NCBI RefSeq assembly: GCF_014281125.1 | Contig: NZ_JACOEA010000005.1 | Location: 114,339 to 178,338 of the forward strand | Origin: Lawsonibacter celer | GTDB lineage: Bacteria; Bacillota; Clostridia; Oscillospirales; Oscillospiraceae | Direction of reading: 5' to 3' | Length of the DNA stretch: 64,000 bases | In this document: positions 1 through 64,000 of the stretch, one piece after another | Layout: each line of letters begins with the position of its first letter | Position numbering within the stretch: the first letter of the stretch is position 1 | The notes under the pieces: generated by a model | Database searches by the model: none | Told to the model about the DNA's origin: nothing | The model's input: only the letters and a program-made list of their open reading frames with translations | Position numbers and translations under genes: made by a program

Positions 1-1026
1 TATGTGGGGCAGACCGCCTCCGTGGCGGTGGACGGCACGGCCGAAACGATGAGCGGGACTGTGGATTCCATTGCGGCCACCGACGAGGTGGGGCCCGGCG
101 GAACTCTGGTGCGCCAGGTGACTATTCTGGTCAGCAATCCCGGCGCGCTGTCTGAGACCAGCCGGGGCACTGCGTCCATCGGGAACAGCGCCTGCGCCTC
201 GGGCTCGGCCTTCACCTATGCCGCCTCCAAGCAGATTACGGCCAAGGCGTCCGGCGAGCTGGGCACACTCAGCGTGAAGGAGGGCGACCGGGTTTCGGAC
301 GGCCAGGTGATCGGCGTTATCGACGAGACCGATATGGCCACGCAGATTGAAAACGCCCGCATCCAGGTGGAAAACGCCCAGCTCTCCCTGAAAAACGCCC
401 AGGACAGGCTGGAGGACTACTCCATCACCTCCACCATCACCGGCACGGTGATTGAAAAGAATGTGGATGTGGGCGACAATGTGGGCGGCAGTAGTGCGTC
501 CGGCACCAGTGCCTCCTATATGGCGGTCATCTACGATATGTCCGCGCTCACCTTTGACATCAACGTCAGCGACCTGGACATCAATAAGATCCAGGTGGGA
601 CAGAAGGTGGAGATCACCGCCGACGCCCTGGACGGGGAGAGCTTCACCGGCGTGGTGGATAAAGTGAATATCAACGGCGCCACTCAGGGCGGCTTTACCA
701 ATTATCCGGTCACCGTCCTGGTGGACGGCACGCCGGAGGCCCTCAAGCCCGGCATGAATATCTCCGCCAAGATCATCGTGGAGCATGTGGGCAATGTGCT
801 CACTATTCCGGTGGATGCGGTTACCCGCGGCAACGAGGTGCTGGTGGCCGGCCCCGGCTGCCTGGATGAAAACGGAGCCGTGGTGAATCCGTCGGCCATT
901 GAGACCCGGCAGATTACCCTGGGCCGCAACGATGAGACCTATATTGAGGTCCTGGACGGTCTGGAGGAGGGTGATGTGGTGCTCACGCAGAACCAGGCCT
1001 CCAGCTTCTTTGGAATGATGGGGTAA
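1..1026 (+). CDS. Efflux adaptor subunit (HlyD/MacA/YknX-like), 5' partial
   Basis: The 3' part of a membrane-fusion/adaptor protein for an ABC exporter; the reading frame is already open at base 1, so the N-terminus lies outside the window. The visible part holds a lipoyl-like half-motif (around ITAKASGELGTLSVKEGD), a short coiled-coil hairpin (ENARIQVENAQLSLKNAQ), a second lipoyl half with GTVIEKNVDVGDNV, then the beta-barrel and membrane-proximal domains. This order is standard for HlyD/MacA/YknX proteins, which couple the MacB-type permease to its substrate. The stop lies 4 bases before the ATG of the ATPase gene, and the permease follows, so this is a three-gene export operon. The exported substrate cannot be told from sequence. 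Confidence 0.9.
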   Translation, partial: YVGQTASVAVDGTAETMSGTVDSIAATDEVGPGGTLVRQVTILVSNPGALSETSRGTASIGNSACASGSAFTYAASKQITAKASGELGTLSVKEGDRVSDGQVIGVIDETDMATQIENARIQVENAQLSLKNAQDRLEDYSITSTITGTVIEKNVDVGDNVGGSSASGTSASYMAVIYDMSALTFDINVSDLDINKIQVGQKVEITADALDGESFTGVVDKVNINGATQGGFTNYPVTVLVDGTPEALKPGMNISAKIIVEHVGNVLTIPVDAVTRGNEVLVAGPGCLDENGAVVNPSAIETRQITLGRNDETYIEVLDGLEEGDVVLTQNQASSFFGMMG

Positions 1027-1030
1027 GGGC

Positions 1031-1786
1031 ATGGAACACCTCATTGAATTAAGAGATATCTACAAGATTTATCAGATGGGAGACACGGCGGTCCACGCAC
1101 TGGACGGCGTGAGCCTCACCGTGGATGAGGGGGAGTTTGTGGCCATTGTGGGCCAGTCGGGCTCCGGAAAGTCCACGGCCATGAACATCATCGGCTGCCT
1201 GGACGTGCCCACCAGCGGCACCTACCACCTGGGGGGCGTGGACGTATCCACCATGGATGACGACCAACAGGCGGAAATCCGCAACAAAATGCTGGGGTTT
1301 ATCTTCCAGCAGTATAATCTGATTCCCAAGCTCAATGTGCTGGAGAATGTGGAGCTGCCTCTGCTCTATGCGGGCCTGTCCGCGTCCGAGCGGCGGGAGC
1401 GGGCCATGGCGTCACTGCAGCGGGTGGGTCTGGCGGACAAGTGCAAAAATCTGCCCAGCCAGCTCTCCGGTGGGCAGCAGCAGCGGGTGTCCATCGCCCG
1501 GGCCCTGGCCGGCAACCCGTCGGTGATCCTGGCCGACGAGCCCACCGGTGCGCTGGATTCCCGGACCGGGCGCGAGGTGCTCTCGTTCCTCCAGAAGCTC
1601 AACGCGGAAGGGGACACGGTGGTGCTGATCACCCATGACAATTCCATCGCGGTGAAGGCCAAGCGAATTGTCCGCCTCCAGGACGGCAGAGTCATCTATG
1701 ACGGCGACGCCCGGGATCCTCAGGCAGTGGTGCAGCCCGAGGAGGACGTCGGCGCGGAGCTGGACGGGGAGGTGCTGGACGCGTGA
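1031..1786 (+). CDS. MacB/YknY-type ABC transporter ATP-binding protein
   Basis: A 251-aa ATPase subunit of a MacAB/LolCDE-class exporter. It shows Walker [10 protein letters not shown] near residue 41, a Q-loop in [14 protein letters not shown], the signature LSGGQQQR, Walker [13 protein letters not shown] and the switch His in LITHD. The FQQYNLIP stretch and the compact length are typical of the LolD/MacB-N family. Its stop overlaps the GTG start of the permease gene by 4 bases, which implies translational coupling. It would energise the permease encoded next, with the adaptor upstream. Confidence 0.95.
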
Positions 1787-3018
1787 ATTTCGGTCAATCC
1801 TTCCGTCTGGCCCTCAAGAGCCTGATGACCAGCAAGATGCGGGCCATCCTCACCATGCTGGGCATCATCATCGGTGTGGCCGCGGTCATTGTGATTACCA
1901 GTCTGGGCAACGGCATGCAGCAGATGATGAACGACCAGTTCGACCAGCTGGGCGCCAACCTGATTCAGGTGCAGGTATACGGCATGGGCGGCGGCTCCCG
2001 CAGCATTGACCCGGACGATATGTATGAGCTGGCGGACAAATATCCCCAGTACATTGCCAGCGTCAGCCCCTACGTGAATTTTTATCAGACCCCCGTGATC
2101 CGCCACGGCACCGATGAATTCAAGCATACCAGCGTCTACGGGGTGAGCGAGGCCTTTTATGACTATGAGCGCAACCAGGCCATTACCGGCGAATCCCTGG
2201 CCCAGGGCCGTTTTTTGAGCTATATTGATGTGGAGCGCTACCAGAACGTGTGCGTCATCGGAGATTACCTCAACCAGGAGATGTTTCGGGGCAGCGGACT
2301 GGGACAGACCCTGACCATTGCCGGGACGCCCTATAAGGTCATCGGCGTGCTGGCCAAGAAGGCGGACAATACCGAGGGCAGCGGGGACGATGTGCTCTAC
2401 CTGTCCTACAACAACGCATCCCGCATGAATGCCAGCGCCGAGGTCAACCTCTACTTGTTCACAAGTACGAATAAAGACGCGTCCGCCGCAGCCAAAGGGG
2501 TCATTGAAAACCGGCTGTACAAGACCTTTCAATCCTCAGACTACTACATGGTGATGTCCTCGGCGGAGATGATGGACGCAATGAACACCATGATGAACAC
2601 CATGATGGTCGTGCTGGTGGCCATCGCCGCAATCTCCCTGCTGGTGGGCGGCATCGGGATCATGAATATTATGCTGGTCTCGGTGACCGAGCGCACCCGG
2701 GAGATCGGCATCCGCAAGTCCCTGGGCGGAAAGCAGCGGGACATCCGCAGCCAGTTTATTATCGAGGCGGGCACCACGTCGGCCATCGGCGGCATCATCG
2801 GCATTGTGGTGGGCATCCTTCTGGCCCAGGCGGCGGGCGCGCTGATCGGCAGCCTGATGTCCTCCAGCATGGGGGGAGCCAGCTTCTCCGCTATCCCCAC
2901 GGTGGGGTCCATCGGGATTGCCTTCGGCGTCTCCGTGGCCATCGGAATTGCCTTCGGCTATCTGCCTGCAAACAAGGCGGCAAAGCTCAACCCCATCGAC
3001 GCGCTGCGGTACGACTGA
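1783..3018 (+). CDS. MacB/YknZ-type ABC transporter permease
   Basis: A 411-aa permease starting at a GTG that overlaps the upstream stop. It has an N-terminal membrane helix (AILTMLGIIIGVAAVIVITSLG), a large extracytoplasmic MacB_PCD domain (about residues 45-235), then a three-helix FtsX domain at the C-terminus with the conserved GGIGIMNIMLVSVTERTREIGIRKSLGG segment. This four-helix plan is diagnostic of MacB-family mechanotransmission permeases. With the adaptor and ATPase it completes the exporter. The operon apparently ends here; the next gene has its own strong ribosome-binding site after an 85-base gap. Confidence 0.94.
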   Translation: MNFGQSFRLALKSLMTSKMRAILTMLGIIIGVAAVIVITSLGNGMQQMMNDQFDQLGANLIQVQVYGMGGGSRSIDPDDMYELADKYPQYIASVSPYVNFYQTPVIRHGTDEFKHTSVYGVSEAFYDYERNQAITGESLAQGRFLSYIDVERYQNVCVIGDYLNQEMFRGSGLGQTLTIAGTPYKVIGVLAKKADNTEGSGDDVLYLSYNNASRMNASAEVNLYLFTSTNKDASAAAKGVIENRLYKTFQSSDYYMVMSSAEMMDAMNTMMNTMMVVLVAIAAISLLVGGIGIMNIMLVSVTERTREIGIRKSLGGKQRDIRSQFIIEAGTTSAIGGIIGIVVGILLAQAAGALIGSLMSSSMGGASFSAIPTVGSIGIAFGVSVAIGIAFGYLPANKAAKLNPIDALRYD

Positions 3019-3103
3019 TTTTGGAGAACTCCCCCTTGCCCGCCGGAGGCGGGCGGTATATACTGTATGTATCCGGTGTCTCAAGACAAAAGGAGAAAAC
3101 GAT

Positions 3104-4987
3104 ATGAAAAAGCGACTGTTATCCGGTCTGCTGGCGGTGGTCCTGGTTCTGGGCCTCCTGCCGGCAGCGTTCGCCGCGGCCCCCGCTCAGGAGGAGGCCG
3201 CTCAAGTGCTCGCCGCCCTGGACATCATGGTGGGGGATGAGAATGGGAACCTGAACCTGGACCGGGCCGTCACCCGGGCGGAATTCACCAAGATGGCGGT
3301 GGCCGCCTCCACCAGCAGGGACAGCGTGGGGGACACCGTCTCCGTCAAGCCCTATCCGGACGTGCCCAGCACCCACTGGGCCGCGCCCTATGTGAAGGCG
3401 GCGGTGGACCTGAACCTGGTGCAGGGCGATCTGAGGGGATACTTTAACCCGAACCGCACCATCACTCTGGCGGAAGGGGTCACCATTGTGCTGCGCCTGC
3501 TGGGGTATTCAGACGGCGATTTTACCGGCGTATGGCCTTCCGGCCAGATGGCCCAATACCGGGCGCTCAAGCTCAACGAGGGCATCACCATTGGGCAGAA
3601 CACCAACATGACCCGCCGGGACGCTATGTACCTGTTCTACAATCTGATGATTACCCGGAATACCTCCGGTACGTACCATCTCAATGTGCTGGAGCCAGCC
3701 CTCAACCTGGTCAGCCAGAGCGGTGAGATCGACCGGGTGGCCCTGATTAACTCCGCCATGGAGGGGCCCGTGGTGGCCTCCGCCGGATGGCAGTCCGCCG
3801 TGCCCTTTGATGTGAGCGGCGCCACGGTCTACCGCTCCGGCAAGCTATCCACGTTCTCCGCCATCCAGAACCAGGACGTGGTGTATTACTCTAAATCCAT
3901 GCGCACGGTCTGGGCCTACACCAACAAGGTGACCGGCGCCATCAACGCCCTCTCGCCCTCTGCGTCCGCCCCCACATCGGTCACCGTGGCGGGCAAGACC
4001 TATGCCATTGCCACGCCGGATGCGGCCTATGACCTGTCCGATCTGGGCACCTATCAGGTGGGGGACAGCGTGACCCTCCTGCTGGGCCGGAACGACGGCG
4101 TGGCCGCAGTAGTGAAGCGCGCGGAGAGCGCCGGCGTGCTCTACGGCATTGTACTGAGCATCTCCTCCGCCTCTTACAGCGACGGCAAGGGAGGCACGTA
4201 TACCGCGCGCACGGCCACCGTCTGCGCCACCGACGGAAGCCAGTACAGCTATCAGGTGGAGGACAAGACGCTGGACGCGGGCGATCTCGTCCGGGTGGTG
4301 AATGAAAACGGCGGCGTACAGGTCAAACGCCTGTCCGGCGCCAGCCTCACCGGCAAGGTCAGCTCCGACGGCGCCAAGCTGGGCAGCTATGTGCTGGCCG
4401 ACGATGTGGAAATCCTGGACACCTATAAAGAGGGCACCCCGGTGCGGGTGTACCCCTCCCGGCTGTCCGGTGTGAGTATGAGCGGCGATATGGTGCGCTA
4501 TTACGCGCTCAACACCAAGGGGGAGATCAGCCACCTGATCCTGAACGACGTCACCGGAGATATGCACCAGTACGGCGTCATCACCGACGTGACGGAGGTA
4601 AACGCCTCCCTGCCCACGGGCGGCTTCCTGATCAGCTCCCAGTACGAGTTTGATGTGGGCGGCCAGAGCATGATGTTCGGCTCCGAGAGCGCCGTCTACA
4701 ACCTCAAGGAGGGCCCCTGCCAGGTCAAGATGGATACCGCCTCCTCCATTGACCGGCTCTACAATCTCACTGAGGTGAAGCTGGAGAGCGTGACCGGCTC
4801 CGTGGCCCTGGGCAAGGACAACCGCAGCTATACCCTGTCCGACGCGGTGGCGGTCTACGAGCTGGTGAACGGGGAATACCAATACTCCAGCCTGGCCCGC
4901 GTCAACGACGGGACGCATACCCTGACCGGCTGGTATGACAAGGCGGAGTCCGCGGGCGGCCGCATCCGCGTGATTGTGGCCAAGTAA
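3104..4987 (+). CDS. SLH domain surface protein, 627 aa
   Basis: A secreted cell-wall-anchored protein. The chosen ATG follows AAAGGAG and begins a clear signal peptide (MKKRLLSGLLAVVLVLGLLP, cleavage near AFAAAP). Frame extensions upstream of it have no signal sequence and overlap the preceding gene. Residues about 30-200 hold two to three SLH repeats (ALDIMVGDENGNLNLDRAVTRAEF; YPDVPSTHWAAPYVKAAVDLNLVQG), which bind pyruvylated wall polymers. The remaining 400 residues are beta-rich with no catalytic motif I recognise. The gene is monocistronic and ends in a strong hairpin terminator. The function of the C-terminal part is unknown. Confidence 0.9.
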   Translation: MKKRLLSGLLAVVLVLGLLPAAFAAAPAQEEAAQVLAALDIMVGDENGNLNLDRAVTRAEFTKMAVAASTSRDSVGDTVSVKPYPDVPSTHWAAPYVKAAVDLNLVQGDLRGYFNPNRTITLAEGVTIVLRLLGYSDGDFTGVWPSGQMAQYRALKLNEGITIGQNTNMTRRDAMYLFYNLMITRNTSGTYHLNVLEPALNLVSQSGEIDRVALINSAMEGPVVASAGWQSAVPFDVSGATVYRSGKLSTFSAIQNQDVVYYSKSMRTVWAYTNKVTGAINALSPSASAPTSVTVAGKTYAIATPDAAYDLSDLGTYQVGDSVTLLLGRNDGVAAVVKRAESAGVLYGIVLSISSASYSDGKGGTYTARTATVCATDGSQYSYQVEDKTLDAGDLVRVVNENGGVQVKRLSGASLTGKVSSDGAKLGSYVLADDVEILDTYKEGTPVRVYPSRLSGVSMSGDMVRYYALNTKGEISHLILNDVTGDMHQYGVITDVTEVNASLPTGGFLISSQYEFDVGGQSMMFGSESAVYNLKEGPCQVKMDTASSIDRLYNLTEVKLESVTGSVALGKDNRSYTLSDAVAVYELVNGEYQYSSLARVNDGTHTLTGWYDKAESAGGRIRVIVAK

Positions 4988-4994
4988 AAAGGAG

Positions 4995-5031
4995 AAAGCG
5001 CTGGAACCCGAACCGGGTTCCAGCGCTTTTT
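4995..5031 (+). terminator. Rho-independent terminator
   Basis: A 16-base stem (AAAGCGCTGGAACCCG, loop AAC, then its complement) ends in a short T run, 8 bases after the SLH gene stop. The convergent nitroreductase gene ends at 5060, so the hairpin may serve both strands. Confidence 0.85.
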
Positions 5032-5059
5032 GCCTCGGGGGTACAGGGAAGGGTTGGGC

Positions 5060-5848
5060 TTAATCAGAGGTGCGTTCACACTCCACCCAACGAACCGGCC
5101 GAAGAGGCCGGTAGGGGAGATTGGGATAGCGCTCCCGGTCGGGATAGCCCACCATCAGGGAGCAGGCGGGCGTCCAGCCCTCTTCGACCCCCACCAGGGC
5201 GCGCAGGTCGGGGCTGTCCGCGCAGGCGCGGTTGAAGTACCCGGCCCAGCAGGTAGCCAGCCCCTGGTCAACCAGCAGCAGCTCCGTGGTAGTCATCACC
5301 GCCGCGGCGTCCACCGGTGCACGGAAATCATCCTTGGGAATGAGCAGCACCAGCAGGCAGGCCGCGCCGCAGGTCACCAGATCCATTCCCTTGGCGGCCA
5401 GAATGGGCAGCTCCGGGGACTCCCCGGAGATCTCGGACCAGGCCACGGTCAGATCCCGGGCCCGGACGGTCTGCTCCCGGCCGTAGAGCACCGCCCAGCG
5501 GTAGGGGCGGCGATTTTTGGCGCTGGGGGCGTATTCCGCCCCCTCCAGAGCGGACAGGAGCTGCCCCTTCTCAGGGAGCTTGTCCGTAAAATGCCGGATG
5601 GCGCGGCGTTTGGAGCGCACCAGCTCCTGTACCGGGGCCTGGGGCTTGGGGGGGTAGAAGGCCTCGTGGGAGATCCCCTCCAGCTCGATGGCCTGCCGGG
5701 GGCAGGCCGCGGAGCAGTGGTAGCACAGGATGCAGTGTCTTTGGGTCCCCACCCGCACCGCACCCTTGCGCAGCTGAAAAATTCCCATGGGGCAGGCGCG
5801 CACACAGGCGCCGCAGTTGACGCAGCGGCTTTCGTTGATAGACAGCAT
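5060..5848 (-). CDS. Ferredoxin-nitroreductase fusion protein
   Basis: A 262-aa flavoprotein with an N-terminal 2x[4Fe-4S] ferredoxin module (CVNCGACVRACPMGIF and CILCYHCSAACPRQAIEL, about residues 8-55) followed by a nitroreductase-fold FMN domain (KRRAIRHFTDKLPEK, then the C-terminal GYPDRERYPNLPYRPL segment). Such fusions pass electrons from ferredoxin to FMN and reduce nitro compounds or quinones; the natural substrate is unknown. The ATG at 5848 follows GAGGGA. A longer in-frame extension to 6022 lacks homologous sequence and is rejected. The small gene at 5907 lies 58 bases upstream on the same strand. Confidence 0.88.
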   Translation of the reverse strand: MLSINESRCVNCGACVRACPMGIFQLRKGAVRVGTQRHCILCYHCSAACPRQAIELEGISHEAFYPPKPQAPVQELVRSKRRAIRHFTDKLPEKGQLLSALEGAEYAPSAKNRRPYRWAVLYGREQTVRARDLTVAWSEISGESPELPILAAKGMDLVTCGAACLLVLLIPKDDFRAPVDAAAVMTTTELLLVDQGLATCWAGYFNRACADSPDLRALVGVEEGWTPACSLMVGYPDRERYPNLPYRPLRPVRWVECERTSD

Positions 5849-5906
5849 GTCGGTCCCTCGCTTTTTCGGTTTCTTGCCGTCTATTTTATCATAAGCATGG
5901 GCTGCA

Positions 5907-6188
5907 TTACAAGAGCAGGGCGACGCTCCAGGCGATGGTGGCCAGCAGCGCGCCCGCGGCGGCGTAGGCCGGCGCGGGGATGCGGGCAAGCAGACGGCGG
6001 TGTCGGGCGTTGCGGCGCACATAGCCGTCCGCTACCCGGCGGGCCTCCTGAAGAACCGCCTCTGCGGAGACGCCGCGTAGCAGCGCGTCTTCCTTTACAA
6101 TAAAAATGGCCTGCTCAAACAGGCGGGGATCGGGAGAGCGGACCACAATTACCTGACGTGCAATACCCTTGACCAAGACTGTCACCAT
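5907..6188 (-). CDS. Small hypothetical membrane protein
   Basis: A 93-aa protein (start MVTVLVKGIARQV at 6188; an in-frame extension to 6251 is possible). An amphipathic N-terminal part with FEQAIFIVKEDALLRGV and EAVLQEARRVADGYVRR precedes one C-terminal transmembrane segment (APAYAAAGALLATIAWSVALLL) that runs to the stop, a tail-anchored layout. I do not recognise a named family. It lies divergent from the SleB-like gene at 6324 and upstream of the nitroreductase on the same strand. No function is proposed. Confidence 0.6.
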   Translation of the reverse strand: MVTVLVKGIARQVIVVRSPDPRLFEQAIFIVKEDALLRGVSAEAVLQEARRVADGYVRRNARHRRLLARIPAPAYAAAGALLATIAWSVALLL

Positions 6189-6323
6189 CCAATCCGTTTT
6201 CTTCCAGTATGGCCGTTTTTTTGCCCGCCTATGCGGCGTGGGACTGCCCAATTTTTCCGCGCATATCCCGCCGCACTTTCCCGTAGACTAAGGCCAGCCA
6301 CAGAAAAAGAGGAGGATGGGCTT

Positions 6324-6992
6324 ATGCAGGGAAAAAAGCGGCTGACCGGTGCGCTGCTGATTTTATTTTTGGTCAATATTTTAGTCATTACTTTGGTCCA
6401 GAGCGCTCAGGCGGCCACCTATCGACAGGGCTCCACAGGCAGTGAGGTGCGCACCATTCAGACCAAACTGAAGAATTGGGGCTACTACGACGGTGTGGTG
6501 GACGGAATCTTCGGCAGTGCTACCACCCGGGCGGTCAAGCTGTTTCAGAAGAAGAACGGCCTGACGGTGGACGGCATCGTCGGCCGGGCAACCCTGCAGG
6601 CGCTTGGAATGCCCACATCCTCCGGCACAACCACCAGCCAATCAGCGAATGTGGAGCTCCTGGCCCGGGTGATCTCCGCGGAGGCGCGGGGAGAACCATA
6701 CAGCGGACAGGTGGCGGTGGGAGCGGTGATCCTCAATCGGGTGGAGCACCCGTCCTTCCCCAACACCATCGCCGGGGTGGTCTACCAGCCGGGGGCGTTT
6801 ACCTGTATGGTGGACGGACAGATCAACCAGCCGATGGCGGAATCCTGTATCCGGGCTGCCCGGGATGCCCTCAACGGGGCCGACCCCAGCGGCGGGGCCA
6901 TCTATTACTTTAATCCCAGCACCGCCACCAGCGCCTGGATTTGGAGCCGACCGCTGATCAAGGTCATTGGAAACCACCGTTTTTGCAGCTGA
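6324..6992 (+). CDS. SleB-type cell wall hydrolase with peptidoglycan-binding domain
   Basis: A 222-aa secreted protein. The signal peptide (MQGKKRLTGALLILFLVNIL, cleavage after AQAA) is followed by a PG_binding_1 domain (residues about 32-90: GSTGSEVRTIQTKLKNWGYYDGVVDGIFG) and a Hydrolase_2/SleB catalytic domain (ELLARVISAEARGEPYSGQVAVGAVILNRV to the C-terminus). It contains the catalytic Glu of SAEARGE and ends in the family's IGNHRFC-type motif. SleB proteins are spore-cortex lytic transglycosylases used in germination, although homologues in clostridia also act on vegetative wall. The start is set by AGGAGG ten bases upstream. The residue pattern is complete and the length normal. Confidence 0.92.
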   Translation: MQGKKRLTGALLILFLVNILVITLVQSAQAATYRQGSTGSEVRTIQTKLKNWGYYDGVVDGIFGSATTRAVKLFQKKNGLTVDGIVGRATLQALGMPTSSGTTTSQSANVELLARVISAEARGEPYSGQVAVGAVILNRVEHPSFPNTIAGVVYQPGAFTCMVDGQINQPMAESCIRAARDALNGADPSGGAIYYFNPSTATSAWIWSRPLIKVIGNHRFCS

Positions 6993-6997
6993 AAAGG

Positions 6998-7027
6998 GAC
7001 AGGCCCGGCCGTTTGGCCGGGCCTGTC
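6998..7027. terminator. Bidirectional hairpin between sleB-like and trpB-like genes
   Basis: A perfect 13-base stem (GACAGGCCCGGCC, loop GTTT, complement) lies between two convergent genes ending at 6992 and 7052. On the minus strand it is followed by CCTTTT, so it most plausibly terminates the trpB-like transcript and may also stop the plus-strand gene. Confidence 0.7.
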
Positions 7028-7051
7028 AGCCGTCCGGGCGGAGGAGCTGGC

Positions 7052-8446
7052 TCAGATGCCCCTATTCTGGGGAATGTCAGGAAGGGAGTCAAAGCCCTTC
7101 TGGAGATCGGCGTCCGTGGGAACGTAGTCGGACATCGTGCCGTTGAGATAGGCCTCGTAGGCCGTCATATCAAAATAGCCGGTGCCGGTCAGACCGAACA
7201 GGATGGTCTTGGCCTCGCCGCTCTCCCTGCACCGGAGCGCCTCGTCAATGGCCCCCTTGATGGCGTGAGCGGACTCCGGGGCCGGAAGGATGGTCTCGCG
7301 CTTGGCAAAGAGCACCGCGGCCTCAAAGATTTCCGTCTGACGGTAGCTTACCGCCTCCAGATAGCCGTCGTGGTACAGTTTGGAGAGAATGGGACTCATA
7401 CCGTGATAGCGCAGACCGCCGGCGTGGCTGGGGGAGGGGATGAAGCCGGAGCCCAGGGTGTACATCCGGGCCAGCGGGGTGACCTTGCCCGTGTCGCAGA
7501 AGTCATAGGCGTATTTGCCACGGGTCAGGGAGGGGCAGGAGGCGGGTTCCACAGCCACGATGCGCACATCCTTTCGGCCGGCCAGCTTGTCGGCCATAAA
7601 GGGGGCGATCAGTCCGCCTAAGTTGGAGCCGCCGCCGGCGCACCCCACCACCACGTCCGGATACTCGCCAAGCTGGTCCATGGCCAGCTTGCTCTCCAGA
7701 CCGATGATGGACTGATGGAGCAGCACTTGGTTGAGCACGCTGCCCAGCACATAGCGTTTTTTGCCGCCGCTTCCCACAGCGGCTTCCACCGCCTCGGAAA
7801 TGGCGCAGCCCAAGCTTCCGGTGGTATCCGGGTGCTCCGCCAGAATCGCCCGGCCCGCCTGGGTGGTATTGGAGGGGGAGGGGGTGACCTGGGCGTCAAA
7901 GACCCCCATCACCGCCTTGCGGAAGGGCTTCTGCTCATAGGAGCACTTGACCATGTACACGTCGCAGCTCAGCCCGAAATAGGAGCAGGCCTCGCTGAGG
8001 GCGGTGCCCCACTGGCCGGCGCCCGTCTCGGTGGTGACACCGGTCAGACCCTGCTGTTTGGCATAGTAAGCCTGGGCCACAGCGGAGTTGAGCTTGTGGG
8101 AGCCGGAGGTGTTGTTGCCCTCAAACTTGTAGTAGATCTTGGCCGGCGTGCCCAGGGCTTTCTCCAACGCATAGGCGCGGATGATGGGAGAGGGGCGGTA
8201 CATCCGGTAGACCTCCAGCACCTCCTCCGGGATATCCACATAGGCGGTGGCGCCGTCCAGCTCCTGCTTTGCCAGCTCCTCGCAGAAAATCGGCGCCAGA
8301 TCGGCCACGCCCAGCGGCTGAAGCGTGCCGGGGTGAATGAGGGGATCGGGCTGCTCTTTCATAGCCGAGCGCAGGTTGAACCACTGGCGGGGCATCTGGT
8401 CCTCGGTCAAATACAGGCGGTGGGGAATGTGTTTCTGACTGTTCAT
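7052..8446 (-). CDS. trpB: Tryptophan synthase beta chain, TrpB2 type
   Basis: A 464-aa PLP enzyme that would condense indole with serine to tryptophan. It is of the longer TrpB2 class (N-terminal extension ending LIHPGTLQPLGVADLAPIF), which usually acts without a TrpA partner. The PLP lysine lies in NNTSGSHKLNSA, the phosphate-binding loop in GCAGGGSNLGG, and ETGAGQWG matches the TrpB active-site loop. ATG 8446 follows AAAGGAGAG; the frame extension upstream lies in the leader RNA. No other trp gene is nearby. The gene sits behind a complete T-box with a UGG specifier, so it should be induced when tRNA-Trp is uncharged. A role in indole salvage is inferred. Confidence 0.93.
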   Translation of the reverse strand: MNSQKHIPHRLYLTEDQMPRQWFNLRSAMKEQPDPLIHPGTLQPLGVADLAPIFCEELAKQELDGATAYVDIPEEVLEVYRMYRPSPIIRAYALEKALGTPAKIYYKFEGNNTSGSHKLNSAVAQAYYAKQQGLTGVTTETGAGQWGTALSEACSYFGLSCDVYMVKCSYEQKPFRKAVMGVFDAQVTPSPSNTTQAGRAILAEHPDTTGSLGCAISEAVEAAVGSGGKKRYVLGSVLNQVLLHQSIIGLESKLAMDQLGEYPDVVVGCAGGGSNLGGLIAPFMADKLAGRKDVRIVAVEPASCPSLTRGKYAYDFCDTGKVTPLARMYTLGSGFIPSPSHAGGLRYHGMSPILSKLYHDGYLEAVSYRQTEIFEAAVLFAKRETILPAPESAHAIKGAIDEALRCRESGEAKTILFGLTGTGYFDMTAYEAYLNGTMSDYVPTDADLQKGFDSLPDIPQNRGI

Positions 8447-8483
8447 GGTTGGTCTCTCCTTTTTACTCTGGGGAGGAGGGCAA

Positions 8484-8532
8484 CAAAAAAGCCCCCTGTC
8501 CCCGAAAAATGATTTTCTGGGACAAAGGACTG
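8484..8532 (-). terminator. T-box-controlled intrinsic terminator
   Basis: On the minus strand GTCCC..GGGGAC forms a stem whose loop contains GAAAATCATTTTTC, followed by TTTTTT at 8490-8485. It lies just downstream of the T-box antiterminator sequence and 38 bases before the trpB start, where the regulated terminator of a T-box leader should be. Confidence 0.8.
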
Positions 8533-8794
8533 TCATCAGCCTCTGCGGTGCCACCCGGATTGACGTATGGAAATACGCCCACTCACTTTCACACGCCCAA
8601 CAGCGCATGCTCCCCTGATAACGGGTGGAGTCCCCGTCTCGCTACTAAGGCCGCAGGCCGGTTCGCTATGCCCTGATAGAGTCCATTCACGCCTGCTTTC
8701 CCTGCCGCGATTCCACCGCCCGCGGCTCTCTGTGAGGGTCCGATTCCCGGCGCTACTCCTCTCCGTCATTGGTTCTGCGATTTACTTTGGGGCA
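8484..8794 (-). promoter_or_regulatory. T-box riboswitch, tryptophan-specific
   Basis: Read on the minus strand, the leader starts with a stem I base of the AATGACGGAGAGGAGTA type and continues to a specifier loop GTGAATGGACTC, where TGG (8685-8683) stands at the specifier position between GAA and a purine. The conserved T-box GGGTGGCACCGC lies at 8556-8545. The variable base of TGGN is C, which pairs with the G73 discriminator of bacterial tRNA-Trp and so agrees independently with the Trp specifier. The terminator follows. Uncharged tRNA-Trp would stabilise the antiterminator and switch on the TrpB gene. Confidence 0.9.
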
Positions 8795-8823
8795 ATTATA
8801 CTGCCCGCCCGCCCGGCTGTCAA
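8795..8823 (-). promoter_or_regulatory. Consensus sigma-A promoter of the T-box/trpB unit
   Basis: TTGACA (8823-8818) and TATAAT (8800-8795) are both perfect consensus hexamers separated by 17 bases on the minus strand, just upstream of the T-box stem I. A strong constitutive promoter combined with termination control is the usual T-box arrangement. Confidence 0.9.
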
Positions 8824-8856
8824 GTAAAAATTTGAGACCTTGTCCAAAGCACACAA

Positions 8857-8886
8857 AGCGCGTATCCCGAAAACGGGATACGCGCT
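8857..8886 (-). terminator. Terminator after spoVT 3' end
   Basis: A perfect 13-base stem AGCGCGTATCCCG, loop AAAA, complement. On the minus strand it lies 29 bases beyond the stop of the recombinase-SpoVT frame and is followed by TTTGTG, so it would end that transcript before the trpB promoter. Confidence 0.65.
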
Positions 8887-8914
8887 GGAGAGCGCCCCCA
8901 AGGGTGGACGCAGG

Positions 8915-9367
8915 TCAGGATTCCATGTGCCGGCCCAGGAAGCCGGCAATGGTCTGGGCCAGCTTGTAGTCGGTGTCGCTGCTGCGCAGGTGGCCCTCTG
9001 TGCCCACAAAGAGCACGCAGCCAAGCACGTCCCCCTCGGAGAGAATGGGTGCCGCGCAGGAAATCAGATACCGGCTGCCGTCGTCGCAGACAGGCAGGGG
9101 AGTCTCACCCGGTTTGAACTGATAGATCTGTCGGCCCTCCATGATCTGCTCCAGCTCCGGGGAGATGCGCTTGTCAGCCAAATCCCGGCGGGCTGTGCCC
9201 GCCACGGAAATACAGGTGTCGCGGTCGGCAATCACGGCGATCTCGCCCGTGGTTTTGTTCAGCGTCTCGCACATCTGACCGGCAAAGTCGCTCAGGCCGC
9301 CCATGAGCGAGTACTTTTTAAAAATAACGCCCCCATCCTTATCCGTATAAATCTCCAGTGGGTCGCC
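8915..9367 (-). pseudogene. spoVT: spoVT 3' fragment (SpoVT residues about 31-180), left of the insertion
   Basis: Host sequence left of the integration core. Joined to the fragment at 29739-29836 through the shared GGGTCGCC core it gives an uninterrupted 180-codon SpoVT, close to the 178 aa of the Bacillus subtilis protein as I recall it. This part encodes the end of the AbrB-type hairpin (LEIYTDKDGGVIFKKYS) and the whole GAF-like ligand domain. SpoVT modulates sigma-G-dependent genes in the forespore. At present this part lacks its own start and is expressed, if at all, as the tail of the recombinase. It may be a reversibly split gene rather than a dead one. Confidence 0.93.
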
Positions 9368-11077
9368 GTCACTGATAACATTGACATCGAAAACCTTGTC
9401 CGGACGCTTATCTGCGCTCTGGACTAATCGGCGATTTAAGATATTTTCGATGCCCCCATTAAAATTTACGGCTACCTCCGGAATCGCGCTGCGCAGGAGA
9501 GCGTCAATGTCGGACTGGAGCTTCAGCTCCAGATGGTCTTCGTACACACGGATCTCGTCTATGAGAAGTTCCAGGTCGTTGCGCTCCAGCTTTTCCTTGG
9601 TCAGGATCTCCTCGAAAATATCCAGTGCAGTTTTGGCCACACGGTTGACCTGAATGATGGTGTTGCGCTTATCGGAGAGCAGGTCGATCTGATGGTTGAT
9701 GCCCTCAATTTTCTTTTGCAGCTCTGCCTCCATTTCGTCGTAGGTTTCTTCCAGCAGAGCCTCCTGTTCCGGATGCTTCATGATATCTCTGATGCGCTGG
9801 CGCTTGGTGGCCTTTAGTTCTTCACGCAGTTCCTCCAGCACCTCGGCCAGATGGTCGGCGGACTGCTCGGTTTCTGCCACATCGTCGTTTTCCTTTGCAA
9901 GGTCTTCATTCAGCCGTGCCAGCATCTTCGCCGAGTTTTCCTTGACCATCTTTACATAGATTTTCAGAAGCTCGTCCAGCTTGTCCACACGAATGTGATG
10001 CGAGGTGCATCCGGCCAGTCCACGGCGGTGGTAGGTACCGCAGGTGTAGGCCGGTTTCAGATCGCTGCGGCTCATGGAGAACATGGGGCTGCCGCAATCA
10101 CCGCAGACGAGGAATCCGGAATAGAAGTTATCATATTTTTTCACGCCGCGGTAATTGGAGCGTGTGCGCTTTTCCCGCAGGGCGCGGGTGGTGGCAAAGG
10201 TGCGATAATCGATGATAGGCTGATGGTGGTTTTCAATGACGATCTGCTCATCTTCATCCCGCCGGACATCTTTGCCGTTGATTTTGGCGCGGGTGTATTT
10301 GCCCTGGCGCAGTGTGCCGATATAGAAGTCGTTGTCCAGAATGCCCTGTATACTGATAATGCTCCATGCAGCCTTGACCACACGCTTGCTGGTTTCACCC
10401 TCGGCTTCCTTTCGCATTTGCTCGGACATTCTCGGCGTGGGGATGCCCTGCTCGGTCAGATAGTTGGCGATTTTCTTATAGCCCCAGCCTTCTTCGTTGT
10501 ACAGCTTAAACACCTTTCGGACAATATCGGCCTCGGTGGGGACGATTTCAAATTCCTTGCGCTTGTTCACGATATAGCCGTAGGGCGCGGCGCAGATCCA
10601 CTGACCATCTGCCTGGCGGCGTTTGATGACATTTCGCACCTTCTTGGAGGTGTCGGTAACGGGCATCTCATTGAGCAGGAACTGGAACTGGATCTTCAGC
10701 CAGTCATCGTCATTGGGGAAGTCGATGCCGTCACCGATGGAGATGATGCGGATACCTGCATCACGCAGGTCTTCCAGCTCCACAAGTCCTCGGCTGTTGC
10801 GACGGGAGAAGCGTGAGAAGTCCTTGACGATGAGGATGTCGTATTTATGGCGCATCAGTTCTTTGCGCATCCGCTGATAATCTTCTCTTTGCTCGAAGGT
10901 ATAGCCGGAGCGGTCACGGTCTTCGTAGAAGGTCAGCGTGCTGTGTGGAAACCGCTCTTTCACAAAATCGGCGATGATTGCTTTCTGGTTTTCGATGGAT
11001 ACGTTATCCCTGTCAAGCTCATCGTCCACCGATATTCGCGTGTATCCCGCAATATCGAAGCGTTCAATCATGGTCAT
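8915..11077 (-). CDS. Large serine recombinase fused in frame to the SpoVT C-terminus
   Basis: A 720-aa chimera. Residues 1-573 are a large serine recombinase (TndX/TnpX-like): N-terminal resolvase domain with the catalytic Ser of YTRISVDDE (S16) and the KDFSRFSRR arginines, a Recombinase domain (about 165-290), a zinc ribbon (CGDCGSPMF ... CGTYHRRGLAGC, about 335-375) and a long coiled coil (about 395-500). Residues 574-720 are the GAF-like effector domain of SpoVT, beginning LEIYTDKDGGVIFKKYS and ending AQTIAGFLGRHMES. The frame crosses the left attachment core at 9360-9367 exactly at the codons for Gly-Asp-Pro. After excision the gene would instead finish with 24 codons from the right end (597 aa). 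The start overlaps the upstream RhuM gene by ATGA. Confidence 0.95.
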   Translation of the reverse strand: MTMIERFDIAGYTRISVDDELDRDNVSIENQKAIIADFVKERFPHSTLTFYEDRDRSGYTFEQREDYQRMRKELMRHKYDILIVKDFSRFSRRNSRGLVELEDLRDAGIRIISIGDGIDFPNDDDWLKIQFQFLLNEMPVTDTSKKVRNVIKRRQADGQWICAAPYGYIVNKRKEFEIVPTEADIVRKVFKLYNEEGWGYKKIANYLTEQGIPTPRMSEQMRKEAEGETSKRVVKAAWSIISIQGILDNDFYIGTLRQGKYTRAKINGKDVRRDEDEQIVIENHHQPIIDYRTFATTRALREKRTRSNYRGVKKYDNFYSGFLVCGDCGSPMFSMSRSDLKPAYTCGTYHRRGLAGCTSHHIRVDKLDELLKIYVKMVKENSAKMLARLNEDLAKENDDVAETEQSADHLAEVLEELREELKATKRQRIRDIMKHPEQEALLEETYDEMEAELQKKIEGINHQIDLLSDKRNTIIQVNRVAKTALDIFEEILTKEKLERNDLELLIDEIRVYEDHLELKLQSDIDALLRSAIPEVAVNFNGGIENILNRRLVQSADKRPDKVFDVNVISDGDPLEIYTDKDGGVIFKKYSLMGGLSDFAGQMCETLNKTTGEIAVIADRDTCISVAGTARRDLADKRISPELEQIMEGRQIYQFKPGETPLPVCDDGSRYLISCAAPILSEGDVLGCVLFVGTEGHLRSSDTDYKLAQTIAGFLGRHMES
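9340..9390. other. attL junction
   Basis: Host spoVT sequence (AAATCTCCAGT) abuts the core GGGTCGCC at 9360-9367, followed by the element arm GTCACTGATAACATTGACA (9368-9386). The arm matches the inverted right-end arm at 16 of 19 positions. The centre of the core is the dinucleotide TC at 9363-9364, equidistant from both arms, which is the expected crossover point for a serine integrase. Confidence 0.88.
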
Positions 11078-12090
11078 TCACCCTTTAAGTACTTTGCGGT
11101 TTCACGGTCGAAGTCCGAGATATACTCGGCATCCTGCCGTTTGCGGAACTCAGCGTAGATATCACCGGCTTTCTTCGCCGCGGCTTCGTGCGAGACCCGG
11201 CCTTTCCCCTCCAGCACGTTCCTGCGGTTGTTGGTCAGGAAGCGGTCTGTTTCGGCCAGCCAGTCGGCCATACTCATAAGCTGCTCATCCTCAGCCATCA
11301 ATTCGGCGTAGTCAATGAACATGGTGACCAGGCGGTTGAGTCTGGACATCTCCTTCTCGTTCAAGTAGTTTTTTGCCACAAGAACATCACTCTTCATGAT
11401 TTTGCCGTCCGGAGCTCCTTTCCACGTGGTGAGACCCATGGTGGGGCTGTCCAGAGAGGCGCGCTCACTGATGAGCTCCGCCGCTGTCTTTCCGGTGACC
11501 GCGAAGTGCAGCTTGTTCTGCACGAAGGCGTAGAAGGCTTTGGTGGTATCGCTGTTTTTATCGTAGTCATAGCTGCACTGCTCAAACACGTCGGCGATTT
11601 TTTGGTAGGCTCTTCGCTCGCTGGCGCGGATCTCACGGATGCGTTCCAGCAGTTCATCGAAATAGTCTTTTCCGAAGGGACGACCGTTTTTCATCATTTC
11701 GTCATTGAGGACGAAACCCTTCTGGATATATTCCTTCAGTGTTTTTGTCGCCCACTGACGGAAGCGGGTCGCCTTTTTACTGTTCACTCTGTAACCAACA
11801 GCGATGATGGCATCCAGATTGTAGTGATCCAGCTCTCGCTTGACGTTTCTCGTCCCTTCTTTGCGAACCACTAAGAATTTCTTAGCAGTTGCTTCGAAGT
11901 ACAGTTCTTCGTCTGCATAGATATGTTTCAAGTGTTGGATGATGTTCTCCGGTGTGCAGTCAAACAGTTCTGCCATACCGTTCTGGGTGAGCCAGAATGT
12001 CTCATCTTGAAATACCACACTGACAAATTGCTTGTCTGTGCCGTTATCGTAGAGCAGGATGTCGCCCTGCTTCATAAGCTCATGATCCAT
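11074..12090 (-). CDS. RhuM-family protein
   Basis: A 338-aa cytoplasmic protein of the RhuM family. The N-terminal part, with LTQNGMAELFDCTPENIIQHLKHI, has the look of a DNA-binding or BRO/ANT-like module. It is followed by the family's NLDAIIAVGYRVNSKKATRFRQWATKTLKEYIQKGF block. The family occurs on genomic islands and phages and was named from a Salmonella pathogenicity island; its biochemical role is not established. ATG 12090 follows AAAGGAG. Its stop overlaps the recombinase start (ATGA), so the two are cotranscribed and translationally coupled from the promoter at 12150-12178. Confidence 0.88.
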   Translation of the reverse strand: MDHELMKQGDILLYDNGTDKQFVSVVFQDETFWLTQNGMAELFDCTPENIIQHLKHIYADEELYFEATAKKFLVVRKEGTRNVKRELDHYNLDAIIAVGYRVNSKKATRFRQWATKTLKEYIQKGFVLNDEMMKNGRPFGKDYFDELLERIREIRASERRAYQKIADVFEQCSYDYDKNSDTTKAFYAFVQNKLHFAVTGKTAAELISERASLDSPTMGLTTWKGAPDGKIMKSDVLVAKNYLNEKEMSRLNRLVTMFIDYAELMAEDEQLMSMADWLAETDRFLTNNRRNVLEGKGRVSHEAAAKKAGDIYAEFRKRQDAEYISDFDRETAKYLKGE

Positions 12091-12149
12091 TCAGCACGGC
12101 TCCTTTCTGTCAATTTTGTTTCGCGAATCCAATTTCACTTACAGACAAC

Positions 12150-12178
12150 ATTGTATATCATGCATTTGGAAATTGCAA
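12150..12178 (-). promoter_or_regulatory. Predicted promoter of the RhuM-recombinase operon
   Basis: On the minus strand TTGCAA (12178-12173) and TACAAT (12155-12150) are separated by 17 bases, 60 bases before the RhuM start. This would drive the recombinase and, in the integrated state, the fused SpoVT domain. Confidence 0.5.
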
Positions 12179-12191
12179 TGGTATTTCGGAA

Positions 12192-12223
12192 TAAAAAATC
12201 GGGGGGAGGCATTGCCTCCCCCT
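12192..12223 (-). terminator. Terminator of the mobilization genes
   Basis: GGGGGAGGCA and its complement TGCCTCCCCC form a tight hairpin. On the minus strand it is followed by GATTTTTTATT, directly after the stop of the small gene at 12230. It separates the mob operon from the RhuM-recombinase operon. Confidence 0.8.
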
Positions 12224-12229
12224 TGATGC

Positions 12230-12490
12230 TTACATCTGCATAGTCATTCCGGCAGCTTTTTCTGCCTGAACTTCCTTTTCCGCAGAGCGTCGGCGATTGT
12301 AAAGCAAAAGGTCGCGCGTATTTTCGTACAGGTCTTGCTCACCTGACATATATACGGCGACCAGGTATTTTTGATCATGGTACTGTTTGTACAGCGGCTT
12401 CAGAGACTCACGCAGTTCGGCGTCGTTTTTTTCCGCATTTGTCAGCCAGATCCCAACGATTTTACTCTCTTCATTCACTGTCATGCGCAA
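12230..12490 (-). CDS. Small element-encoded hypothetical protein
   Basis: An 86-aa charged protein with no signal or membrane segment and a K/R/E-rich C-terminal helix (YNRRRSAEKEVQAEKAAGM). I do not recognise the family. The best start is the TTG at 12490, because GGAGTGA lies 9 bases upstream; the in-frame ATG two codons later is further from it. It ends the transcript that includes MobC and the relaxase and is followed at once by a terminator. A role linked to mobilization is only suggested by position. Confidence 0.65.
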   Translation of the reverse strand: MRMTVNEESKIVGIWLTNAEKNDAELRESLKPLYKQYHDQKYLVAVYMSGEQDLYENTRDLLLYNRRRSAEKEVQAEKAAGMTMQM

Positions 12491-12538
12491 TAGGCGTCAC
12501 TCCTTTCAAAAAGTATTCCCCTCGCAGGAGGGGAATAT

Positions 12539-13942
12539 TCACAGCATTTGCTGCCAGGTATAGGTTTGTTCTTCATGGTCATCCTCTTTGTGACCGAGAG
12601 CGATTTTCTTTTCCTTCTCCTTGCGGAGCGCTTTGCTGTCGGTGTGGTGATGCTGCGTGGTGCTGTCCATCACCGGCGCAGGAGACTGAGACTGCTCCAG
12701 CCGCCGCCCGACTTGAACCAGAACAGAAGCAACGCTGCCATGGCCAGCGCCATCACTGCCGTGACCACTGTCGGCCAGTCCCATTCCGGAAGAGACAGGT
12801 GCAGCCTGGGCAGTCTGATTTTGCGCCGCAAAGAAGATTTCTCTTTCGGCTTCCCAGCCTGTTCGATCATCTGCTCCAGATGCTTCACCGCTTTCAGCAG
12901 TTCGTCCATCTGCGTCTGTGTCGCATACGCTGTCGGCCTCTCGCACAGCCTGCGGAGGAGCTCCGTCTGCCAACTGTTCTGTTCCTCCAGTGTCTGCAAC
13001 CGATTCTCGAGGCGTTCCATGCTCTCGGGTATCGTCCAGTTGATCACCACATGATGTTCCTTCACCTCCGGTTCTGACGGAGTCGGCATAGTAGTCTGCT
13101 GCGGCTCTGTCTGTCGCATATGCGGATGACGATTTCTCTCCATGAGTTCGTCCATAGATAAGTTCTGCTCGGATTTCAAATTCATGTTCCATATTCTCCT
13201 TCAGATATTTATCGCCGAACAGCAGGCGGTCACGACACTGCCAACCACTCGGCGTGGTATAGGTGATGTTTTGCCGGGACTTCTCCCAGCGCACTTTATA
13301 GCCTTCGCTTTCCATCAGAGCGATGAACTCATCACGGTTGGATGCGTGGCGCATACAGTCGTTGATGATATTCATGAGCTGCATCTTCTTGCTCTGACCA
13401 CGGGCAGCGGTGTGATATTCACCGGTGGTCGTGCGCTTGGACTTCTGTCGGTTGGGGTCGGGCACAAACACCGGCAGAGAGAACTGCATACACACTTCGT
13501 CGTTGCGTTGGCGCAGTTCCTGCAGTTGCTCTTTTGCGATGTGCAGTTTCTTTCCGGTGTCGAAGCTGACTGAGTTGATGATGAAGTGGGAGTGGATATG
13601 CTCACGGTCCGTATGCGTACACACCAGAACTTCATGACCACTGAAATACTCAGCCAGCTTTTGCGCCGCCGCATGTGCAACCGCAGGATCGACATCGGCG
13701 CCCTTTGGGAAGCTCTGCACCATGTGGTAGAACATCGTACCGTCCGTTTTATGGTACAAAGATTTTGTTAGCATAAAATCGCCGTAGACTGTTTCCCGCT
13801 GACAGTTGATCCCTGTTACCAACTGCCGACCGTTGAACTCCGTCTTCCAGTCCTGGGTGGTGTATCGCATCACCGCGCCCATGCCACCACGAGTCTGACC
13901 TCGTTTGTAATTTGTGAAACTTACGATTGCCATGGTCACCAT
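12539..13942 (-). CDS. MOBP-type relaxase
   Basis: A 467-aa relaxase/mobilization nuclease. The N-terminal 200 residues carry the family motifs: a candidate catalytic Tyr near the N-terminus (AVMRYTTQDWKTEF) and the metal-binding triad in CTHTDREHIHSHFIINSV (about residues 108-125). The enzyme would nick oriT and attach to the transferred strand. The second half is low-complexity and acidic (GGEGTSCGDQLDDTRE and similar), consistent with constraint from another gene overlapping it in a different frame. The start overlaps the MobC-like stop by a few bases. No coupling protein or secretion genes are present, so transfer would depend on a helper element. Confidence 0.93.
   Translation of the reverse strand: MVTMAIVSFTNYKRGQTRGGMGAVMRYTTQDWKTEFNGRQLVTGINCQRETVYGDFMLTKSLYHKTDGTMFYHMVQSFPKGADVDPAVAHAAAQKLAEYFSGHEVLVCTHTDREHIHSHFIINSVSFDTGKKLHIAKEQLQELRQRNDEVCMQFSLPVFVPDPNRQKSKRTTTGEYHTAARGQSKKMQLMNIINDCMRHASNRDEFIALMESEGYKVRWEKSRQNITYTTPSGWQCRDRLLFGDKYLKENMEHEFEIRAELIYGRTHGEKSSSAYATDRAAADYYADSVRTGGEGTSCGDQLDDTREHGTPRESVADTGGTEQLADGAPPQAVREADSVCDTDADGRTAESGEASGADDRTGWEAEREIFFAAQNQTAQAAPVSSGMGLADSGHGSDGAGHGSVASVLVQVGRRLEQSQSPAPVMDSTTQHHHTDSKALRKEKEKKIALGHKEDDHEEQTYTWQQML
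12670..13185 (-). CDS. Nested out-of-frame gene within the relaxase: predicted coiled-coil membrane protein
   Basis: A 171-aa frame lying wholly inside the relaxase gene on the same strand but in another phase. It has its own AAGGAG ten bases before ATG 13185. The product looks like a real protein: a hydrophilic N-terminus, a coiled coil (ESMERLENRLQTLEEQNSWQ), a basic stretch (RRKIRLPRLH) and one transmembrane helix (WPTVVTAVMALAMAALLLFW) near the C-terminus. The relaxase frame over the same bases is low-complexity. The arrangement parallels mobB inside mobA of IncQ plasmids, where MobB is a membrane-associated accessory protein. Homology to MobB is not claimed. Confidence 0.72.
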   Translation of the reverse strand: MNLKSEQNLSMDELMERNRHPHMRQTEPQQTTMPTPSEPEVKEHHVVINWTIPESMERLENRLQTLEEQNSWQTELLRRLCERPTAYATQTQMDELLKAVKHLEQMIEQAGKPKEKSSLRRKIRLPRLHLSLPEWDWPTVVTAVMALAMAALLLFWFKSGGGWSSLSLLRR

Positions 13943-14247
13943 CGCTTTCGTTCCGCAATCTCACGTACGGTGGTTCGGATGTCAGCGAGGAGCTGACGCA
14001 CCTCATTGAGATTGACCACGGTGATCTTTCCCATGTGTGCCAGCGTCACCAGCTGATTGAGGTTGTTGCCAATGGCCTTGAGCTCTTTCAGCACGTCCTT
14101 CAGACCTTCAATAATAATGATCTGCTGACCCAGACAGCAGGCAGTGACATAGTTGCTCATAGACATACGAGACTGCGTTGCCAGTTCTTTGATGGTCGCA
14201 CGGTCTTCAGCTGCCATGCGGGTACTAAACTTGATATCTTTCTTCAT
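13936..14247 (-). CDS. mobC: MobC-like relaxosome accessory protein
   Basis: A 103-aa protein starting MKKDIKFSTRMAAEDRATIKELA, an N-terminal ribbon-helix-helix DNA-binding pattern, followed by helices with the hallmark KAIGNNLNQLVTLAHMGKI motif of the MobC/BMC mobilization family. These proteins bind oriT and help the relaxase nick. AAAGGA precedes ATG 14247; a longer frame to 14526 covers non-coding repeats and is rejected. The gene overlaps the relaxase start, as is usual for mobC-mobA pairs. Confidence 0.88.
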   Translation of the reverse strand: MKKDIKFSTRMAAEDRATIKELATQSRMSMSNYVTACCLGQQIIIIEGLKDVLKELKAIGNNLNQLVTLAHMGKITVVNLNEVRQLLADIRTTVREIAERKRW

Positions 14248-14943
14248 AATGAGTTGTCCTTTCATAGAATAATTCCTTCCGTCCCCCTCGGAGAGCTGGG
14301 GGATCCTCAAAGGGGGACTGGTCCCCCTTTGAAGCTGCGCCGCCGACAGGCGGTTAAAGCGTTTCCGCAGAAACGCTCGCAGCTGGAAGTGGGTCCGGGC
14401 TTCTGCCCGGGATATGTGCGGAAGGCGGGCAGCGGCATTGCCGCAGACCAGACAAACGCGATGCTGGCCGTCGTCCGAGCGGACGACGCATCCCTCGCCT
14501 CCCCGCAAGCGGGAAGGCTCGTCCACTCTGTCGCTCGTCCTCTTCCCACCGAACCCGCTTTCGCTGGGCTTCGGCGGGAACCCTATTGGGGGAGGTGATT
14601 TCCCCGCGCTCTGCCGGTGGGGCAGCTACTCTACCTTGCATTGAAAACCGCACACAGCGGCTCCTGTGGCCTCAAACGGCGGAGTTTTGTACCGCGCCGG
14701 GTATCTGTTTCACAAGCGTGTTTTCAGATGCAGAAGGCGGAAAATCAGTAGATTCAAGGCTTTCTACACTGCTCTTTCAGATACAGAGCAGGCGCGAATC
14801 AGATGCAGAGCAGAGGCAGAAATGCAGACGCTCTCCATCTCCCGCAGTTGCCTGTAAGCCAGTGTTTTCAATGGCTTTGGACATTCATGCGATACACCAA
14901 GCACTGCGGTTTTCTCCTCTGCGACGCCTGCCACACATGTTTT
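14248..14943. other. Non-coding region with hairpins and short repeats: candidate oriT and possible replication origin
   Basis: About 0.7 kb without a convincing gene. It holds a perfect 12-base stem with a 2-base loop at 14307-14332 (TCAAAGGGGGAC/GTCCCCCTTTGA), a CCGGGC/GCCCGG hairpin near 14393-14409 and a GTCGTCC/GGACGAC hairpin near 14475-14495. Toward the ATPase gene there are three loose copies of a CAGATRCAGA motif (14725, 14778, 14800). A position directly upstream of mobC favours oriT. The repeats beside a replication-type ATPase could be iterons. Neither nick site nor origin can be pinned down. Confidence 0.4.
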
Positions 14944-16752
14944 TTACAAAGCACCGTCATAGATCTGTCGTGCTTTGGACTTGTAGATGCAGGCCAGGCG
15001 CTTGCTTTTTTCGTTGATGCGAATAGACTTAGTGTTCTGTTCCTTGCCAGGAGAAAGCAGACCTTCCTCTGCCATCTGCTTGAGGAGTTCCTTATTAGAA
15101 ATGCTGAAGGATTCACCCTGTTCCTCGCAGAACTTTCTCACCAATCTGTGCGCGGGCTCACTGTGCAGATAGATGAACATATCATCTTCGTAGCCAATGC
15201 AGTTGGGAGGGATATAATCGTCGGTGGTGTATCTGTTCAGCAGACAGCACTGATCGCTTTCCAGAAGTGCGTAGAGCTTGCGGATGAATTTATGGGTGGG
15301 ACGATCCTGCCGAACATTCTCAGCCTGCTGTTTGCAGAGTCGCACCAGCATCTCATAGAACTGATTGCGGTACCCATTCAGATCACTTTTCGGAAGCTCT
15401 AACCGTGCTGCGGTGAAACTCAGATACAGTTCCATACCGATTTCCAGCCATGCGGCAGACTCCGGTACTCGACCATGGCAGTTGGGACATGCTTTCTGAA
15501 ATACACTGCGTCGTGCTTCAAACAGATTTTTCAATGCAGAGATGAATTTTGCTTCTACTTCCTTGTTGCTAAGGCACGTTTCCTTCAGCCATTCCACAAA
15601 GCTGAACATGCATCTCTGCAGCACGCCTTTCGATGCCTCTTCCTGGAACATGGTGAGGTCATCCAGATCCACATCACCGTCATGTAACTCCAGAGAGAAA
15701 TATCTGGCGGTGCCGCTCTCGCCAATGTCGGGCGGGAACTCACCGGTGACGATAGCGTTGCCCCGGGGAGGCCGCGTTTCCATAGGAGTGGAGTCTGAGT
15801 TCAGACGACCACGGCCGGTTCTGTCACCATAGGCGCGCATGATACTCTGCGCGGATGCGGTCAGTTTGCTTTCCTCCTGTCTGCCTGCGGGATGGAAATC
15901 ATCAATGCAGGTGAGCACATCTTTCAGAGAAAAGGCGTGATTCAGAATACTGTTGCCGGTGTCCCGAAATGACAAAGGCAGCTCCGTCCCGGTGAACCTT
16001 CCGAAGAAGGACAGGAACAAAGCTGCCAGTGTACTTTTGCGGCTGCCGGTCTTACCCACGAGAAAGAGAACAAACTTAGGTTCGTGGCTGGCCAGCTTGA
16101 GAAAATGATTCAGCGGAGAGAGAAATGCAAACGCCAGCATGGGGAACAGGATCTCAGGTGGTGCGACCTTGGAATCCAGGAGAGCGAGAGAAGTTGCGAT
16201 GTCTATCTTCTCCCAATGCCGCTCCATATTGTAGCCCTGCATCTTACCGGGCAGAGAAACCGTGACGGCTTCATCTCCGGGCATCAGGAACTGCCAGCCT
16301 TCCTCGGTTTCACGCCAGCCGGTGACGGTGTAGACCATACTGCGTTCAGCATTGTGCGCGGTGGTCTGGATGGCATAACGGATAGTGTCCTTGATGGTGG
16401 CACCGGGTTCCAGAATACAGTCGATGCCCCAATGTCTATTGAGCCAGTTGAAGCTGCTCAGATCTTCTGTGGGGATCTCTACCACAGGAAGTGTGCGACC
16501 GCTCTCGTGGACACCTGTGAGAGCGATGCGCGTTGTAGTTTCCACTCCGTCATCCATGGTGACCTCTCGGACAAGCCAGGGGACGAAGTTGCAGAGCTTT
16601 CGTTCATTGGACCCCTGCCTGTTGGTGCGGACATCGTACAGGCAGTTGTTCTTAGCTACGAAGTTTTCTGCGTAAATGTTTTCGGGGATTTGCTTTAAAT
16701 ATTTTTCCTCCTTAAAAGATTTGACCCCACAAAAAGTGGGGCCAGTATTCAT
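14944..16752 (-). CDS. P-loop replication-type ATPase/helicase of the element
   Basis: A protein of about 600 aa with an ATPase core in the middle: Walker A-like LFLVGKTGSRKSTLAALFLSFFG and Walker B LTCIDDFHP, followed by an arginine-rich RAYGDRTGRGRLNSD segment. This layout matches DUF927/SF3-like helicase proteins of integrative elements, often paired with primases. A CPNCHGRVPE motif may bind zinc, and the C-terminus resembles a winged helix (SISNKELLKQMAEEGLL). The start is uncertain: the first ATG is 16752, a TTG at 16770 is possible, and neither has a clear ribosome-binding site. An AAGGAGG at about 16703-16709 lies inside the frame with no start codon behind it. Confidence 0.75.
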   Translation of the reverse strand: MNTGPTFCGVKSFKEEKYLKQIPENIYAENFVAKNNCLYDVRTNRQGSNERKLCNFVPWLVREVTMDDGVETTTRIALTGVHESGRTLPVVEIPTEDLSSFNWLNRHWGIDCILEPGATIKDTIRYAIQTTAHNAERSMVYTVTGWRETEEGWQFLMPGDEAVTVSLPGKMQGYNMERHWEKIDIATSLALLDSKVAPPEILFPMLAFAFLSPLNHFLKLASHEPKFVLFLVGKTGSRKSTLAALFLSFFGRFTGTELPLSFRDTGNSILNHAFSLKDVLTCIDDFHPAGRQEESKLTASAQSIMRAYGDRTGRGRLNSDSTPMETRPPRGNAIVTGEFPPDIGESGTARYFSLELHDGDVDLDDLTMFQEEASKGVLQRCMFSFVEWLKETCLSNKEVEAKFISALKNLFEARRSVFQKACPNCHGRVPESAAWLEIGMELYLSFTAARLELPKSDLNGYRNQFYEMLVRLCKQQAENVRQDRPTHKFIRKLYALLESDQCCLLNRYTTDDYIPPNCIGYEDDMFIYLHSEPAHRLVRKFCEEQGESFSISNKELLKQMAEEGLLSPGKEQNTKSIRINEKSKRLACIYKSKARQIYDGAL

Positions 16753-16802
16753 ATTGCAGAGAGATGGCAAACACAGGTGGCGTGCGTTCTTTACCCCTCT
16801 GC

Positions 16803-16831
16803 TTGTATTGTGGAGGAAATCATGGTATTCT
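16803..16831 (+). promoter_or_regulatory. Predicted promoter of the DUF6076/sigma-like operon
   Basis: TTGTAT (16803-16808) and TATTCT (16826-16831) are separated by 17 bases, about 60 bases upstream of the ATG at 16893, in the divergent gap with the ATPase gene. Confidence 0.4.
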
Positions 16832-16892
16832 TGTAAAAAGTGTGGACGGATTAAAAATCAAGTAGGACAAATTAATTCCGAGGAGGGTGCTT

Positions 16893-18179
16893 ATGGAGAT
16901 GGAGAACAATATTATTTTTTATACCTATGGCAGCACCCTGGAACTGAGCGGACAGCAGTTCGATGCAGGAAGACTGACGGAGGAGCTGCTGAATCTGTCG
17001 CCCGATGATTACCGTCCCATGCACGAACGGATGGCGCATATCACCGAGTTGGAGCAGTCCTATGCCAAGAGCAAGCAGTTACCTGTATGGTGGGAACTGA
17101 ACGAAGAGATGGCCGCGCTTTGTCAGGAGCTTCGCTCATGGACCGTGTTTCGTTTGCTGTTGGACGAGGATGAGGATCGGTATTTTTCCGTTGTGCGGCA
17201 GGTGACCGAGCAGTACGACCTGTTTGCTGGAGAGGAATATAGCAGTTCTCCTGAAAGCACAATTCTAAAATTGCAGAGTTTTGTTGATGACTTCTTCCAG
17301 CAAACAGAACCCCGACAAGGAGATTTTGACTTGTTTGACCCAGACTGCGGCGATGAGGATATGTATTATCAGATGCTGCTTGCGGTCGGAGCCACAGACG
17401 AAACATGGAATCTGTATTGCGGACATATTGATCGATATCGGAGATATCTCCATGATATCCGCGCCTTCGTTCCAACAATTCGCAACTTTATTAAATTCAT
17501 CTTATCGAAATTAAAAACCAACAGCCCGGAAACCTATGCGGCTGCGCTTTATGATTTTTACAATGACCGGCGTCTTGCGGAAAAGCTCATCGTTAATCCC
17601 ATTCGTTGTGACGGCGATTGTTACAGGACCCACGACAGGCATATGCTCTCTTATGTGCCGCGGGAGCTGCCGGATGGTTCTGTGGCCATCTGTCAGGAGC
17701 ATGTAACGGACAGTTTGCAGGCGCTGATGAAAGCGGATTATATGCTGGCCCTAAATAGTGGATACAATATTCGCCGGTGTATCATCTGCGAGAAATTCTT
17801 TTTGCTCAAAAGTGGTGTTCACGCTCTGTACTGTGAGGGCGCCTGTCCCCACGCTCCCGGTTATACCTGTCGGCAGTTCGGCACGGTGGAGGTGCAGAAG
17901 GAACTGGCAAAAAACATTCCGAAGGTGAAGGCCAAGCTGACCGCATTTTCCCGCATCACGAAGGATATGCAGAGAGGCTCCATCACGCAGGAAGAGGCCA
18001 GAAGAGCCAAAGACTATATCCGCGACCTGCTCTACGACGCCCTGCGTGATCCGAACGTTTCGGTTGAAAGCTTTACGGAGCAGATAGATGCCGAACGTGT
18101 CTATCATTTCTGTCAGATCACCCGGCTGTCCAAACAAAGGGGCCGTCCTCCGAAGAAAAAGGCGGGTGAGGCTCTATGA
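16893..18179 (+). CDS. DUF6076-like protein with a Cys-rich zinc motif
   Basis: A 428-aa cytoplasmic protein; AGGAGG lies 6 bases before ATG 16893. The N-terminal 280 residues are helical and acidic. The C-terminal part has CIICEKFFLLKSGVHALYCEG, then CPHAPGYTCRQFG, a likely zinc site of the type seen in this domain family, and ends in a basic RGRPPKKK tail like an AT-hook. I assign it tentatively to DUF6076. Its stop overlaps the start of the sigma-like gene by ATGA, so the two proteins are probably made together. The function is unknown; a regulatory role is inferred from the pairing and the basic tail. Confidence 0.7.
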   Translation: MEMENNIIFYTYGSTLELSGQQFDAGRLTEELLNLSPDDYRPMHERMAHITELEQSYAKSKQLPVWWELNEEMAALCQELRSWTVFRLLLDEDEDRYFSVVRQVTEQYDLFAGEEYSSSPESTILKLQSFVDDFFQQTEPRQGDFDLFDPDCGDEDMYYQMLLAVGATDETWNLYCGHIDRYRRYLHDIRAFVPTIRNFIKFILSKLKTNSPETYAAALYDFYNDRRLAEKLIVNPIRCDGDCYRTHDRHMLSYVPRELPDGSVAICQEHVTDSLQALMKADYMLALNSGYNIRRCIICEKFFLLKSGVHALYCEGACPHAPGYTCRQFGTVEVQKELAKNIPKVKAKLTAFSRITKDMQRGSITQEEARRAKDYIRDLLYDALRDPNVSVESFTEQIDAERVYHFCQITRLSKQRGRPPKKKAGEAL

Positions 18180-19126
18180 CCAACGAAGAGCTGATCCGTC
18201 AATATTATGATGGAGACGAGGCCGCGCTGGATAAACTTTACCGCAGGAACATTGGTCTGATACGCAAGATTGCAGAGGAAGCTGCCAAGGATTTCAACTG
18301 TCTGCAAAGGGACAGTGAGCGTCCGGAGTATTTCTCCGCCTATACGAATACAATTCTGGACGACCTTTTCGGTGAGGGGGTGCTGGAGTTTCTAACACGA
18401 ATTAAAAACAGAGAGTACGATGAAAGCCGAGCCAAGTTGACCACCTATCTCTATCCGCACCTGAAAGGGCGGATGACACGCTGGCTGGAGCAGAGCATTG
18501 GAAATCTGGCGTTGAGCAAGGGCGACATGGAAGCTGTCCGGAGAGCGCAAAAGCTATACCACTCGGACTGGCTCAGTATCGATGAAATCGCGGAAGAAAT
18601 GGACATCACCAGAGCAGAGGTCATCCGACATATTCGCTACAACACCCATTTTCGTGGCGTGTATGACCTTTTATCGGAGGACTATGACGGCGATCCCTTT
18701 GAGCGGTTGATGCCAGGTAAACTCTCGGCACCGGCGGAGGAAATTGTATACCGAAAGGTCTGTATCGAACTGCTTCGGGAGATGTTTAATGACCTTCCGA
18801 AAAAGGACAGAGATATCCTTGGCAAAATTTACGGTGTGTTTGGATTCAAAAAGACTCCGCTAAAGGAAATAGGAATGTACCACATGATGAGGGAGTCTGC
18901 CGTGGAAAAGGCGAAAGAACGTGCAATCGAGAAGTTAGAAAAAGCCTATCCAGGAAGCGAACTTCAGCTTTGGAAGGCTGTCCATCGGATGCTGCGGCGA
19001 CCGATCCTCCCGCCCGAAGATAATACGGAGTTGCGAATGCAATTCCCCGAATATGTTCATGCATTGGCAGAGGTCTACGGGGTGCTGAGCGAAGCAAGCA
19101 CAGATGAAACCTTGATGTGTGACTAA
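18176..19126 (+). CDS. Sigma-70-like factor
   Basis: A 316-aa protein with sigma-70 family features. The start MTNEELIRQYYDGDEAALDKLYRRNIGLIRKIA is typical of region 2 (compare the N-termini of clostridial sigma-like factors). A middle part, YDESRAKLTTYLYPHLKGRMTRWLEQ, resembles region 2/3. WLSIDEIAEEMDITRAEVIRHI and FNDLPKKDRDILGKIYGVFGFKKTPLKEIG give a helix-turn-helix and a region 4-like segment. It is longer than ECF sigma factors. It is translationally coupled to the preceding zinc-motif protein, which could be its partner. It would presumably direct transcription of element genes; the target promoter is unknown. Confidence 0.72.
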   Translation: MTNEELIRQYYDGDEAALDKLYRRNIGLIRKIAEEAAKDFNCLQRDSERPEYFSAYTNTILDDLFGEGVLEFLTRIKNREYDESRAKLTTYLYPHLKGRMTRWLEQSIGNLALSKGDMEAVRRAQKLYHSDWLSIDEIAEEMDITRAEVIRHIRYNTHFRGVYDLLSEDYDGDPFERLMPGKLSAPAEEIVYRKVCIELLREMFNDLPKKDRDILGKIYGVFGFKKTPLKEIGMYHMMRESAVEKAKERAIEKLEKAYPGSELQLWKAVHRMLRRPILPPEDNTELRMQFPEYVHALAEVYGVLSEASTDETLMCD

Positions 19127-19164
19127 ACTTTGCTCTCACACGCTAATTCCAGAGAAGATAATGA

Positions 19165-19455
19165 TTAAAGGGCGTCCTCCTCAGACCACACAGGTCGAGT
19201 TGGACGCCCTTCGTCGTACATATTCAGTTCCTGGCTCAGCCGCATTGCCAGACGGAAACCGGCGATGAAGCTGTCGATGGACAAGTCCTCGGCAATCTGG
19301 TCTTTGCAATCAATGATATGCAATACCAGTCTGCGTTCCGGCTTTTCCAGCCTGTCAATAAGTACCTGGTGGCATTCTTCTATCTCTGCTTTTATCTCAG
19401 CCGCAGGGAGCTTCTCATAAAAATTATCGTATAGTGCTTTCAGTAGTTCGTTCAT
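19165..19455 (-). CDS. Small DUF6809-like protein
   Basis: A 96-aa acidic helical protein (MNELLKALYDNFYEKLPAAEIKAEI...). AGGAGG lies close before ATG 19455. Proteins of this type are small accessory genes of clostridial mobile elements; I place it tentatively in DUF6809, whose role is unknown. It converges with the sigma-like gene and sits between it and the surface-protein gene. Confidence 0.65.
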   Translation of the reverse strand: MNELLKALYDNFYEKLPAAEIKAEIEECHQVLIDRLEKPERRLVLHIIDCKDQIAEDLSIDSFIAGFRLAMRLSQELNMYDEGRPTRPVWSEEDAL

Positions 19456-19521
19456 GTGTTATCCCTCCTGTAGCAACACAAGCTACCACATAAGAGGAAG
19501 AAAAGCTATCCCTAAAAGCAG

Positions 19522-19555
19522 AAAAAGGCGGAGAGTCGAAACTCTCCGCCTTTTT
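19522..19555 (-). terminator. Terminator of the giant surface-protein gene
   Basis: Stem AGGCGGAGAGT, loop CGAA, complement. It is flanked by an A run on one side and a T run on the other, so it can work in both directions. It lies 10 bases beyond the surface-protein stop. Confidence 0.88.
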
Positions 19556-19564
19556 TGATAGGAA

Positions 19565-22500
19565 TTACTTATCAAGATAGTTCGTCAGCATCTGTGCTGC
19601 TTCACAGCGCTTGGCATTGCCCTTGGGATCAAGGATGCCATCGCCCTTGCCGTTGATAACACCGTGCATGGTGGTCCAGCACATTGCTTCGTAGGCCCAG
19701 TCGGAAACTTCGTCTCTGTCGGTATAATCTAACAGGAACATCCAGGCACCGGTGAAGCCGCCGCCCTTATGCTGCTCATAGCGGTAAAGGATGGTCGCCA
19801 GCTGTTCACGGGTGATCGGATCATTGGGGCCAAATGCCACATCACTGTAACCGGTGACGATGCCCTCAGAAGCAGCCCAGCGGACAGCCTCTGTGTACCA
19901 TGTTTCGGCAGCTACATCCTCGAACTGCATGAGGTAGTTGACCACAGGCTCACCTTCCAGGCGCCACAGGATGGTAACGATCATGGCGCGGCTGGTGGTG
20001 CCGTTGGGGTCAAATAGGTTGTTGCCGACACCGTTCATAAGGCCGTTTTCAAGGACATAGTCGGTGGCCTCGTGATACCACAGAGAGGTATCCAGATCGG
20101 TAAATGCCCTGGAGGGGCAGTTGGTCACACCATCGCAGGATTCAGCCAGGGATGCGTCATAATCGATCATGTACAGAGACAGGTGATCGGTCTTCCAGTT
20201 GACGCGCTTGTTCTCGGCATCGTAGCTGGTCTCGCAGCGCTCGCGCTTGCCGTCTTCGTCGACGTACCAGACGACGATACCGCGGGGATGCTCGCCATCC
20301 TGCAGTTCGTAGGGAGCGTGGACGGTGATCTTGCCACCCATGTCGCTGATATGCTCGCCGCCGGAGGTCACGTTGATGTCAAACGCAACATGATCACCAA
20401 CAACGTACTCCTGAGCACTGGTCAGTTTTGCGTCCTCATGAGACACGATGGAAATGGTGATGTCGTTTCCATCAGCCTGTACGGCCATCTCAGCCATTGC
20501 TTCGGCATCGAAGTCAATGGAAGTGCCGTCTGTCAGGATGACCTCGAAGCTGTGTGCATCATTGTGCGGATCGTTGACTGCATCAGCAATCTCCTTGACC
20601 GCGTTGGCAGGAATCTCGACAGTGGTGATAGGCTTATCCAGAACGGAGAAATCGATTGTGACAGTGCCGATTTCCTCTACGTGGTCACCAATGACGGTAT
20701 CGAGATGGTCGAGGTTCACATGATCAATGGTGGCCGTATCTCCCTTGACCTTGGTATCCACATGAATGGTCTCTTCATCACTGGAGATAGGAACGGTGAC
20801 CTTCTGCGTAGTAGGTGCGCTGGGGGTGCTGGGAATGTAAGGGATATAGGTGACGGTCAGCTTTCCATTCACATAGGTAAATGTATAGTTGCCACTTTCT
20901 TCGCTGGCACTGGACGTAATGGCATATTCACCGGCCTTGCTCATGTCGGGCGTGCAGCTCAGTGTTACAGTGACAACAGTATCATCCACCAGTCCGGAGA
21001 TGGTGTAATCCTTACCAGCAACAGGAACGCTCAGGTCAGGAGCCGTGCTGCCCACATAAGCGGATTTGTCCAGAGCAGTGACAGTAACTTCCTTCGGTGC
21101 AATGGTCACGGTCACATAGTTGGAGCCTGCATAAAACACGGTGTCGGAAACAGATGCAACCAGACGGTATGTGCCTGCATCCGTGGGAGCTTCGGTCAGT
21201 GCATTGCCCTCGGCATCCTGCCAGGTATAGGTAAATGCGCCTGTGTAGCCGTCGGCCTTTGCCTCGCCGGTATAGGTCAATGCCTCGCCGTTGAAGTCAC
21301 GGTTGACCAGAACGATGTCGCTCATATCAACCGTAACTATAGTCTTGTCTGTCAGCTCGATATCGACAGTTACAGTGACCTTGGAATAGTTGGTAAAACC
21401 GGTCACATCGACCGTGATCGCGGCAGTTCCTGCATCGGTCAGACCACTTGCCAGATTGAAGGTCAGCTGGCTGCCATCCATGGATGCGCTGGCGATCTCG
21501 CTGCTCTTCGATGCAACCGTGTAGGTCAGATCCTCGGTACCGTTCTTGAACGAAGCTACCACATCAGCCAGATCCTGTGTCTTTGCGGATATGTCACTGT
21601 AGGTGACGGGAGAGGCATTCACAGAGGTGGTTCCGGTGATCTGTGCAATGGCAACATTGGTGTCAACTTCGCCGCCGGAGATGATGTAATAGTCCTTATG
21701 ATCACCGGTCAGAGTCAGTGCAGGCAGGGTCACCTTGGTATAGGTGCCTGCGTTGTCCGAAGCCAGAGAACCGGTCAGATCAGTAGTGTCCACAGAAACC
21801 GCATCCGTATCCAGAGCCTTGCCGCTGATGGTTACGCCGGTAATAGTAACAGAGGTATTGTTCTTTTCGTAAACTCTGCCGTCAGACACAGCAGAAACCA
21901 CAGTCAGAGGCTTTTTGTTCAGCGTAACGTCTACGCTCTTCTCTGTATCCGCCATGTTGCCGTTGCCCACATACTTGACAGTAAGGGTTCTGGTTCCAAC
22001 AGGAAGATCCTTGCCGGCGGTGTTGTAGGTCATGGTATACACACCGTTAACTGCCTCAACTGCCTCGCAGATCTGCGTATCGCCATAGAACAGCGCCATC
22101 TGGTTGGGCATCAGAGCAAAGGTTATAGGTGCTTCTCCGGTGGGCGCGACCTGCGCCTTTACGGTAATGACATCGCCGTAGGTGAAGGCCGTGGTCTCGG
22201 TCTCACCCCTATAGGTTTTGATACTGTCATCGCCGATCACAGACCCGGACTGGTTGATCGTGAAGCCCTTGGTTGCGGAGCCGGTGAAGTTGGTATTTTC
22301 GTTGGCGTTGGCGGTGATGGTCAGGGTATAGCTACCCACTTCGGTGCCGCTGTTACTGGACACGCTATAGGCATCGGTAGGAACCACTACATCGCCCACC
22401 TTGACACTGGTGATGGTCACGCTCTGTGCGCTACCGTTGTAGATCAGGCTGTCGCTCTCGAGGGTGATTGTCGCGCCATTCAGGAACAGCTTCTGCATAC

Positions 22501-25500
22501 CGGGATTCTGATTCTCGATCTTGCCGGTGAAGTTTCCGCTGGCGGTGAAGGTGGTAGTGTCGGTCACGTTGGTAACCTGACTCCATCTGCCCTCAGCGGT
22601 CAGACCATCAATGGTGACCACTGCAGAAGGTGTCTGTGCACCGCCGTTGTAGGTCATAGTCTCAAAGGCTCCAACCAATGCGCCGGTGATGGTCAGGGGG
22701 GAGATGGTGTAGTCCACAGAGGCGGTCACGCCATCCACTGTAATGCTGGCCTTGTAGGTGCCTGCATCGGTGGGGGTGATGGTAGTTGCGTTTTCCCATC
22801 CCTCACCGGACTTCTTCTGATACTGAATGGTGGGGAGTTCGGTAAGATCACCGATGACAACCGCGTCACCACCATTAGCGTCGGTCAGGTTTGCCGCATG
22901 GGGAGTATTGGGCGTATAGGTGCTATTGTTTGCTGTGATCTTGATGCTGCCGCCGTCGGTATTGGTACAGCCGTCAGCCGTACAGGTAGCCTTGATAGTA
23001 TCTGTACCATCAAGTTCATACATCCATTCGTGGCTATGCGTCGCAATAGTAAACGTTGCACTGCCACTGACCGTGTAGTTTCCGCCATCGTTGTCGGTAA
23101 CCGTAATCGTAGCCTCACCGACAGCGGTATTGTTGGTGTAAGCGACTGTGTATTCACTTTCGGGAATTACATTGCCCAGATCATCCTTCAGAGTGAAGGC
23201 AGGCTTGATTTCGTTGCCGTTATCGTAGGGGTAAGTTGCCTGCAAGCCCTCAAATGTAGGATTGTTTACTTCTCTGGAAGAGATTTCGAACATCTTATAC
23301 TGTCTAATATTTATCGTCGTTTCCAGATAATGTTCCGTTTCAGCAATGACTGCTCCAACATAATAAGTACCTACATAACTCGGAACACCGCCTTCTGTTT
23401 GCGCACCGTGGTCAGATCCGGTTGGATTATATCCTCGTCCGGCACGAACGTAGTAAGTGTATGTCACTTCACCGTTTTCAGGGTTGTTTGTGACAGAAGG
23501 TGCATTGGGGGTGTCAAGATACTCCCATCCCTCAAGTTCTATTTGTGTACTGAGGGAGCCTTTGTTGATTTTCCAGTATTTCGTAACTGTACCAATGTAA
23601 TTTCCTTTGCCGGTAACAGTAACGGCATATCCGTCTCCGGTGCTGATATCTGTTGCAGAGGTGATACCTGTAATTTCGTAGTCAGTATCTGCATTAAGAG
23701 TTGTAGAACTATTGTACTTGACTGTAACGGTGACTGTCTGCTTGTTTCCGTTATATGAAACCGATGTTTTTGAAAGAGTTACCATTGAAGAGATAATTTC
23801 ACGTGGCTGAATCTTATAATCTACGGTTGCAGTTGCATCTCCCAAAGTGATGGAAGCGGTGATATCGTTACCGGTAACGTTCACACGGTCAACCTCGTTA
23901 TAAACGATGGTCGGCTTGTTTGGCACCCAGTTATCATAGGTGCATTCTGCATCCATAGCTGAACCGCTGTAAACAAGCTCGGTAGGAGCTGTTATAGTAA
24001 CGCTGCCACCGCTGTTATTGGTAAGGTCACAGCCTGCATTGACACATTCTGCCTTGATTGTGTTGGTTCCATCCAGAGCGTATGCCCACTTGTGCATATG
24101 GCGCTGTTCCAAAATGGGATAGTCGTTGTACTGATACCATACAGTTTCGCTGTTGCCTGCATTGAGCTTGGCGGTAACGGTACCGTCTGCAAATTCTTCA
24201 CGTGTGCTTCCGACAGTGATGGCGTCAAAGTTTGATGTAGCTCCTTTTGTATCCAGATAGGAACTGACTGTGGGTGCATCAACGTTGCCCTCGATGGCAT
24301 GGTTGTTGATTAGCTCGTCCGGACCGGGCCAGACATCTGAACTATATCCTACGATGGGAGCGCCGATGTTATCGGAAACGATTTTTGCATAGTTGTGGCA
24401 GTTTTCAATAATGCAATTGCCCTGATCGCCCGCAATACCGCCTGCTTTTGAAGTGGCATTTACAGCACCTACATTGTAGCAGTTAATAATTTTATCAGAA
24501 GAATCATTCGAACCACTAGCAGCAATACCACCTGCGATGCTGCCGGTAATCGCGCCTTCATTGTAGCAAAGTGAAAGATTTACATATACTGATGTATTAT
24601 CATAACCGGAAATACCGCCGGCATAACCGCCCTTAATATCACCGGAGTTAAAGCATTTAGTTACCTGTACCGATGCTCCGTCGCTATCGCTTGGGGCAGC
24701 TACAATACCTGCGGCGGCATATATCATCGTAGAACTACTTTCTGCGATAACATCTGCATTATTAGAACACTCTCTGATCGTTCCTGCACCTGAACGCACA
24801 CAAATACCGCCTGCATGTGAATCGTAGTTTTCGGTATGAACTGCCTTTACTGTGCCTGAAACAACATTACATTTTTCGATAGTTCCGGTATTGAAATACA
24901 CGATACCTGCTGCAGCTGATTTGCCTTCAACAGTAATATTAGTTGCCGTACAGTTGGTTACTGTACCCCTGTTCGTACCAATCATTGCAGAACTTGTACT
25001 GCCGATAAGGGTTATATCCGATACTGCGCAATCAGAAACCGTACCGTTATTGTTCTCAACCAAACCAACTGCCGGAGTAGAGCTTATATAGTTGACAGTA
25101 GCACCGGAAAGTGTCAGATTTTTCAGCTCACCGCCGCTTCCGATAGTATCGAACAACGGCAGTTCCATCTGTGGCAGTCCGCTGATAGTATAGCCGTCGC
25201 CGTCAAAACTGCCGGTGTAGGCATCACCCTCGCCAATACGGTAATCTTCGATTTTATCGGAAGTCACCGCAGAGAAATCAATATTATCGGTCAGGACACC
25301 GTCAATCGTAGGATCTTCCTTTGCCTTTTTCGCAAATTTGTACCAATCGGTCCTGTTAGCGATTTCATAAATACCGTCCTCGTTGGGTTCGTAAGATGCC
25401 GCAGCATCACCGTTATAGTAACGGTATCCGCCCTCTGCATCAGGGTCATCTTCACGGTATACAATATAGTCCGGGTTGCTGTCCGGATTCCAGGAGGGAT

Positions 25501-26650
25501 AGTTGTCTTCTCCAATCTTTTGACCCCACAGAACATAGACAGTATTGCTGGCTGTTTTATCGGTAAGATAATAGGTCGCAACGCCTGCTTTGATCTCTTC
25601 AGTAGTGAAGGCCTTCGAACTGTTATAGGTAATAACTTCACCGTAAACCTCGCTGTCATAGGCAGAATTAGAATTATTGCCGTTGCCTGCAAAAGGTCCC
25701 TGTTTGGAAGGAGCACTTACTTTTGCGGTAACAAAACAGGAATAGCAAGTTGCGTCCGAACCAAGAATACCGCCGGCATTTTTTGTCGTGGCAGTAACGG
25801 TTGTATTGTAGTTACAGCAGGCGGAAATTTTGGTTTTGCTCAAACGCCCGCCTTCGCCAAGAATACCACCAACGTTATTGGCACCGCTGACACTGCTGTC
25901 GTTTACAGAGCAGAGTCTGATGTAGGCTTCATTGTTGTAGTCACCTGCGGAACCGGCAATGCCGCCTACATTATCTCCGGAGCCTGTGATTGCGCAGTTA
26001 TACACATGACAGTTGCTGATAATCTCGCCGTAATCACCGCCGCCGACAATACCGCCAACAGAGCTTGTACCGCTAACAACGCTGTCGGTCAGCTTGCAGT
26101 TTTCAACAACAGAAGTTAAATCCGCATATCCTACAACTGCACCAAGCGTGCTCGAAGTGCTCGTAAAATACGAATCTGTGATGGTAAGATTCTTAACAGA
26201 AGCACCTTCACCCAAATAGCCGATAAAGCCACGATAGCTGCTCGTTTCATTCACATAAAGGCCGCTGATGGTCTTGGCATTGCCGTCAAAACTGCCGCCG
26301 AACCAGCTCGATGAAGTGAATGACTTGCCCATGGCCGTCCAAACATTCAGGGAAGAAGTATCGGATGTCAAAGCACCGTCAACGATCACATTCTCGTTGA
26401 CAGTGATATTGTTCATCAGCTTTGCATGAGCGTTATTATTTCCGCCATCTTTTGCTTTCGTATTGACAAGAGTTGCAAACCAGTACAGTTCTTCGACTGT
26501 CGTGATCTGATAGGGATTTTCGGCACTGCCGTCACCATTGGCAGGCTGGCTTGCCACTATCTCCGCTGCATTTACCGAAAGCGTAAATCCCGGAACAAGT
26601 CCCACCATCATTACGATGGCGAGAAGCATACTTAAAATTCGTTTTTTCAT
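19565..26650 (-). CDS. Giant S-layer-anchored repeat protein (GLUG, Ig-like/MBG and SLH domains), 2361 aa
   Basis: A secreted wall-anchored protein. The signal peptide (MKKRILSMLLAIVMMVGLVP, cleavage near VNAAE) is followed at residues about 100-330 and 470-840 by many GLUG-type repeats (GGIVGGGDYGEIISNCHVYN; AGGISGYDNT), each turn with a Cys or Asn ladder. Residues about 890-1940 hold repeated Ig-like MBG/YDG modules (TYNGGAQTPSAVV; LIYNGSAQSVTITSVKVGD). After a Pro/Thr hinge (YIPYIPSTPSAPTTQK) a beta domain leads to three SLH repeats (about 2180-2361). The modular plan is that of clostridial adhesins; the ligand is unknown. It is the largest gene of the mobile element and clearly cargo. AGGAGG precedes ATG 26650. 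Confidence 0.92.
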   Translation of the reverse strand: MKKRILSMLLAIVMMVGLVPGFTLSVNAAEIVASQPANGDGSAENPYQITTVEELYWFATLVNTKAKDGGNNNAHAKLMNNITVNENVIVDGALTSDTSSLNVWTAMGKSFTSSSWFGGSFDGNAKTISGLYVNETSSYRGFIGYLGEGASVKNLTITDSYFTSTSSTLGAVVGYADLTSVVENCKLTDSVVSGTSSVGGIVGGGDYGEIISNCHVYNCAITGSGDNVGGIAGSAGDYNNEAYIRLCSVNDSSVSGANNVGGILGEGGRLSKTKISACCNYNTTVTATTKNAGGILGSDATCYSCFVTAKVSAPSKQGPFAGNGNNSNSAYDSEVYGEVITYNSSKAFTTEEIKAGVATYYLTDKTASNTVYVLWGQKIGEDNYPSWNPDSNPDYIVYREDDPDAEGGYRYYNGDAAASYEPNEDGIYEIANRTDWYKFAKKAKEDPTIDGVLTDNIDFSAVTSDKIEDYRIGEGDAYTGSFDGDGYTISGLPQMELPLFDTIGSGGELKNLTLSGATVNYISSTPAVGLVENNNGTVSDCAVSDITLIGSTSSAMIGTNRGTVTNCTATNITVEGKSAAAGIVYFNTGTIEKCNVVSGTVKAVHTENYDSHAGGICVRSGAGTIRECSNNADVIAESSSTMIYAAAGIVAAPSDSDGASVQVTKCFNSGDIKGGYAGGISGYDNTSVYVNLSLCYNEGAITGSIAGGIAASGSNDSSDKIINCYNVGAVNATSKAGGIAGDQGNCIIENCHNYAKIVSDNIGAPIVGYSSDVWPGPDELINNHAIEGNVDAPTVSSYLDTKGATSNFDAITVGSTREEFADGTVTAKLNAGNSETVWYQYNDYPILEQRHMHKWAYALDGTNTIKAECVNAGCDLTNNSGGSVTITAPTELVYSGSAMDAECTYDNWVPNKPTIVYNEVDRVNVTGNDITASITLGDATATVDYKIQPREIISSMVTLSKTSVSYNGNKQTVTVTVKYNSSTTLNADTDYEITGITSATDISTGDGYAVTVTGKGNYIGTVTKYWKINKGSLSTQIELEGWEYLDTPNAPSVTNNPENGEVTYTYYVRAGRGYNPTGSDHGAQTEGGVPSYVGTYYVGAVIAETEHYLETTINIRQYKMFEISSREVNNPTFEGLQATYPYDNGNEIKPAFTLKDDLGNVIPESEYTVAYTNNTAVGEATITVTDNDGGNYTVSGSATFTIATHSHEWMYELDGTDTIKATCTADGCTNTDGGSIKITANNSTYTPNTPHAANLTDANGGDAVVIGDLTELPTIQYQKKSGEGWENATTITPTDAGTYKASITVDGVTASVDYTISPLTITGALVGAFETMTYNGGAQTPSAVVTIDGLTAEGRWSQVTNVTDTTTFTASGNFTGKIENQNPGMQKLFLNGATITLESDSLIYNGSAQSVTITSVKVGDVVVPTDAYSVSSNSGTEVGSYTLTITANANENTNFTGSATKGFTINQSGSVIGDDSIKTYRGETETTAFTYGDVITVKAQVAPTGEAPITFALMPNQMALFYGDTQICEAVEAVNGVYTMTYNTAGKDLPVGTRTLTVKYVGNGNMADTEKSVDVTLNKKPLTVVSAVSDGRVYEKNNTSVTITGVTISGKALDTDAVSVDTTDLTGSLASDNAGTYTKVTLPALTLTGDHKDYYIISGGEVDTNVAIAQITGTTSVNASPVTYSDISAKTQDLADVVASFKNGTEDLTYTVASKSSEIASASMDGSQLTFNLASGLTDAGTAAITVDVTGFTNYSKVTVTVDIELTDKTIVTVDMSDIVLVNRDFNGEALTYTGEAKADGYTGAFTYTWQDAEGNALTEAPTDAGTYRLVASVSDTVFYAGSNYVTVTIAPKEVTVTALDKSAYVGSTAPDLSVPVAGKDYTISGLVDDTVVTVTLSCTPDMSKAGEYAITSSASEESGNYTFTYVNGKLTVTYIPYIPSTPSAPTTQKVTVPISSDEETIHVDTKVKGDTATIDHVNLDHLDTVIGDHVEEIGTVTIDFSVLDKPITTVEIPANAVKEIADAVNDPHNDAHSFEVILTDGTSIDFDAEAMAEMAVQADGNDITISIVSHEDAKLTSAQEYVVGDHVAFDINVTSGGEHISDMGGKITVHAPYELQDGEHPRGIVVWYVDEDGKRERCETSYDAENKRVNWKTDHLSLYMIDYDASLAESCDGVTNCPSRAFTDLDTSLWYHEATDYVLENGLMNGVGNNLFDPNGTTSRAMIVTILWRLEGEPVVNYLMQFEDVAAETWYTEAVRWAASEGIVTGYSDVAFGPNDPITREQLATILYRYEQHKGGGFTGAWMFLLDYTDRDEVSDWAYEAMCWTTMHGVINGKGDGILDPKGNAKRCEAAQMLTNYLDK

Positions 26651-26700
26651 AAGCGTTCCTCCTTAGGAAAAATCAAAAATACAAAATATATCGAGAGACG

Positions 26701-26745
26701 ATCATGGGTTAATTAACCCATGATGAGGGGGTACCCCCTCATCAT
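26701..26745. promoter_or_regulatory. Two overlapping perfect palindromes between tetR and the surface-protein gene
   Basis: 26701-26724 is a perfect 24-base palindrome with half-site ATCATGGGTTAA. 26720-26745 is a perfect 26-base palindrome with half-site ATGATGAGGGGGT; the two share five bases. They lie 23 bases after the tetR stop and about 50 bases upstream of the surface-protein start. They could be regulator operators, a tetR terminator without a T run, or competing RNA hairpins in the surface-protein leader. Confidence 0.7.
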
Positions 26746-26767
26746 AAACCGTTGTCGGTCAATTTTA

Positions 26768-27487
26768 TTATATCGCCACATCTGTCGGCGGCGGAGAGCC
26801 GTCCTTCTCCGGCTTCTCCAGAAATTTCAGCATATCTGCGATTGTCTGTCTTGCGATGGTGGGATAGTCAAAGCGCTTTACAAAGGCTTTGGCCTCCGCG
26901 ATCTTTTCCTCCGGCACCCGGTAGATCCGCAGCGCTGCATCCAGAAAGCAATCCACCTTTTGGTCTATGGTAAACTCTGCGTCGCAAGGAATTGCCATGT
27001 ATCCCCAGATCATGCTGCCGGAGGCGATCTCCAGCCGGTAGAAGTCCTCCAAGGAACAGTCGGGCAGGTACTCCCGGAACACCACAGAGGTCAGCTTCTC
27101 AGCCACATTCCTCTGAATCAGTTTTGAGGGCAGGGACAGGGAGTAGGCGGAGCGGTATAAGTTCCGGGCTGCCTCACTGCATTCTGCCATGTGGAGCTGC
27201 AGCGCCGTCTCCGCGGCGTAGTACAGAACCCTGTCCTCGGTCTGGCCCAGCAGCAGATGTTTGGCGGCAGAAAACTGTCCGTTTAGAACGTATTCCACAA
27301 GCTCGCAAAGAATGTTTTCCTTCGCGCCAAAATCATGCACCATGGTGTTGACGTTGATTCCCGCTGCCGATGCGATCTGCCGAACGGAGGCCGCTTCGTA
27401 GCCCTTTTCCAAAAACATTCTCGCCGCCGTATACAGCACAAGCTTGCGGTCATGTAGTCGTTCCTGTTCGTTTCTGTGTGTCGCCAC
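26768..27487 (-). CDS. TetR/AcrR-family transcriptional regulator
   Basis: A 239-aa one-domain repressor type. The N-terminal helix-turn-helix (residues about 15-60: LYTAARMFLEKGYEAASVRQIASAAGINVNTMVHDFGAKENIL) is the standard TetR_N fold, and the C-terminal ligand domain is diverse. The GTG start at 27487 has GAGGTGG 6-10 bases upstream. It lies directly upstream of the giant surface-protein gene on the same strand with two palindromes in between, so it is a candidate regulator of that gene. A short palindrome AAACGCGTTT (27523-27532) between its own -10 and start could serve autoregulation. Confidence 0.88.
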   Translation of the reverse strand: MATHRNEQERLHDRKLVLYTAARMFLEKGYEAASVRQIASAAGINVNTMVHDFGAKENILCELVEYVLNGQFSAAKHLLLGQTEDRVLYYAAETALQLHMAECSEAARNLYRSAYSLSLPSKLIQRNVAEKLTSVVFREYLPDCSLEDFYRLEIASGSMIWGYMAIPCDAEFTIDQKVDCFLDAALRIYRVPEEKIAEAKAFVKRFDYPTIARQTIADMLKFLEKPEKDGSPPPTDVAI

Positions 27488-27977
27488 TCCACGCCACCTC
27501 TTTTACACAAATTATCAATTCAAAACGCGTTTATTTTCTGAGCAAAGTATAGCATTCAGACTGCAAAATTACAAGATGGCAGGTGAATTTTTCTCATGGT
27601 TTTCACATAAAGCAATAGACGGGATTTCTCCCGTCTATTGTCTCTCTCGATATGTGCCATTGACGAATTCACATCAAATTATGCAACAGGCCCTTTTCCT
27701 TTTTGCGTTGTATGATTCTATCGTCTTACTGCATATACTAAATACCGCCTACACTTAGGACAGAAAAATGCATATAAATGCAAAAATCTTCCCTTCGGAG
27801 GTTTTCCTAACGCGCATCCAACGCGTTGGATGTGCGTTAACTGCCTTAAATATTCAATTTGTATTTCAAATACCGACCTTTGTTATCTGGAGCCAATATT
27901 CTTCTGCATAATAACTGTATGATAAGTGTACTTTAAACTTGACTTAAACTTCAGCTAAGTGTAAGTTTTGTTCCCAT
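27488..27977. other. Non-coding gap between tetR and abiEii with a long palindrome
   Basis: AT-rich, without a credible gene. Besides the tetR promoter it contains an inverted repeat AATAGACGGGA/TCCCGTCTATT (about 27611-27635) and a near-perfect 32-base palindrome at 27808-27839, whose central 18 bases CATCCAACGCGTTGGATG are perfect. The central ACGCGT is shared with the small palindrome in front of tetR. Nothing else is evident. Confidence 0.55.
27546..27574 (-). promoter_or_regulatory. Predicted tetR promoter
   Basis: TTGTAA (27574-27569) and TATACT (27551-27546) on the minus strand with a 17-base spacer. The palindrome AAACGCGTTT at 27523-27532 lies just downstream, a good place for a repressor site. 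Confidence 0.5.
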
Positions 27978-28823
27978 TTATTCCGTGATGCTGTCCATAA
28001 TGTGCCGGACAGTGTCGCAGACATCGTCAAAGGAAATCTCCTTTGCATAGTTAAAATCGCGTTGATACTTTTTCCAGAAGCCCCGGAGCTGTTCGCTTAC
28101 ACGAATCTCCGCAATAATATCCGGGTAGATTTCCAGCACTTTATGGCTGCCGCGCTTGTCCGTGGTCCGTTCCAAAGCTTGCAGCAGCGTCTTTGCATTA
28201 CACTCCGCGCCGCGAAGGGCATACAGAATATATATGTCGTAAAAATCTCTCGGACGGGTATTGGCAATACTGCGGGACAGTACCGTTTCTATCTTCTCCG
28301 CTAACACTGTTTCAAGGTTATAGGCAAGGATGCTGATTGTCCGGTCATCGAACAGCAACGAAAAGGTATATTCGATTTCCCTCGGCGTGATAACATCCCC
28401 GGTAGTTACATCCACGGTCAAGGGTACGCTGATCGGCGGGTAGTTCGCTTTCAGAGCCACACGGATGCCCGGATAATCGTCACCCTCCCGGATGTCTGAA
28501 ATGTCCACCAGCTCAAACTTCACATCATCGGCAATTTCCACGGCGCAGATCTCTCCGAAGATTTCACGGATGGATTCATGCGTCAGCGTAAAGCCTTTGA
28601 TTGTTGTATCTAAATCCATTGTTGCCCTTGTGTCCAGACCGACGATTGCGGAAATAAGGAAGCCGCCTTTGAGTATGAAATTATGCTTGTACTTTGACAG
28701 CGAAATTCGCTCCAGCAGTCTTTCCAGCATATAGTTCTGCATGACGAGCTGGGCAGAGATATTCTTTTCCGCAGCTTTCTTTTTGATGAAGGCTTTAAGC
28801 TGCATCGGATTCTTTGTAATCAT
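27978..28823 (-). CDS. abiEii: AbiEii-type nucleotidyltransferase toxin
   Basis: A 281-aa protein of the AbiEii/DUF1814 family, a DNA polymerase beta-like nucleotidyltransferase. It shows the GG motif in FILKGGFLIS (residues 50-57) and the metal-binding acidic pair in DTRATMDLDTT (D70, D72), then a C-terminal helical part with RPRDFYDIYIL. AbiEii is the toxin of type IV AbiE systems, which cause growth arrest and phage exclusion. Its start overlaps the abiEi stop by four bases. On a mobile element it can stabilise the element or defend against phage. Confidence 0.9.
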   Translation of the reverse strand: MITKNPMQLKAFIKKKAAEKNISAQLVMQNYMLERLLERISLSKYKHNFILKGGFLISAIVGLDTRATMDLDTTIKGFTLTHESIREIFGEICAVEIADDVKFELVDISDIREGDDYPGIRVALKANYPPISVPLTVDVTTGDVITPREIEYTFSLLFDDRTISILAYNLETVLAEKIETVLSRSIANTRPRDFYDIYILYALRGAECNAKTLLQALERTTDKRGSHKVLEIYPDIIAEIRVSEQLRGFWKKYQRDFNYAKEISFDDVCDTVRHIMDSITE

Positions 28824-29413
28824 AATAGCACCTCCAAATAGCGCAGCACTTTGGGCTTCACACGAAGCTGATCTGCGTACTGCATCAGTTTGTGTATGTC
28901 TTTTTCTTTGGAAGCCGCGTATTTCTTCATTGCCGCGCCCACAATCTGAATGTCACTGCCGCTGCCGCGAAGGATGTCGCACAGCGTCCTTTCAAGGTCA
29001 TAAACACGGATAGGATTGCCGCAGGGGGATCTCAGTTCAATTACACCAAAAGAATAGTTCTCCGGCACAACTCGCTTGATGTTGATTCTTTCCTGTTTTA
29101 GCGATGGTGAATTGTAGCCTTTGGGGAATGTCATGGTGTACTGCGCCGGGGTTCGGTCAGAATAGCCCAGCAAATACAGCGCGGTATCGTGTGAGTATAT
29201 TCCTCGCCCATACTTCCGCTGCAGCAGGTAAAAATCATCTTCCCATGCATCGCTGCGCACATACAAACCGCGTCCGAAACGGTAAAGTTTTCCGTTCTCT
29301 ACAAGCTCCTGTAAAATGCTTCGGTGCAGCCCTGCTGCTGTCACCTGTTCTGCGGTAATCGTTCCGTCCCGCGACGCTTCCAATAGCTCTTTGACTTTTT
29401 CCTTGTTGGTCAT
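28820..29413 (-). CDS. abiEi: AbiEi-type antitoxin/repressor
   Basis: A 197-aa protein with an N-terminal winged helix (TNKEKVKELLEASRDGTITAEQVTAAGLHRSILQELVENGKLYRFGRGLYV) followed by the AbiEi C-terminal antitoxin domain (SHDTALYLLGYSDRTPAQYTMTFPKGYN). AbiEi proteins repress their operon by binding paired inverted repeats and neutralise AbiEii. ATG 29413 is chosen; a GTG nine bases upstream is possible. Two inverted repeats that fit as operators lie directly upstream. Host transcription from the spoVT promoter could read into this operon. Confidence 0.9.
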   Translation of the reverse strand: MTNKEKVKELLEASRDGTITAEQVTAAGLHRSILQELVENGKLYRFGRGLYVRSDAWEDDFYLLQRKYGRGIYSHDTALYLLGYSDRTPAQYTMTFPKGYNSPSLKQERINIKRVVPENYSFGVIELRSPCGNPIRVYDLERTLCDILRGSGSDIQIVGAAMKKYAASKEKDIHKLMQYADQLRVKPKVLRYLEVLL

Positions 29414-29431
29414 GATTGCCACCCCGCTTTC

Positions 29432-29529
29432 GACTACTACACATTATATTATACACAAAAGATGTGTTATAGTCAATTGCGGAGGCGACAATTACACATT
29501 AAATCATTCGCAAATGATGTGTTATTGTC
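29432..29529. promoter_or_regulatory. Paired inverted repeats upstream of abiE: predicted AbiEi operators
   Basis: Two related inverted repeats in tandem, 29432-29474 and 29487-29529. Each has half-sites of the type GAC(T/A)A..ACACAT and ATGTGTTAT(A/T)GTC, with centres 55 bases apart. AbiEi proteins are known to bind two such repeats cooperatively and repress abiE. The TA-rich stretch between them and the start would hold the promoter. Confidence 0.72.
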
Positions 29530-29662
29530 GTAGCTGGGTTTTTTGTGTAACCGTTGGTTTTCCGAAATCCTTTAAGCCACAGTATTTTTAGCCCTTATAA
29601 AAGCTTTTTTAACCATCTCGAATACGCATCGTCCCAAAGCTGTTCTTCGTCACTATGTACAG

Positions 29663-29836
29663 CTACCAGCCTCGGCGTTTGGCTAAATCGAGCATGGCGA
29701 AGCAGTATTTTTCCCACGGTGTCAATGTAGTCTGTGACGGGTCGCCCTCGCGGATACGCATAGTGCGGCGGATCTCCTTTGGAATGACAACACGGCCCAG
29801 ATCGTCGATGCGGCGTACAATTCCAGTCGCTTTCAT
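29663..29836 (-). CDS. spoVT: spoVT 5' fragment with element-derived tail (57 aa)
   Basis: Starts MKATGIVRRIDDLGRVVIPK after AGGAGGAG, the classic N-terminus of SpoVT/AbrB-type proteins, and continues to Gly31-Asp32-Pro33. There the right attachment core (29739-29746) switches the frame into element DNA and 24 foreign residues (SQTTLTPWEKYCFAMLDLAK...) up to a TAG. Only half of the AbrB swapped-hairpin domain is present, so this peptide should not bind DNA normally. The same 24 codons would be the natural C-terminus of the recombinase in the excised circle. Together with 8915-9367 it makes a full spoVT. Confidence 0.92.
   Translation of the reverse strand: MKATGIVRRIDDLGRVVIPKEIRRTMRIREGDPSQTTLTPWEKYCFAMLDLAKRRGW
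29718..29766. other. attR junction
   Basis: The element arm TGTCAATGTAGTCTGTGAC (29720-29738) abuts the core GGGTCGCC (29739-29746), then spoVT sequence CTCGCGGATACG. Inverted, the arm matches the left arm at 16 of 19 positions, giving attP dyad symmetry. The host flanks on the two sides are not similarly symmetric beyond a few bases. Confidence 0.88.
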
Positions 29837-29876
29837 ATATAAAACTCCTCCTGTGGTTTTGAATGGTAACGCTCCT

Positions 29877-29905
29877 TATTATCCGCAGGTTTCTTTTGCC
29901 TATGC
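29877..29905 (-). promoter_or_regulatory. Possible sigma-G-like promoter of spoVT
   Basis: On the minus strand GCATA (29905-29901) and GATAATA (29883-29877) are 17 bases apart and 41 bases before the spoVT start. They resemble the sigma-G pattern GHATR-N17/18-CATNHTA with one mismatch. B. subtilis spoVT is sigma-G-dependent, which makes the match plausible but not proven. Confidence 0.35.
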
Positions 29906-29985
29906 GGAAAGGACTGGTGGTTTCATTTGGAAAATGTTTGAGTGAAAACTTGCGGGATAGACAGAGAATATGATAGGATCATTTC

Positions 29986-30327
29986 ATGAAAGAGACGTTT
30001 GTACAAATCCATCAATTGGTCCGACAGATTCCGGCCGGACGGGTGGCCACCTATGGGCAGATTGCGCGCCTGCTGGGGCGGCCGCGCCTGAGCCGGGTAG
30101 TGGGATACGCCATGCACGACGCCCCGCCGGATGTGCCCTGCCATCGGGTGGTGAACCGGTTCGGAGGCCTGTGCGGCGCGTTTCTGCCCTGTGGGAAGGA
30201 GACCCACCGGATGCTGCTGGAGATGGAGGGTGTGGGGTTTGAACCGGACGGAACGGTGGATCTGGACCGCTTTTTGTGGGATGGCGGGGAAGCAGAGTGG
30301 AAGCGCGCAGGACCGGACGCCGATTGA
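29986..30327 (+). CDS. MGMT-family (alkyltransferase-like) protein
   Basis: A 113-aa protein consisting only of the DNA-binding/active-site domain of O6-alkylguanine transferases: IPAGRVATYGQIARLLGRPRLSRVVGYAMH followed by VPCHRVVNRFGGL. The reactive Cys of PCHRV is present, unlike Atl proteins that carry Trp there, but the N-terminal domain of Ogt/Ada is absent. It may be a small alkyltransferase or a damage-recognition protein. It is divergent from spoVT and upstream of the DUF815 gene. Confidence 0.87.
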   Translation: MKETFVQIHQLVRQIPAGRVATYGQIARLLGRPRLSRVVGYAMHDAPPDVPCHRVVNRFGGLCGAFLPCGKETHRMLLEMEGVGFEPDGTVDLDRFLWDGGEAEWKRAGPDAD

Positions 30328-30383
30328 CAGGCGGACGCTTCTGTCCTACAATAAAGGCCGTGAACAAAAAGGAGGCCTCTGCC

Positions 30384-31583
30384 ATGGAACTGGAACAACT
30401 GCGCCCCGCCCTCCACGGGGTCGCTGCCTATAAACATCTGACCGACGAGCCCATGATGGGCCTGGTTCTCTCGCTGCTGGACAAGCTGTCCGCCGGAGAC
30501 GGCACAGGGGCGCTGGAGGACTACACCCGTCTGTTCTACGAGCTGCGCGCCGCTGGATGCGGGGGACTTGGAGAGTGGCTGCACGACCAACTGCGCTATC
30601 AGGAGTCCCCCTATGCCCGGATGGTGGAGCAGGGGAGGGCGGACAGTGCCCTCGCCGAGGCGGCCCGGCGGGATGTTGACACCCTGGCCGCCCTGGCGGA
30701 GCTGGACTGCTCCGCAGTGCTGGCGCGGATGGGACAGACCGTGCCGCCGGACTTTTCCGCGACGGTGGAAGGTCTGCCCCGATGGACCTGCGGCGCACCG
30801 TTTTCCTTTGAGACGCTCACAGAGTTCTACCGTGCCAACGGCTCTGGTATTTTTGCCCGGTACAGGGCTTTCCTGTGGGAGGAGGGCAGGCTTTTCCCGG
30901 TGGCCGAGCCGGACAGTCAGACTCCGGAGGAGATGCTGGGCTATGAGCTGCAGCGGGACCAGGTGGTGGCCAACACCCGCGCCATGCTGGAGGGCCGCCA
31001 GGTGAACAACGTCCTGCTCTATGGGGACAGCGGCACGGGCAAATCCGCCACGGTGAAATCCCTGCTCTCTGTTCCGGGCTTTGACGATCTGTGCCTGATT
31101 GAGGTGCAGAAGGAGGAGCTGGCCGACCTGCCCGACCTCATCCGGAGGCTGGAGGGCCGCCGCCGGAAATTTATTTTGTTTATCGACGACCTGGCCTTTG
31201 ACCAGGACGACCGCACTTATTCCGTGCTTAAAACCATCCTGGAGGGCGGGCTGGAGCGGAGGCCCGCCAACGTGGCCATCTACGCCACCTCCAACCGCCG
31301 CCACCTGGTGCGCCAGACCTTTTCCGACCGGGCGGGGGACGAGGTGGACCGCACGGAGACCATTTCGGAAAAGACCTCTCTGTCCGAGCGCTTTGGCCTG
31401 CGCATCCCCTATCTGGCCCTGGGGAAGCCGGAATTTTTGGGGCTGGTGGAGCGTATGGCCGCACAGGCCGGTGTCACCCTGGACCGGGATACCCTCCGCG
31501 CCGAGGCGGCAAAATGGGAGATGCGCCATCCCGGAAGGACGCCCAGGACCGCGAAGCAGTTTATTGCCAGCCTGCACCTGTAA
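30384..31583 (+). CDS. DUF815-type AAA ATPase
   Basis: A 399-aa cytoplasmic ATPase. AAGGAGG precedes ATG 30384; the upstream frame extension overlaps the MGMT-like gene and is rejected. The N-terminal 170 residues are helical and poorly conserved. The C-terminal half is a AAA module with Walker A LLYGDSGTGKSATVKSLL, Walker B KFILFIDDLAF, a sensor region VAIYATSNRRHLVRQTFSDR and ERFGLRIPY. This matches the DUF815 (YDR-like ATPase) family found widely in bacteria, whose target is unknown. Confidence 0.87.
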   Translation: MELEQLRPALHGVAAYKHLTDEPMMGLVLSLLDKLSAGDGTGALEDYTRLFYELRAAGCGGLGEWLHDQLRYQESPYARMVEQGRADSALAEAARRDVDTLAALAELDCSAVLARMGQTVPPDFSATVEGLPRWTCGAPFSFETLTEFYRANGSGIFARYRAFLWEEGRLFPVAEPDSQTPEEMLGYELQRDQVVANTRAMLEGRQVNNVLLYGDSGTGKSATVKSLLSVPGFDDLCLIEVQKEELADLPDLIRRLEGRRRKFILFIDDLAFDQDDRTYSVLKTILEGGLERRPANVAIYATSNRRHLVRQTFSDRAGDEVDRTETISEKTSLSERFGLRIPYLALGKPEFLGLVERMAAQAGVTLDRDTLRAEAAKWEMRHPGRTPRTAKQFIASLHL

Positions 31584-31642
31584 AAACAGGGGGAAGCTCA
31601 TCTCCCTACCGGGCAGGCCCTGTTGAGAGGAGGAGCGGTAAC

Positions 31643-31852
31643 ATGAAATGTCCCTTTTGTGAAAGCGAGCTGGGCAACTGCTATCTGGAGAGCAGCGGAT
31701 TTCTGTACCTGACCACAAAGCTGCACCCCTTTGCGGGGCCGCAGATTGCCCCAAAGAAGGATAAGATCGCCCGCCTGAACGGCCGGAAGGAGGGGACTGG
31801 GATCCCGGTGCAGTACTGCCCCGCGTGCCGGAAGGTGATCTTCCGCTATTGA
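31643..31852 (+). CDS. Small zinc-ribbon protein
   Basis: A 69-aa protein with two zinc-binding CxxC knuckles, MKCPFCESELG at the N-terminus and YCPACRKVIFRY at the C-terminus, probably forming one zinc ribbon. It resembles the PF20097/DUF6487 group, whose role is unknown. ATG 31643 has GAGGAG eight bases upstream. It may be cotranscribed with the DUF815 ATPase, 59 bases upstream. Confidence 0.8.
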   Translation: MKCPFCESELGNCYLESSGFLYLTTKLHPFAGPQIAPKKDKIARLNGRKEGTGIPVQYCPACRKVIFRY

Positions 31853-31919
31853 GGGGCCGGCCCCGGCGGAAGTGGGAGGCAAAAGAGAGCGCCCCTGGCG
31901 GAGAACCGGCCGGGGGCGT

Positions 31920-32510
31920 TTTTGCGCGCTTACGGGTTCTGTTTTTTACATAGGCCTCTATGGCCGCGCGGAGAAAGGCGGCGCAGCCGGGGACCTGGCG
32001 GTCATAATAGGCGGTAAACCGCTCATTCTGAGTGTAGAGGGCGGCGCATGGGCCTGGGGCGTGTACCGGGGCCAGGAGCGCTCCAGCCACGCCCGGTGGA
32101 GGGCGGCCAGCTGCGCGCCCTCCGGCCCGGCGGGACTCTCCCGATTACGGACGGCTTGGGTCAGATGGGATTCAATTGGCTCTCCAGAGCCTACCTGCGG
32201 TCATACTCCTCCCGGGTCAGATCGAGCATCCAACCGCCGGCGCTTGGCCTCCAGGGCGGACAGGTGACTCTGCAGCGCCTCCTGGGCCTGAATCAGGGGT
32301 GTCCAGCAGACGGCCGATGTCGGCCAGGGAAAAGTCCACCTCCCGGTAGAAAAGAATCTGCTGGAGCCGGTCTACCTGCGCGGGGCCGTAAATGCGGTAG
32401 TCTGAGCGGGTGGTGCGCAGGGGTTTGAGCAGGCCGAACCGGTCATAGCAGCGCAGCGTGCGGGGGCTGACGCCGGACAGGTCAGCCAGCGCTTTGGCGG
32501 TGTATTCCAT
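31920..32510 (-). pseudogene. MerR-family regulator with TipAS-like domain, decayed by frameshifts
   Basis: The first 70 codons from ATG 32510 encode a good MerR HTH (MEYTAKALADLSGVSPRTLRCYDRFGLLKP ... YGPAQVDRLQQILFYREVDFSLADIGRLLDTP). The frame then shifts near 32310: the expected coiled coil continues one phase away (LIQAQEALQSHLSALEAKRRR), another shift gives DLTREEYDRR, and a stop follows. A TipAS-like C-terminus (AALYTQNERFTAYYDRQVPGCAAFLRAAIEAYV, about 31940-32040) is in yet another phase. At least three frame changes make this a pseudogene unless sequencing errors are involved. Intact relatives bind drugs and activate resistance genes. Confidence 0.83.
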
Positions 32511-32574
32511 GGATGGTCCCTCCTGACAAAGGGGAGTATAAGCTATGACGCAGGGGAAAGGTCAAGGGCTTTTT

Positions 32575-32608
32575 GAAAAAAGGCGGGCGCTTTAAGCGCC
32601 CGCCTTTG
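32575..32608 (-). terminator. Terminator of the D,D-carboxypeptidase gene
   Basis: GGCGGGCGCTT and its complement form a stem. On the minus strand it is followed by TTTTTTC, directly after the stop at 32612. Confidence 0.88.
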
Positions 32609-32611
32609 GTG

Positions 32612-34030
32612 TTATCGTTTTCTGCGGCGTCCGCCGGTATAGCGAGAGCCGCTGTAGGCATAGCCGCGGCGCCGGCCGCCGCCCCGCTGGCCCCGGAAAA
32701 GGACCCGGCGCAGCACCAGTACGGCGATGAGCACCAGCACCGCCGCGATCACGATACGTACCCAGAGCTGGCCGAAGAATTTCTGAATGCGGTCCAGCCG
32801 GTAGAGCCACTCGGAGCGGCTGACCGAGGTGTTGGCCACCAGGTCCAGGGTGCCGTATTCGGTGCCCTTGTAGGAGACCGTGATGCTTCCTAGAACCTGG
32901 CCCTCCTCCACCGGGGCCTCCACCGACTCTGCAATGAGGCTCCAGTCCCAGTCAAAATCCTTTACGTCCATATCGTTGGGCAGAGTTGCGGTAAGGGTGC
33001 CCTCGGGCCGCACCACCAGCGAATTGACCTGGTCGGACAGGGTGACCGGAATCTCGGCGATGTTCAAGGCGGTATCATCCAAAATGGTCTGCTGGGAGAA
33101 GTTGTTGAAACCCCACTCCAGCAGCCGGGCGGATTCGGAAAACTGCAGGCGGCTGGTGTTGCCGGCCGCGTCCTTGGGGTTCTCCGCCCCCAGCACCACG
33201 GAGATGAGGTTCTTGCCATTCTTGCTGGCGGAGGCGGCCAGGCAGTAGCCCGCCTCCGGAGTGGAGCCGGTCTTGATGCCGTTGGCGTACTCGTAGAGGT
33301 AGCCGGTGATCCGATAGTTGGAGATCAGGGCGTTGGTGTCACGCACCACCCGCTGCTCGTGGAGGTTGGTGGCGGGCACCGTGTAGTTCTTGGAGGAGAC
33401 GATGGTGCGGAATTCCGCGTGGTCCATGGCCTCGCGGCACATGAGATAGACATCATAGGCCGTGGTGTAATGGTCGTCGTCGTGGTAGCCGTGGGTGTTG
33501 GCAAAGTGGGTTTCCGCCATGCCGATCTCCGCCGCGCGCTGATTCATCTGCTCCACAAAGGCGGCGATGCTGCCGCTGACCGCCACAGCCAGGGCGTTGC
33601 AGGCCTCATTGGCGGAGGGAATCAGGGCGCAATTGAGCAGATCGCGCACCGTAAGCTGCTCCCCGGGCTTGATGTCGACTGTGGAGCCCCCCTCGCCGAT
33701 CCCGGTAAACACATCGTTGCTGACGGTGATCACCTGGTCCATGCTCAGATCCCCCCGGTCCACTGCCTCCAGAGCCAGAAGCGCGGTCATCACCTTGGTG
33801 ATGCTGGCGGGGTACATCCGCTCATGGGCGTTCTGGGCGTAGAGCACCTCGTCGGTATCCGGGTCGGCCAGCAGCGCGGCCCTGGCCTCAATGTGCATGC
33901 CGGCGACAATCCCGCTGGCCTCCGCGGTGGCGGTGGGGTCGGCGCTGCCGGCGGCAGCGGCTGGCAGGACCAGGAGTCCTGCCAGCAGGGGGATACAGAG
34001 GAAAAAGGACACAAGACGGTATTTTTTCAT
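32612..34030 (-). CDS. D-alanyl-D-alanine carboxypeptidase (peptidase S11, DacF-like)
   Basis: A 472-aa penicillin-binding protein that trims the terminal D-Ala of peptidoglycan stem peptides. It has a signal peptide (MKKYRLVSFFLCIPLLAGLL), the S11 motifs SITK (in YPASITKVMTAL, catalytic Ser), SAN (IPSANEACN) and KTG (GIKTGSTPEAG), a C-terminal PBP5 beta domain (residues about 320-410), then a transmembrane helix (WVRIVIAAVLVLIAVLVL) and a Gly/Arg/Tyr-rich tail. A true membrane span in place of the usual amphipathic anchor is a small oddity. DacF/DacB relatives act in spore cortex formation; whether this one is vegetative or sporulation-specific is not visible. Confidence 0.93.
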   Translation of the reverse strand: MKKYRLVSFFLCIPLLAGLLVLPAAAAGSADPTATAEASGIVAGMHIEARAALLADPDTDEVLYAQNAHERMYPASITKVMTALLALEAVDRGDLSMDQVITVSNDVFTGIGEGGSTVDIKPGEQLTVRDLLNCALIPSANEACNALAVAVSGSIAAFVEQMNQRAAEIGMAETHFANTHGYHDDDHYTTAYDVYLMCREAMDHAEFRTIVSSKNYTVPATNLHEQRVVRDTNALISNYRITGYLYEYANGIKTGSTPEAGYCLAASASKNGKNLISVVLGAENPKDAAGNTSRLQFSESARLLEWGFNNFSQQTILDDTALNIAEIPVTLSDQVNSLVVRPEGTLTATLPNDMDVKDFDWDWSLIAESVEAPVEEGQVLGSITVSYKGTEYGTLDLVANTSVSRSEWLYRLDRIQKFFGQLWVRIVIAAVLVLIAVLVLRRVLFRGQRGGGRRRGYAYSGSRYTGGRRRKR

Positions 34031-34131
34031 AGGAAACTCCCAAACAATGTGTTATACTGATTCTGTTACAGATTGCGCTTGTCATTATAGCAAACCAGAG
34101 CCTGCCGTGCAACAGGGGAGGCGGTTACAAA

Positions 34132-34533
34132 ATGATGAAGATTTCAAAACTGGAGCTTTTGACCCTCCTTCTGGCGGCCGTTTTCCTGGCCTTCACAGCC
34201 GGATGGTTTTTGGGTGGGAGCCGACAGGCCGAAGGCGTGCGGGTGGAGACCCAGCGAACCCTGCGCCAGGCCGAGCCCATCGGGGCGCCCGCGCCGTCGC
34301 CGTCGGAGCAGACGCCAGCCCCGACGGAGCTGATCAACATCAATACTGCGGACGCGCAGACCCTGCAGCAGCTGCCGGGGATCGGGGAGAAGCGGGCCCA
34401 GGATATCATAGACTATCGGACTGAGCACGGACCCTTCCGGATCCCGGAGGATCTGACCAAGGTGGATGGGATCGGAGAGGGGACGCTGCAGGGCCTGATC
34501 GACCGGATTACAACAGGAGAGGAGCCCCAATGA
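34132..34533 (+). CDS. ComEA-like helix-hairpin-helix DNA-binding protein
   Basis: A 133-aa protein with one N-terminal membrane anchor (LLTLLLAAVFLAFTAGWFLG), a Pro/Ser-rich linker and a C-terminal ComEA HhH domain (ELININTADAQTLQQLPGIGEKRAQDIIDYRTEHGPF ... LTKVDGIGEGTLQGLI). ComEA binds double-stranded DNA outside the membrane during transformation, but stand-alone HhH proteins like this are common in clostridia without proven competence. The stop overlaps the response regulator start (ATGA), an unusual pairing. Confidence 0.9.
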   Translation: MMKISKLELLTLLLAAVFLAFTAGWFLGGSRQAEGVRVETQRTLRQAEPIGAPAPSPSEQTPAPTELININTADAQTLQQLPGIGEKRAQDIIDYRTEHGPFRIPEDLTKVDGIGEGTLQGLIDRITTGEEPQ

Positions 34534-35213
34534 AGATTTTAGTAGTAGACGACGAGAGGGTGCTGGTCAAGGGCATCAAATTCAACCTGGAGAGCGAAGG
34601 CTACCAGGTGGAGGTGGGCTATGACGGGGAAACCGCCGTGGATCTGGCCAGAAGCGGCGGCTTCGATCTGATTATCCTGGATCTCATGATGCCCAAAATT
34701 GACGGACTCCAGGCCTGTATGCGCATTCGGGAATTTTCCAATGTGCCCATTATCATGCTCACCGCCCGCAGCGAGGATGCAGATAAGATCATCGGCTTTG
34801 AGTGCGGCGCGGACGACTATATCACCAAGCCCTTCAACATTCTGGAGCTCAAGGCCAGGGTGCGGGCCTTGCTCCGCCGGGCGGGCATGGCCAACCAGAA
34901 GGAGAAGAACAGCCGCCTGAGCGTGGGGCACATCAGCCTGGATGCCGATTCCCGTACCGCCAAAAAAGACGGGCAGAGCGTGGACCTGACGGCTAAGGAG
35001 TTTGACCTGATGGAGCTGTTTCTGCGTAACCCGGGGCGGGTGTACTCCCGGGAGAATCTGCTCAATGTGGTCTGGGGCTACGAGTACGCAGGGGACTACC
35101 GCACCGTGGACGTGCATGTGCGCCGCCTGCGGGAGAAGCTGGAGCTGGATCCGGCCAACCCGGAGTATATTCTCACCAAATGGGGCGTGGGGTATTATCT
35201 GAAGAGCGTCTAG
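34530..35213 (+). CDS. OmpR/PhoB-family response regulator
   Basis: A 227-aa two-component regulator. The receiver domain has the acidic pocket DDE (D7, D8), phospho-acceptor D51 in LIILDLMMP, the TA motif Thr in MLTARSED and the conserved Lys in YITKPF. The C-terminal winged helix is of PhoB type (LTAKEFDLMELFLRNPGRVYSRENLLNVVWGYEYAGDYRTVDVHVRRLREKLE). It is cotranscribed with the ComEA-like gene upstream. The cognate kinase follows after a 229-base gap containing a large inverted repeat. Confidence 0.95.
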   Translation: MKILVVDDERVLVKGIKFNLESEGYQVEVGYDGETAVDLARSGGFDLIILDLMMPKIDGLQACMRIREFSNVPIIMLTARSEDADKIIGFECGADDYITKPFNILELKARVRALLRRAGMANQKEKNSRLSVGHISLDADSRTAKKDGQSVDLTAKEFDLMELFLRNPGRVYSRENLLNVVWGYEYAGDYRTVDVHVRRLREKLELDPANPEYILTKWGVGYYLKSV

Positions 35214-35242
35214 GTCCAGGGGGACGCTATCCCCCCTGAATA

Positions 35243-35286
35243 TGAGACCGCTGTGCCGCGCCGCCCTGCGCGGCACAGCGGTCTCA
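35243..35286. repeat. 19-base-stem inverted repeat between regulator and kinase genes
   Basis: TGAGACCGCTGTGCCGCGC (35243-35261) and its exact complement (35268-35286), loop CGCCCT. No T run follows, so it is not a standard terminator. It may attenuate or stabilise the regulator-kinase transcript. Confidence 0.8.
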
Positions 35287-35442
35287 ATACCCCCTCACCC
35301 GCCCGCAGCGCGGGTGCCTGCCCGCCGGTACGGGCAGGGGGCAGGGTCCTGCGGCGAAGTGAATGCGCCTGCGGACTTCTTTTTATTCTATTTCTGCCGG
35401 AGGCCGGTGTCTCCGGATTGTTCGGGGATCGAGGTGAGCGCC

Positions 35443-36900
35443 ATGGAAGATCAATCGAAGAAGGTGCCCTTCTGGCGCTCTCTGCGGACCAAGTTCGCCC
35501 TGACCTACATGGTCATTGTGGCTGCGGTGATCGTGTTGCTCAACACCTATCCGGTGCTGGTGTCCCAGGACCTGATGTATCAGTCCAAGAAGGCGTCCCT
35601 GCAGAGCCAGGCCGCGGTTATTGCCTCCGCCCTGGCGGGACCGGAGGTCCTGACGGCCGAGAGTGTGGAGCGGACCATCACGGTGCTGGGTATGCCCGGC
35701 GTGCGCAGGGTGATGGTCACGGACCCGGCGGGACAGATCCTTTACGACTACAACAATGGGGAGCGGGCGGGCACCGGGGGCCGTTATGCCCTGATCTGGG
35801 AGCTGACCACCGCTCTGCGGGGCAATGATGTGTTTCGCTCGGAATACCGGGAGGGGGCCTTCCGGAGCCGGGCGGCCGTGCCGGTGTCCTACCGGGGCAT
35901 GACCATGGGTGCGGTCTATCTCTACGAGTATGACACGGAGCAGGGCGCCCTGCTGCTGGGCATCCAGAGCAACCTGCGCTCCATGTCCGTGGTGATCTGC
36001 ATCGTGGCGGTGATTATGAGCGCGGTGTTCTCCCAGGCGCTCACCCGGCGGATCGGCGCGCTGCTCCGGGCCATCCGGGTGGTGCGGGAAGGCGAGTACA
36101 GCCACCGGGTGCCGGTGACCGGCGGGGACGAGCTGTCCCGGCTGGGGGAGGAGTTCAACGCCCTGACGGACCGCCTGCAGACCACCGAAGAGGTGCGCCG
36201 CCGGTTTGTCTCCGACGCCTCCCATGAGCTCAAGACGCCCCTGGCCTCCATCCGCCTGCTGACCGACTCCATCCTGCAGGCGGAAAATATGGACGACCAG
36301 ACGGCCCGGGAATTTGTCAACGATATCGGGGAGGAGGCGGAGCGGCTTACCCGCATTACGGAAAAGCTGCTCACCCTCACACGGCTGGACAACGCTCTGC
36401 CGGCCAAAATCGTGCCGGTGGACGTGGCCTGGGTGGCGGAAAAGGTGCGCCATATGCTCACCCCCCTGGCCCGGTCGGCGGAGATTACCCTGGAGAGCCG
36501 GCTGGAGGAGGACTGCCTGGTGCTTGCCACGGAGGACGACCTGTACCAGATTGCCTTCAACCTGATGGAAAATGCGGTGAAATACAATGTACCCGGGGGC
36601 CGGGTGATCGTCACGGTGTTCCGGCGGGGAGAGGGGCGCGCCTGCTGGGTCACCCTCCGGGTGGAGGACACGGGCGTGGGGATCCCGGAGGGGGATATGA
36701 CGAAGATCTTTGACCGGTTTTACCGGGTGGACAAGGCCCGCTCCCGGGCCGCGGGAGGCACCGGCCTGGGCCTGTCCATTGTCCGGGACATGGTGCGCCA
36801 GCACGGCGGGGCCGTCACGGTTCGCCGGCGGGAGCCGGAGGGCTCCTGCTTTGAGGTGTCTTTTCCCTATTACGCGGAAAAGGAGGAGATGCAGCCATGA
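35443..36900 (+). CDS. Membrane sensor histidine kinase
   Basis: A 485-aa kinase. ATG 35443 follows GAGGTGA. It has two membrane helices (ALTYMVIVAAVIVLLNTYPV and SMSVVICIVAVIMSAVF) enclosing an extracytoplasmic sensor of about 140 residues, then HAMP (RRIGALLRAIRVVREGEYSHRVPV), HisKA with the phospho-acceptor H261 in SDASHELKTPLASIRLL, and HATPase_c with N, G1 and G2 boxes (NLMENAVKYN, EDTGVGIPEGD, GGTGLGLSIV). It partners with the response regulator upstream. The stop overlaps the GerMN lipoprotein gene by ATGA, so that protein may report to or be controlled by the system. The signal is unknown. Confidence 0.94.
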   Translation: MEDQSKKVPFWRSLRTKFALTYMVIVAAVIVLLNTYPVLVSQDLMYQSKKASLQSQAAVIASALAGPEVLTAESVERTITVLGMPGVRRVMVTDPAGQILYDYNNGERAGTGGRYALIWELTTALRGNDVFRSEYREGAFRSRAAVPVSYRGMTMGAVYLYEYDTEQGALLLGIQSNLRSMSVVICIVAVIMSAVFSQALTRRIGALLRAIRVVREGEYSHRVPVTGGDELSRLGEEFNALTDRLQTTEEVRRRFVSDASHELKTPLASIRLLTDSILQAENMDDQTAREFVNDIGEEAERLTRITEKLLTLTRLDNALPAKIVPVDVAWVAEKVRHMLTPLARSAEITLESRLEEDCLVLATEDDLYQIAFNLMENAVKYNVPGGRVIVTVFRRGEGRACWVTLRVEDTGVGIPEGDMTKIFDRFYRVDKARSRAAGGTGLGLSIVRDMVRQHGGAVTVRRREPEGSCFEVSFPYYAEKEEMQP

Positions 36901-37814
36901 GGAAGCGTGTGCTGATCCTGCTGTGCGGGATAGCCCTGCTGCTGTGCGCCTGCATCGGGCAGGGCGCGGAGCGGGGACAGCCGCCGAAGGGCGCCTACGG
37001 GGTTTACTACGCCGTGTCCGCTTCAAACCGGGGAAGCGCCGCGGTGGACTGCGAATACCGCACCCTGGAGGAGGGCGCCCAGCCGGTGCCCGCGCTGATG
37101 GAGCTGCTGCTTGCCCAGCCGGAGAATCTGGGCCTGAGCTCCCCCTTCCCAACGGGCGTGCGGCTGCTCTCCTGGCAGCTGGAGGAGGGGCAGCTGCACC
37201 TGGACCTGTCCGAGCAGTACGGCGGGCTGTCCGGCGTGGCCCTTACGGTGGCGGACTACTGCATTGCCCTCACCCTGTGCCAGGTGGAGGGGGTAGAGCG
37301 GGTCTACATCACCGTGGAGGGGGACGAGATGCCCTTCCGGCGCACCCAGCAGCTGAGCGCGGACGACGTGGTCCTCTCCGGCGCGGAGGAAGAGGCCGTT
37401 CATGTGCGGGTGAGCCTCTGGTTCCCGCGCAGCCAGGGGGACGGCCTGGGGGTGGAATACCGCCAGGTGACGCGCACGGAGGAGCATCCCCTGCGGGAGG
37501 CGGTGCTCACCGCCTGGCTGTCCGGCCCGGAGTATCAGAGCCTGACCACCTCCGTGCCGGAGGACACGCAGATCCGCTCGGTAGAGCTGGAAAACGGGAT
37601 TTGCTATGTGAACCTGTCGGAGGATTTCCTGTCGGGTCTACCCTCGGACTCCGCCCAGAGGGCACTGTTGGTCTACGCCCTGGTCAACACCATGGGCAGC
37701 CTGGACTCGGTGGCCGGGGTGCAGCTGCTGGTGGAGGGGGAGGCCCCGGCCGCCATAGGCGGCGTGGACACGTCCCAGCCGCTGATTCCGGATCTGTCGC
37801 TGGAAAAGAATTGA
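36897..37814 (+). CDS. GerMN-domain lipoprotein
   Basis: A 305-aa lipoprotein with signal peptide and lipobox (LLLCAC, lipidated Cys near residue 20). Two GerMN domains (about 60-155 and 195-290) each include the typical ALMELLLAQPEN / AVLTAWLSGPEY helix and a beta hairpin (GVRLLSWQLEEGQLHLDLSEQYGG; IRSVELENGICYVNLSEDFL). GerM is a sporulation and germination protein in bacilli, while GerMN lipoproteins beside two-component systems (LpqB-like) are also common in vegetative cells. Translational coupling to the kinase gene suggests an accessory to signal sensing; this is an inference. Confidence 0.9.
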   Translation: MRKRVLILLCGIALLLCACIGQGAERGQPPKGAYGVYYAVSASNRGSAAVDCEYRTLEEGAQPVPALMELLLAQPENLGLSSPFPTGVRLLSWQLEEGQLHLDLSEQYGGLSGVALTVADYCIALTLCQVEGVERVYITVEGDEMPFRRTQQLSADDVVLSGAEEEAVHVRVSLWFPRSQGDGLGVEYRQVTRTEEHPLREAVLTAWLSGPEYQSLTTSVPEDTQIRSVELENGICYVNLSEDFLSGLPSDSAQRALLVYALVNTMGSLDSVAGVQLLVEGEAPAAIGGVDTSQPLIPDLSLEKN

Positions 37815-37840
37815 CAAGCCTGCTCCGGCGGGCGTAGGAT
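37811..37840 (+). promoter_or_regulatory. Predicted promoter of metY
   Basis: TTGACA (37811-37816) and TAGGAT (37835-37840) with an 18-base spacer. The -35 box overlaps the end of the preceding gene, and the metY start lies 46 bases downstream. Confidence 0.55.
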
Positions 37841-37886
37841 AAAAAGCAGCCTGTCTGCAACGCATATCACGAAAGGAAGAAACGCC

Positions 37887-39170
37887 ATGAGCCAGCAGCG
37901 CATCAGCACCCAGTGCATCCACGCCGGGTACACCCCGGGCAACGGGGAGCCCCGAAACATCCCCATCGTCCAGTCCACCACCTTCCGCTACGCCACCGGC
38001 GAGCAGATGGGCGCCCTCTTTGACCTGGAGGCGAGCGGCTATTTCTACACCCGCCTGCAAAACCCCACCAACGACCATGTGGCGGCCAAGATCTGCGCCC
38101 TGGAGGGGGGGACGGCGGCTATGCTCACCTCCTCCGGTCAGGCGGCCAACTTTTACGCCATTTTCAACATTGTCTCCTGCGGGGAGCACGTGGTGGCCTC
38201 CTCCGCCATCTACGGGGGCACCTACAATCTCTTTGCCGTCACTATGAAGCGCATGGGCATCCACTTCACCTTTGTGGAACCGGACTGCACCGGGGCGGAG
38301 CTGGAGGCGGCCTTCCGGCCCGAGACCCGGGCGGTGTTCGGCGAGTCCATCGCCAACCCGGCCCTCACTGTTCTGGACTTCGAGAAATTTGCCCGGGCGG
38401 CCCACGCCCACGGGGTGCCCCTGATTGTGGACAATACCTTCCCCACCCCGGTGAACTGCCGCCCCTTTGAGCATGGGGCGGACATTGTGACCCACTCCAC
38501 CACCAAATATATGGACGGCCACGCCAACACAGTGGGCGGCGCCATTGTGGACAGCGGGAAATTCGACTGGGACGCCCACGCGGACAAGTTCCCCGGCCTG
38601 ACCACCCCGGACGAGAGCTACCACGGGGTGACCTACACCCAGCGCTTTGGCCTGGAGGGGGCTTACATCACCAAGGCCACGGCCCAGCTGATGCGGGACT
38701 TCGGCTCCATTCCCTCCCCCCAGAACGCCTATTACCTGAACATCGGCCTGGAGACCCTGCCCCTGCGCATGGCCCGCCACTGTGAAAACGCCCTGGCCGT
38801 GGCCAGGTTCCTGAAGAACCACCCCAAGGTCTCCTGGGTGAGCTTCCCCGGCCTGGAGGGGGACAAATACTACGAGCTGGCCCAGAGGTATATGCCCGGC
38901 GGCACCTGCGGCGTGGTCTCCTTCGGCGTGAAGGGCGGACGGAAGGCGGCCTCCCGCTTCATGGCCGGGCTGAAGCTGGCCTCCATCGCCACCCACGTGG
39001 CCGATGCCAAGACCTGTGTGCTCCACCCCGCCTCCACCACCCACCGGCAGATGAGCGACGCCGAGCTGGCCGCGGCCGGCATCTCCCCCGACCTGGTGCG
39101 CCTGAGCGTGGGCATTGAGGACATTGCGGATATCCTGGCCGACGTGGAGCAGGCCCTGGCGGAGGTGTGA
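37887..39170 (+). CDS. metY: O-acetylhomoserine sulfhydrylase (MetY family)
   Basis: A 427-aa PLP enzyme of the Cys/Met metabolism family. It would convert O-acetylhomoserine and sulfide (or methanethiol) to homocysteine (or methionine). The N-terminal STQCIHAGYTPGNGEPRNIPIVQSTTFRY, the GGTAAMLTSSGQAA segment and the PLP-Lys of DIVTHSTTKYMDGH (about residue 208) are typical, as is the length. The start follows AAAGGAAG. The stop overlaps the prolyl-tRNA deacylase GTG, so the two are cotranscribed. No S-box or similar leader is visible. Confidence 0.92.
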   Translation: MSQQRISTQCIHAGYTPGNGEPRNIPIVQSTTFRYATGEQMGALFDLEASGYFYTRLQNPTNDHVAAKICALEGGTAAMLTSSGQAANFYAIFNIVSCGEHVVASSAIYGGTYNLFAVTMKRMGIHFTFVEPDCTGAELEAAFRPETRAVFGESIANPALTVLDFEKFARAAHAHGVPLIVDNTFPTPVNCRPFEHGADIVTHSTTKYMDGHANTVGGAIVDSGKFDWDAHADKFPGLTTPDESYHGVTYTQRFGLEGAYITKATAQLMRDFGSIPSPQNAYYLNIGLETLPLRMARHCENALAVARFLKNHPKVSWVSFPGLEGDKYYELAQRYMPGGTCGVVSFGVKGGRKAASRFMAGLKLASIATHVADAKTCVLHPASTTHRQMSDAELAAAGISPDLVRLSVGIEDIADILADVEQALAEV

Positions 39171-39733
39171 GAGCCGTGCACGTCAACCCCGAACTGTTTA
39201 CCACAGCGCCCAGTGAGGCCCGCGATCCCCGGGAGATGGCGGTCTACGCCCTGTTGGATGGGCTGGGCATCCCCTACACCCGCTGCGACCACGACTATGC
39301 CAACACCATGGCCGACTGCCTGGCGGTGGAGGCGGTGCTGGGCGTGCCGGTGTACAAGAACCTGCTGCTGACCAACCGGCAGCAGACCGATTTCTACCTG
39401 CTGATGATGCCGGGGGACAAACCCTTTAAGACCAAGGACCTGACCGCGCAGTTGGGCTGTGCACGGCTGTCCTTTGCCACGCCGGAGCACATGGAGGCCC
39501 TCCTGGGGGCGGCCCCCGGCTCGGCCAGCGGGTTTGAGCTGATGAACGACCGGGAGGGCAGGGTACGCCTGCTGATGGACCGGGAGCTGCTCTCGGGAGA
39601 ATATATCAGCGGGCATCCCTGTTTTTCCACCTCCACCCTGAAGGTGCGTATGGTGGATTTTCGCAACAAGTTTCTCCCGGCAGTCCGGCACGAGCCCACC
39701 ATCGTGGATCTGCCCCGGCCGGATACGGACTGA
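39167..39733 (+). CDS. Prolyl-tRNA deacylase / YbaK family (PrdX-like)
   Basis: A 188-aa protein starting at GTG 39167, overlapping the metY stop. It contains the YbaK/aminoacyl-tRNA editing fold (YALLDGLGIPYTRCDHDYANTMADC ... YKNLLLTNRQQTDFYLLMMPGDKPFKTKDLTAQLG), with the conserved Lys and the C-terminal GHPCFSTSTLKVRM segment of ProXp/PrdX proteins. These hydrolyse mischarged Ala-tRNA-Pro or Cys-tRNA-Pro. The gene ends before a strong terminator. Confidence 0.9.
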   Translation: MRAVHVNPELFTTAPSEARDPREMAVYALLDGLGIPYTRCDHDYANTMADCLAVEAVLGVPVYKNLLLTNRQQTDFYLLMMPGDKPFKTKDLTAQLGCARLSFATPEHMEALLGAAPGSASGFELMNDREGRVRLLMDRELLSGEYISGHPCFSTSTLKVRMVDFRNKFLPAVRHEPTIVDLPRPDTD

Positions 39734-39747
39734 CAGAGCGCGCCGCC

Positions 39748-39780
39748 GCCCCGAAGGTATCTGCCTTCGGGGCATTTTTT
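39748..39780 (+). terminator. Rho-independent terminator
   Basis: GCCCCGAAGG, loop TATCTG, CCTTCGGGGC, then ATTTTTT. It ends the metY-deacylase transcript. Confidence 0.92.
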
Positions 39781-39888
39781 GGTTAATGGATTCTTAAGGA
39801 CTTGTTGCCGTACTGTAACTTGCCAAGGGAAGTGGAAGCGGCTATGATAAAAATGGAAGATAAACACGATGTGAAAGGAGCGAACAAG

Positions 39889-41682
39889 ATGAAGCTGAGA
39901 TCATTTCTCGCCCTGGTCTTTTGCCTGTCCGTTCTGGCCGGTACGTCTGCCGGCGCGGCGGGGGCGCAGGAGGCGCTCTGGGAGCGTACGGAGCCTGGCG
40001 GGAACTATGTGACGGTCCGCCTGACGTATCCGGAAGGGCAGGAGCTGGCTTGGGCGGATACCCAGAAGCTGTGCGTCCGTTACGCGGATACCCTGGAGCC
40101 GGTGGCGCTGAGCAGCCTGTATAAATGGGGAGGCTACCTGTTCGCCACCGTTCCGGCCGCTCAGGCGGACCGGCCGCTGGAGGTATTCCAGGGCGATCCG
40201 CTGCATTTTATGGACCATGTGACGGTATGGGAGGGACATGAGTACTACGACGCCCCCGTGGGCACCGATGCGCTGAACCTCCGGGGGGTCATCCTGGGGG
40301 ACGGTACGGGACAGCTGAAGGCCGATTCGGCCATCACCCGGGCGGAGGCCTTCACCATTCTATGCCGTCTGCTCTCCCTGGAGCCGGGGGAGGAGCCGGG
40401 GTTTGCAGATGTGAAGAGCGGCGACTGGTACTATGAGACGGCCTCGGCAGCCCGGGCGGCGGGCATTACCAACGAGCCGGAGTACTTCCGCCCACTGGAC
40501 AGCGTGACCCGGGGCGAGTTCACGGTCATGCTCTGCCGGGCCATGAAGACCGTGGGCTGGCTGGACGAGGATGCGGAGTGCAAATGGACCCTGGAGGACT
40601 GGCAGGTGGAGGATGGGACAGAGATCCCGGATTGGGCTCTGCCGTCCTATCTGGCTCTGGCCTCCCACGGCGCGGCGCCCGCGCTCACCTGGGAAGAGAC
40701 TGGGGAGTCGGAGGACGGTGGGCCGGTATATAAGGTCCGTGTCGAATCGGGGCGGAAGATCACCCGGGGAGAGGTGATCGAGTTTGTGAGCAGCGCTTTG
40801 AGCTATGTGCCCCTCTACCCCTCCCCGGAGGCCATTGCATACGGCTTTGACCAGGCCATGCCGGTCATCGACGGCTCCACCTCCACCAAGCCATACACCG
40901 ACGCGGTGTATGCCGCCCTGTTTGACAACTATACCAATCACCCCCAGTACCCGGCCAAGCACTCCAAGAGCTACTATTCCTATGAGCGGCTGATCAGCGG
41001 CGAGGCGGACCTCCTCTTCGCCTCCACCAAGCCCACCGAGGCCACCCTGGCCAAGGCCAAGGCAGCCGGGGTGGAGCTGGAGCTTATCCCCATCGCCCAC
41101 GATGCCATGGTGTTCTTCACCAACAGTGCCAATTCTGCGGAAAATCTCACCATGGAGCAAATACGAAACGTATATGTGGATAATGCCTATACAAATTGGG
41201 ATGAACTGGGCGGCTCGGACGCGGCCTTTGTCCCCTATTGCCGCAATGGAGACAGCGGCAGCCAGGCTCAGATGGAGGAGTTCTTCCTGAAAGGGGCGGA
41301 AATCCATCCGGATATCAAGCGGGAGACCACCTCGGTGTCCATGGCCTCGGTGATTACCGACGTGGAGGAGGCCTATCAGGCCGAGCCTCTGACCTATGCC
41401 CTGGGGTACAGCATCTATTACTACTACCAGAGCGCCACTCAGATCCTGCTGGGCGATGTGGACGCCCTCAAGCTGCTCGCGGTGGAGGGGGTGTACCCCA
41501 GCGACGAGACCATTGCCGACGGCAGCTATCCCCTGGCGGGCTATAATTACGCAGTGGTGCGCTCCGACGAGCCGGAGGACTCCCCGGCCCGCCGCATGGT
41601 GGACTTCATGCTCAGCCAGCGGGGACAGGAATGCGTGCTCGGCGCGGGATTCGGCCCTCTGAAGCCTCTGGAAGGCGCATAA
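39889..41682 (+). CDS. SLH protein fused to a PstS-like phosphate-binding domain
   Basis: A 597-aa secreted protein. ATG 39889 follows AAAGGAG and starts a signal peptide (MKLRSFLALVFCLSVLAGTS). A beta-rich segment (about 30-115) is followed by SLH repeats (about 125-260: LGDGTGQLKADSAITRAEAFTILCRLL; FADVKSGDWYYETASAARAAGI) and from about residue 310 by a PBP_like_2/PstS-type solute-binding domain (MPVIDGSTSTKPYTDAVYAALF, then YERLISGEADLLFASTKPTE, FFTNSANSAENLTMEQIRNVY). The IDGSTSTKP loop is the phosphate-site signature of PstS. This anchors a phosphate binder to the wall rather than the membrane. It may be a surface phosphate trap; no Pst transporter genes lie nearby. Confidence 0.87.
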   Translation: MKLRSFLALVFCLSVLAGTSAGAAGAQEALWERTEPGGNYVTVRLTYPEGQELAWADTQKLCVRYADTLEPVALSSLYKWGGYLFATVPAAQADRPLEVFQGDPLHFMDHVTVWEGHEYYDAPVGTDALNLRGVILGDGTGQLKADSAITRAEAFTILCRLLSLEPGEEPGFADVKSGDWYYETASAARAAGITNEPEYFRPLDSVTRGEFTVMLCRAMKTVGWLDEDAECKWTLEDWQVEDGTEIPDWALPSYLALASHGAAPALTWEETGESEDGGPVYKVRVESGRKITRGEVIEFVSSALSYVPLYPSPEAIAYGFDQAMPVIDGSTSTKPYTDAVYAALFDNYTNHPQYPAKHSKSYYSYERLISGEADLLFASTKPTEATLAKAKAAGVELELIPIAHDAMVFFTNSANSAENLTMEQIRNVYVDNAYTNWDELGGSDAAFVPYCRNGDSGSQAQMEEFFLKGAEIHPDIKRETTSVSMASVITDVEEAYQAEPLTYALGYSIYYYYQSATQILLGDVDALKLLAVEGVYPSDETIADGSYPLAGYNYAVVRSDEPEDSPARRMVDFMLSQRGQECVLGAGFGPLKPLEGA

Positions 41683-41697
41683 GCGGAACTGAAGAAA

Positions 41698-41741
41698 AGC
41701 AAGCGCCCCGGATACGGCAAAGCCGTATCCGGGGCGCTTTT
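41698..41741. terminator. Bidirectional terminator
   Basis: An 18-base perfect stem AAGCGCCCCGGATACGGC, loop AAA, followed by TTTT on the plus strand and GCTTTTC on the minus strand, between convergent genes ending at 41682 and 41751. Confidence 0.9.
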
Positions 41742-41750
41742 GACGCCGAG

Positions 41751-43811
41751 TCAGGGGGAGGCGGTCATGGACCGGGCCACATAGCCCTCGCCGTAGAGCA
41801 GGTCGTAGACCAGAGTGCGGTAATCGTCGGCCGTGTCGGATGCGGCCCCGGCGGGGGGCTGCACGTAAGGGACACCGTCCCCGTCCACAAAGAGCCGCTG
41901 ACGATAGAGCTGCATGTCCGCAAGCGCGCGGTCCACCCAGCGGAAGTAGAGCGGCTTGTCCACCCCTGCCCAGTCCAAAATACTGGTGCCCAGCCGCAGA
42001 GTGCTGACGACCCCGGGAATCTCCAGCTCAGCGCCGTAGTTGTTCCAGACCAGAAAGGGGGTGGTGAGCATCCGCTTGAGCTCCTCCGGCTGCCAGGTAC
42101 CGGTGTCGGCGGAGCTGGAGTAGCCCAGCAGAGAGTACACGGTGTTGTCGTCGTCCAGGGCCAGGCTGGGCAGGTGGTCCCCCCAGAATACCACCATCAC
42201 CGGCTCCGGACAGCCCTCAAAATAGTCCAGCAGGGCGCCTAGGGCCGCGTCCGCGTCGTGCAGGCCCTGGAGCAGGGCGTCCACGGAGGCCAGAGCGGTC
42301 TCGTCCAGGCCGGGGGCGGACCAGCGCAGACCGGAGGGCTGTGAAAATTTGCCGGCGTAATAGGGCTGGTGATTTTCCATGGACAGGCCGTAGAGCAGCA
42401 GAGGTCTGCTCTTGTCCCGCCCCTCAAATTCCGCAATGAGCTGCTGGGTCAGGGCCAGGTCGGAGAGATAGGGGCCGGAGCGCGGCGCGTCCGAAGGGAA
42501 ATCGCCTTCAAAGACCAGCGTTTCAAAGCCGATGGCGGGGAAATTGCTCCGCCGGTTGTAGAGCCGGTCAGAGAAGGAGTGGATGAACTCGGTGGCATAG
42601 CCTTCTGAGGAGAAGGCCTTAATGATCGAGGGGATGCGCTCATAGGCGGAGGCGTCCTTGAGAGAGGTGAGCGATTCATCCTCCCCCAGGTAGGCGCTGG
42701 GAATCCCGGTAAAGACCTCCATTTCCACATTGCCCGTGCCCCCGGCGTAGGTATTGGAGAGAAATTCACCGGAGGGCCACGCCTGGGCCAGAGCGTGGAA
42801 GTTGGGGATGGGGTCGTCCTGGAACTCCACCCCGGGGAGCACCACCGTGGGATCGCAGAAGCTTTCCGACATCACGAGAATCACATTGGGCCGCACACCC
42901 TGGGCATTGTGTGCATCCGCATCCGCAGGGGCGCCCAGTCGGGCCTGGACGAGAATGGCGTTCATGCGCTCCTCGTTATAGGCGTCCGGCTCCTGCACGG
43001 CATGGTCCAGAATACCGCTGAACAGCCCGGCGAGAAAGCCCAGACGCTGGTTGCGCTCGGCCTGGATTTCCCCGCCGGGGCCCAGGAGAAAGGCCCGGGC
43101 GGGAGCCAGTGTGCCCGAACCGACCAGAACCAGGGCGCAAGCCAGAGCGGCCGCCAGGCGGATTGGCCACCGGCGGCGCAGATGTCTGGGGCGGTGAGCC
43201 AGAAGAAAGATCAGAATCATAGGGACGGCCAGAAGGGCGAAGGCCAGCCAGAAGCCGGGGCCCATGGCCGTCCTGGGCTGGACAAAGCCCAGCAGCTCCC
43301 CCGCCCGCCCCGCCATAGCCAGATCGCTGGCCAGCAGGGGGACGCCGTTGGCCACCTCCTTAAAATGGCTGGCCATGGCGAGGCATACTGCGGAGACCTG
43401 GACAATCATGGCCGAACAGAAGAGCCGCTGAGTCAGGGCGGCCAAAAGGACCTGGGCCGCCAGGAGCAGGAGATAAGTAAACAGGGCGGCCCCCGGGTGG
43501 CCGCCCAGCCAGGCAAAGACCGCCCCCACATCCTGCAGGGTCATCAACTGACAAGAGAACAGGGACACCAGCGGGGCCAGGCCGCACAGGGCATACCAGA
43601 CCCAGGGCTTGGAGCAGAGCGCCCAGACCGGCCGTTTGGGTTTTGAGGGCTCCCGGGGCGGCTCCGGCGGCCGCCCAGCCGCGGAGTGGGCCGGTATGAC
43701 CGCCTGGGGCTGGGCGGAGGCGGGCCTGCGGGCCGCGTTGGAGCGCTGACGGTTCTTCTTCCGGCGGCGCTCCAGCTCCCGCTGTCTGCGGGCGGTATTC
43801 GATTTGGCCAT
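41751..43811 (-). CDS. LtaS-like membrane sulfatase/phosphoglycerol transferase
   Basis: A 686-aa membrane enzyme of the lipoteichoic acid synthase superfamily. A basic, Pro-rich cytoplasmic head (about 65 residues) precedes five membrane helices (to about residue 240). The extracellular sulfatase-fold domain follows, with RPNVILVMSESFCDPT (metal-binding Glu), the nucleophile Thr in NTYAGGTGNVEMEVFTGIP, HSFSDRLYNRRSNFP and VVFWGDHLPSL (metal-binding Asp-His). It would transfer glycerol-phosphate to a wall or lipid polymer. Several paralogues per genome are normal in this group, so the exact acceptor is not assigned. Confidence 0.9.
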   Translation of the reverse strand: MAKSNTARRQRELERRRKKNRQRSNAARRPASAQPQAVIPAHSAAGRPPEPPREPSKPKRPVWALCSKPWVWYALCGLAPLVSLFSCQLMTLQDVGAVFAWLGGHPGAALFTYLLLLAAQVLLAALTQRLFCSAMIVQVSAVCLAMASHFKEVANGVPLLASDLAMAGRAGELLGFVQPRTAMGPGFWLAFALLAVPMILIFLLAHRPRHLRRRWPIRLAAALACALVLVGSGTLAPARAFLLGPGGEIQAERNQRLGFLAGLFSGILDHAVQEPDAYNEERMNAILVQARLGAPADADAHNAQGVRPNVILVMSESFCDPTVVLPGVEFQDDPIPNFHALAQAWPSGEFLSNTYAGGTGNVEMEVFTGIPSAYLGEDESLTSLKDASAYERIPSIIKAFSSEGYATEFIHSFSDRLYNRRSNFPAIGFETLVFEGDFPSDAPRSGPYLSDLALTQQLIAEFEGRDKSRPLLLYGLSMENHQPYYAGKFSQPSGLRWSAPGLDETALASVDALLQGLHDADAALGALLDYFEGCPEPVMVVFWGDHLPSLALDDDNTVYSLLGYSSSADTGTWQPEELKRMLTTPFLVWNNYGAELEIPGVVSTLRLGTSILDWAGVDKPLYFRWVDRALADMQLYRQRLFVDGDGVPYVQPPAGAASDTADDYRTLVYDLLYGEGYVARSMTASP

Positions 43812-43904
43812 GGGTCCACCTCCTCTCAGGCAAACGGATACAAAACAAAAAGATTATAGCAGATTCTGATGAAAACGCAAGCGCGGGGCCGGAAGGGGCG
43901 ATAA

Positions 43905-43947
43905 AACAGAAAGCTTCCCCTCCGCGCCTCTGGCGCGGAGGGGAAGC
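43905..43947 (-). terminator. Terminator of the RNase J gene
   Basis: A 16-base perfect stem GCTTCCCCTCCGCGCC, loop TCT, complement. On the minus strand it is followed by TTTCTGTTTT, 8 bases beyond the stop. Confidence 0.88.
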
Positions 43948-43955
43948 CGGGATGT

Positions 43956-45614
43956 TCAGACCTCCATGATGACAGGCAGGATCATGGGGTTGCGCTTGGT
44001 CTTTTTGTAGAGGAAGCTGGAGAGGGCGTTTTTGACCTCACTCTTGATGGCGGCCCAGTCGGTGCAGTTGTCACGCTGGCAGTTTTCCAGAGCGCGCATG
44101 GCCACGCACCGCAGCTCCTCCATCAGCGCCTCGGACTCCTTCACGTATACAAAGCCCCGGGTGATGATGTCCGGGCCGGAGACCAGGCTGCCGTCCTCGC
44201 CGGACATGGAGGTCACCACCACGATCATGCCGTCCTCGGCCAGATGCTTGCGGTCCCGCAGCACCACGCTGCCCACGTCGCCCACGCCGTAGCCGTCCAC
44301 AAACACCCGGCCCGAGGGCACGGTGCCGTTGATCTTGGCGGAGCTGGGGGTAAGCTCGATGACCTTGCCGATGTCGCTGATGATGATATGCTTGGGATTC
44401 ATGCCCATCTGCTGGGCCAGCTTGGCGTGGGTCTTGAGGTGGCGCTGCTCGCCATGGAGCGGGATAAAGAATTTGGGCTGCACCAGGGCGTGGATGATCT
44501 TCAGCTCCTCCTGGCAGGCATGGCCGGAGACATGGAGGGCCGCCTCCCGCTCGTTGACCACCTCGGCGTCCTTGCGGTAGAGCTCGTTGACCACGTTGCC
44601 GATGGCGTTCTCGTTGCCCGGAATGGCGGAGGCGGAGATGATGACCCGGTCCCCGGCCTGTATGTCCACCTGCCGGTGGGTGGAGTAGGCCATGCGGGTG
44701 AGGGCGGACATGGTCTCCCCCTGGCTGCCGGTGGTGATGATGCAGATCTTATTCTTGGGTAGGCTCTTGATGTGGTTGATGTCCACCACCACGCCCTCCG
44801 GCACCTTCATGTAGCCCAGCTCGGTGGACACCTTCATGGCGTTTTCCATGCTGCGGCCGGTGACCGCCACCTTGCGGCCGTAGCGGGCGGCCACGTCGAT
44901 GATCTGCTGGATGCGGTCCACGTTGGAGGCGAAGGTGGTGACGATGATGCGGCTTTCACACCCGCGGAACAGGGCGTCAAAGGATGCGCCCACGCTGCGC
45001 TCGCTCTTGGTGTAGCCGGGGCGCTCCACATTCGTGGAGTCGGCCAGCAGGGCCAAAACGCCCTCCTTGCCCAGCTGCCCCAGGCGGCCCAGATCCATCA
45101 TGCCCCCCTGGATGGGCGTGGGGTCGATCTTGAAGTCGCCGGTGTGCACCACCGTGCCAACGCCACACTTGATGGCGAAGCTCACCGCGTCGGCAATGGA
45201 GTGGTTGGCGTGGATGAATTCCACGGTGAATTTACCCGCCTTCACAACCTCGCCCGCCTCGCAGGTGACCAGCTTGGTCTTGTCCAACAGACGGTGCTCC
45301 TCCAGCTTGAGCTTCACCAGTCCCGCGGTCATGCGGGTGGCGTAGATGGGGGCCTGCACGTCCCGCAGCAGATAGGGGATGGAGCCGATGTGGTCCTCAT
45401 GCCCGTGGGTGAGGAAGATGCCGCGGATGCGGTCCCTGTTCTTGATAAGATAGGTGAAGTCGGGGATAACCACGTCGATGCCGTACATATCGTCGTCGGG
45501 GAAGCCCATGCCAACGTCCACCACGATCATATCCCCGCCGTACTCGTATACGGTCAGGTTCTTGCCGATCTCGTTCAGACCGCCCAGAGAAATAATTTTC
45601 AATTTTTCTGCCAT
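43956..45614 (-). CDS. rnj: Ribonuclease J
   Basis: A 552-aa metallo-beta-lactamase-fold RNase (endonuclease and 5' exonuclease in mRNA decay and rRNA maturation). The zinc motif FLTHGHEDHIG (H70-H75 region), VVHTGDFKID, LLADSTNVERPG, the beta-CASP block and the C-terminal HVSGHACQEEL and FIPLHGEQRHL motifs are all present. The ATG at 45614 gives the normal N-terminus MAEKLKIISLGGLNEIG, and AAGGAG lies upstream; frame extensions to 45710 are not conserved in type. Whether it is J1 or J2 is not clear. Confidence 0.95.
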   Translation of the reverse strand: MAEKLKIISLGGLNEIGKNLTVYEYGGDMIVVDVGMGFPDDDMYGIDVVIPDFTYLIKNRDRIRGIFLTHGHEDHIGSIPYLLRDVQAPIYATRMTAGLVKLKLEEHRLLDKTKLVTCEAGEVVKAGKFTVEFIHANHSIADAVSFAIKCGVGTVVHTGDFKIDPTPIQGGMMDLGRLGQLGKEGVLALLADSTNVERPGYTKSERSVGASFDALFRGCESRIIVTTFASNVDRIQQIIDVAARYGRKVAVTGRSMENAMKVSTELGYMKVPEGVVVDINHIKSLPKNKICIITTGSQGETMSALTRMAYSTHRQVDIQAGDRVIISASAIPGNENAIGNVVNELYRKDAEVVNEREAALHVSGHACQEELKIIHALVQPKFFIPLHGEQRHLKTHAKLAQQMGMNPKHIIISDIGKVIELTPSSAKINGTVPSGRVFVDGYGVGDVGSVVLRDRKHLAEDGMIVVVTSMSGEDGSLVSGPDIITRGFVYVKESEALMEELRCVAMRALENCQRDNCTDWAAIKSEVKNALSSFLYKKTKRNPMILPVIMEV

Positions 45615-45881
45615 TGTATCAGTATGACACTCCTTCTTTATTTTTCCCATTGGTTGGGTATGTAGGGACACGGGAGCGCCGGGACTGCCCATTCGGGCAC
45701 AGCAAAACAAGGGCGAATCCGCCCGCCCGTTCCGGCCCTGCCTCGCCGGAAAAGGGGGCGGCCCCTCGCCATGGTCCGCGCTCTATTCATACCGTGTCCT
45801 GCCTTATATCAGTGCGCTGAACACACATAAAGCCATCTTTGATTTATTTAGTATACCACACAAGCATGGAAAAGTATACCT

Positions 45882-48215
45882 TTATTTTTCCTCCGGCGCG
45901 GCGTCCAGCTTCCGCACCTGCTGGGCAAAGAAATCGCACAGCTCGGCGGCGGTCTCCAGGTCGGGTCCCTCACCCACCACCCGCAGGGCGGGGCGGCGGG
46001 TGAGGGGGGACAGATAGACCCAGCCCTGTCCCTGACGCAGGCGGACGCCGTCTCCGGCGGGCTCGGCCCCGGCTGCAGCGGCCAGGACCTGCATCAGCTC
46101 GCCCCGGCTGCGGCGCAGAGGGACCTCCCGGCTGCGCAGGGCAAAGCGGGGAATTTTGCCCGCCAGGGCCTGCAGCGATTCCCCAGTGACCCCCATACGG
46201 GCGCAGATGCGGCAGGCGGCGAATACGCCGTCCCGCAGCCAGGGCAGCGCCTGGTAGCGCTCCTCCGCCTCCGGGCCGTCCCGACCCAGGCGCAGGGCCG
46301 CCCCCCGGCAGCCTGCGGCGGTGGTCTCCACTGCTACAGGAGCCCCGGAGGGAACCGCCACCCGCCCGCCGCCGTTCTCGCACTCAATGAGGGTGATCAG
46401 AGTAAGGAGGGACTCCGGGGGCAGAGGCTTCCCGGCCTCATCCCAGCCAGAGAGCCGAAAACCGCCGTGTTCGGAGGCGAAGCCTGGAATACCGGGCCTG
46501 CGCTCTTCCAGGACCGTGCAGCCCAGTTCGGCCAGAGCCTCGGCCATCGCCCGGTCATTTGGCGTGCGGCCGGGCACGGAGACCTCCACATGCCGCAGCG
46601 GAGCGCGGGAAAAACGGGCGCGCCGGGCGGCGTCGGCGGCATAGGCGGCGTGTACGCCGGAGACGTTGTCCCATTTGCCCACCCGCAGGGCAGGTACACG
46701 GGATTGCTCCCCGCGGAGCAGCGCGCTCTCCAGCTTGCGCTGGCGGGCCCGGTCCAGGGGCAGGCCGCTGCGTCCGAACAGGTGCAGGTAGACCCGTTCC
46801 CCCTCCTGTTCCACAAAGAGAGAGGAGGTCAGACCATAGCACTCCCCGAGCCAGGCGGCTGCGGCGGGTGAGGGGGCGTCATGCAGGTAGACCCGAGCGC
46901 CGGCGGCGGCCGCTCCGCTGCCCGCCGCTTGGGCCAGCATACGGGCCCCCTCGCCTCCGGAGTGGCCGAGCCCCAGCGCTCCGTCGGCGGCGAACAGATT
47001 GCCCAGCGCGAGCAGTAGCTCCGGACCGATCTCCGCGCCCAGGCCGCCCCGGATCACGCCGCCGTCCCCAAAGGCGACAGGCCCGCGCATCCCGCCGGTG
47101 GTCAGGTTGGAGGTGAGCTTTCCATGGGCAGGGGCCTCCCGGTTGGGCCACACCTTGACCCCCTCGGCCAGGATGGCGTCTTCTCCGGCCCGGGCGTTCT
47201 CACCCAGCACCGCGCCCTCGTTGAGGACGCAGCCATCCCCGGCCCATGCGCCTTTGCACAGGATGGCCCCATACAGGGCGGCGCCCGCCCCCACCGCGCA
47301 GCCGTGGAGCACGGAGCGCTGCACCATGGAGCGCGGCCCCACCGTGCTTCCGGAGCCCAGGGCGGTGTGGGGGCCGATGAGACAGCCGGGGGCCAGGGAC
47401 ACGTCCCGCCCGATGCGGCAGGGGGGAATGATCTGCACACCCGGGGGAATGGGGCTGGCCGACCACACGCCGGGGGCGATCTGCGGCGCGCTCAGGTCCA
47501 GATGCACTTTGCCGGACAGCGCGTCGGCCACGCAGTCCAGATAGGCCCTGCAGTCCCCCATGTCGCACCAGTAGCCCTCTGCGCAATAGCCGAACAGGGG
47601 CGCGCCCTCCGAGAGAAGGCGGGGAAACAGATCCCGACCAAAGTCGCAGGGCTCCCCGTCAGGCACATGCTCCATGGCCTGACGGGTGAGCAGGTAGATG
47701 CCCGTGTTGACCATGTCCGTCACAACCTGGCCCCAGCCGGGCTTTTCAATGAACCTGGTGATTCGTCCCCGGTCATCGGTGACCACCAGGCCGTATTCCA
47801 GCGGCGCTGGATGGGGGTGGAGCACCAGGGTGGCGGCGGAGGGCTGGCTGCGGTGGAAGGCGATGGCGGCCTCCAGGTCCAGGTCGCACACCGCATCCCC
47901 GCTGATCACCAAAAAGTCCTCGTCGCCCAGAAAGGACATGCAGTTTTTTACGCCGCCCGCAGTGCCCATGGGCTCCCGCTCCACAAAATAGGCCAGGCGT
48001 ACACCGAACTCGCTGCCGTCCCCAAAGTAGTCCATGACCGCCTGGGGCATGTACTGCAGGGTGACCGCGATCTCCCGGATGCCGCAGCGGCGGAGCAGGT
48101 CGATGATATGGGCCATTACCGGCCGGTCAAACAGGGGGGTCATGGGCTTGGGCAGCCCCAGGGACAGGGGGCGCAGGCGAGTACCCTCGCCCCCGGCCAT
48201 AATCACTGCTTTCAA
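45882..48215 (-). CDS. Nucleotidyltransferase / left-handed beta-helix / degenerate phosphomannomutase fusion
   Basis: A 777-aa protein of the ManC/GlmU-like fusion type. Residues 1-235 are an NTP_transferase (MKAVIMAGGEGTRLRPLSLGLPKPM, with MVNTGIYLL and the Mg-binding SGDAVCDLD). Residues about 250-360 are hexapeptide repeats (PPCRIGRDVSLAPGCLIGPHTALG). Residues about 370-777 resemble a phosphohexomutase (GGMRGPVAF; later LFGRSGLPLDRARQRKLE). The expected TASHNP phosphoserine loop is replaced by LTSSLFVEQEGERVYL, so mutase activity is doubtful. It would make an NDP-sugar for surface glycans, the sugar being unknown. It is transcribed alone and followed by the RNase J gene after 267 bases without evident features. 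Confidence 0.85.
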   Translation of the reverse strand: MKAVIMAGGEGTRLRPLSLGLPKPMTPLFDRPVMAHIIDLLRRCGIREIAVTLQYMPQAVMDYFGDGSEFGVRLAYFVEREPMGTAGGVKNCMSFLGDEDFLVISGDAVCDLDLEAAIAFHRSQPSAATLVLHPHPAPLEYGLVVTDDRGRITRFIEKPGWGQVVTDMVNTGIYLLTRQAMEHVPDGEPCDFGRDLFPRLLSEGAPLFGYCAEGYWCDMGDCRAYLDCVADALSGKVHLDLSAPQIAPGVWSASPIPPGVQIIPPCRIGRDVSLAPGCLIGPHTALGSGSTVGPRSMVQRSVLHGCAVGAGAALYGAILCKGAWAGDGCVLNEGAVLGENARAGEDAILAEGVKVWPNREAPAHGKLTSNLTTGGMRGPVAFGDGGVIRGGLGAEIGPELLLALGNLFAADGALGLGHSGGEGARMLAQAAGSGAAAAGARVYLHDAPSPAAAAWLGECYGLTSSLFVEQEGERVYLHLFGRSGLPLDRARQRKLESALLRGEQSRVPALRVGKWDNVSGVHAAYAADAARRARFSRAPLRHVEVSVPGRTPNDRAMAEALAELGCTVLEERRPGIPGFASEHGGFRLSGWDEAGKPLPPESLLTLITLIECENGGGRVAVPSGAPVAVETTAAGCRGAALRLGRDGPEAEERYQALPWLRDGVFAACRICARMGVTGESLQALAGKIPRFALRSREVPLRRSRGELMQVLAAAAGAEPAGDGVRLRQGQGWVYLSPLTRRPALRVVGEGPDLETAAELCDFFAQQVRKLDAAPEEK

Positions 48216-48261
48216 GTGAAAACCATCCTTTCAAAGCGGGTTTCCACTAGTATTGCCACAC

Positions 48262-48302
48262 AAGCAAAAAAATAAGCCTGCGGGCACTGTCGGCTCGCAG
48301 GC
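48262..48302 (-). terminator. Terminator of the MoxR-DUF58-transglutaminase operon
   Basis: GCCTGCGAGC...GCCCGCAGGC on the minus strand followed by TTATTTTTTTGC, 22 bases beyond the transglutaminase stop. Confidence 0.85.
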
Positions 48303-48323
48303 GGTTCGCGGAAGGGGAAAGGT

Positions 48324-50633
48324 TCAATTGAAAACCATACCGTAGCGGAAGAGCACACGCCTCCACCAGGACAGGGACTGCCAGACGGCCGCGGCCTGCT
48401 CCCGTGCGGCAGCCAGGACTGCGTCGCGCTCTGCCGCGGTCAGGGGGTGCTGGCTGAATTTTGCTTTTTTGGCCAGGGCTTCCACCTCCTCTGGGATGCA
48501 GCCGCCCCAGCGGGAGAGCCGGACCAGATAGCGGTAGGCATCGATCACAGCGCGGTCGGGCTCCGATCCAAGCCAGCGCCGCGCCCTGCGGCGGAGCAGA
48601 ATTCGGCGGCGCAGCGCCAAAACGGCCAGAACGGCCAGGGCCGCCGCCGGGATCCACAGCAGACGCGGGGGGAGGATGGAGCTCTCGTCCGCGGGCGAAG
48701 GCGCGGGCGTGGGTGTGGGCGTCGGCCAGGGCGTGGCCGGGCCGGCGGAGGGGCGCGGCGTGATCGCGGCACCGGGGGTGGGGCTGGGCTGGGCAACCGT
48801 CCCGCTCTGACCGGGGCGGCTCCCGGCATAGGCGGGAGTGACCTCCACAGGCTCCCAGCCGTAGCCATCCAGGTAGACTTCGACCCAGGCGTGGGCGTTG
48901 GAGTCGGGTACATTGGCCTTTCCGGAGGCCGGAATATCAGCCACATAGCCGGCCACATAGCGGGTGGGAATCCCCACCAGCCGCAGCAGCAGGGCGGCGG
49001 CGCTGGCAAAATGCATGCAGTAGCCCTGTCGGCTCTCGGTGAGGAAATAGAGCGTCGCGTCCTCCCCGTCCGGGGCGGCGGGGGTGTCCGGATCATAGAC
49101 CGCAAGTTTGCCCAGATAATCCCTGATCAGGGCGGCAATTTCCAGTCTGAATTCATTGGAAGAGGTGTAAGAACCGTACATCAGCGCCTGGTAGTGGGGG
49201 TTGTCCGCCCCGCCGGGAAGGGAGTGCCCGGGGTGATTGAGCATCTGCTCCAGACAGTCGGACAGGGGGGAGAGAAGCTCCGCCGGCACGTCACAATAGT
49301 GGAGGCCGGCAAAGTCCCGGTAGGAGGCCTCGGCCTGCCTGGCCTGTGGAGACAGCTGGGCCTGACTGAGCGGATCGCATTCCGGCATCACATAGAGGGT
49401 GTGCTTCCACACCCCCTCCTCCCGGGCCAGCCAGCCGTCGTGGACGAACTGGGCTCCGTTGACCTGCTCCGGGGTGGAGAGCAGCTGGTAGGGGTAGTAC
49501 ACATACCCCGGATCAGCGCCCGTGTTTTCCACGCTCACCGGCACATAATTGTGGCCGGGAAAGGCGTCCCGGTCGGCCAGGGCGGGAAAGTTCATGGGCT
49601 GAAAGCCGCCCAGGGAGGGGCGGTAAAGGCTGCTGTAGAGGGGGAGCGGATCGCTCTCCCAATCCAGCAATTCATAGTCCGCGTCGGACAACGGCGACCA
49701 CTGGCTGTCCTGATAAACTCCGGCGGAAAAGCCGCGCAGGTAGATCCGGCCCCGCAGCGGGGTCTCCACCCGCAGCACCATGCGCCCGGAGTAGCGCAGG
49801 GGGCCGGCGCTGGACAGGTCGACGCCGGCGTCGGCGGCGGTCAGAGCGCCGCCGGACCTGTCGAACAGAAAACGGTCAGTGATGCGGGTGACCCAGCTGG
49901 TGAGCGAGACGTTGGCCCGGTCGGCCCAGGCCGGACGCTGATAGTCCTCCCGGGGTAGGGCGGCGGTGAGCACCAGCAGCAGGACCGCCGCGGCGGGGAG
50001 GGCAAGAAGGGTCAGGCGGGCGCCGCCGGCGGGATCCCATCGGCCGGCCAGAGCGGAGAGGGCCATGGCGCACCACACGCACAGCAGGGCGGCCAGGGGC
50101 GGCCAGGCGGGGGTGATGAGAATGGCCACCGGAACCGCGGCGAAGGGGAGCGTAAAGGCGAGGGTGAGCCAGGCTGAGCGCAGGCGCACCGCGGACAGAC
50201 CCAGCAGGCCGGCCAGGGGCAGGGCCGCGGCGCCCACCAGCACAGTGGCGGCCTGCGTCCAGATTGACTGGGGCAGCTGGGCGATGGGCTCTATCACGCC
50301 GATGGATGGAAACTGGGCGGCAAAGGTGTTGACCACCGCGCAGCGCACCGCGATTTCACCCAGATACAGGGTTCCTCGCAGCCGCCAGACGGCCAGGGCG
50401 GCGGCGCAGACCACACACAGCAGCGCCAGCCAGCGCAGACGGGGCAGAGAAAAGACCGCCAAGAACAGCCCGGCCCACACCGCGCACAGAATCAGCAGAT
50501 GGGACTCGGACACGGGCGCGGAAAAGGCGGAGGTAAAGCAGAACACCGCCCCGTATAGGGACAAAAAGAGCAGGATACCGCCGGTCAGAAGGGACACAGG
50601 GGAGACGGGGAAGGCACGGGCGGCGGGCTTCAT
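48324..50633 (-). CDS. Transglutaminase-like membrane protein (TgpA/DUF3488 type)
   Basis: A 769-aa protein. The first 215 residues contain about seven membrane helices (VSLLTGGILLFLSLYGAVF; LLILCAVWAGLFLAVFSL; and others). An extracytoplasmic part carries a transglutaminase core with the Cys of RQGYCMHFASAAALLLR, the His of NAHAWVEVYLDGYGWEPVEVTP, and Glu where Asp is usual after it. A Pro/Thr linker, one more membrane helix (LLWIPAAALAVLAVLAL) and a DUF4129-like cytoplasmic tail follow. ATG 50633 overlaps the DUF58 stop; the frame extension to 50885 is rejected. Such MoxR/DUF58/TgpA trios are widespread; the substrates are unknown. Confidence 0.9.
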   Translation of the reverse strand: MKPAARAFPVSPVSLLTGGILLFLSLYGAVFCFTSAFSAPVSESHLLILCAVWAGLFLAVFSLPRLRWLALLCVVCAAALAVWRLRGTLYLGEIAVRCAVVNTFAAQFPSIGVIEPIAQLPQSIWTQAATVLVGAAALPLAGLLGLSAVRLRSAWLTLAFTLPFAAVPVAILITPAWPPLAALLCVWCAMALSALAGRWDPAGGARLTLLALPAAAVLLLVLTAALPREDYQRPAWADRANVSLTSWVTRITDRFLFDRSGGALTAADAGVDLSSAGPLRYSGRMVLRVETPLRGRIYLRGFSAGVYQDSQWSPLSDADYELLDWESDPLPLYSSLYRPSLGGFQPMNFPALADRDAFPGHNYVPVSVENTGADPGYVYYPYQLLSTPEQVNGAQFVHDGWLAREEGVWKHTLYVMPECDPLSQAQLSPQARQAEASYRDFAGLHYCDVPAELLSPLSDCLEQMLNHPGHSLPGGADNPHYQALMYGSYTSSNEFRLEIAALIRDYLGKLAVYDPDTPAAPDGEDATLYFLTESRQGYCMHFASAAALLLRLVGIPTRYVAGYVADIPASGKANVPDSNAHAWVEVYLDGYGWEPVEVTPAYAGSRPGQSGTVAQPSPTPGAAITPRPSAGPATPWPTPTPTPAPSPADESSILPPRLLWIPAAALAVLAVLALRRRILLRRRARRWLGSEPDRAVIDAYRYLVRLSRWGGCIPEEVEALAKKAKFSQHPLTAAERDAVLAAAREQAAAVWQSLSWWRRVLFRYGMVFN

Positions 50634-51637
50634 AGGCTCCCTCCTTCCCATTGGGGGGTGATGTGGAGGCGGCGCACCACGCCGGGCTCTCCGGGGATGG
50701 AGATGGGGCCGTCCAGCACCGACCGCCCCGCAGCGGGGGCGGACAGGGAAAAGGCCTCCTCCAGAAAACCCGCCAGCTCCCGCGGGCAGGTGACGACGCT
50801 GCAGTGGACTGCACCGGAGCGGGGGTCGGCCCACACGATGGCGTGGGGGCGTGCCTGCTCCAGAAGCCCCCGGGACAGGGCGCACAGGCAGGCAAATACC
50901 CGGTCCAGCTCCTCTGGGGCGCCGAAGTGGTCATAGGTCAGGGCCAGGGGGGCGCGGTGGGGCTCCAGGGTCTCCCGTACCACCAGCTCGTCCCGCTTGG
51001 AGGAGAGCTTCCAGTGGATGGCGCGCAGGGGGTCCCCGGCCCGGTAGTCCCGCAGGTCGTAGTCCTCGCCGGGGCCGCCGCCGGGGCGGGGGCGCAGACG
51101 GACGCCCTGCTGCTCGCTGCCGGTCAGCTCCGGGGGGAGGGGAAGCTCCAGAGGCTCCGGGGTGATCAGCAGAGCGGCCGATCCGCCATGGCGGACCGGT
51201 AGGGAGAACAGGCCCAGCAGGTCGCACACCCGGGCCCGGCTGATCCGGCACACCACCTGTCCGCAGTGGGGTGCGGCAAAGGAGATCTCCATCGCCGCAC
51301 CCCCGCCGGCCCCGCAGAAATCCCGACGGAAGCTGCGGCGCGTCCCGGTCAATTGATTGGTATAATCATACCACACCCGCACCCGGGACAGGGGCAGATG
51401 GGTGGGATTGGACAGGGACAGCACAAAGGCGCCCTCCGCTCCCCGGACGACCCGGGAGGCACGAGGGCCGAGGGAGAGGCGGCAAAGGCGCATCCCCGGC
51501 AGGCTCAGGGCCAGAGAGAGCAGGGGAAAGAGGAAGGCCAGTGCCAGAAGAAAAGTGGACAGCCAGCCTACAAAGACGATCTGGAAGAGAACTGCGGCGG
51601 CCAAAAGCCCGGCATAGCCGATCCGGCGATGGAGCAT
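50630..51637 (-). CDS. DUF58 domain protein
   Basis: A 335-aa protein with two N-terminal membrane helices (LLAAVLFQIVFVGWLSTFLLALAFLF) and the DUF58 von Willebrand-like domain. The family signature is RDYRAGDPLRAIHWKLSSKRDELVVRETLEP. DUF58 proteins act with MoxR ATPases, probably in assembly or maturation of surface complexes. It is coupled to the transglutaminase gene by ATGA and lies 4 bases after the MoxR stop, giving one operon. Confidence 0.92.
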   Translation of the reverse strand: MLHRRIGYAGLLAAAVLFQIVFVGWLSTFLLALAFLFPLLSLALSLPGMRLCRLSLGPRASRVVRGAEGAFVLSLSNPTHLPLSRVRVWYDYTNQLTGTRRSFRRDFCGAGGGAAMEISFAAPHCGQVVCRISRARVCDLLGLFSLPVRHGGSAALLITPEPLELPLPPELTGSEQQGVRLRPRPGGGPGEDYDLRDYRAGDPLRAIHWKLSSKRDELVVRETLEPHRAPLALTYDHFGAPEELDRVFACLCALSRGLLEQARPHAIVWADPRSGAVHCSVVTCPRELAGFLEEAFSLSAPAAGRSVLDGPISIPGEPGVVRRLHITPQWEGGSL

Positions 51638-51641
51638 GGCC

Positions 51642-52577
51642 TTACTCCACCTTGGGGGCCGGGACGGCGCGCAGCAGCTCCTCCGCCGGGCGGAAGGGCT
51701 CGGCCTCGCTCTGAGCCCGGGGGGAGAGCAGCAGCCGGTGGGTCACCACGTCGGAGAACACCAGGGCCACATCCTCCGGCAGGACATAGTCCCGCCCCAG
51801 CAGCAGGGCGGCGGCCTTGGCCATGGCGGTCACCGCCAGCGTGGCCCGGGGACTGGCCCCCTGGAGGATCAGGGGATGACTGCGGGTGGCGGTGATCAGC
51901 CTGACGATGTAGTCCAGCACCTCGTCAGAGACGTAGACCCGGTCGGCCTGCGTCCGCAGATCGGCCAGACCGGCCAGATCGGTCACCTGACGCACATGGT
52001 CCAGGGGATTGCCCGCCTGCTTGCGGCGCACCATGGCCGCCTCATCCGCCGGGGCGGGGTAGCCGATGGACAGACGCACCATAAACCGGTCCAGCTGGGA
52101 GTCGGGGAGCAGCTGGGTGCCGGAGGCGCCGGCCGGGTTCTGGGTGGCGATGACCAGAAAGGGCTGGGGCACCGCATGGGATACCCCGTCCACCGTTACC
52201 TGCCCCTCCTCCATGGCCTCCAGCAGGGCGGACTGGGTGCGGCTGGTGGCCCGGTTGAGCTCGTCCGCCAGAAACAGATTGCACAGCACCGCGCCCGGCT
52301 GGTACTCCATCCGTCCAGACGCCTTGTTAAAGATGGAAAAGCCCGTGATGTCCGAGGGCATCACGTCCGGCGTGAACTGCACTCGGTTATAGGACAGACC
52401 CAGGGCCCGGGAGAAGGCCAGGGCCATGGTGGTCTTGCCCACGCCGGGAATATCCTCCAGGAGGATATGTCCCCGGGCCAAAATGGCCAGCAGAACCTTG
52501 CCCAGCACCTCGTCCTTGCCCACCACGGCCTGACGGACCTGGGCGAGTACCTCGCCCAATAACGGATTCCCCTTCAT
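51642..52577 (-). CDS. MoxR-family AAA+ ATPase
   Basis: A 311-aa ATPase. Start MKGNPLLGEVLAQVRQAVVGKDEVL at 52577 with AGGAGG 11 bases upstream. AAA_3 motifs: Walker A LLEDIPGVGKTTMALAF, Walker B LFLADELNRATSRTQSALLEAMEE, sensor FLVIATQNPAG, arginine finger region LDRFMVRLSIGYP, and the C-terminal lid with SPRATLAVTAMAKAAALLLGRDYV. MoxR ATPases chaperone or activate partner complexes with DUF58 and vWA proteins. First gene of its operon, divergent from rimP. Confidence 0.94.
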   Translation of the reverse strand: MKGNPLLGEVLAQVRQAVVGKDEVLGKVLLAILARGHILLEDIPGVGKTTMALAFSRALGLSYNRVQFTPDVMPSDITGFSIFNKASGRMEYQPGAVLCNLFLADELNRATSRTQSALLEAMEEGQVTVDGVSHAVPQPFLVIATQNPAGASGTQLLPDSQLDRFMVRLSIGYPAPADEAAMVRRKQAGNPLDHVRQVTDLAGLADLRTQADRVYVSDEVLDYIVRLITATRSHPLILQGASPRATLAVTAMAKAAALLLGRDYVLPEDVALVFSDVVTHRLLLSPRAQSEAEPFRPAEELLRAVPAPKVE

Positions 52578-52691
52578 GAATGCGCCGCCCTCCTGCATCA
52601 ATTTCTTCCATTTTATCGAAAGGTGATAGTTATGTCAACTGAGAAACGGTTACAAAACAGATGACAACCCCTAAAAAATCACGGAAAAGCC

Positions 52692-52720
52692 TTGCGCGGG
52701 AAGCGGCTTTGTGCTATAAT
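52692..52720 (+). promoter_or_regulatory. Promoter of the rimP-nusA-infB operon
   Basis: TTGCGC (52692-52697), 17-base spacer, perfect TATAAT (52715-52720). A leader of about 100 bases precedes the rimP start, as is usual for this autoregulated operon. Confidence 0.75.
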
Positions 52721-52830
52721 CACAACTATAAGGTAGTGTAGGTGTAATGAGAGTGGGGTCCGCCCCGCTCTTTTTGATTGAGAAAAATGGGACTGGAAAA
52801 TTGTGGATGTCCCGTCCCGGAGGTATGTGC

Positions 52831-53286
52831 ATGGCGAAAGTAACGGAACTGACGGCCCAGCTGGCCGCTCCCATCGCGGCGGAGCAGGGGTGCTCTCTCT
52901 GGGACGTGGAATATGTGCGGGAGGCCGGCTCCTGGTTTCTGCGGGTGTATATCGACAAGGAGGGCGGCGTGTCCATTGAGGACTGCGAGGCAGTCTCCCG
53001 TCCCCTGTCCGACAAGCTGGATGAGCTGGACCCCATTGAGGGCTCCTATACGCTGGAGGTGTCCTCCGCCGGCGCGGACCGGCCGCTGAAAAAGCCAGAG
53101 CATTTTGCGCAGTTCATGGGCGCGGAGGTGGAGGTACGCCTCTACCGGGCGCTGGACGGCGCGAAGGATTGGATCGGGGCGCTGGCCGGCTACAGTGACG
53201 GCGCAGTGAGCCTGGACACCCTCGGTGGCCGGAAGGAATTTGCCAAAAAGGACGTGGCCCAGGTGCGGCTGGCGGTCCGGTTTTAA
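52831..53286 (+). CDS. rimP: Ribosome maturation factor RimP
   Basis: A 151-aa factor for 30S subunit maturation. Start MAKVTELTAQLAAPIAAEQGCSLWDVEYV with GGAGG seven bases before ATG 52831; the longer frame from 52747 lies in the leader. Conserved YIDKEGGVSIEDCEAVSRPLSDKLDE and LEVSSAGADRPLKKPEHF are present, with a C-terminal SH3-like domain. First gene of the classical rimP-nusA-infB operon. Confidence 0.95.
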   Translation: MAKVTELTAQLAAPIAAEQGCSLWDVEYVREAGSWFLRVYIDKEGGVSIEDCEAVSRPLSDKLDELDPIEGSYTLEVSSAGADRPLKKPEHFAQFMGAEVEVRLYRALDGAKDWIGALAGYSDGAVSLDTLGGRKEFAKKDVAQVRLAVRF

Positions 53287-53356
53287 CCATTCATTTAGAG
53301 ATACAGGCCGCGCCGAAGCCCGGCCAAGCGGGCCCGGCGGGGAGAGGAGAAGGATT

Positions 53357-54511
53357 ATGCCGAAGAAGAATAGCAAAGCGCAGAAGACCAACGAGCTGGA
53401 CGGGGCCGAGTTTTTCGCGGCCATTGATCTGATTGAAAAGGAAAAGGGTATCCCCAAGAGCTATATGCTGGAAAAGATCACCCAGGCCCTGGTATCCGCC
53501 TATAAGAGGGACCATGAGGGCGTGGGCGACAATGTGATGGTGGACGCCAACGAGCAGGCGGGCACCGTGCGCATGTACGTCAAGAAGGACGTGGTGGAGA
53601 CGGTGGATAACCCCTGCACCGAGATGAGCCTGGCCGAGGCGCGGGAAAAACTGCCCCAGGTCTCCCTGGGCGACGTGATCCGCATCGAGGTCAAGACCCG
53701 GGACTTTGGCCGTATCGCCGCCCAGACCGCCCGCCAGGTGATTATCCAGGGTATGCGCGAGGCCGAGCGGGGCATGATTTATGATGAATTCAGCTCTAAG
53801 GAGCACGAGATCCTGACCGGCGTGGTGACCCGCATCGACCCCCGCTCCGGCGCGGCCAGTCTGCGCATCGGCTCCGGCAGCGAGGCCACCGAGGCCTTCC
53901 TGGCCCCCGGCGAGCAGGTCCGCGGCGAGAGCTATACCGAGGGCATGCGCCTGCGGGTGTATGTGGTGGAGGTGCGCCGCTCCACCAAGGGGCCTCAGGT
54001 GCTCATCTCCCGCACCCATCCGGGGCTGGTCAAGCGGCTGTTTGAGATGGAGGTGCCCGAGATCTACGACGGCACGGTGGAGGTCAAATCCATCGCCCGG
54101 GAGGCGGGCAGCCGCACCAAGCTGGCCGTGTGGTCCGCCGACCCCAACGTGGACCCCATCGGCGCCTGTGTGGGTCCCCGCGGCCAGCGGGTCAACCACA
54201 TTGTGGAGGAGCTCAAGGGGGAAAAGGTGGACATCATCAAATGGTCGGAGGACCCGGCCGCCTATGTGGCCGCAGCCCTGGCCCCCGCCGACGTGCTCAG
54301 CGTGGATACTCAGGAGGAGGGCAAGAGCTGCCGCGTGGTGGTCCCGGACGACCAGCTCTCCCTAGCCATCGGCAAGGAGGGCCAGAACGCCCGGCTGGCG
54401 GCCAAGCTGACCGGCTGGAAGATCGATATCAAGCCCGCCTCCGCCCCCGCCGAGGAGCCGGAGGCAGAGGGCGACATGCTCCTGGAGGATGAGGAGCAGG
54501 CCGAGGAGTAA
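53357..54511 (+). CDS. nusA: Transcription termination/antitermination factor NusA
   Basis: A 384-aa protein with N-terminal RNAP-binding domain ([23 protein letters not shown]), S1 domain (about 135-200), and tandem KH domains (residues about 200-350, with [11 protein letters not shown] and [23 protein letters not shown]). It ends in a short acidic tail and lacks the acidic repeats of E. coli, as is normal in Firmicutes. GGAGAAGGA precedes ATG 53357. It controls pausing and termination by RNA polymerase. Confidence 0.97.
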
Positions 54512-54583
54512 AAAAGGCGGTTCCGGCGGGACTTGTGTCTGAACCCGGTTCCCCGGGCCGAAGTGAGCAGGAGGTGACCCATC

Positions 54584-54856
54584 GTGCCCAAGAAAATACC
54601 GCTGCGCCAGTGTCTTGGATGCAGGGAGATGAAACCCAAGAAGGAGCTGATCCGGGTGGTCCGCTCCCCAGAGGGGGAGATCTCACTGGACTTTAAGGGC
54701 AAGAAGCCGGGCCGGGGCGCCTATCTGTGCCCGGATCCGGAGTGTCTCAAGCGGGTCCGCAAGTCCAGAGCATTGGAGAGAGCTTTTTCCGCCCAGATGC
54801 CGGACGGGGTGTACGATGCCCTGGAGGCGCAGATGAAGGAGGGCGGAGATGGATAG
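54584..54856 (+). CDS. ylxR: YlxR/RnpM family RNA-binding protein
   Basis: A 90-aa basic protein with a GTG start 4 bases after a near-perfect AGGAGGTGACC. The family core [26 protein letters not shown] ... [16 protein letters not shown] is intact. YlxR binds the RNase P RNA (hence RnpM) and modulates its activity. It lies in its conserved position between nusA and ylxQ; its stop overlaps ylxQ by 8 bases. Confidence 0.93.
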
Positions 54857-55391
54857 TATACTGCATCTGGTCGGTATCGCCAAAAAGGCGGGCCGCCTGG
54901 AGGTGGGGGAGGAGCCGGTGGGCGCCGCCGCCCGGGCGCGCCAGGCAAAGCTGATCCTGGTGGCGTCGGACGCGGCGGAGAACACGGTCCGGCGGGCCTC
55001 CCATTTCGCTCAGCAGGGCAATGTGCCCTGGCTGAGGGCCGGCTTTACCAAGGTGGAGCTGGGCGGCGCAGTGGGGCGCGCTTCCTGCGCGTTGGCAGCG
55101 GTGACGGAGATCGGGCTGGCCTGCGCGCTGTGTGCCAAGCTGGCGCAGCAGGAGCCGGAGCGCTACGGCGAGACGGCCCGGGCGCTAGAGGAGAAGGCGC
55201 AGAAGGCGCTCCAGCGGCAGAAGGAACAGCACCGGCACGAGAAGAATCTGCTCAAGGCGAAGAAAAAGCCTTGGGCAGCGCCGGCCGCCAAGCCGAAGGC
55301 GCGGCCCAGAGCCGGAGGGCCGGGCGCGCCGGCCGGGAGGCGGCCCGCCCCCCGCGGCATTGTAAGCATCCGGAAAAAACAGACGCCATGA
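54849..55391 (+). CDS. ylxQ: L7Ae-like RNA-binding protein YlxQ with long basic tail
   Basis: A 180-aa protein. The first 100 residues are the L7Ae/L30e/S12e/Gadd45 fold ([24 protein letters not shown] ... AKLILVASDAAENTVRRA), a kink-turn RNA binder. The C-terminal 80 residues are an unusual Ala/Lys/Arg/Pro extension (KKKPWAAPAAKPKARPRAGG) not found in the short family members of about 100 residues. It is placed between ylxR and infB as usual. Confidence 0.9.
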   Translation: MDSILHLVGIAKKAGRLEVGEEPVGAAARARQAKLILVASDAAENTVRRASHFAQQGNVPWLRAGFTKVELGGAVGRASCALAAVTEIGLACALCAKLAQQEPERYGETARALEEKAQKALQRQKEQHRHEKNLLKAKKKPWAAPAAKPKARPRAGGPGAPAGRRPAPRGIVSIRKKQTP

Positions 55392-55505
55392 ACCAAAAAG
55401 GAAACGGCGTACAGCATAGAAACAGACGGGCTTGTTCCAATAAGAAAGCGCGGAAAAATTCCGGGTTTTCCTATTGGTGCAAGCCCTCCAGTGGAGGTGG
55501 CTTTT

Positions 55506-57890
55506 TTGCTGAATAAATATCGTGTGCATGAGGTAGCTAAGGATTTTGGCAAGAATTCAAAGGAGATTTCCGACATTCTCACCAAGTATGCAACGACCCC
55601 GAAAAATCATATGCAGGTGCTGGAGGACCGGGAGCTCTCCTTGATCTTCGAGTATTTGACCCAGCACAACCAGGTGGAGAGTATTGAGAGCATCTTTGCC
55701 GATGTGTACCGGGAGCCCAAGCCCGCCCAGCCGGCCAAGCAGGAGATGGCGGCCCCGGCGGGGAAGGGCGCGCCGGCGGGCCAGACACAGCGGACCCAGC
55801 TGCCGGCCCAGCCCCGCCCCAGCGGCAGCGGCGCTCCGGCGCAGGCACAAAACCAGCCGCGCCCTGCCCAGAGCCAGGAGCAGCAGCCGGTCAGCCGCCC
55901 CACCACCCGGGTGCCGGAGAAAAAGATTGTGGACACCCGCAAGGGCGGCGATGTGAACCTGGCCAAATACGATGAGAAGCTGGAGAATCTGGCCGCCGGA
56001 CGCACCAAGCAGATGCAGGGCGGCAAGCAGAAGTTCCAGGGCCGGGGCGGCAATCGCAAGGGCGGCTTCCAGGGCAGCAAGCGCCGCCAGGAGGAGCAGG
56101 AGAAGATGCGCCGCCTCCAGGCGGAGATTGCCAAAAAGCACCCGCTGGTGGTGAAAATCCCCGACGAGATCGGTGTGGGTGAGCTGGCCTCCCGCATGAA
56201 AAAGACCGGCGCCGAGGTGGTCAAGACCCTGATGAAGAACGGGGTCATGGCGTCCCTCTCTGATGTGATCGACTTTGACACCGCGGCCATCATCGCCGAG
56301 GAGCTGGGCTGCAAGGTGGAGAAGGAGATCATTGTCACCATTGAGGAGCGCCTGATTGACACCGCCGAGGACAAGGAAGAGGATCTGGAGCCCCGCGCCC
56401 CCGTGGTGGTGGTCATGGGCCACGTGGACCACGGCAAGACCTCCCTTCTGGACTATATCCGCCACGCCAATGTGGTATCCGGTGAGGCGGGCGGCATTAC
56501 CCAGCACATCGGCGCCTATCAGGTGCAGGTCAACGGCCAGCCCATCACCTTCCTGGATACCCCTGGCCATGAGGCCTTTACCGCCATGCGCGCCCGGGGC
56601 GCCATGGTCACCGACGTGGCCATCCTGGTGGTGGCCGCCGACGACGGCATTATGCCCCAGACGGTGGAGTCAATCAACCACGCCAAGGCCGCCAATATCC
56701 CGGTGATTGTGGCCATCAACAAGATGGATAAGCCAGAGGCCAACCCCGAGCGTATTAAGGAGCAGCTCACCGCCTACGAGCTGGTGCCCGAGGAGTGGGG
56801 CGGCGACACCATCATTTGCCCCATCTCGGCCAAAACCGGCCAGGGCATCGACAACCTGCTGGAGATGGTGATCCTGACCGCCGAGATGAAGGAGCTCAAG
56901 GCCAACCCCAACCGTACAGCCCACGGCGCGGTGATCGAGGCCAAGCTGGATAAGGGACGCGGCCCCGTGGCCACCCTGCTGGTGCAGAACGGCACCCTCC
57001 ACCAGGGTGACGTGATTATCGCCGGCACGGCGGTGGGCCGTGTGCGCGCCATGACCAACGCCAAGGGCGAAAAGGTGGAGTCCGCCGGCCCCTCCGTGCC
57101 GGTTGAGATCATCGGCATGAGCGAGGTGCCCGGCGCGGGCGACGATTTCCACGCCGTGGCCGACGAGCGCATGGCCCGCGAACTGGTGGAGCAGCGCAAG
57201 CACGAGCAGAAGATGGCCGCCTCCGGCCCGGTGGGCAAGGTTAGCCTGGAGGATCTGTTCAGCCAGATTCAGGCCGGTGAGATGAAGACCCTGAACATCA
57301 TCGTCAAGGCCGACGTGCAGGGCTCTGCCGAGGCCGTCAAGGCCTCCCTGGAGAAGATCTCCAACGAAGAGGTGCGCGTGCGGGTCATCCACTGCGCGGT
57401 GGGCGCCATCAACGAGTCCGATGTTATGCTGGCCACCACCTCCAACGCTATCATTGTGGGCTTCAACGTCCGCCCGGACAACAATGCCAAGGAGAACGCC
57501 GCCCGCAACAATGTGGATATGCGGATGTACCGGGTGATCTACGACTGCATCAATGAGATTGAGACCGCCATGAAGGGCATGCTGGCGCCCAAGTTCAAGG
57601 AAGTGGAGCTGGGTCAGGCGGAGGTGCGCAATGTGTTCCGCATCACCGGCGTGGGCATGGTGGCCGGCTGCTACGTGACCAACGGGCGGATGCAGCGCGG
57701 TGCGCAGATGCGCCTGCTGCGGGACAATATCGTCATTTACGACGGTGCCATCGCCTCCCTCCAGCGCTTCAAGGACAGCGTGAAGGAGGTCGCCCAGGGC
57801 TACGAGTGCGGTATTACCTTCGAGAAGTTCCAGGACATCAAGGAGGGCGACGTGATCGAGGCCTTCCTGATGGAGCAGATTGAGGTGTAA
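55506..57890 (+). CDS. infB: Translation initiation factor IF-2
   Basis: A 794-aa GTPase that brings fMet-tRNA to the 30S subunit. I choose the TTG at 55506 because GGAGGTGG lies six bases upstream and the product then starts [21 protein letters not shown], the normal IF-2 N-terminus; a GTG at 55491 would precede that site. N-terminal IF2_N, a Pro/Gln-rich linker (about 75-190), a second IF2_N ([20 protein letters not shown]), G domain ([29 protein letters not shown]), domains II-IV to the C-terminus. All key residues are present. Confidence 0.97.
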
Positions 57891-58702
57891 GCTGCCCTGT
57901 CTGACCGGGCCGGAACCCAGCGAAGCGGGTCCGGCCCGGAGAGGAGGAGCAACAGAACGGAGCGGATGTCCGGCGTAAGCCGGACGGAGCGGCGTGACGT
58001 TTGCGACGACGAGATGGAGCAGATCGAGGTATAATAGTCGCGGGAGGACCCGCCGGGGTTTGTGCTCCCGCGGGGGGCCCGGCTTTTGAGTTGCAAAAGC
58101 CGGTGGAAAACGACCAGGGGTTTCACCAGTCTAAGGGAGCTTCGCTTCTTTTTATCGAAGTGTCCACCGGACACTTCGACCCCTGGACCCCAAGGTCGGG
58201 CGGCGGTGGGTTTTAATCGCTTGGAGGGTTTGTCTGCCGCCCCTCGGCATGTAAACCGCAAATCTGGTAAGCAGTTGCGCTGGAACGGGTGCAGACGAGC
58301 CGCCACAGGAGATTCGCGCCGTGCTCAGGCCTGTGGCTCGAATGACTTTATATCCCGGCCGCGCGGCTATCATGCGAGGCGCGCATGACTGGGGTGTGCC
58401 AGGCCAATTTACGGCCAGGGAAGGCGGCCAGCCGCCGAAGGAACCGCGTGGCCGCCCCGACGGGCGCGCCGATCAGAAGAACGCAAGGGCCTAGATGAAC
58501 GTTTTTTCTTTAGAGTCCCGGACCGTTTCTTTTTGGAAAAAGAAATGGTCCGGGCCCTGCGCGGGAGCGCAAAACCCTCCGTCCCCTGCGGGGACGAATC
58601 CCATGGCGGAAGCCGCAAATAGAACAACCCCAATCAAACAGACCCGTTCCGTCCCCAATTGTTGAGGAGGGGGCGGGTCTGTACGCTTTTAGGAGGCGCC
58701 CC
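57891..58702. other. Large non-coding gap with strong hairpins inside the translation operon; candidate structured RNA
   Basis: Over 800 bases with no convincing gene, in an otherwise tightly packed operon. It has a CCGGGCCGGA/TCCGGCCCGG hairpin (57905-57939), CCGGCTTTTG/CAAAAGCCGG (58079-58103), CGAAGTGTCC/GGACACTTCG (58158-58180), an A/T-rich 38-base hairpin (58517-58554) and CAGACCCG..CGGGTCTG (58640-58681). Near 58009-58032 it echoes the infB 3' end (ATGGAGCAGATCGAGGT then a stop). The block 58180-58390 has RNA-like paired segments but matches no class I can name. Confidence 0.5.
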
Positions 58703-59107
58703 ATGAGCGCAGTCACCCTGCTGTGTGCCGATCACCCTCTTCCCCTGTATGACCCCGGTATCCGCCGGACGCGGACCGTCCGTGCCGTTACGGTGGAGGA
58801 GGACGGTTTCTCCGTCCAGCCCCACACATACTACCGCTATGCCGTGGAGGAGCTGGGCCTGGCCATGAAGCCCTGCCGATATGAGCTGAACCTCTGCCCG
58901 ACGGAGGAGGAGGCCGCCCTGCTGCGGGCCTACCTGGCGCAGAATTGCGCCCCGGGCGAGACGGTGGAGCTGTGGCAGCTGTGGGTGGGGGATGGGCCCG
59001 GAAAGCCGACCCGATTTTCCGGGCCGCTGTCCGCCCTGGACGGGCCCGCCCTGGAGCAGCTGGAGGAGCGGCCCATGGGGCAGAGCTGCCTCACCATCCG
59101 AATCTAA
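58703..59107 (+). CDS. Hypothetical protein
   Basis: A 134-aa soluble protein with AGGAGG before ATG 58703. It starts with a beta-rich part (VTLLCADHPLPLYDPG; RTVRAVTVEEDGFSVQPHTYYRYAVEELGL) and ends in a helix and strand (ALEQLEERPMGQSCLTIRI). No motif or family is recognised. It is transcribed with rbfA, 37 bases downstream, so it may belong to the translation operon, but no function is proposed. Confidence 0.7.
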   Translation: MSAVTLLCADHPLPLYDPGIRRTRTVRAVTVEEDGFSVQPHTYYRYAVEELGLAMKPCRYELNLCPTEEEAALLRAYLAQNCAPGETVELWQLWVGDGPGKPTRFSGPLSALDGPALEQLEERPMGQSCLTIRI

Positions 59108-59144
59108 GAGGGGGAACCCCTCTGAACAAAAGAAGGAGAACGCT

Positions 59145-59534
59145 ATGGCAAGCAATCGCATTGGACGCATCAACGAGGAGATTCAGCGGGAGCTGGCCAA
59201 CCTCATCCGCACGGTAAAGGACCCGCGGGTCCACGGGCTTGTCTCCATTACCGCTGTGGACACCACCGCCGACCTGCGCTATGCCAGGGTGTATGTGAGC
59301 GTATTGGACAAGAGCGATGTGAACGAGGTGGTCAAGGGGCTGAAATCCGCCGGGGGCTACCTGCGGCGGGAGCTGGGCCGCGCCCTTCAGCTGCGGTATA
59401 CGCCGGAGCTGCTCTTTGAACGGGATGATTCCATTGACAAGGGCGCGCACATCCTCAGCCTGCTGCGGGACCCGGAGGTGGTTAAGCCGGCCAATCCGGC
59501 CAACGCCCATATCGACCTGGACAGCGAGGAGTGA
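59145..59534 (+). CDS. rbfA: Ribosome-binding factor A
   Basis: A 129-aa KH-like protein that matures the 16S 5' end and helps cold adaptation. Start MASNRIGRINEEIQRELANLIRTVKDPRV after AAGGAG; conserved YARVYVSVLDKSD and LRRELGRALQLRYTPELLFERDDSIDKG are complete. A longer frame from 58992 overlaps the upstream gene and is rejected. It lies close to nrnA, as usual. Confidence 0.96.
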   Translation: MASNRIGRINEEIQRELANLIRTVKDPRVHGLVSITAVDTTADLRYARVYVSVLDKSDVNEVVKGLKSAGGYLRRELGRALQLRYTPELLFERDDSIDKGAHILSLLRDPEVVKPANPANAHIDLDSEE

Positions 59535-59539
59535 GCCCC

Positions 59540-60487
59540 ATGAAGATCGCGGAGGCCGCCGCCCTGCTGCGGCGGCAGGACAATATTCTCATACTCACCC
59601 ACAAGCGCCCCGATGGGGACACCGTGGGCTGCGCCGCCGGCCTGTGCGCGGCCCTGAGAAATTTGGGCAAGCGGTCCTGGGTGCTCCCCAACCGGGATAT
59701 CACGGCGCTGTTTGCGCCCTATCTGGAGGGCTATCTGTCGCCGGCGGACGTGCAGCCCGACTTTGTGGTGAGCGTGGACGTGGCCGGAAGAGGAATGTTT
59801 ACCCCCGAGGGGGAGGTCTGGCTGGCACAAGGGATCGACCTGGCTTTTGACCACCACCCCTCGCAGGAGTTCTTTGCGGAACAGACCTGCCTGGACGCCG
59901 GGCGGGCCGCCTGCGGAGAGTTGCTCTATGACCTGGTGCGGGAGCTGGGGCCGGTGACGGCTGAGATCGCCGGGCCCCTCTATGTGGCCGTGTCCACGGA
60001 CTGCGGCTGCTTTCAGTACGGAAATACCACTCCGGCCACCCACCGGGTGGCCGCGGCGCTGATGGATGCCGGCATTGACTACGCCGGCATGAACAAACGG
60101 CATTTCCGGACCAAGAGCTTCAAGCGCCTGAAAATTGAGAGCATGATTGTGGAGGGCATGCATCTCTACGAAAACGGCAGGATCGCCGTGGCCCCGGTGC
60201 CCTTGTCCATGATGGCCGCCGTGGGCGCCACCGAGAATGATATGGAGGATATTGCCGCCTTTGTGGGCCAGGTGGAGGGGGTGGAGACCTCCGTCACCAT
60301 ACGGGAGCAGCGGGACGGCAGATGCAAGATGAGCGTGCGCACCTCCGGTGGGCTCAACGCCACCAGGGTGTGTGCCCTGCTGGGCGGCGGCGGCCATGCC
60401 GCCGCCGCGGGCTGTACCATCCCCGGCACGGTGGAGGATGCGGAGCGGGCGATTTTGGAAGCCATCCGGCAGGTGGCCCATGGCTAA
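59540..60487 (+). CDS. nrnA: DHH-family phosphoesterase (NrnA-like oligoribonuclease/pAp phosphatase)
   Basis: A 315-aa enzyme with a DHH domain (ILTHKRPDGDTVGCAAGL, SVDVAG, FDHHPS, GPLYVAVSTDCGCFQY) and a C-terminal DHHA1 domain (RTSGGLNATRVCALLGGGGHAAAAGCTIPG). NrnA degrades nanoRNA and hydrolyses 3'-phosphoadenosine 5'-phosphate. ATG 59540 with GAGGAG eight bases upstream; a GTG at 59531 overlapping rbfA is possible. Its end overlaps truB by 8 bases, so the genes are coupled. Confidence 0.94.
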   Translation: MKIAEAAALLRRQDNILILTHKRPDGDTVGCAAGLCAALRNLGKRSWVLPNRDITALFAPYLEGYLSPADVQPDFVVSVDVAGRGMFTPEGEVWLAQGIDLAFDHHPSQEFFAEQTCLDAGRAACGELLYDLVRELGPVTAEIAGPLYVAVSTDCGCFQYGNTTPATHRVAAALMDAGIDYAGMNKRHFRTKSFKRLKIESMIVEGMHLYENGRIAVAPVPLSMMAAVGATENDMEDIAAFVGQVEGVETSVTIREQRDGRCKMSVRTSGGLNATRVCALLGGGGHAAAAGCTIPGTVEDAERAILEAIRQVAHG

Positions 60488-61367
60488 TGGGATCATCATT
60501 ATCGACAAGCCCTCCGGATGGACCTCTATGGACGTGTGCGCCAAGCTGCGGGGACTTCTGCGTGAGCGGCGCGTCGGTCACGCGGGTACACTGGACCCAA
60601 TGGCCACAGGGGTGCTCCCTGTGTTCGTGGGCCGGGCCACCCGGGCGGTGGAGTTTGCCGCGGAGGGAGAAAAGGAATATGTAGCGGGGCTGAAGCTGGG
60701 CCTCACTACCAACACCCAGGATACCACCGGCCAGGTGCTGGAGGAGAGGCCCTTCCTTGGGACGCTTCAGGATCTGGAGGCAGCCCTGGAGCCGTTCCGG
60801 GGTGAAATCCTTCAGGTGCCCCCCATGTACTCGGCCATCAAGATCAAAGGAAAGAAGCTCTATGAGCTGGCCCGCAAGGGCTGCGAGGTGGAGCGCCCCC
60901 CCCGGCCCGTCCGGATCCTCAGCCTGCAGGCGGAGGGGCAGACCGGGGCGGACGAATTTGTCCTGCGGGTGGGCTGCTCCAAGGGAACTTATGTGCGCAC
61001 GCTCTGCCACGACATCGGGCAGGCGCTGGGGTGTGGCGGGTGCATGAGCAACCTGCGGCGCACCCGGGCGGCGGGGTTTGGCCTGGATCAGGCGGTGACG
61101 CTGGAGCAGGTATGCGCCGCGGCCGAACGGGGAGAGGCGGAGAAGCTGCTGCTGCCGGTGGACGACTGTTTTTCGGACCGCCCTTCCCTCACCCTGAAGG
61201 CGGGTGCGGCCAAAAAGGTGCGTAACGGCGCGCCGGCGCCGGCGCCGGACGCCGGAGACGGCGAGTACCGGGTCTATGGGCCGGCGGGGGAATTTCTGGC
61301 GCTGGGTCGTGTGCACGGCGGCACCCTGACGACAATAAAAAGTTTTTTTGAGGTGGATCGCATTTGA
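60480..61367 (+). CDS. truB: tRNA pseudouridine-55 synthase TruB
   Basis: A 295-aa synthase that makes pseudouridine 55 in the tRNA T loop. The catalytic Asp (D39) lies in VGHAGTLDPMATGVLPV; YVAGLKLGLTTNTQDTTG, the QVPPMYSAIKIKGKKLYELAR segment and GTYVRTLCHDIG are typical. ATG 60480 is within the nrnA end; the longer frame from 60348 is a shadow of nrnA. Confidence 0.96.
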   Translation: MANGIIIIDKPSGWTSMDVCAKLRGLLRERRVGHAGTLDPMATGVLPVFVGRATRAVEFAAEGEKEYVAGLKLGLTTNTQDTTGQVLEERPFLGTLQDLEAALEPFRGEILQVPPMYSAIKIKGKKLYELARKGCEVERPPRPVRILSLQAEGQTGADEFVLRVGCSKGTYVRTLCHDIGQALGCGGCMSNLRRTRAAGFGLDQAVTLEQVCAAAERGEAEKLLLPVDDCFSDRPSLTLKAGAAKKVRNGAPAPAPDAGDGEYRVYGPAGEFLALGRVHGGTLTTIKSFFEVDRI

Positions 61368-62275
61368 ATCGAGAGGAAACGACCAGGCGCGTAGTGGCGC
61401 TGGGCTTTTTTGACGGAGTCCATATTGGCCACGGTGCCCTCCTTCGGCGGGTGGGCGAGGTGGCCGCGTCTTTGGGCGCGGTTCCATCCGCGGTGACCTT
61501 TGACACCCATCCGACCAACCTGATTTTAAAGACGCCCATGCCTCTGCTCACATCCCCCCTGGACCGGGCGGATCTAATGCGGCGGTATTACGGGATCCGG
61601 GACGTGATTGTGGCCCGCTTTGACGAGCGGATGATGCATATGCCCTGGCAAGAGTTTGTCTCCGACTATCTGGTGAAGGAGCATGGCGCCGTCCATCTGG
61701 TGGCGGGACATGATTTTCACTTCGGCTACAAGGGGGAGGGGAACCCGGAACGGCTGGAGGCCATGTGCCGGGAGCTGGGCGTCGGCTGTGACATTATTCC
61801 CAAGGTAGAACAGGACCATATTACCGTCTCTTCCACGTACATCCGCACCCTGATTGCCCAGGGAGAGATGGAACGGGCCAACCAGTTCCTGGGACACCCC
61901 CACACCCTGACGGATACGGTGGCTCACGGCAAAAAGCTGGGGAGCACCTTGGGTTTTCCAACGGTCAACCTGCGGTTTCAGCCGGGGGTGCTGGTGCCGG
62001 CCCACGGGGTGTACGCCACCAAAGTGACCTTTGAAAACGGTGAGAGCCACCCGGCGGTAACCAACGTAGGGGTCCGGCCCACGGTAGACGACGGCGACCG
62101 GGTTACGGTAGAGGGGTATATTCTGGACTTCAATGGGGACCTGTATGGCAAAATGGTCCGCATGGAATTTTATAAATACCTGCGCGGGGAGCGGAAGTTT
62201 AACTCCCTGGAGGAGCTGCGGGACGAGGTTATGCGCAACGCCGAACAGACGCGGACCTATTTTGCGGATCATTGA
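61364..62275 (+). CDS. ribF: Bifunctional riboflavin kinase/FAD synthetase RibF
   Basis: A 303-aa enzyme converting riboflavin to FMN and FAD. The N-terminal FAD synthetase part has VVALGFFDGVHIGHGALLRRV and the VSSTYIRTLIAQGEME motif; the C-terminal kinase has GKKLGSTLGFPTVNL, the GVYATKV strand and VRMEFYKYLRGERKFNSLEELRDEV. The TTG start at 61364 overlaps the truB stop. The gene is in its usual place after truB. Confidence 0.95.
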   Translation: MNREETTRRVVALGFFDGVHIGHGALLRRVGEVAASLGAVPSAVTFDTHPTNLILKTPMPLLTSPLDRADLMRRYYGIRDVIVARFDERMMHMPWQEFVSDYLVKEHGAVHLVAGHDFHFGYKGEGNPERLEAMCRELGVGCDIIPKVEQDHITVSSTYIRTLIAQGEMERANQFLGHPHTLTDTVAHGKKLGSTLGFPTVNLRFQPGVLVPAHGVYATKVTFENGESHPAVTNVGVRPTVDDGDRVTVEGYILDFNGDLYGKMVRMEFYKYLRGERKFNSLEELRDEVMRNAEQTRTYFADH

Positions 62276-62305
62276 TGGCCAAACCGAGGGAAAGGGGAGA
62301 CTGCC

Positions 62306-63625
62306 ATGCGCTATAAAAGAGTGTATCCGATCCTGCTGTGCTTTGTGGGGTATCTATTTGTCCTGGGATTCCTCTTAGGGGAGCCGGGCAGTATCCTGCC
62401 CGGTCTGAAGACCATCATATTTACCGAAGACGCGCTGATCACCGACTACCTCAAGATCGCGGGACCGGGCGCCGCCTTCGTTAACTCCGCGTTGGTGACC
62501 CTGCTGAGCATCGGCCTGCTGTATTTTTCAAAGGCCCCGGTCAATGGCTACACGGTGGTAGAGATCGGCCTAATGGCTGGGTTTGCCCTCTTTGGAAAAA
62601 ACATTGTGAATATTTGGCCGATCATTGGCGGTACCTTTCTCTATGCCAAGCTCCGCCGGGAGCCATTCCACAATTACGCTACAGCAGCGCTTCTGGCTAC
62701 CGCGCTGGCCCCTGTGGTAAGCTATCTGGCGCTGGATAATGGATGGGGCAGTATACCGGCGGGCATACTGGTGGGAGTATTGATCGGATTTGTCCTGCCG
62801 CCGCTGTCGGCCTATACATATAAGATCCAAAACGGCATGAATCTATATAATATGGGATTCGCCTGCGGCCTGCTGGCTCTGATTCTGGCCCCGGTGATGA
62901 GCTCGCTGGGCGCAGACCTGGGGACGGTATATTTGTGGGCGACCGGCTACAATCTCCCCCTGGCCATTGCCATAGGCGTACTGTGCGCTGCGTTTATCCT
63001 TGCGGGCCTCTTTTTCAGCAACCGCCCTGTCTGGGCGGCCTGGGCGGGCTATCGCCGGCTGCTCCAGACCACGGGCCGCGCGCCCAGCGATTATCTGCGT
63101 ATGCTGGGGCCCGCGCCCATGCTCATCAACATGGGGGTGAACGGCCTGATCGGCCTTGCGGTGATCCTGATCACCGGCGGAGATCTGAACGGCCCCACTC
63201 TGGGTGGAATCATGACCATTATCGGCTTTTCTGCCTTCGGCAAGCACGCACGGAACATCGTGCCGGTGATGGCGGGCGTTGTGCTGGGCGGCCTGCTGCT
63301 CCACCAGGATCTGAGCGCCGGATCCCTGCAGCTGGCCATGCTCTTCGGCACTACCCTGGCCCCCATCTCCGGCTGCTTTGGGTGGCCGGTGGGCGTGGTG
63401 GCCGGGTTCCTCCACTCGGCGGTGGTGCTCTATGCCGGCTCACCGGTGTCCGGGCTCAACCTGTACAATAACGGCTTTTCTGGCGGCCTGATCGCCATTG
63501 TGATCTATCCCATCGTCACAGAGGCCATCCGCCACCGCAAGCCGGAGATTCAGGACGAAGATTACTTTGACGCCTTTGAAGAGGATACGCCCACCATTCC
63601 CCCACCCCCGGATGACCGGGGATAA
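62306..63625 (+). CDS. DUF1576 multi-pass membrane protein
   Basis: A 439-aa protein with about ten transmembrane segments in two related halves (GFALFGKNIVNIWPIIGGTFLYAK in the first, GFSAFGKHARNIVPVMAGVVLGG in the second), pointing to an internal duplication. Both halves carry an N-hydrophobic-LYN motif (GMNLYNMGF; GLNLYNNGF). The C-terminus is short and acidic (DEDYFDAFEEDTPTIPPPP). It belongs to DUF1576, likely transporters of unknown substrate. It follows ribF by 30 bases, so it could be read from the same transcript; a link to flavin transport is speculation. Confidence 0.85.
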   Translation: MRYKRVYPILLCFVGYLFVLGFLLGEPGSILPGLKTIIFTEDALITDYLKIAGPGAAFVNSALVTLLSIGLLYFSKAPVNGYTVVEIGLMAGFALFGKNIVNIWPIIGGTFLYAKLRREPFHNYATAALLATALAPVVSYLALDNGWGSIPAGILVGVLIGFVLPPLSAYTYKIQNGMNLYNMGFACGLLALILAPVMSSLGADLGTVYLWATGYNLPLAIAIGVLCAAFILAGLFFSNRPVWAAWAGYRRLLQTTGRAPSDYLRMLGPAPMLINMGVNGLIGLAVILITGGDLNGPTLGGIMTIIGFSAFGKHARNIVPVMAGVVLGGLLLHQDLSAGSLQLAMLFGTTLAPISGCFGWPVGVVAGFLHSAVVLYAGSPVSGLNLYNNGFSGGLIAIVIYPIVTEAIRHRKPEIQDEDYFDAFEEDTPTIPPPPDDRG

Positions 63626-63668
63626 GCCGAAAGAGCGATGGGTTGTGTATCACAGAGAAATTTTACGA

Positions 63669-63710
63669 TAAAAGAGCGTGCGGGCCTGCAGGCCCGCGCG
63701 CTCTTTTTAT
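63669..63710 (+). terminator. Terminator of the translation-ribF operon
   Basis: AAAGAGCG and CGCTCTTT enclose GCGGGCCTGCAGGCCCGC (one mismatch), followed by TTTTTAT. It ends the operon and, reversed, has a short T run too. Confidence 0.9.
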
Positions 63711-63799
63711 AGAGACAGTCGGATGAGTGCTTTGACTGTGCTCCGGTTGAGTCCTGCATATCCGGCCGGACCACCGGGCGCACAGGGATTCCGCCCCTC

Positions 63800-64000
63800 T
63801 TACTCCTTGATATGGGCGAGGGCCTTGGCGAGGGATTTTTTGTGGAGGAGGTTGCTCTGTCTGGAGATCATGATGCGCTGGGCCTGAGGGGAGCCGGCGC
63901 CGTGCATGGACTCGGTGCGGTAGCCCACGGCGGCGGTGCCCAGGGTCAGGTTTTCGATCAGCCGCAGGATGCGCAGGCGGTTCTCGGTGCTGACCCCGTC
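63800..64000 (-). CDS. 4-hydroxybutyryl-CoA dehydratase/vinylacetyl-CoA isomerase-like, C-terminal fragment
   Basis: The last 66 codons of a gene that runs off the right edge on the minus strand. The encoded peptide has LIENLTLGTAAVGYRTESMHGAGSPQAQRIMISRQSN, matching the C-terminus of the 4-hydroxyphenylacetate 3-hydroxylase/4-hydroxybutyryl-CoA dehydratase family (AbfD). AbfD is an Fe-S flavoprotein that turns 4-hydroxybutyryl-CoA to crotonyl-CoA in GABA or succinate to butyrate fermentation. The active-site residues lie outside the window, so only the family is secure. Confidence 0.82.
   Translation of the reverse strand, partial: DGVSTENRLRILRLIENLTLGTAAVGYRTESMHGAGSPQAQRIMISRQSNLLHKKSLAKALAHIKE

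Follow-up and report, generated by a model that had tools for sequence, protein, structure and literature searches.

A putative mobilizable element splits spoVT in Lawsonibacter celer and likely belongs to a widespread family with the gene as its reversible attachment site

The split spoVT gene and the element within it

The spoVT gene of Lawsonibacter celer lies in two pieces on the minus strand of the window (the whole 64,000-nucleotide stretch of DNA that we analyzed), with 20,379 bp between them (Table 1). The first-pass annotation had described two halves parted by an element with identical 8-bp cores and had joined them through one core into 180 codons, and this observation proved exact to the base. 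In gene orientation both cores read GGCGACCC, and our computed join of the flanks through a single core gave an uninterrupted 180-codon SpoVT. Precise excision is predicted to mend spoVT, a gene that is likely needed for finishing spores. Flavonifractor plautii (L001) has an intact spoVT next to a divergent DUF815 gene, as found beyond the 5' piece in the window. The TrpB-like and MGMT neighbors seen in the window were not found around spoVT in 80 loci from other species.

TABLE 1 Positions of the spoVT pieces, the attachment cores and the genes of the intervening element in the window
Feature	Positions	Strand	Remarks
spoVT 3' piece	8915..9367	-	Core plus remaining codons; SpoVT_C PF15714 (E 5.5e-37); TIGR02851 partial match
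Large serine recombinase in one frame with SpoVT_C	8915..11077	-	720 aa; recombinase part 9368-11077; Resolvase, Recombinase, Zn_ribbon_recom, SpoVT_C
8-bp core, spoVT 3' end of element	9360..9367		GGGTCGCC on plus strand; same as 29739-29746
RhuM-family protein	11074..12090	-	PF13310 (E 1.5e-107)
86-aa conserved protein, candidate directionality factor	12230..12490	-	At most 4 kb upstream of the recombinase in 17/20 elements; putative function
MobA/VirD2-type relaxase	12539..13942	-	PF03432 (E 1.3e-33)
MobC/NikA-like mobilization protein	13936..14526	-	PF21983, PF05713
608-aa protein without family match	14944..16770	-	Nothing in Pfam, NCBIfam, PHROGs or PADLOC
DUF6076 protein	16887..18179	+	PF19553
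Sigma-70-like protein	18176..19126	+	TIGR02937 over cutoff
DUF6809 protein	19165..19455	-	PF20648
2361-aa surface protein with SLH and MBG domains (cargo)	19565..26650	-	PF00395, PF18676
TetR-family regulator (cargo)	26768..27487	-	PF00440
AbiEii-type toxin of a type IV toxin-antitoxin pair (cargo)	27978..28823	-	PF08843; PADLOC AbiEii
AbiEi-type antitoxin (cargo)	28820..29422	-	PF13338; PADLOC AbiEi
Native recombinase tail	29663..29746	-	27 codons plus stop, in frame behind spoVT codons 1-30; conserved in 28 elements, pN/pS 0.45
8-bp core, spoVT 5' end of element	29739..29746		GGGTCGCC on plus strand; same as 9360-9367
spoVT 5' piece	29739..29836	-	Codons 1-30 plus shared core; truncated MazE/AbrB-type domain PF04014 (E 6.5e-7); 180-codon join

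A relaxase, an accessory mobilization protein and an integrase are all encoded (PF03432, PF21983/PF05713 and the recombinase), as expected of a mobilizable element, and the relaxase/MobC cluster ends with the recombinase gene. A Pfam scan of the 13 larger element ORFs detected no conjugation machinery and no phage structural or lysis genes; a PHROGs search with four of the ORFs matched the recombinase only, and scanning the window for Rfam families and tRNA genes gave no hits. By gene content, it resembles a mobilizable element more than a prophage. A structural model of the 86-aa protein (pLDDT 75.5) had no PDB match at an E value of 0.001 or below.

The locus has the features of an intervening element: the insertion sits inside a sporulation gene, its removal restores the frame, and spoVT is continuous in 50/80 relatives. 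This assignment, made in the first-pass annotation, was borne out by the large serine recombinase and the frame-restoring join. The further likeness drawn there to skin and SPbeta was supported for an intervening element with such a recombinase but not for sporulation-programmed excision.

A recombinase reading frame that crosses the attachment site

The first-pass annotation had overlooked that no stop codon separates the recombinase from the spoVT 3' piece. The frame continues through the attachment site, so that the integrated form ends in the SpoVT C-terminal domain and the enzyme's own tail lies at the far end of the element. Its Resolvase, Recombinase and zinc-ribbon domains all score over the Pfam cutoffs, as expected of a large serine recombinase. 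Among solved recombinases in the PDB, the best-scoring match to the window enzyme was SprA/YokA (9dxh, 9dxd), and the TnpX N-domain (2mhc) was a distant match.

Across 28 elements, the recombinase tail is under protein-level selection: pN/pS for tail codons 9 to 26 was 0.45, compared with values of 1.00 and 1.18 when the alternative frames were read. The excised circle is predicted to encode a 597-aa recombinase carrying this tail. A weak model of one such circle-form protein, P0122 (pLDDT 63.9), places helices at residues 363 to 433 and 435 to 492, in line with the long C-terminal coiled coil of large serine recombinases, and a tail helix at 579 to 594. We deduced the att sites from the two junctions and intact relatives; the predicted attP is an inverted repeat, with 8 to 11 of 12 arm positions paired in all 20 of the elements compared. 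What is new here is that the recombinase gives up its native tail on integration and gains a sensor domain from the host.

The dN/dS of the recombinase was 0.03 to 0.16 in 17 pairs. In the closest interrupted pairs, dN/dS was 0.02 to 0.10 in the first seven and 0.38 in the eighth; across all pairs it was 0.29 to 0.33 in each of three classes, values that are affected by saturation and were set aside. Purifying selection on SpoVT_C may be older than the insertions.

Recurrence of the insertion and traces of the excised form

The first-pass annotation had proposed searching relatives for empty sites and for the same insertion, and both were found. At the point between RE and GDP, 50 of the 80 SpoVT loci from other species were continuous and matched the predicted junction, and 23 carried a recombinase fusion at the same codon; because of these two sets, a chance origin of the split is excluded. 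The rest comprised three loci with an insertion before codon 11, two with a different insert at the same codon and two that end at the core. Both spoVT pieces remain open in all 23 fusions, and cargo varies between elements that share the codon. In a sample of the family, 23 of 149 classified genomes had related elements there. The structure is also present in named isolate records such as Pseudoflavonifractor phocaeensis An858 (L075). Viral contigs held one relative of the recombinase (L081), which carries the codon-11 insertion, and phage records held two unannotated fecal scaffolds, L201, which ends within the recombinase frame, and L202. Read by eye, L202 is a divergent recombinase-SpoVT_C fusion. 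The literature that we searched, including spoVT or SpoVT_C combined with recombinase, contained no report of an insertion in spoVT; supplementary files and most subscription papers lay outside that search.

Recombinase identities were decoupled from host SpoVT_C identities (r 0.43, 35 elements), and the insertion was therefore repeated; the elements show signs of repeated transfer, and none of the 17 pairs examined offered a clear example of an insertion both old and shared. The first-pass annotation had named a second intact spoVT as evidence against its reading; of 30 relatives in which the gene is interrupted or meets a contig edge, 28 lacked a second full-length copy and two, G018 and G023, both of them MAGs, had one. 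The sporulation gene spoIVA scored over the cutoff in 25/30 interrupted and 19/20 intact genomes, and sigG was found in 28/30 and 19/20, respectively. In some relatives sigG is itself split by a different recombinase element. Taken together, the comparisons make the window element a member of a widespread, likely mobilizable family with spoVT as a likely reversible attachment site.

Circle-form (tailed) recombinases of four related elements were present in database clusters (P0121, P0122, P0192 and P0193) and are built as predicted from the two element ends. Of 579 recombinase positions, 6 distinguish P0192 from P0096, an integrated form, and the tail variant of P0192 differs from that of the element sharing its recombinase. 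The contigs that encode the circle-form proteins are no longer than 6.6 kb and do not show closed circles, and head-to-tail copies would yield the same junction. No excised junction was detected in 400 assemblies with an attP pattern broad enough for 13 of 20 known elements, and the same pattern had no match in viral contigs. A 96-aa junction probe matched one side or the other in 6 of 52 genomes and spanned the junction in none, and plasmid records had no match to a circle-form recombinase at an E value of 1e-60. Excision programmed in the forespore, one of the two routes raised in the first-pass annotation, was left unsupported by this lack of excised junctions and by the position of the recombinase behind the relaxase genes.

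Possible fates of the split gene and comparison with known elements

The sporulation genes spsM, spoVFB and yabG are expressed in the mother cell. Intervening elements have been reported in these three genes and in sigK and gerE, which are also mother-cell genes (PMC10747680, PMC5595907). Loss of an element there is harmless because the mother cell dies. SpoVT is reported to regulate gene expression in the forespore (PMC3789822). The forespore genome is inherited, and the question is therefore how spoVT could be mended for spores and yet stay split for the element to survive.

Probably, a mobilizable element occupies spoVT after codon 30 and its integration via GGCGACCC is reversible. It likely entered through this shared core, and its excision, with the 86-aa neighbor as a putative directionality factor, would restore the 180-codon gene. 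Excision, whether by chance or alongside mobilization, would affect a minority of cells, so that the population is mixed and normal spores are completed only by cells lacking the insertion. The element could then re-enter spoVT in the same population or in a new host. Cultures in which cells with split and mended genes coexist, if they occur, might help to account for the description of some gut Oscillospiraceae with sporulation genes as non-spore-forming.

Such descriptions, of Flavonifractor porci and Flintibacter porci, and the variable spore formation of F. plautii (PMC12050419) would also fit an unlikely alternative in which spoVT is a conserved landing site that is simply broken, carriers are sporulation defective and either persist sporeless or die out, and excision serves transfer only. 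The about equal retention of spoIVA and sigG in interrupted and intact genomes argues against plain disruption, as do the open spoVT pieces in the fusions and the circle-form proteins, which indicate a junction re-formed in nature; a recent insertion would nevertheless be compatible with all three. Fast turnover of the insertions, the lack of excised junctions in the assemblies and the place of the recombinase behind the mobilization genes are in keeping with disruption.

The exchanged C terminus raises a further idea, quite unlikely in our judgment. Landing in spoVT would swap the C-terminal helix of the recombinase for the SpoVT sensor domain, the integrated enzyme would read the signal of the sporulation regulator, and that signal would trigger excision, which would restore spoVT together with the form of the enzyme that integrates. 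If this were true, a single reversible DNA switch would have the host regulator and the recombinase as its alternative products. Exchange of the C terminus on integration is a directly testable means by which a serine recombinase could sense its integration state.

We consider it very unlikely that the element is a skin-like developmental switch. In that reading, the sporulation programme would induce excision, either in the predivisional cell or in the forespore, and the spore would inherit a mended gene or regain the insertion on outgrowth. The target is a forespore regulator, the splitting of the forespore gene sigG in relatives suggests a recurrent theme, and known elements are reported to be under sporulation sigma factors (PMC5025042, PMC5595907); against this, the window recombinase follows relaxase and MobC genes, and excision in the forespore would cost the inherited genome its element unless re-insertion followed. 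Misjoined assemblies are an extremely improbable source of the split, even though many relatives are fragmented MAGs and contigs of An10 and An507 end only a few bases from the core, since the same arrangement, with both spoVT pieces in order, occupies one contig in G106 (4.3 Mb) and in G156 (2.9 Mb) and is seen in isolate An858.

The reversible, mobilizable insertion that we favor has partial counterparts elsewhere. Like the spoVT element, Tn4451 combines a serine recombinase (TnpX) with mobilization genes; the spoVT element differs in its one fixed codon in a conserved sporulation gene and in a recombinase frame that spans attP. In the integration-dependent immunity of some mycobacteriophages, attP lies in a regulator gene and integration by a tyrosine integrase alters the C terminus of the repressor, whereas here it is the serine recombinase itself that is altered.

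SPbeta likewise places a large serine recombinase (SprA, with SprB) at a split sporulation gene, spsM of Bacillus subtilis, and its excision during sporulation has been reported (PMC4191935). Unlike SPbeta, the spoVT element has relaxase and MobC genes and no recognized phage genes, targets a forespore regulator and has a recombinase frame that enters the target gene. The skin elements in sigK (SpoIVCA in B. subtilis, CD1231 with the directionality factor CD1234 in C. difficile) likewise split a sporulation regulator whose frame is restored by the join, and CD1234 is reported to confine skin excision to the mother cell (PMC5025042). The gin element in gerE of Bacillus cereus ATCC 10987, with three reported recombinase genes (PMC5595907), is likewise a non-prophage intervening element in a sporulation regulator, whereas the spoVT elements occur in many species at one codon. 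For yin, in yabG of Clostridium botulinum, mixed integrated and circular forms that depend on growth phase are reported in culture (PMC10747680). This mixed population resembles the state proposed here for the spoVT element; yin is prophage-like and known from one strain, whereas the spoVT elements form a family-wide set.

Structure of the interrupted gene and its recombinase

The first-pass annotation had proposed that an element with identical cores splits spoVT in Lawsonibacter celer, and this proposal held: merging the two pieces through a single core gives a 180-codon frame, and 50 of 80 SpoVT loci of other species run uninterrupted through precisely the window's split point, RE/GDP. A divergent DUF815 gene lies upstream of the intact spoVT of F. 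plautii (L001), as it does in the window. The splitting is probably reversible, which for this strain is a prediction.

Positions of the spoVT pieces and of element features in the window
Feature	Position	Strand	Remarks
spoVT codons 1-30	from 29836 downwards	minus	terminate at the core
Core at spoVT 5' piece	29746-29739	minus	GGCGACCC
Core at spoVT 3' piece	9367-9360	minus	identical, 20,379 bp on; begins remaining 150 spoVT codons
Recombinase fusion	8915-11077		single open frame; Resolvase, Recombinase, Zn_ribbon_recom and SpoVT_C domains
Sigma-70-like protein	18176-19126		TIGR02937 above cut-off; sporulation sigma factors match more weakly

At the element's other end, 27 codons (GDPSQTTLTPWEKYCFAMLDLAKRRGW) stand in frame with spoVT codons 1-30. 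When the element is read as a circle, these become the recombinase's own C-terminus, giving a protein of 597 aa. We read 36 such tail pieces and kept 28, leaving out three from another insert type and five duplicates or near-duplicates; tail codons 9 to 26 had a pN/pS of 0.45, versus 1.00 and 1.18 in the other two frames of the same DNA. The opening codons of the tail are under constraint at the DNA level too, because the sequence flanking the core makes up an inverted repeat surrounding the predicted circle junction, attP (in 20 of 20 elements, with 8 to 11 of 12 arm positions). What is new here is that on integration the recombinase gives up its own C-terminus and takes on a host domain. On our boldest reading, this exchange would let the recombinase sense its own state or a spore signal.

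An existing circle should be reflected in proteins that join a recombinase to such a tail, and this prediction held. The C-terminal 48 residues of the modelled 597-aa protein matched 73 proteins, two of which, P0121 (600 aa) and P0122 (596 aa), align across the circle junction; the other 71 cover half to two thirds of the query region and carry SpoVT_C. A second query, from an Intestinimonas-type element, returned two proteins. P0192 has the predicted 610 aa and differs from the integrated P0096 at 6 of 579 recombinase positions, its tail being another variant than that of the element with P0096; P0193 (616 aa) represents a cluster of 36 sequences. Since the longest contigs of these four proteins are 2.6 to 6.6 kb, we only infer a closed circle; head-to-tail copies would yield the same junction.

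Distribution, probable repeated entry, and other insertions

Among the 80 SpoVT loci most similar to the window (the best of 326 confirmed), the recombinase fusion was present in 23; 3 were interrupted before codon 11, 2 carried another kind of insert at the codon of the fusion, 2 ended at the core, and 50 were intact. An even draw of 200 family genomes gave 153 with a match at E 1e-40; by our own count, the 149 listed and classified comprised 23 with the fusion, 7 with a codon-11 insertion, 2 of the third kind, 3 that were incomplete or lay at the end of a contig, and 114 with full-length spoVT. A SpoVT_C-region search restricted to proteins of 396 to 1260 aa gave 3,362 matches, and all of the 120 matches listed had both SpoVT_C and Recombinase domains. 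In nine genomes the two spoVT pieces shared a contig and followed each other in the expected order, at distances of about 12 to 81 kb; two of these genomes are single contigs (4.3 and 2.9 Mb). The 3' piece precedes the 5' piece on contig G061:C23 (L157, L158), reflecting either rearrangement or misassembly. This family of elements in spoVT is new.

Recombinase identity was loosely related to host SpoVT_C identity (r 0.43; 595 pairs, 35 elements): L158 and L126 share 96% of the recombinase and 75% of SpoVT_C, L026 and L003 92% and 71%. Synonymous distances of the two were often discordant in close pairs, and the same codon therefore appears to have received insertions on many occasions. The dN/dS of the recombinase was 0.03 to 0.16 (17 pairs). 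For SpoVT_C, the seven most closely related interrupted pairs gave 0.02 to 0.10 and the next pair 0.38; this may stem from the period preceding insertion or from selection acting on the fusion. Cargo varied among the five elements read by ORF.

Insertions before codon 11 (DDLGR; L006, L036, L057, L081, L113, L114, L115, L118, L121, L128) share a conserved ACTTGACAcaatgg-like element end; L081 lies on a 64-kb IMG/VR viral contig, and the 5' ends of these ten were not found. This kind and the insertion after codon 30 interrupt one and the same spoVT in Flintibacter muris (L147, G007) and Flavonifractor sp. An306 (L161, G003), so that codons 11-30 are stranded between two elements. A third kind, an insert or else a rearrangement, sits at the GDP codon too, with neither the fusion nor the conserved tail (L064, L077, 3' side; L177, L184, 5' side; L117 and L141 (G177)).

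Sporulation genes of the carriers

Of 30 interrupted genomes 25 had spoIVA above the curated cut-off, as did 19 of 20 intact ones; sigG exceeded its cut-off in none of these 50. At E 1e-60, sigG was found in 28 and 19, respectively, and was shortened in 7 of those 47 (7 of the 50 searched). The forespore sigma factor gene sigG is itself split at VP/MIVGEI in L193 (G052), L194 (G146), L196 (G229), and L195 (G005) by an element of about 6.4 kb, whose own 476- to 495-codon recombinase frame adjoins the 3' piece in the first three; L195 has its 5' piece on the opposite strand. By eye, its cargo partly resembles aldehyde:ferredoxin oxidoreductase.

A second intact spoVT was missing from 28 of 30 interrupted or contig-edge relatives and present as a full-length copy in two, both MAGs (G018, G023), through bin mixture or as a true second copy. 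A spoVT mutant of C. difficile is described as forming no heat-resistant spores and one of B. subtilis as having a lowered ability to sporulate (PMC3789822), so the split state is expected to matter.

Proposed control of excision

Programmed excision in the forespore found no support. The gene order in the window (MobC, relaxase, an 86-aa protein, RhuM, recombinase) suggests instead that excision would be coupled to mobilization or occur by chance. The strongest candidate for the role of directionality factor is the 86-aa protein: in the 20 elements whose sequence covers 1.5 kb or more upstream of the recombinase, it lies within 4 kb upstream in 17 and farther off in L010, and none was seen in L075 and L158. 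Searching 400 assemblies for attP, using a pattern to which 13 of 20 known elements conform, found none, which speaks against frequent excision. Contigs break a few bases from the core in Flavonifractor sp. An10 (L011, L159, L164) and P. phocaeensis An507 (L021, L160), where two contigs share a 13-base overlap of the intact junction; these breaks may reflect mixed molecules in culture. Excision by chance or with mobilization would produce a mixed culture, like that described for the yin element in yabG (PMC10747680).
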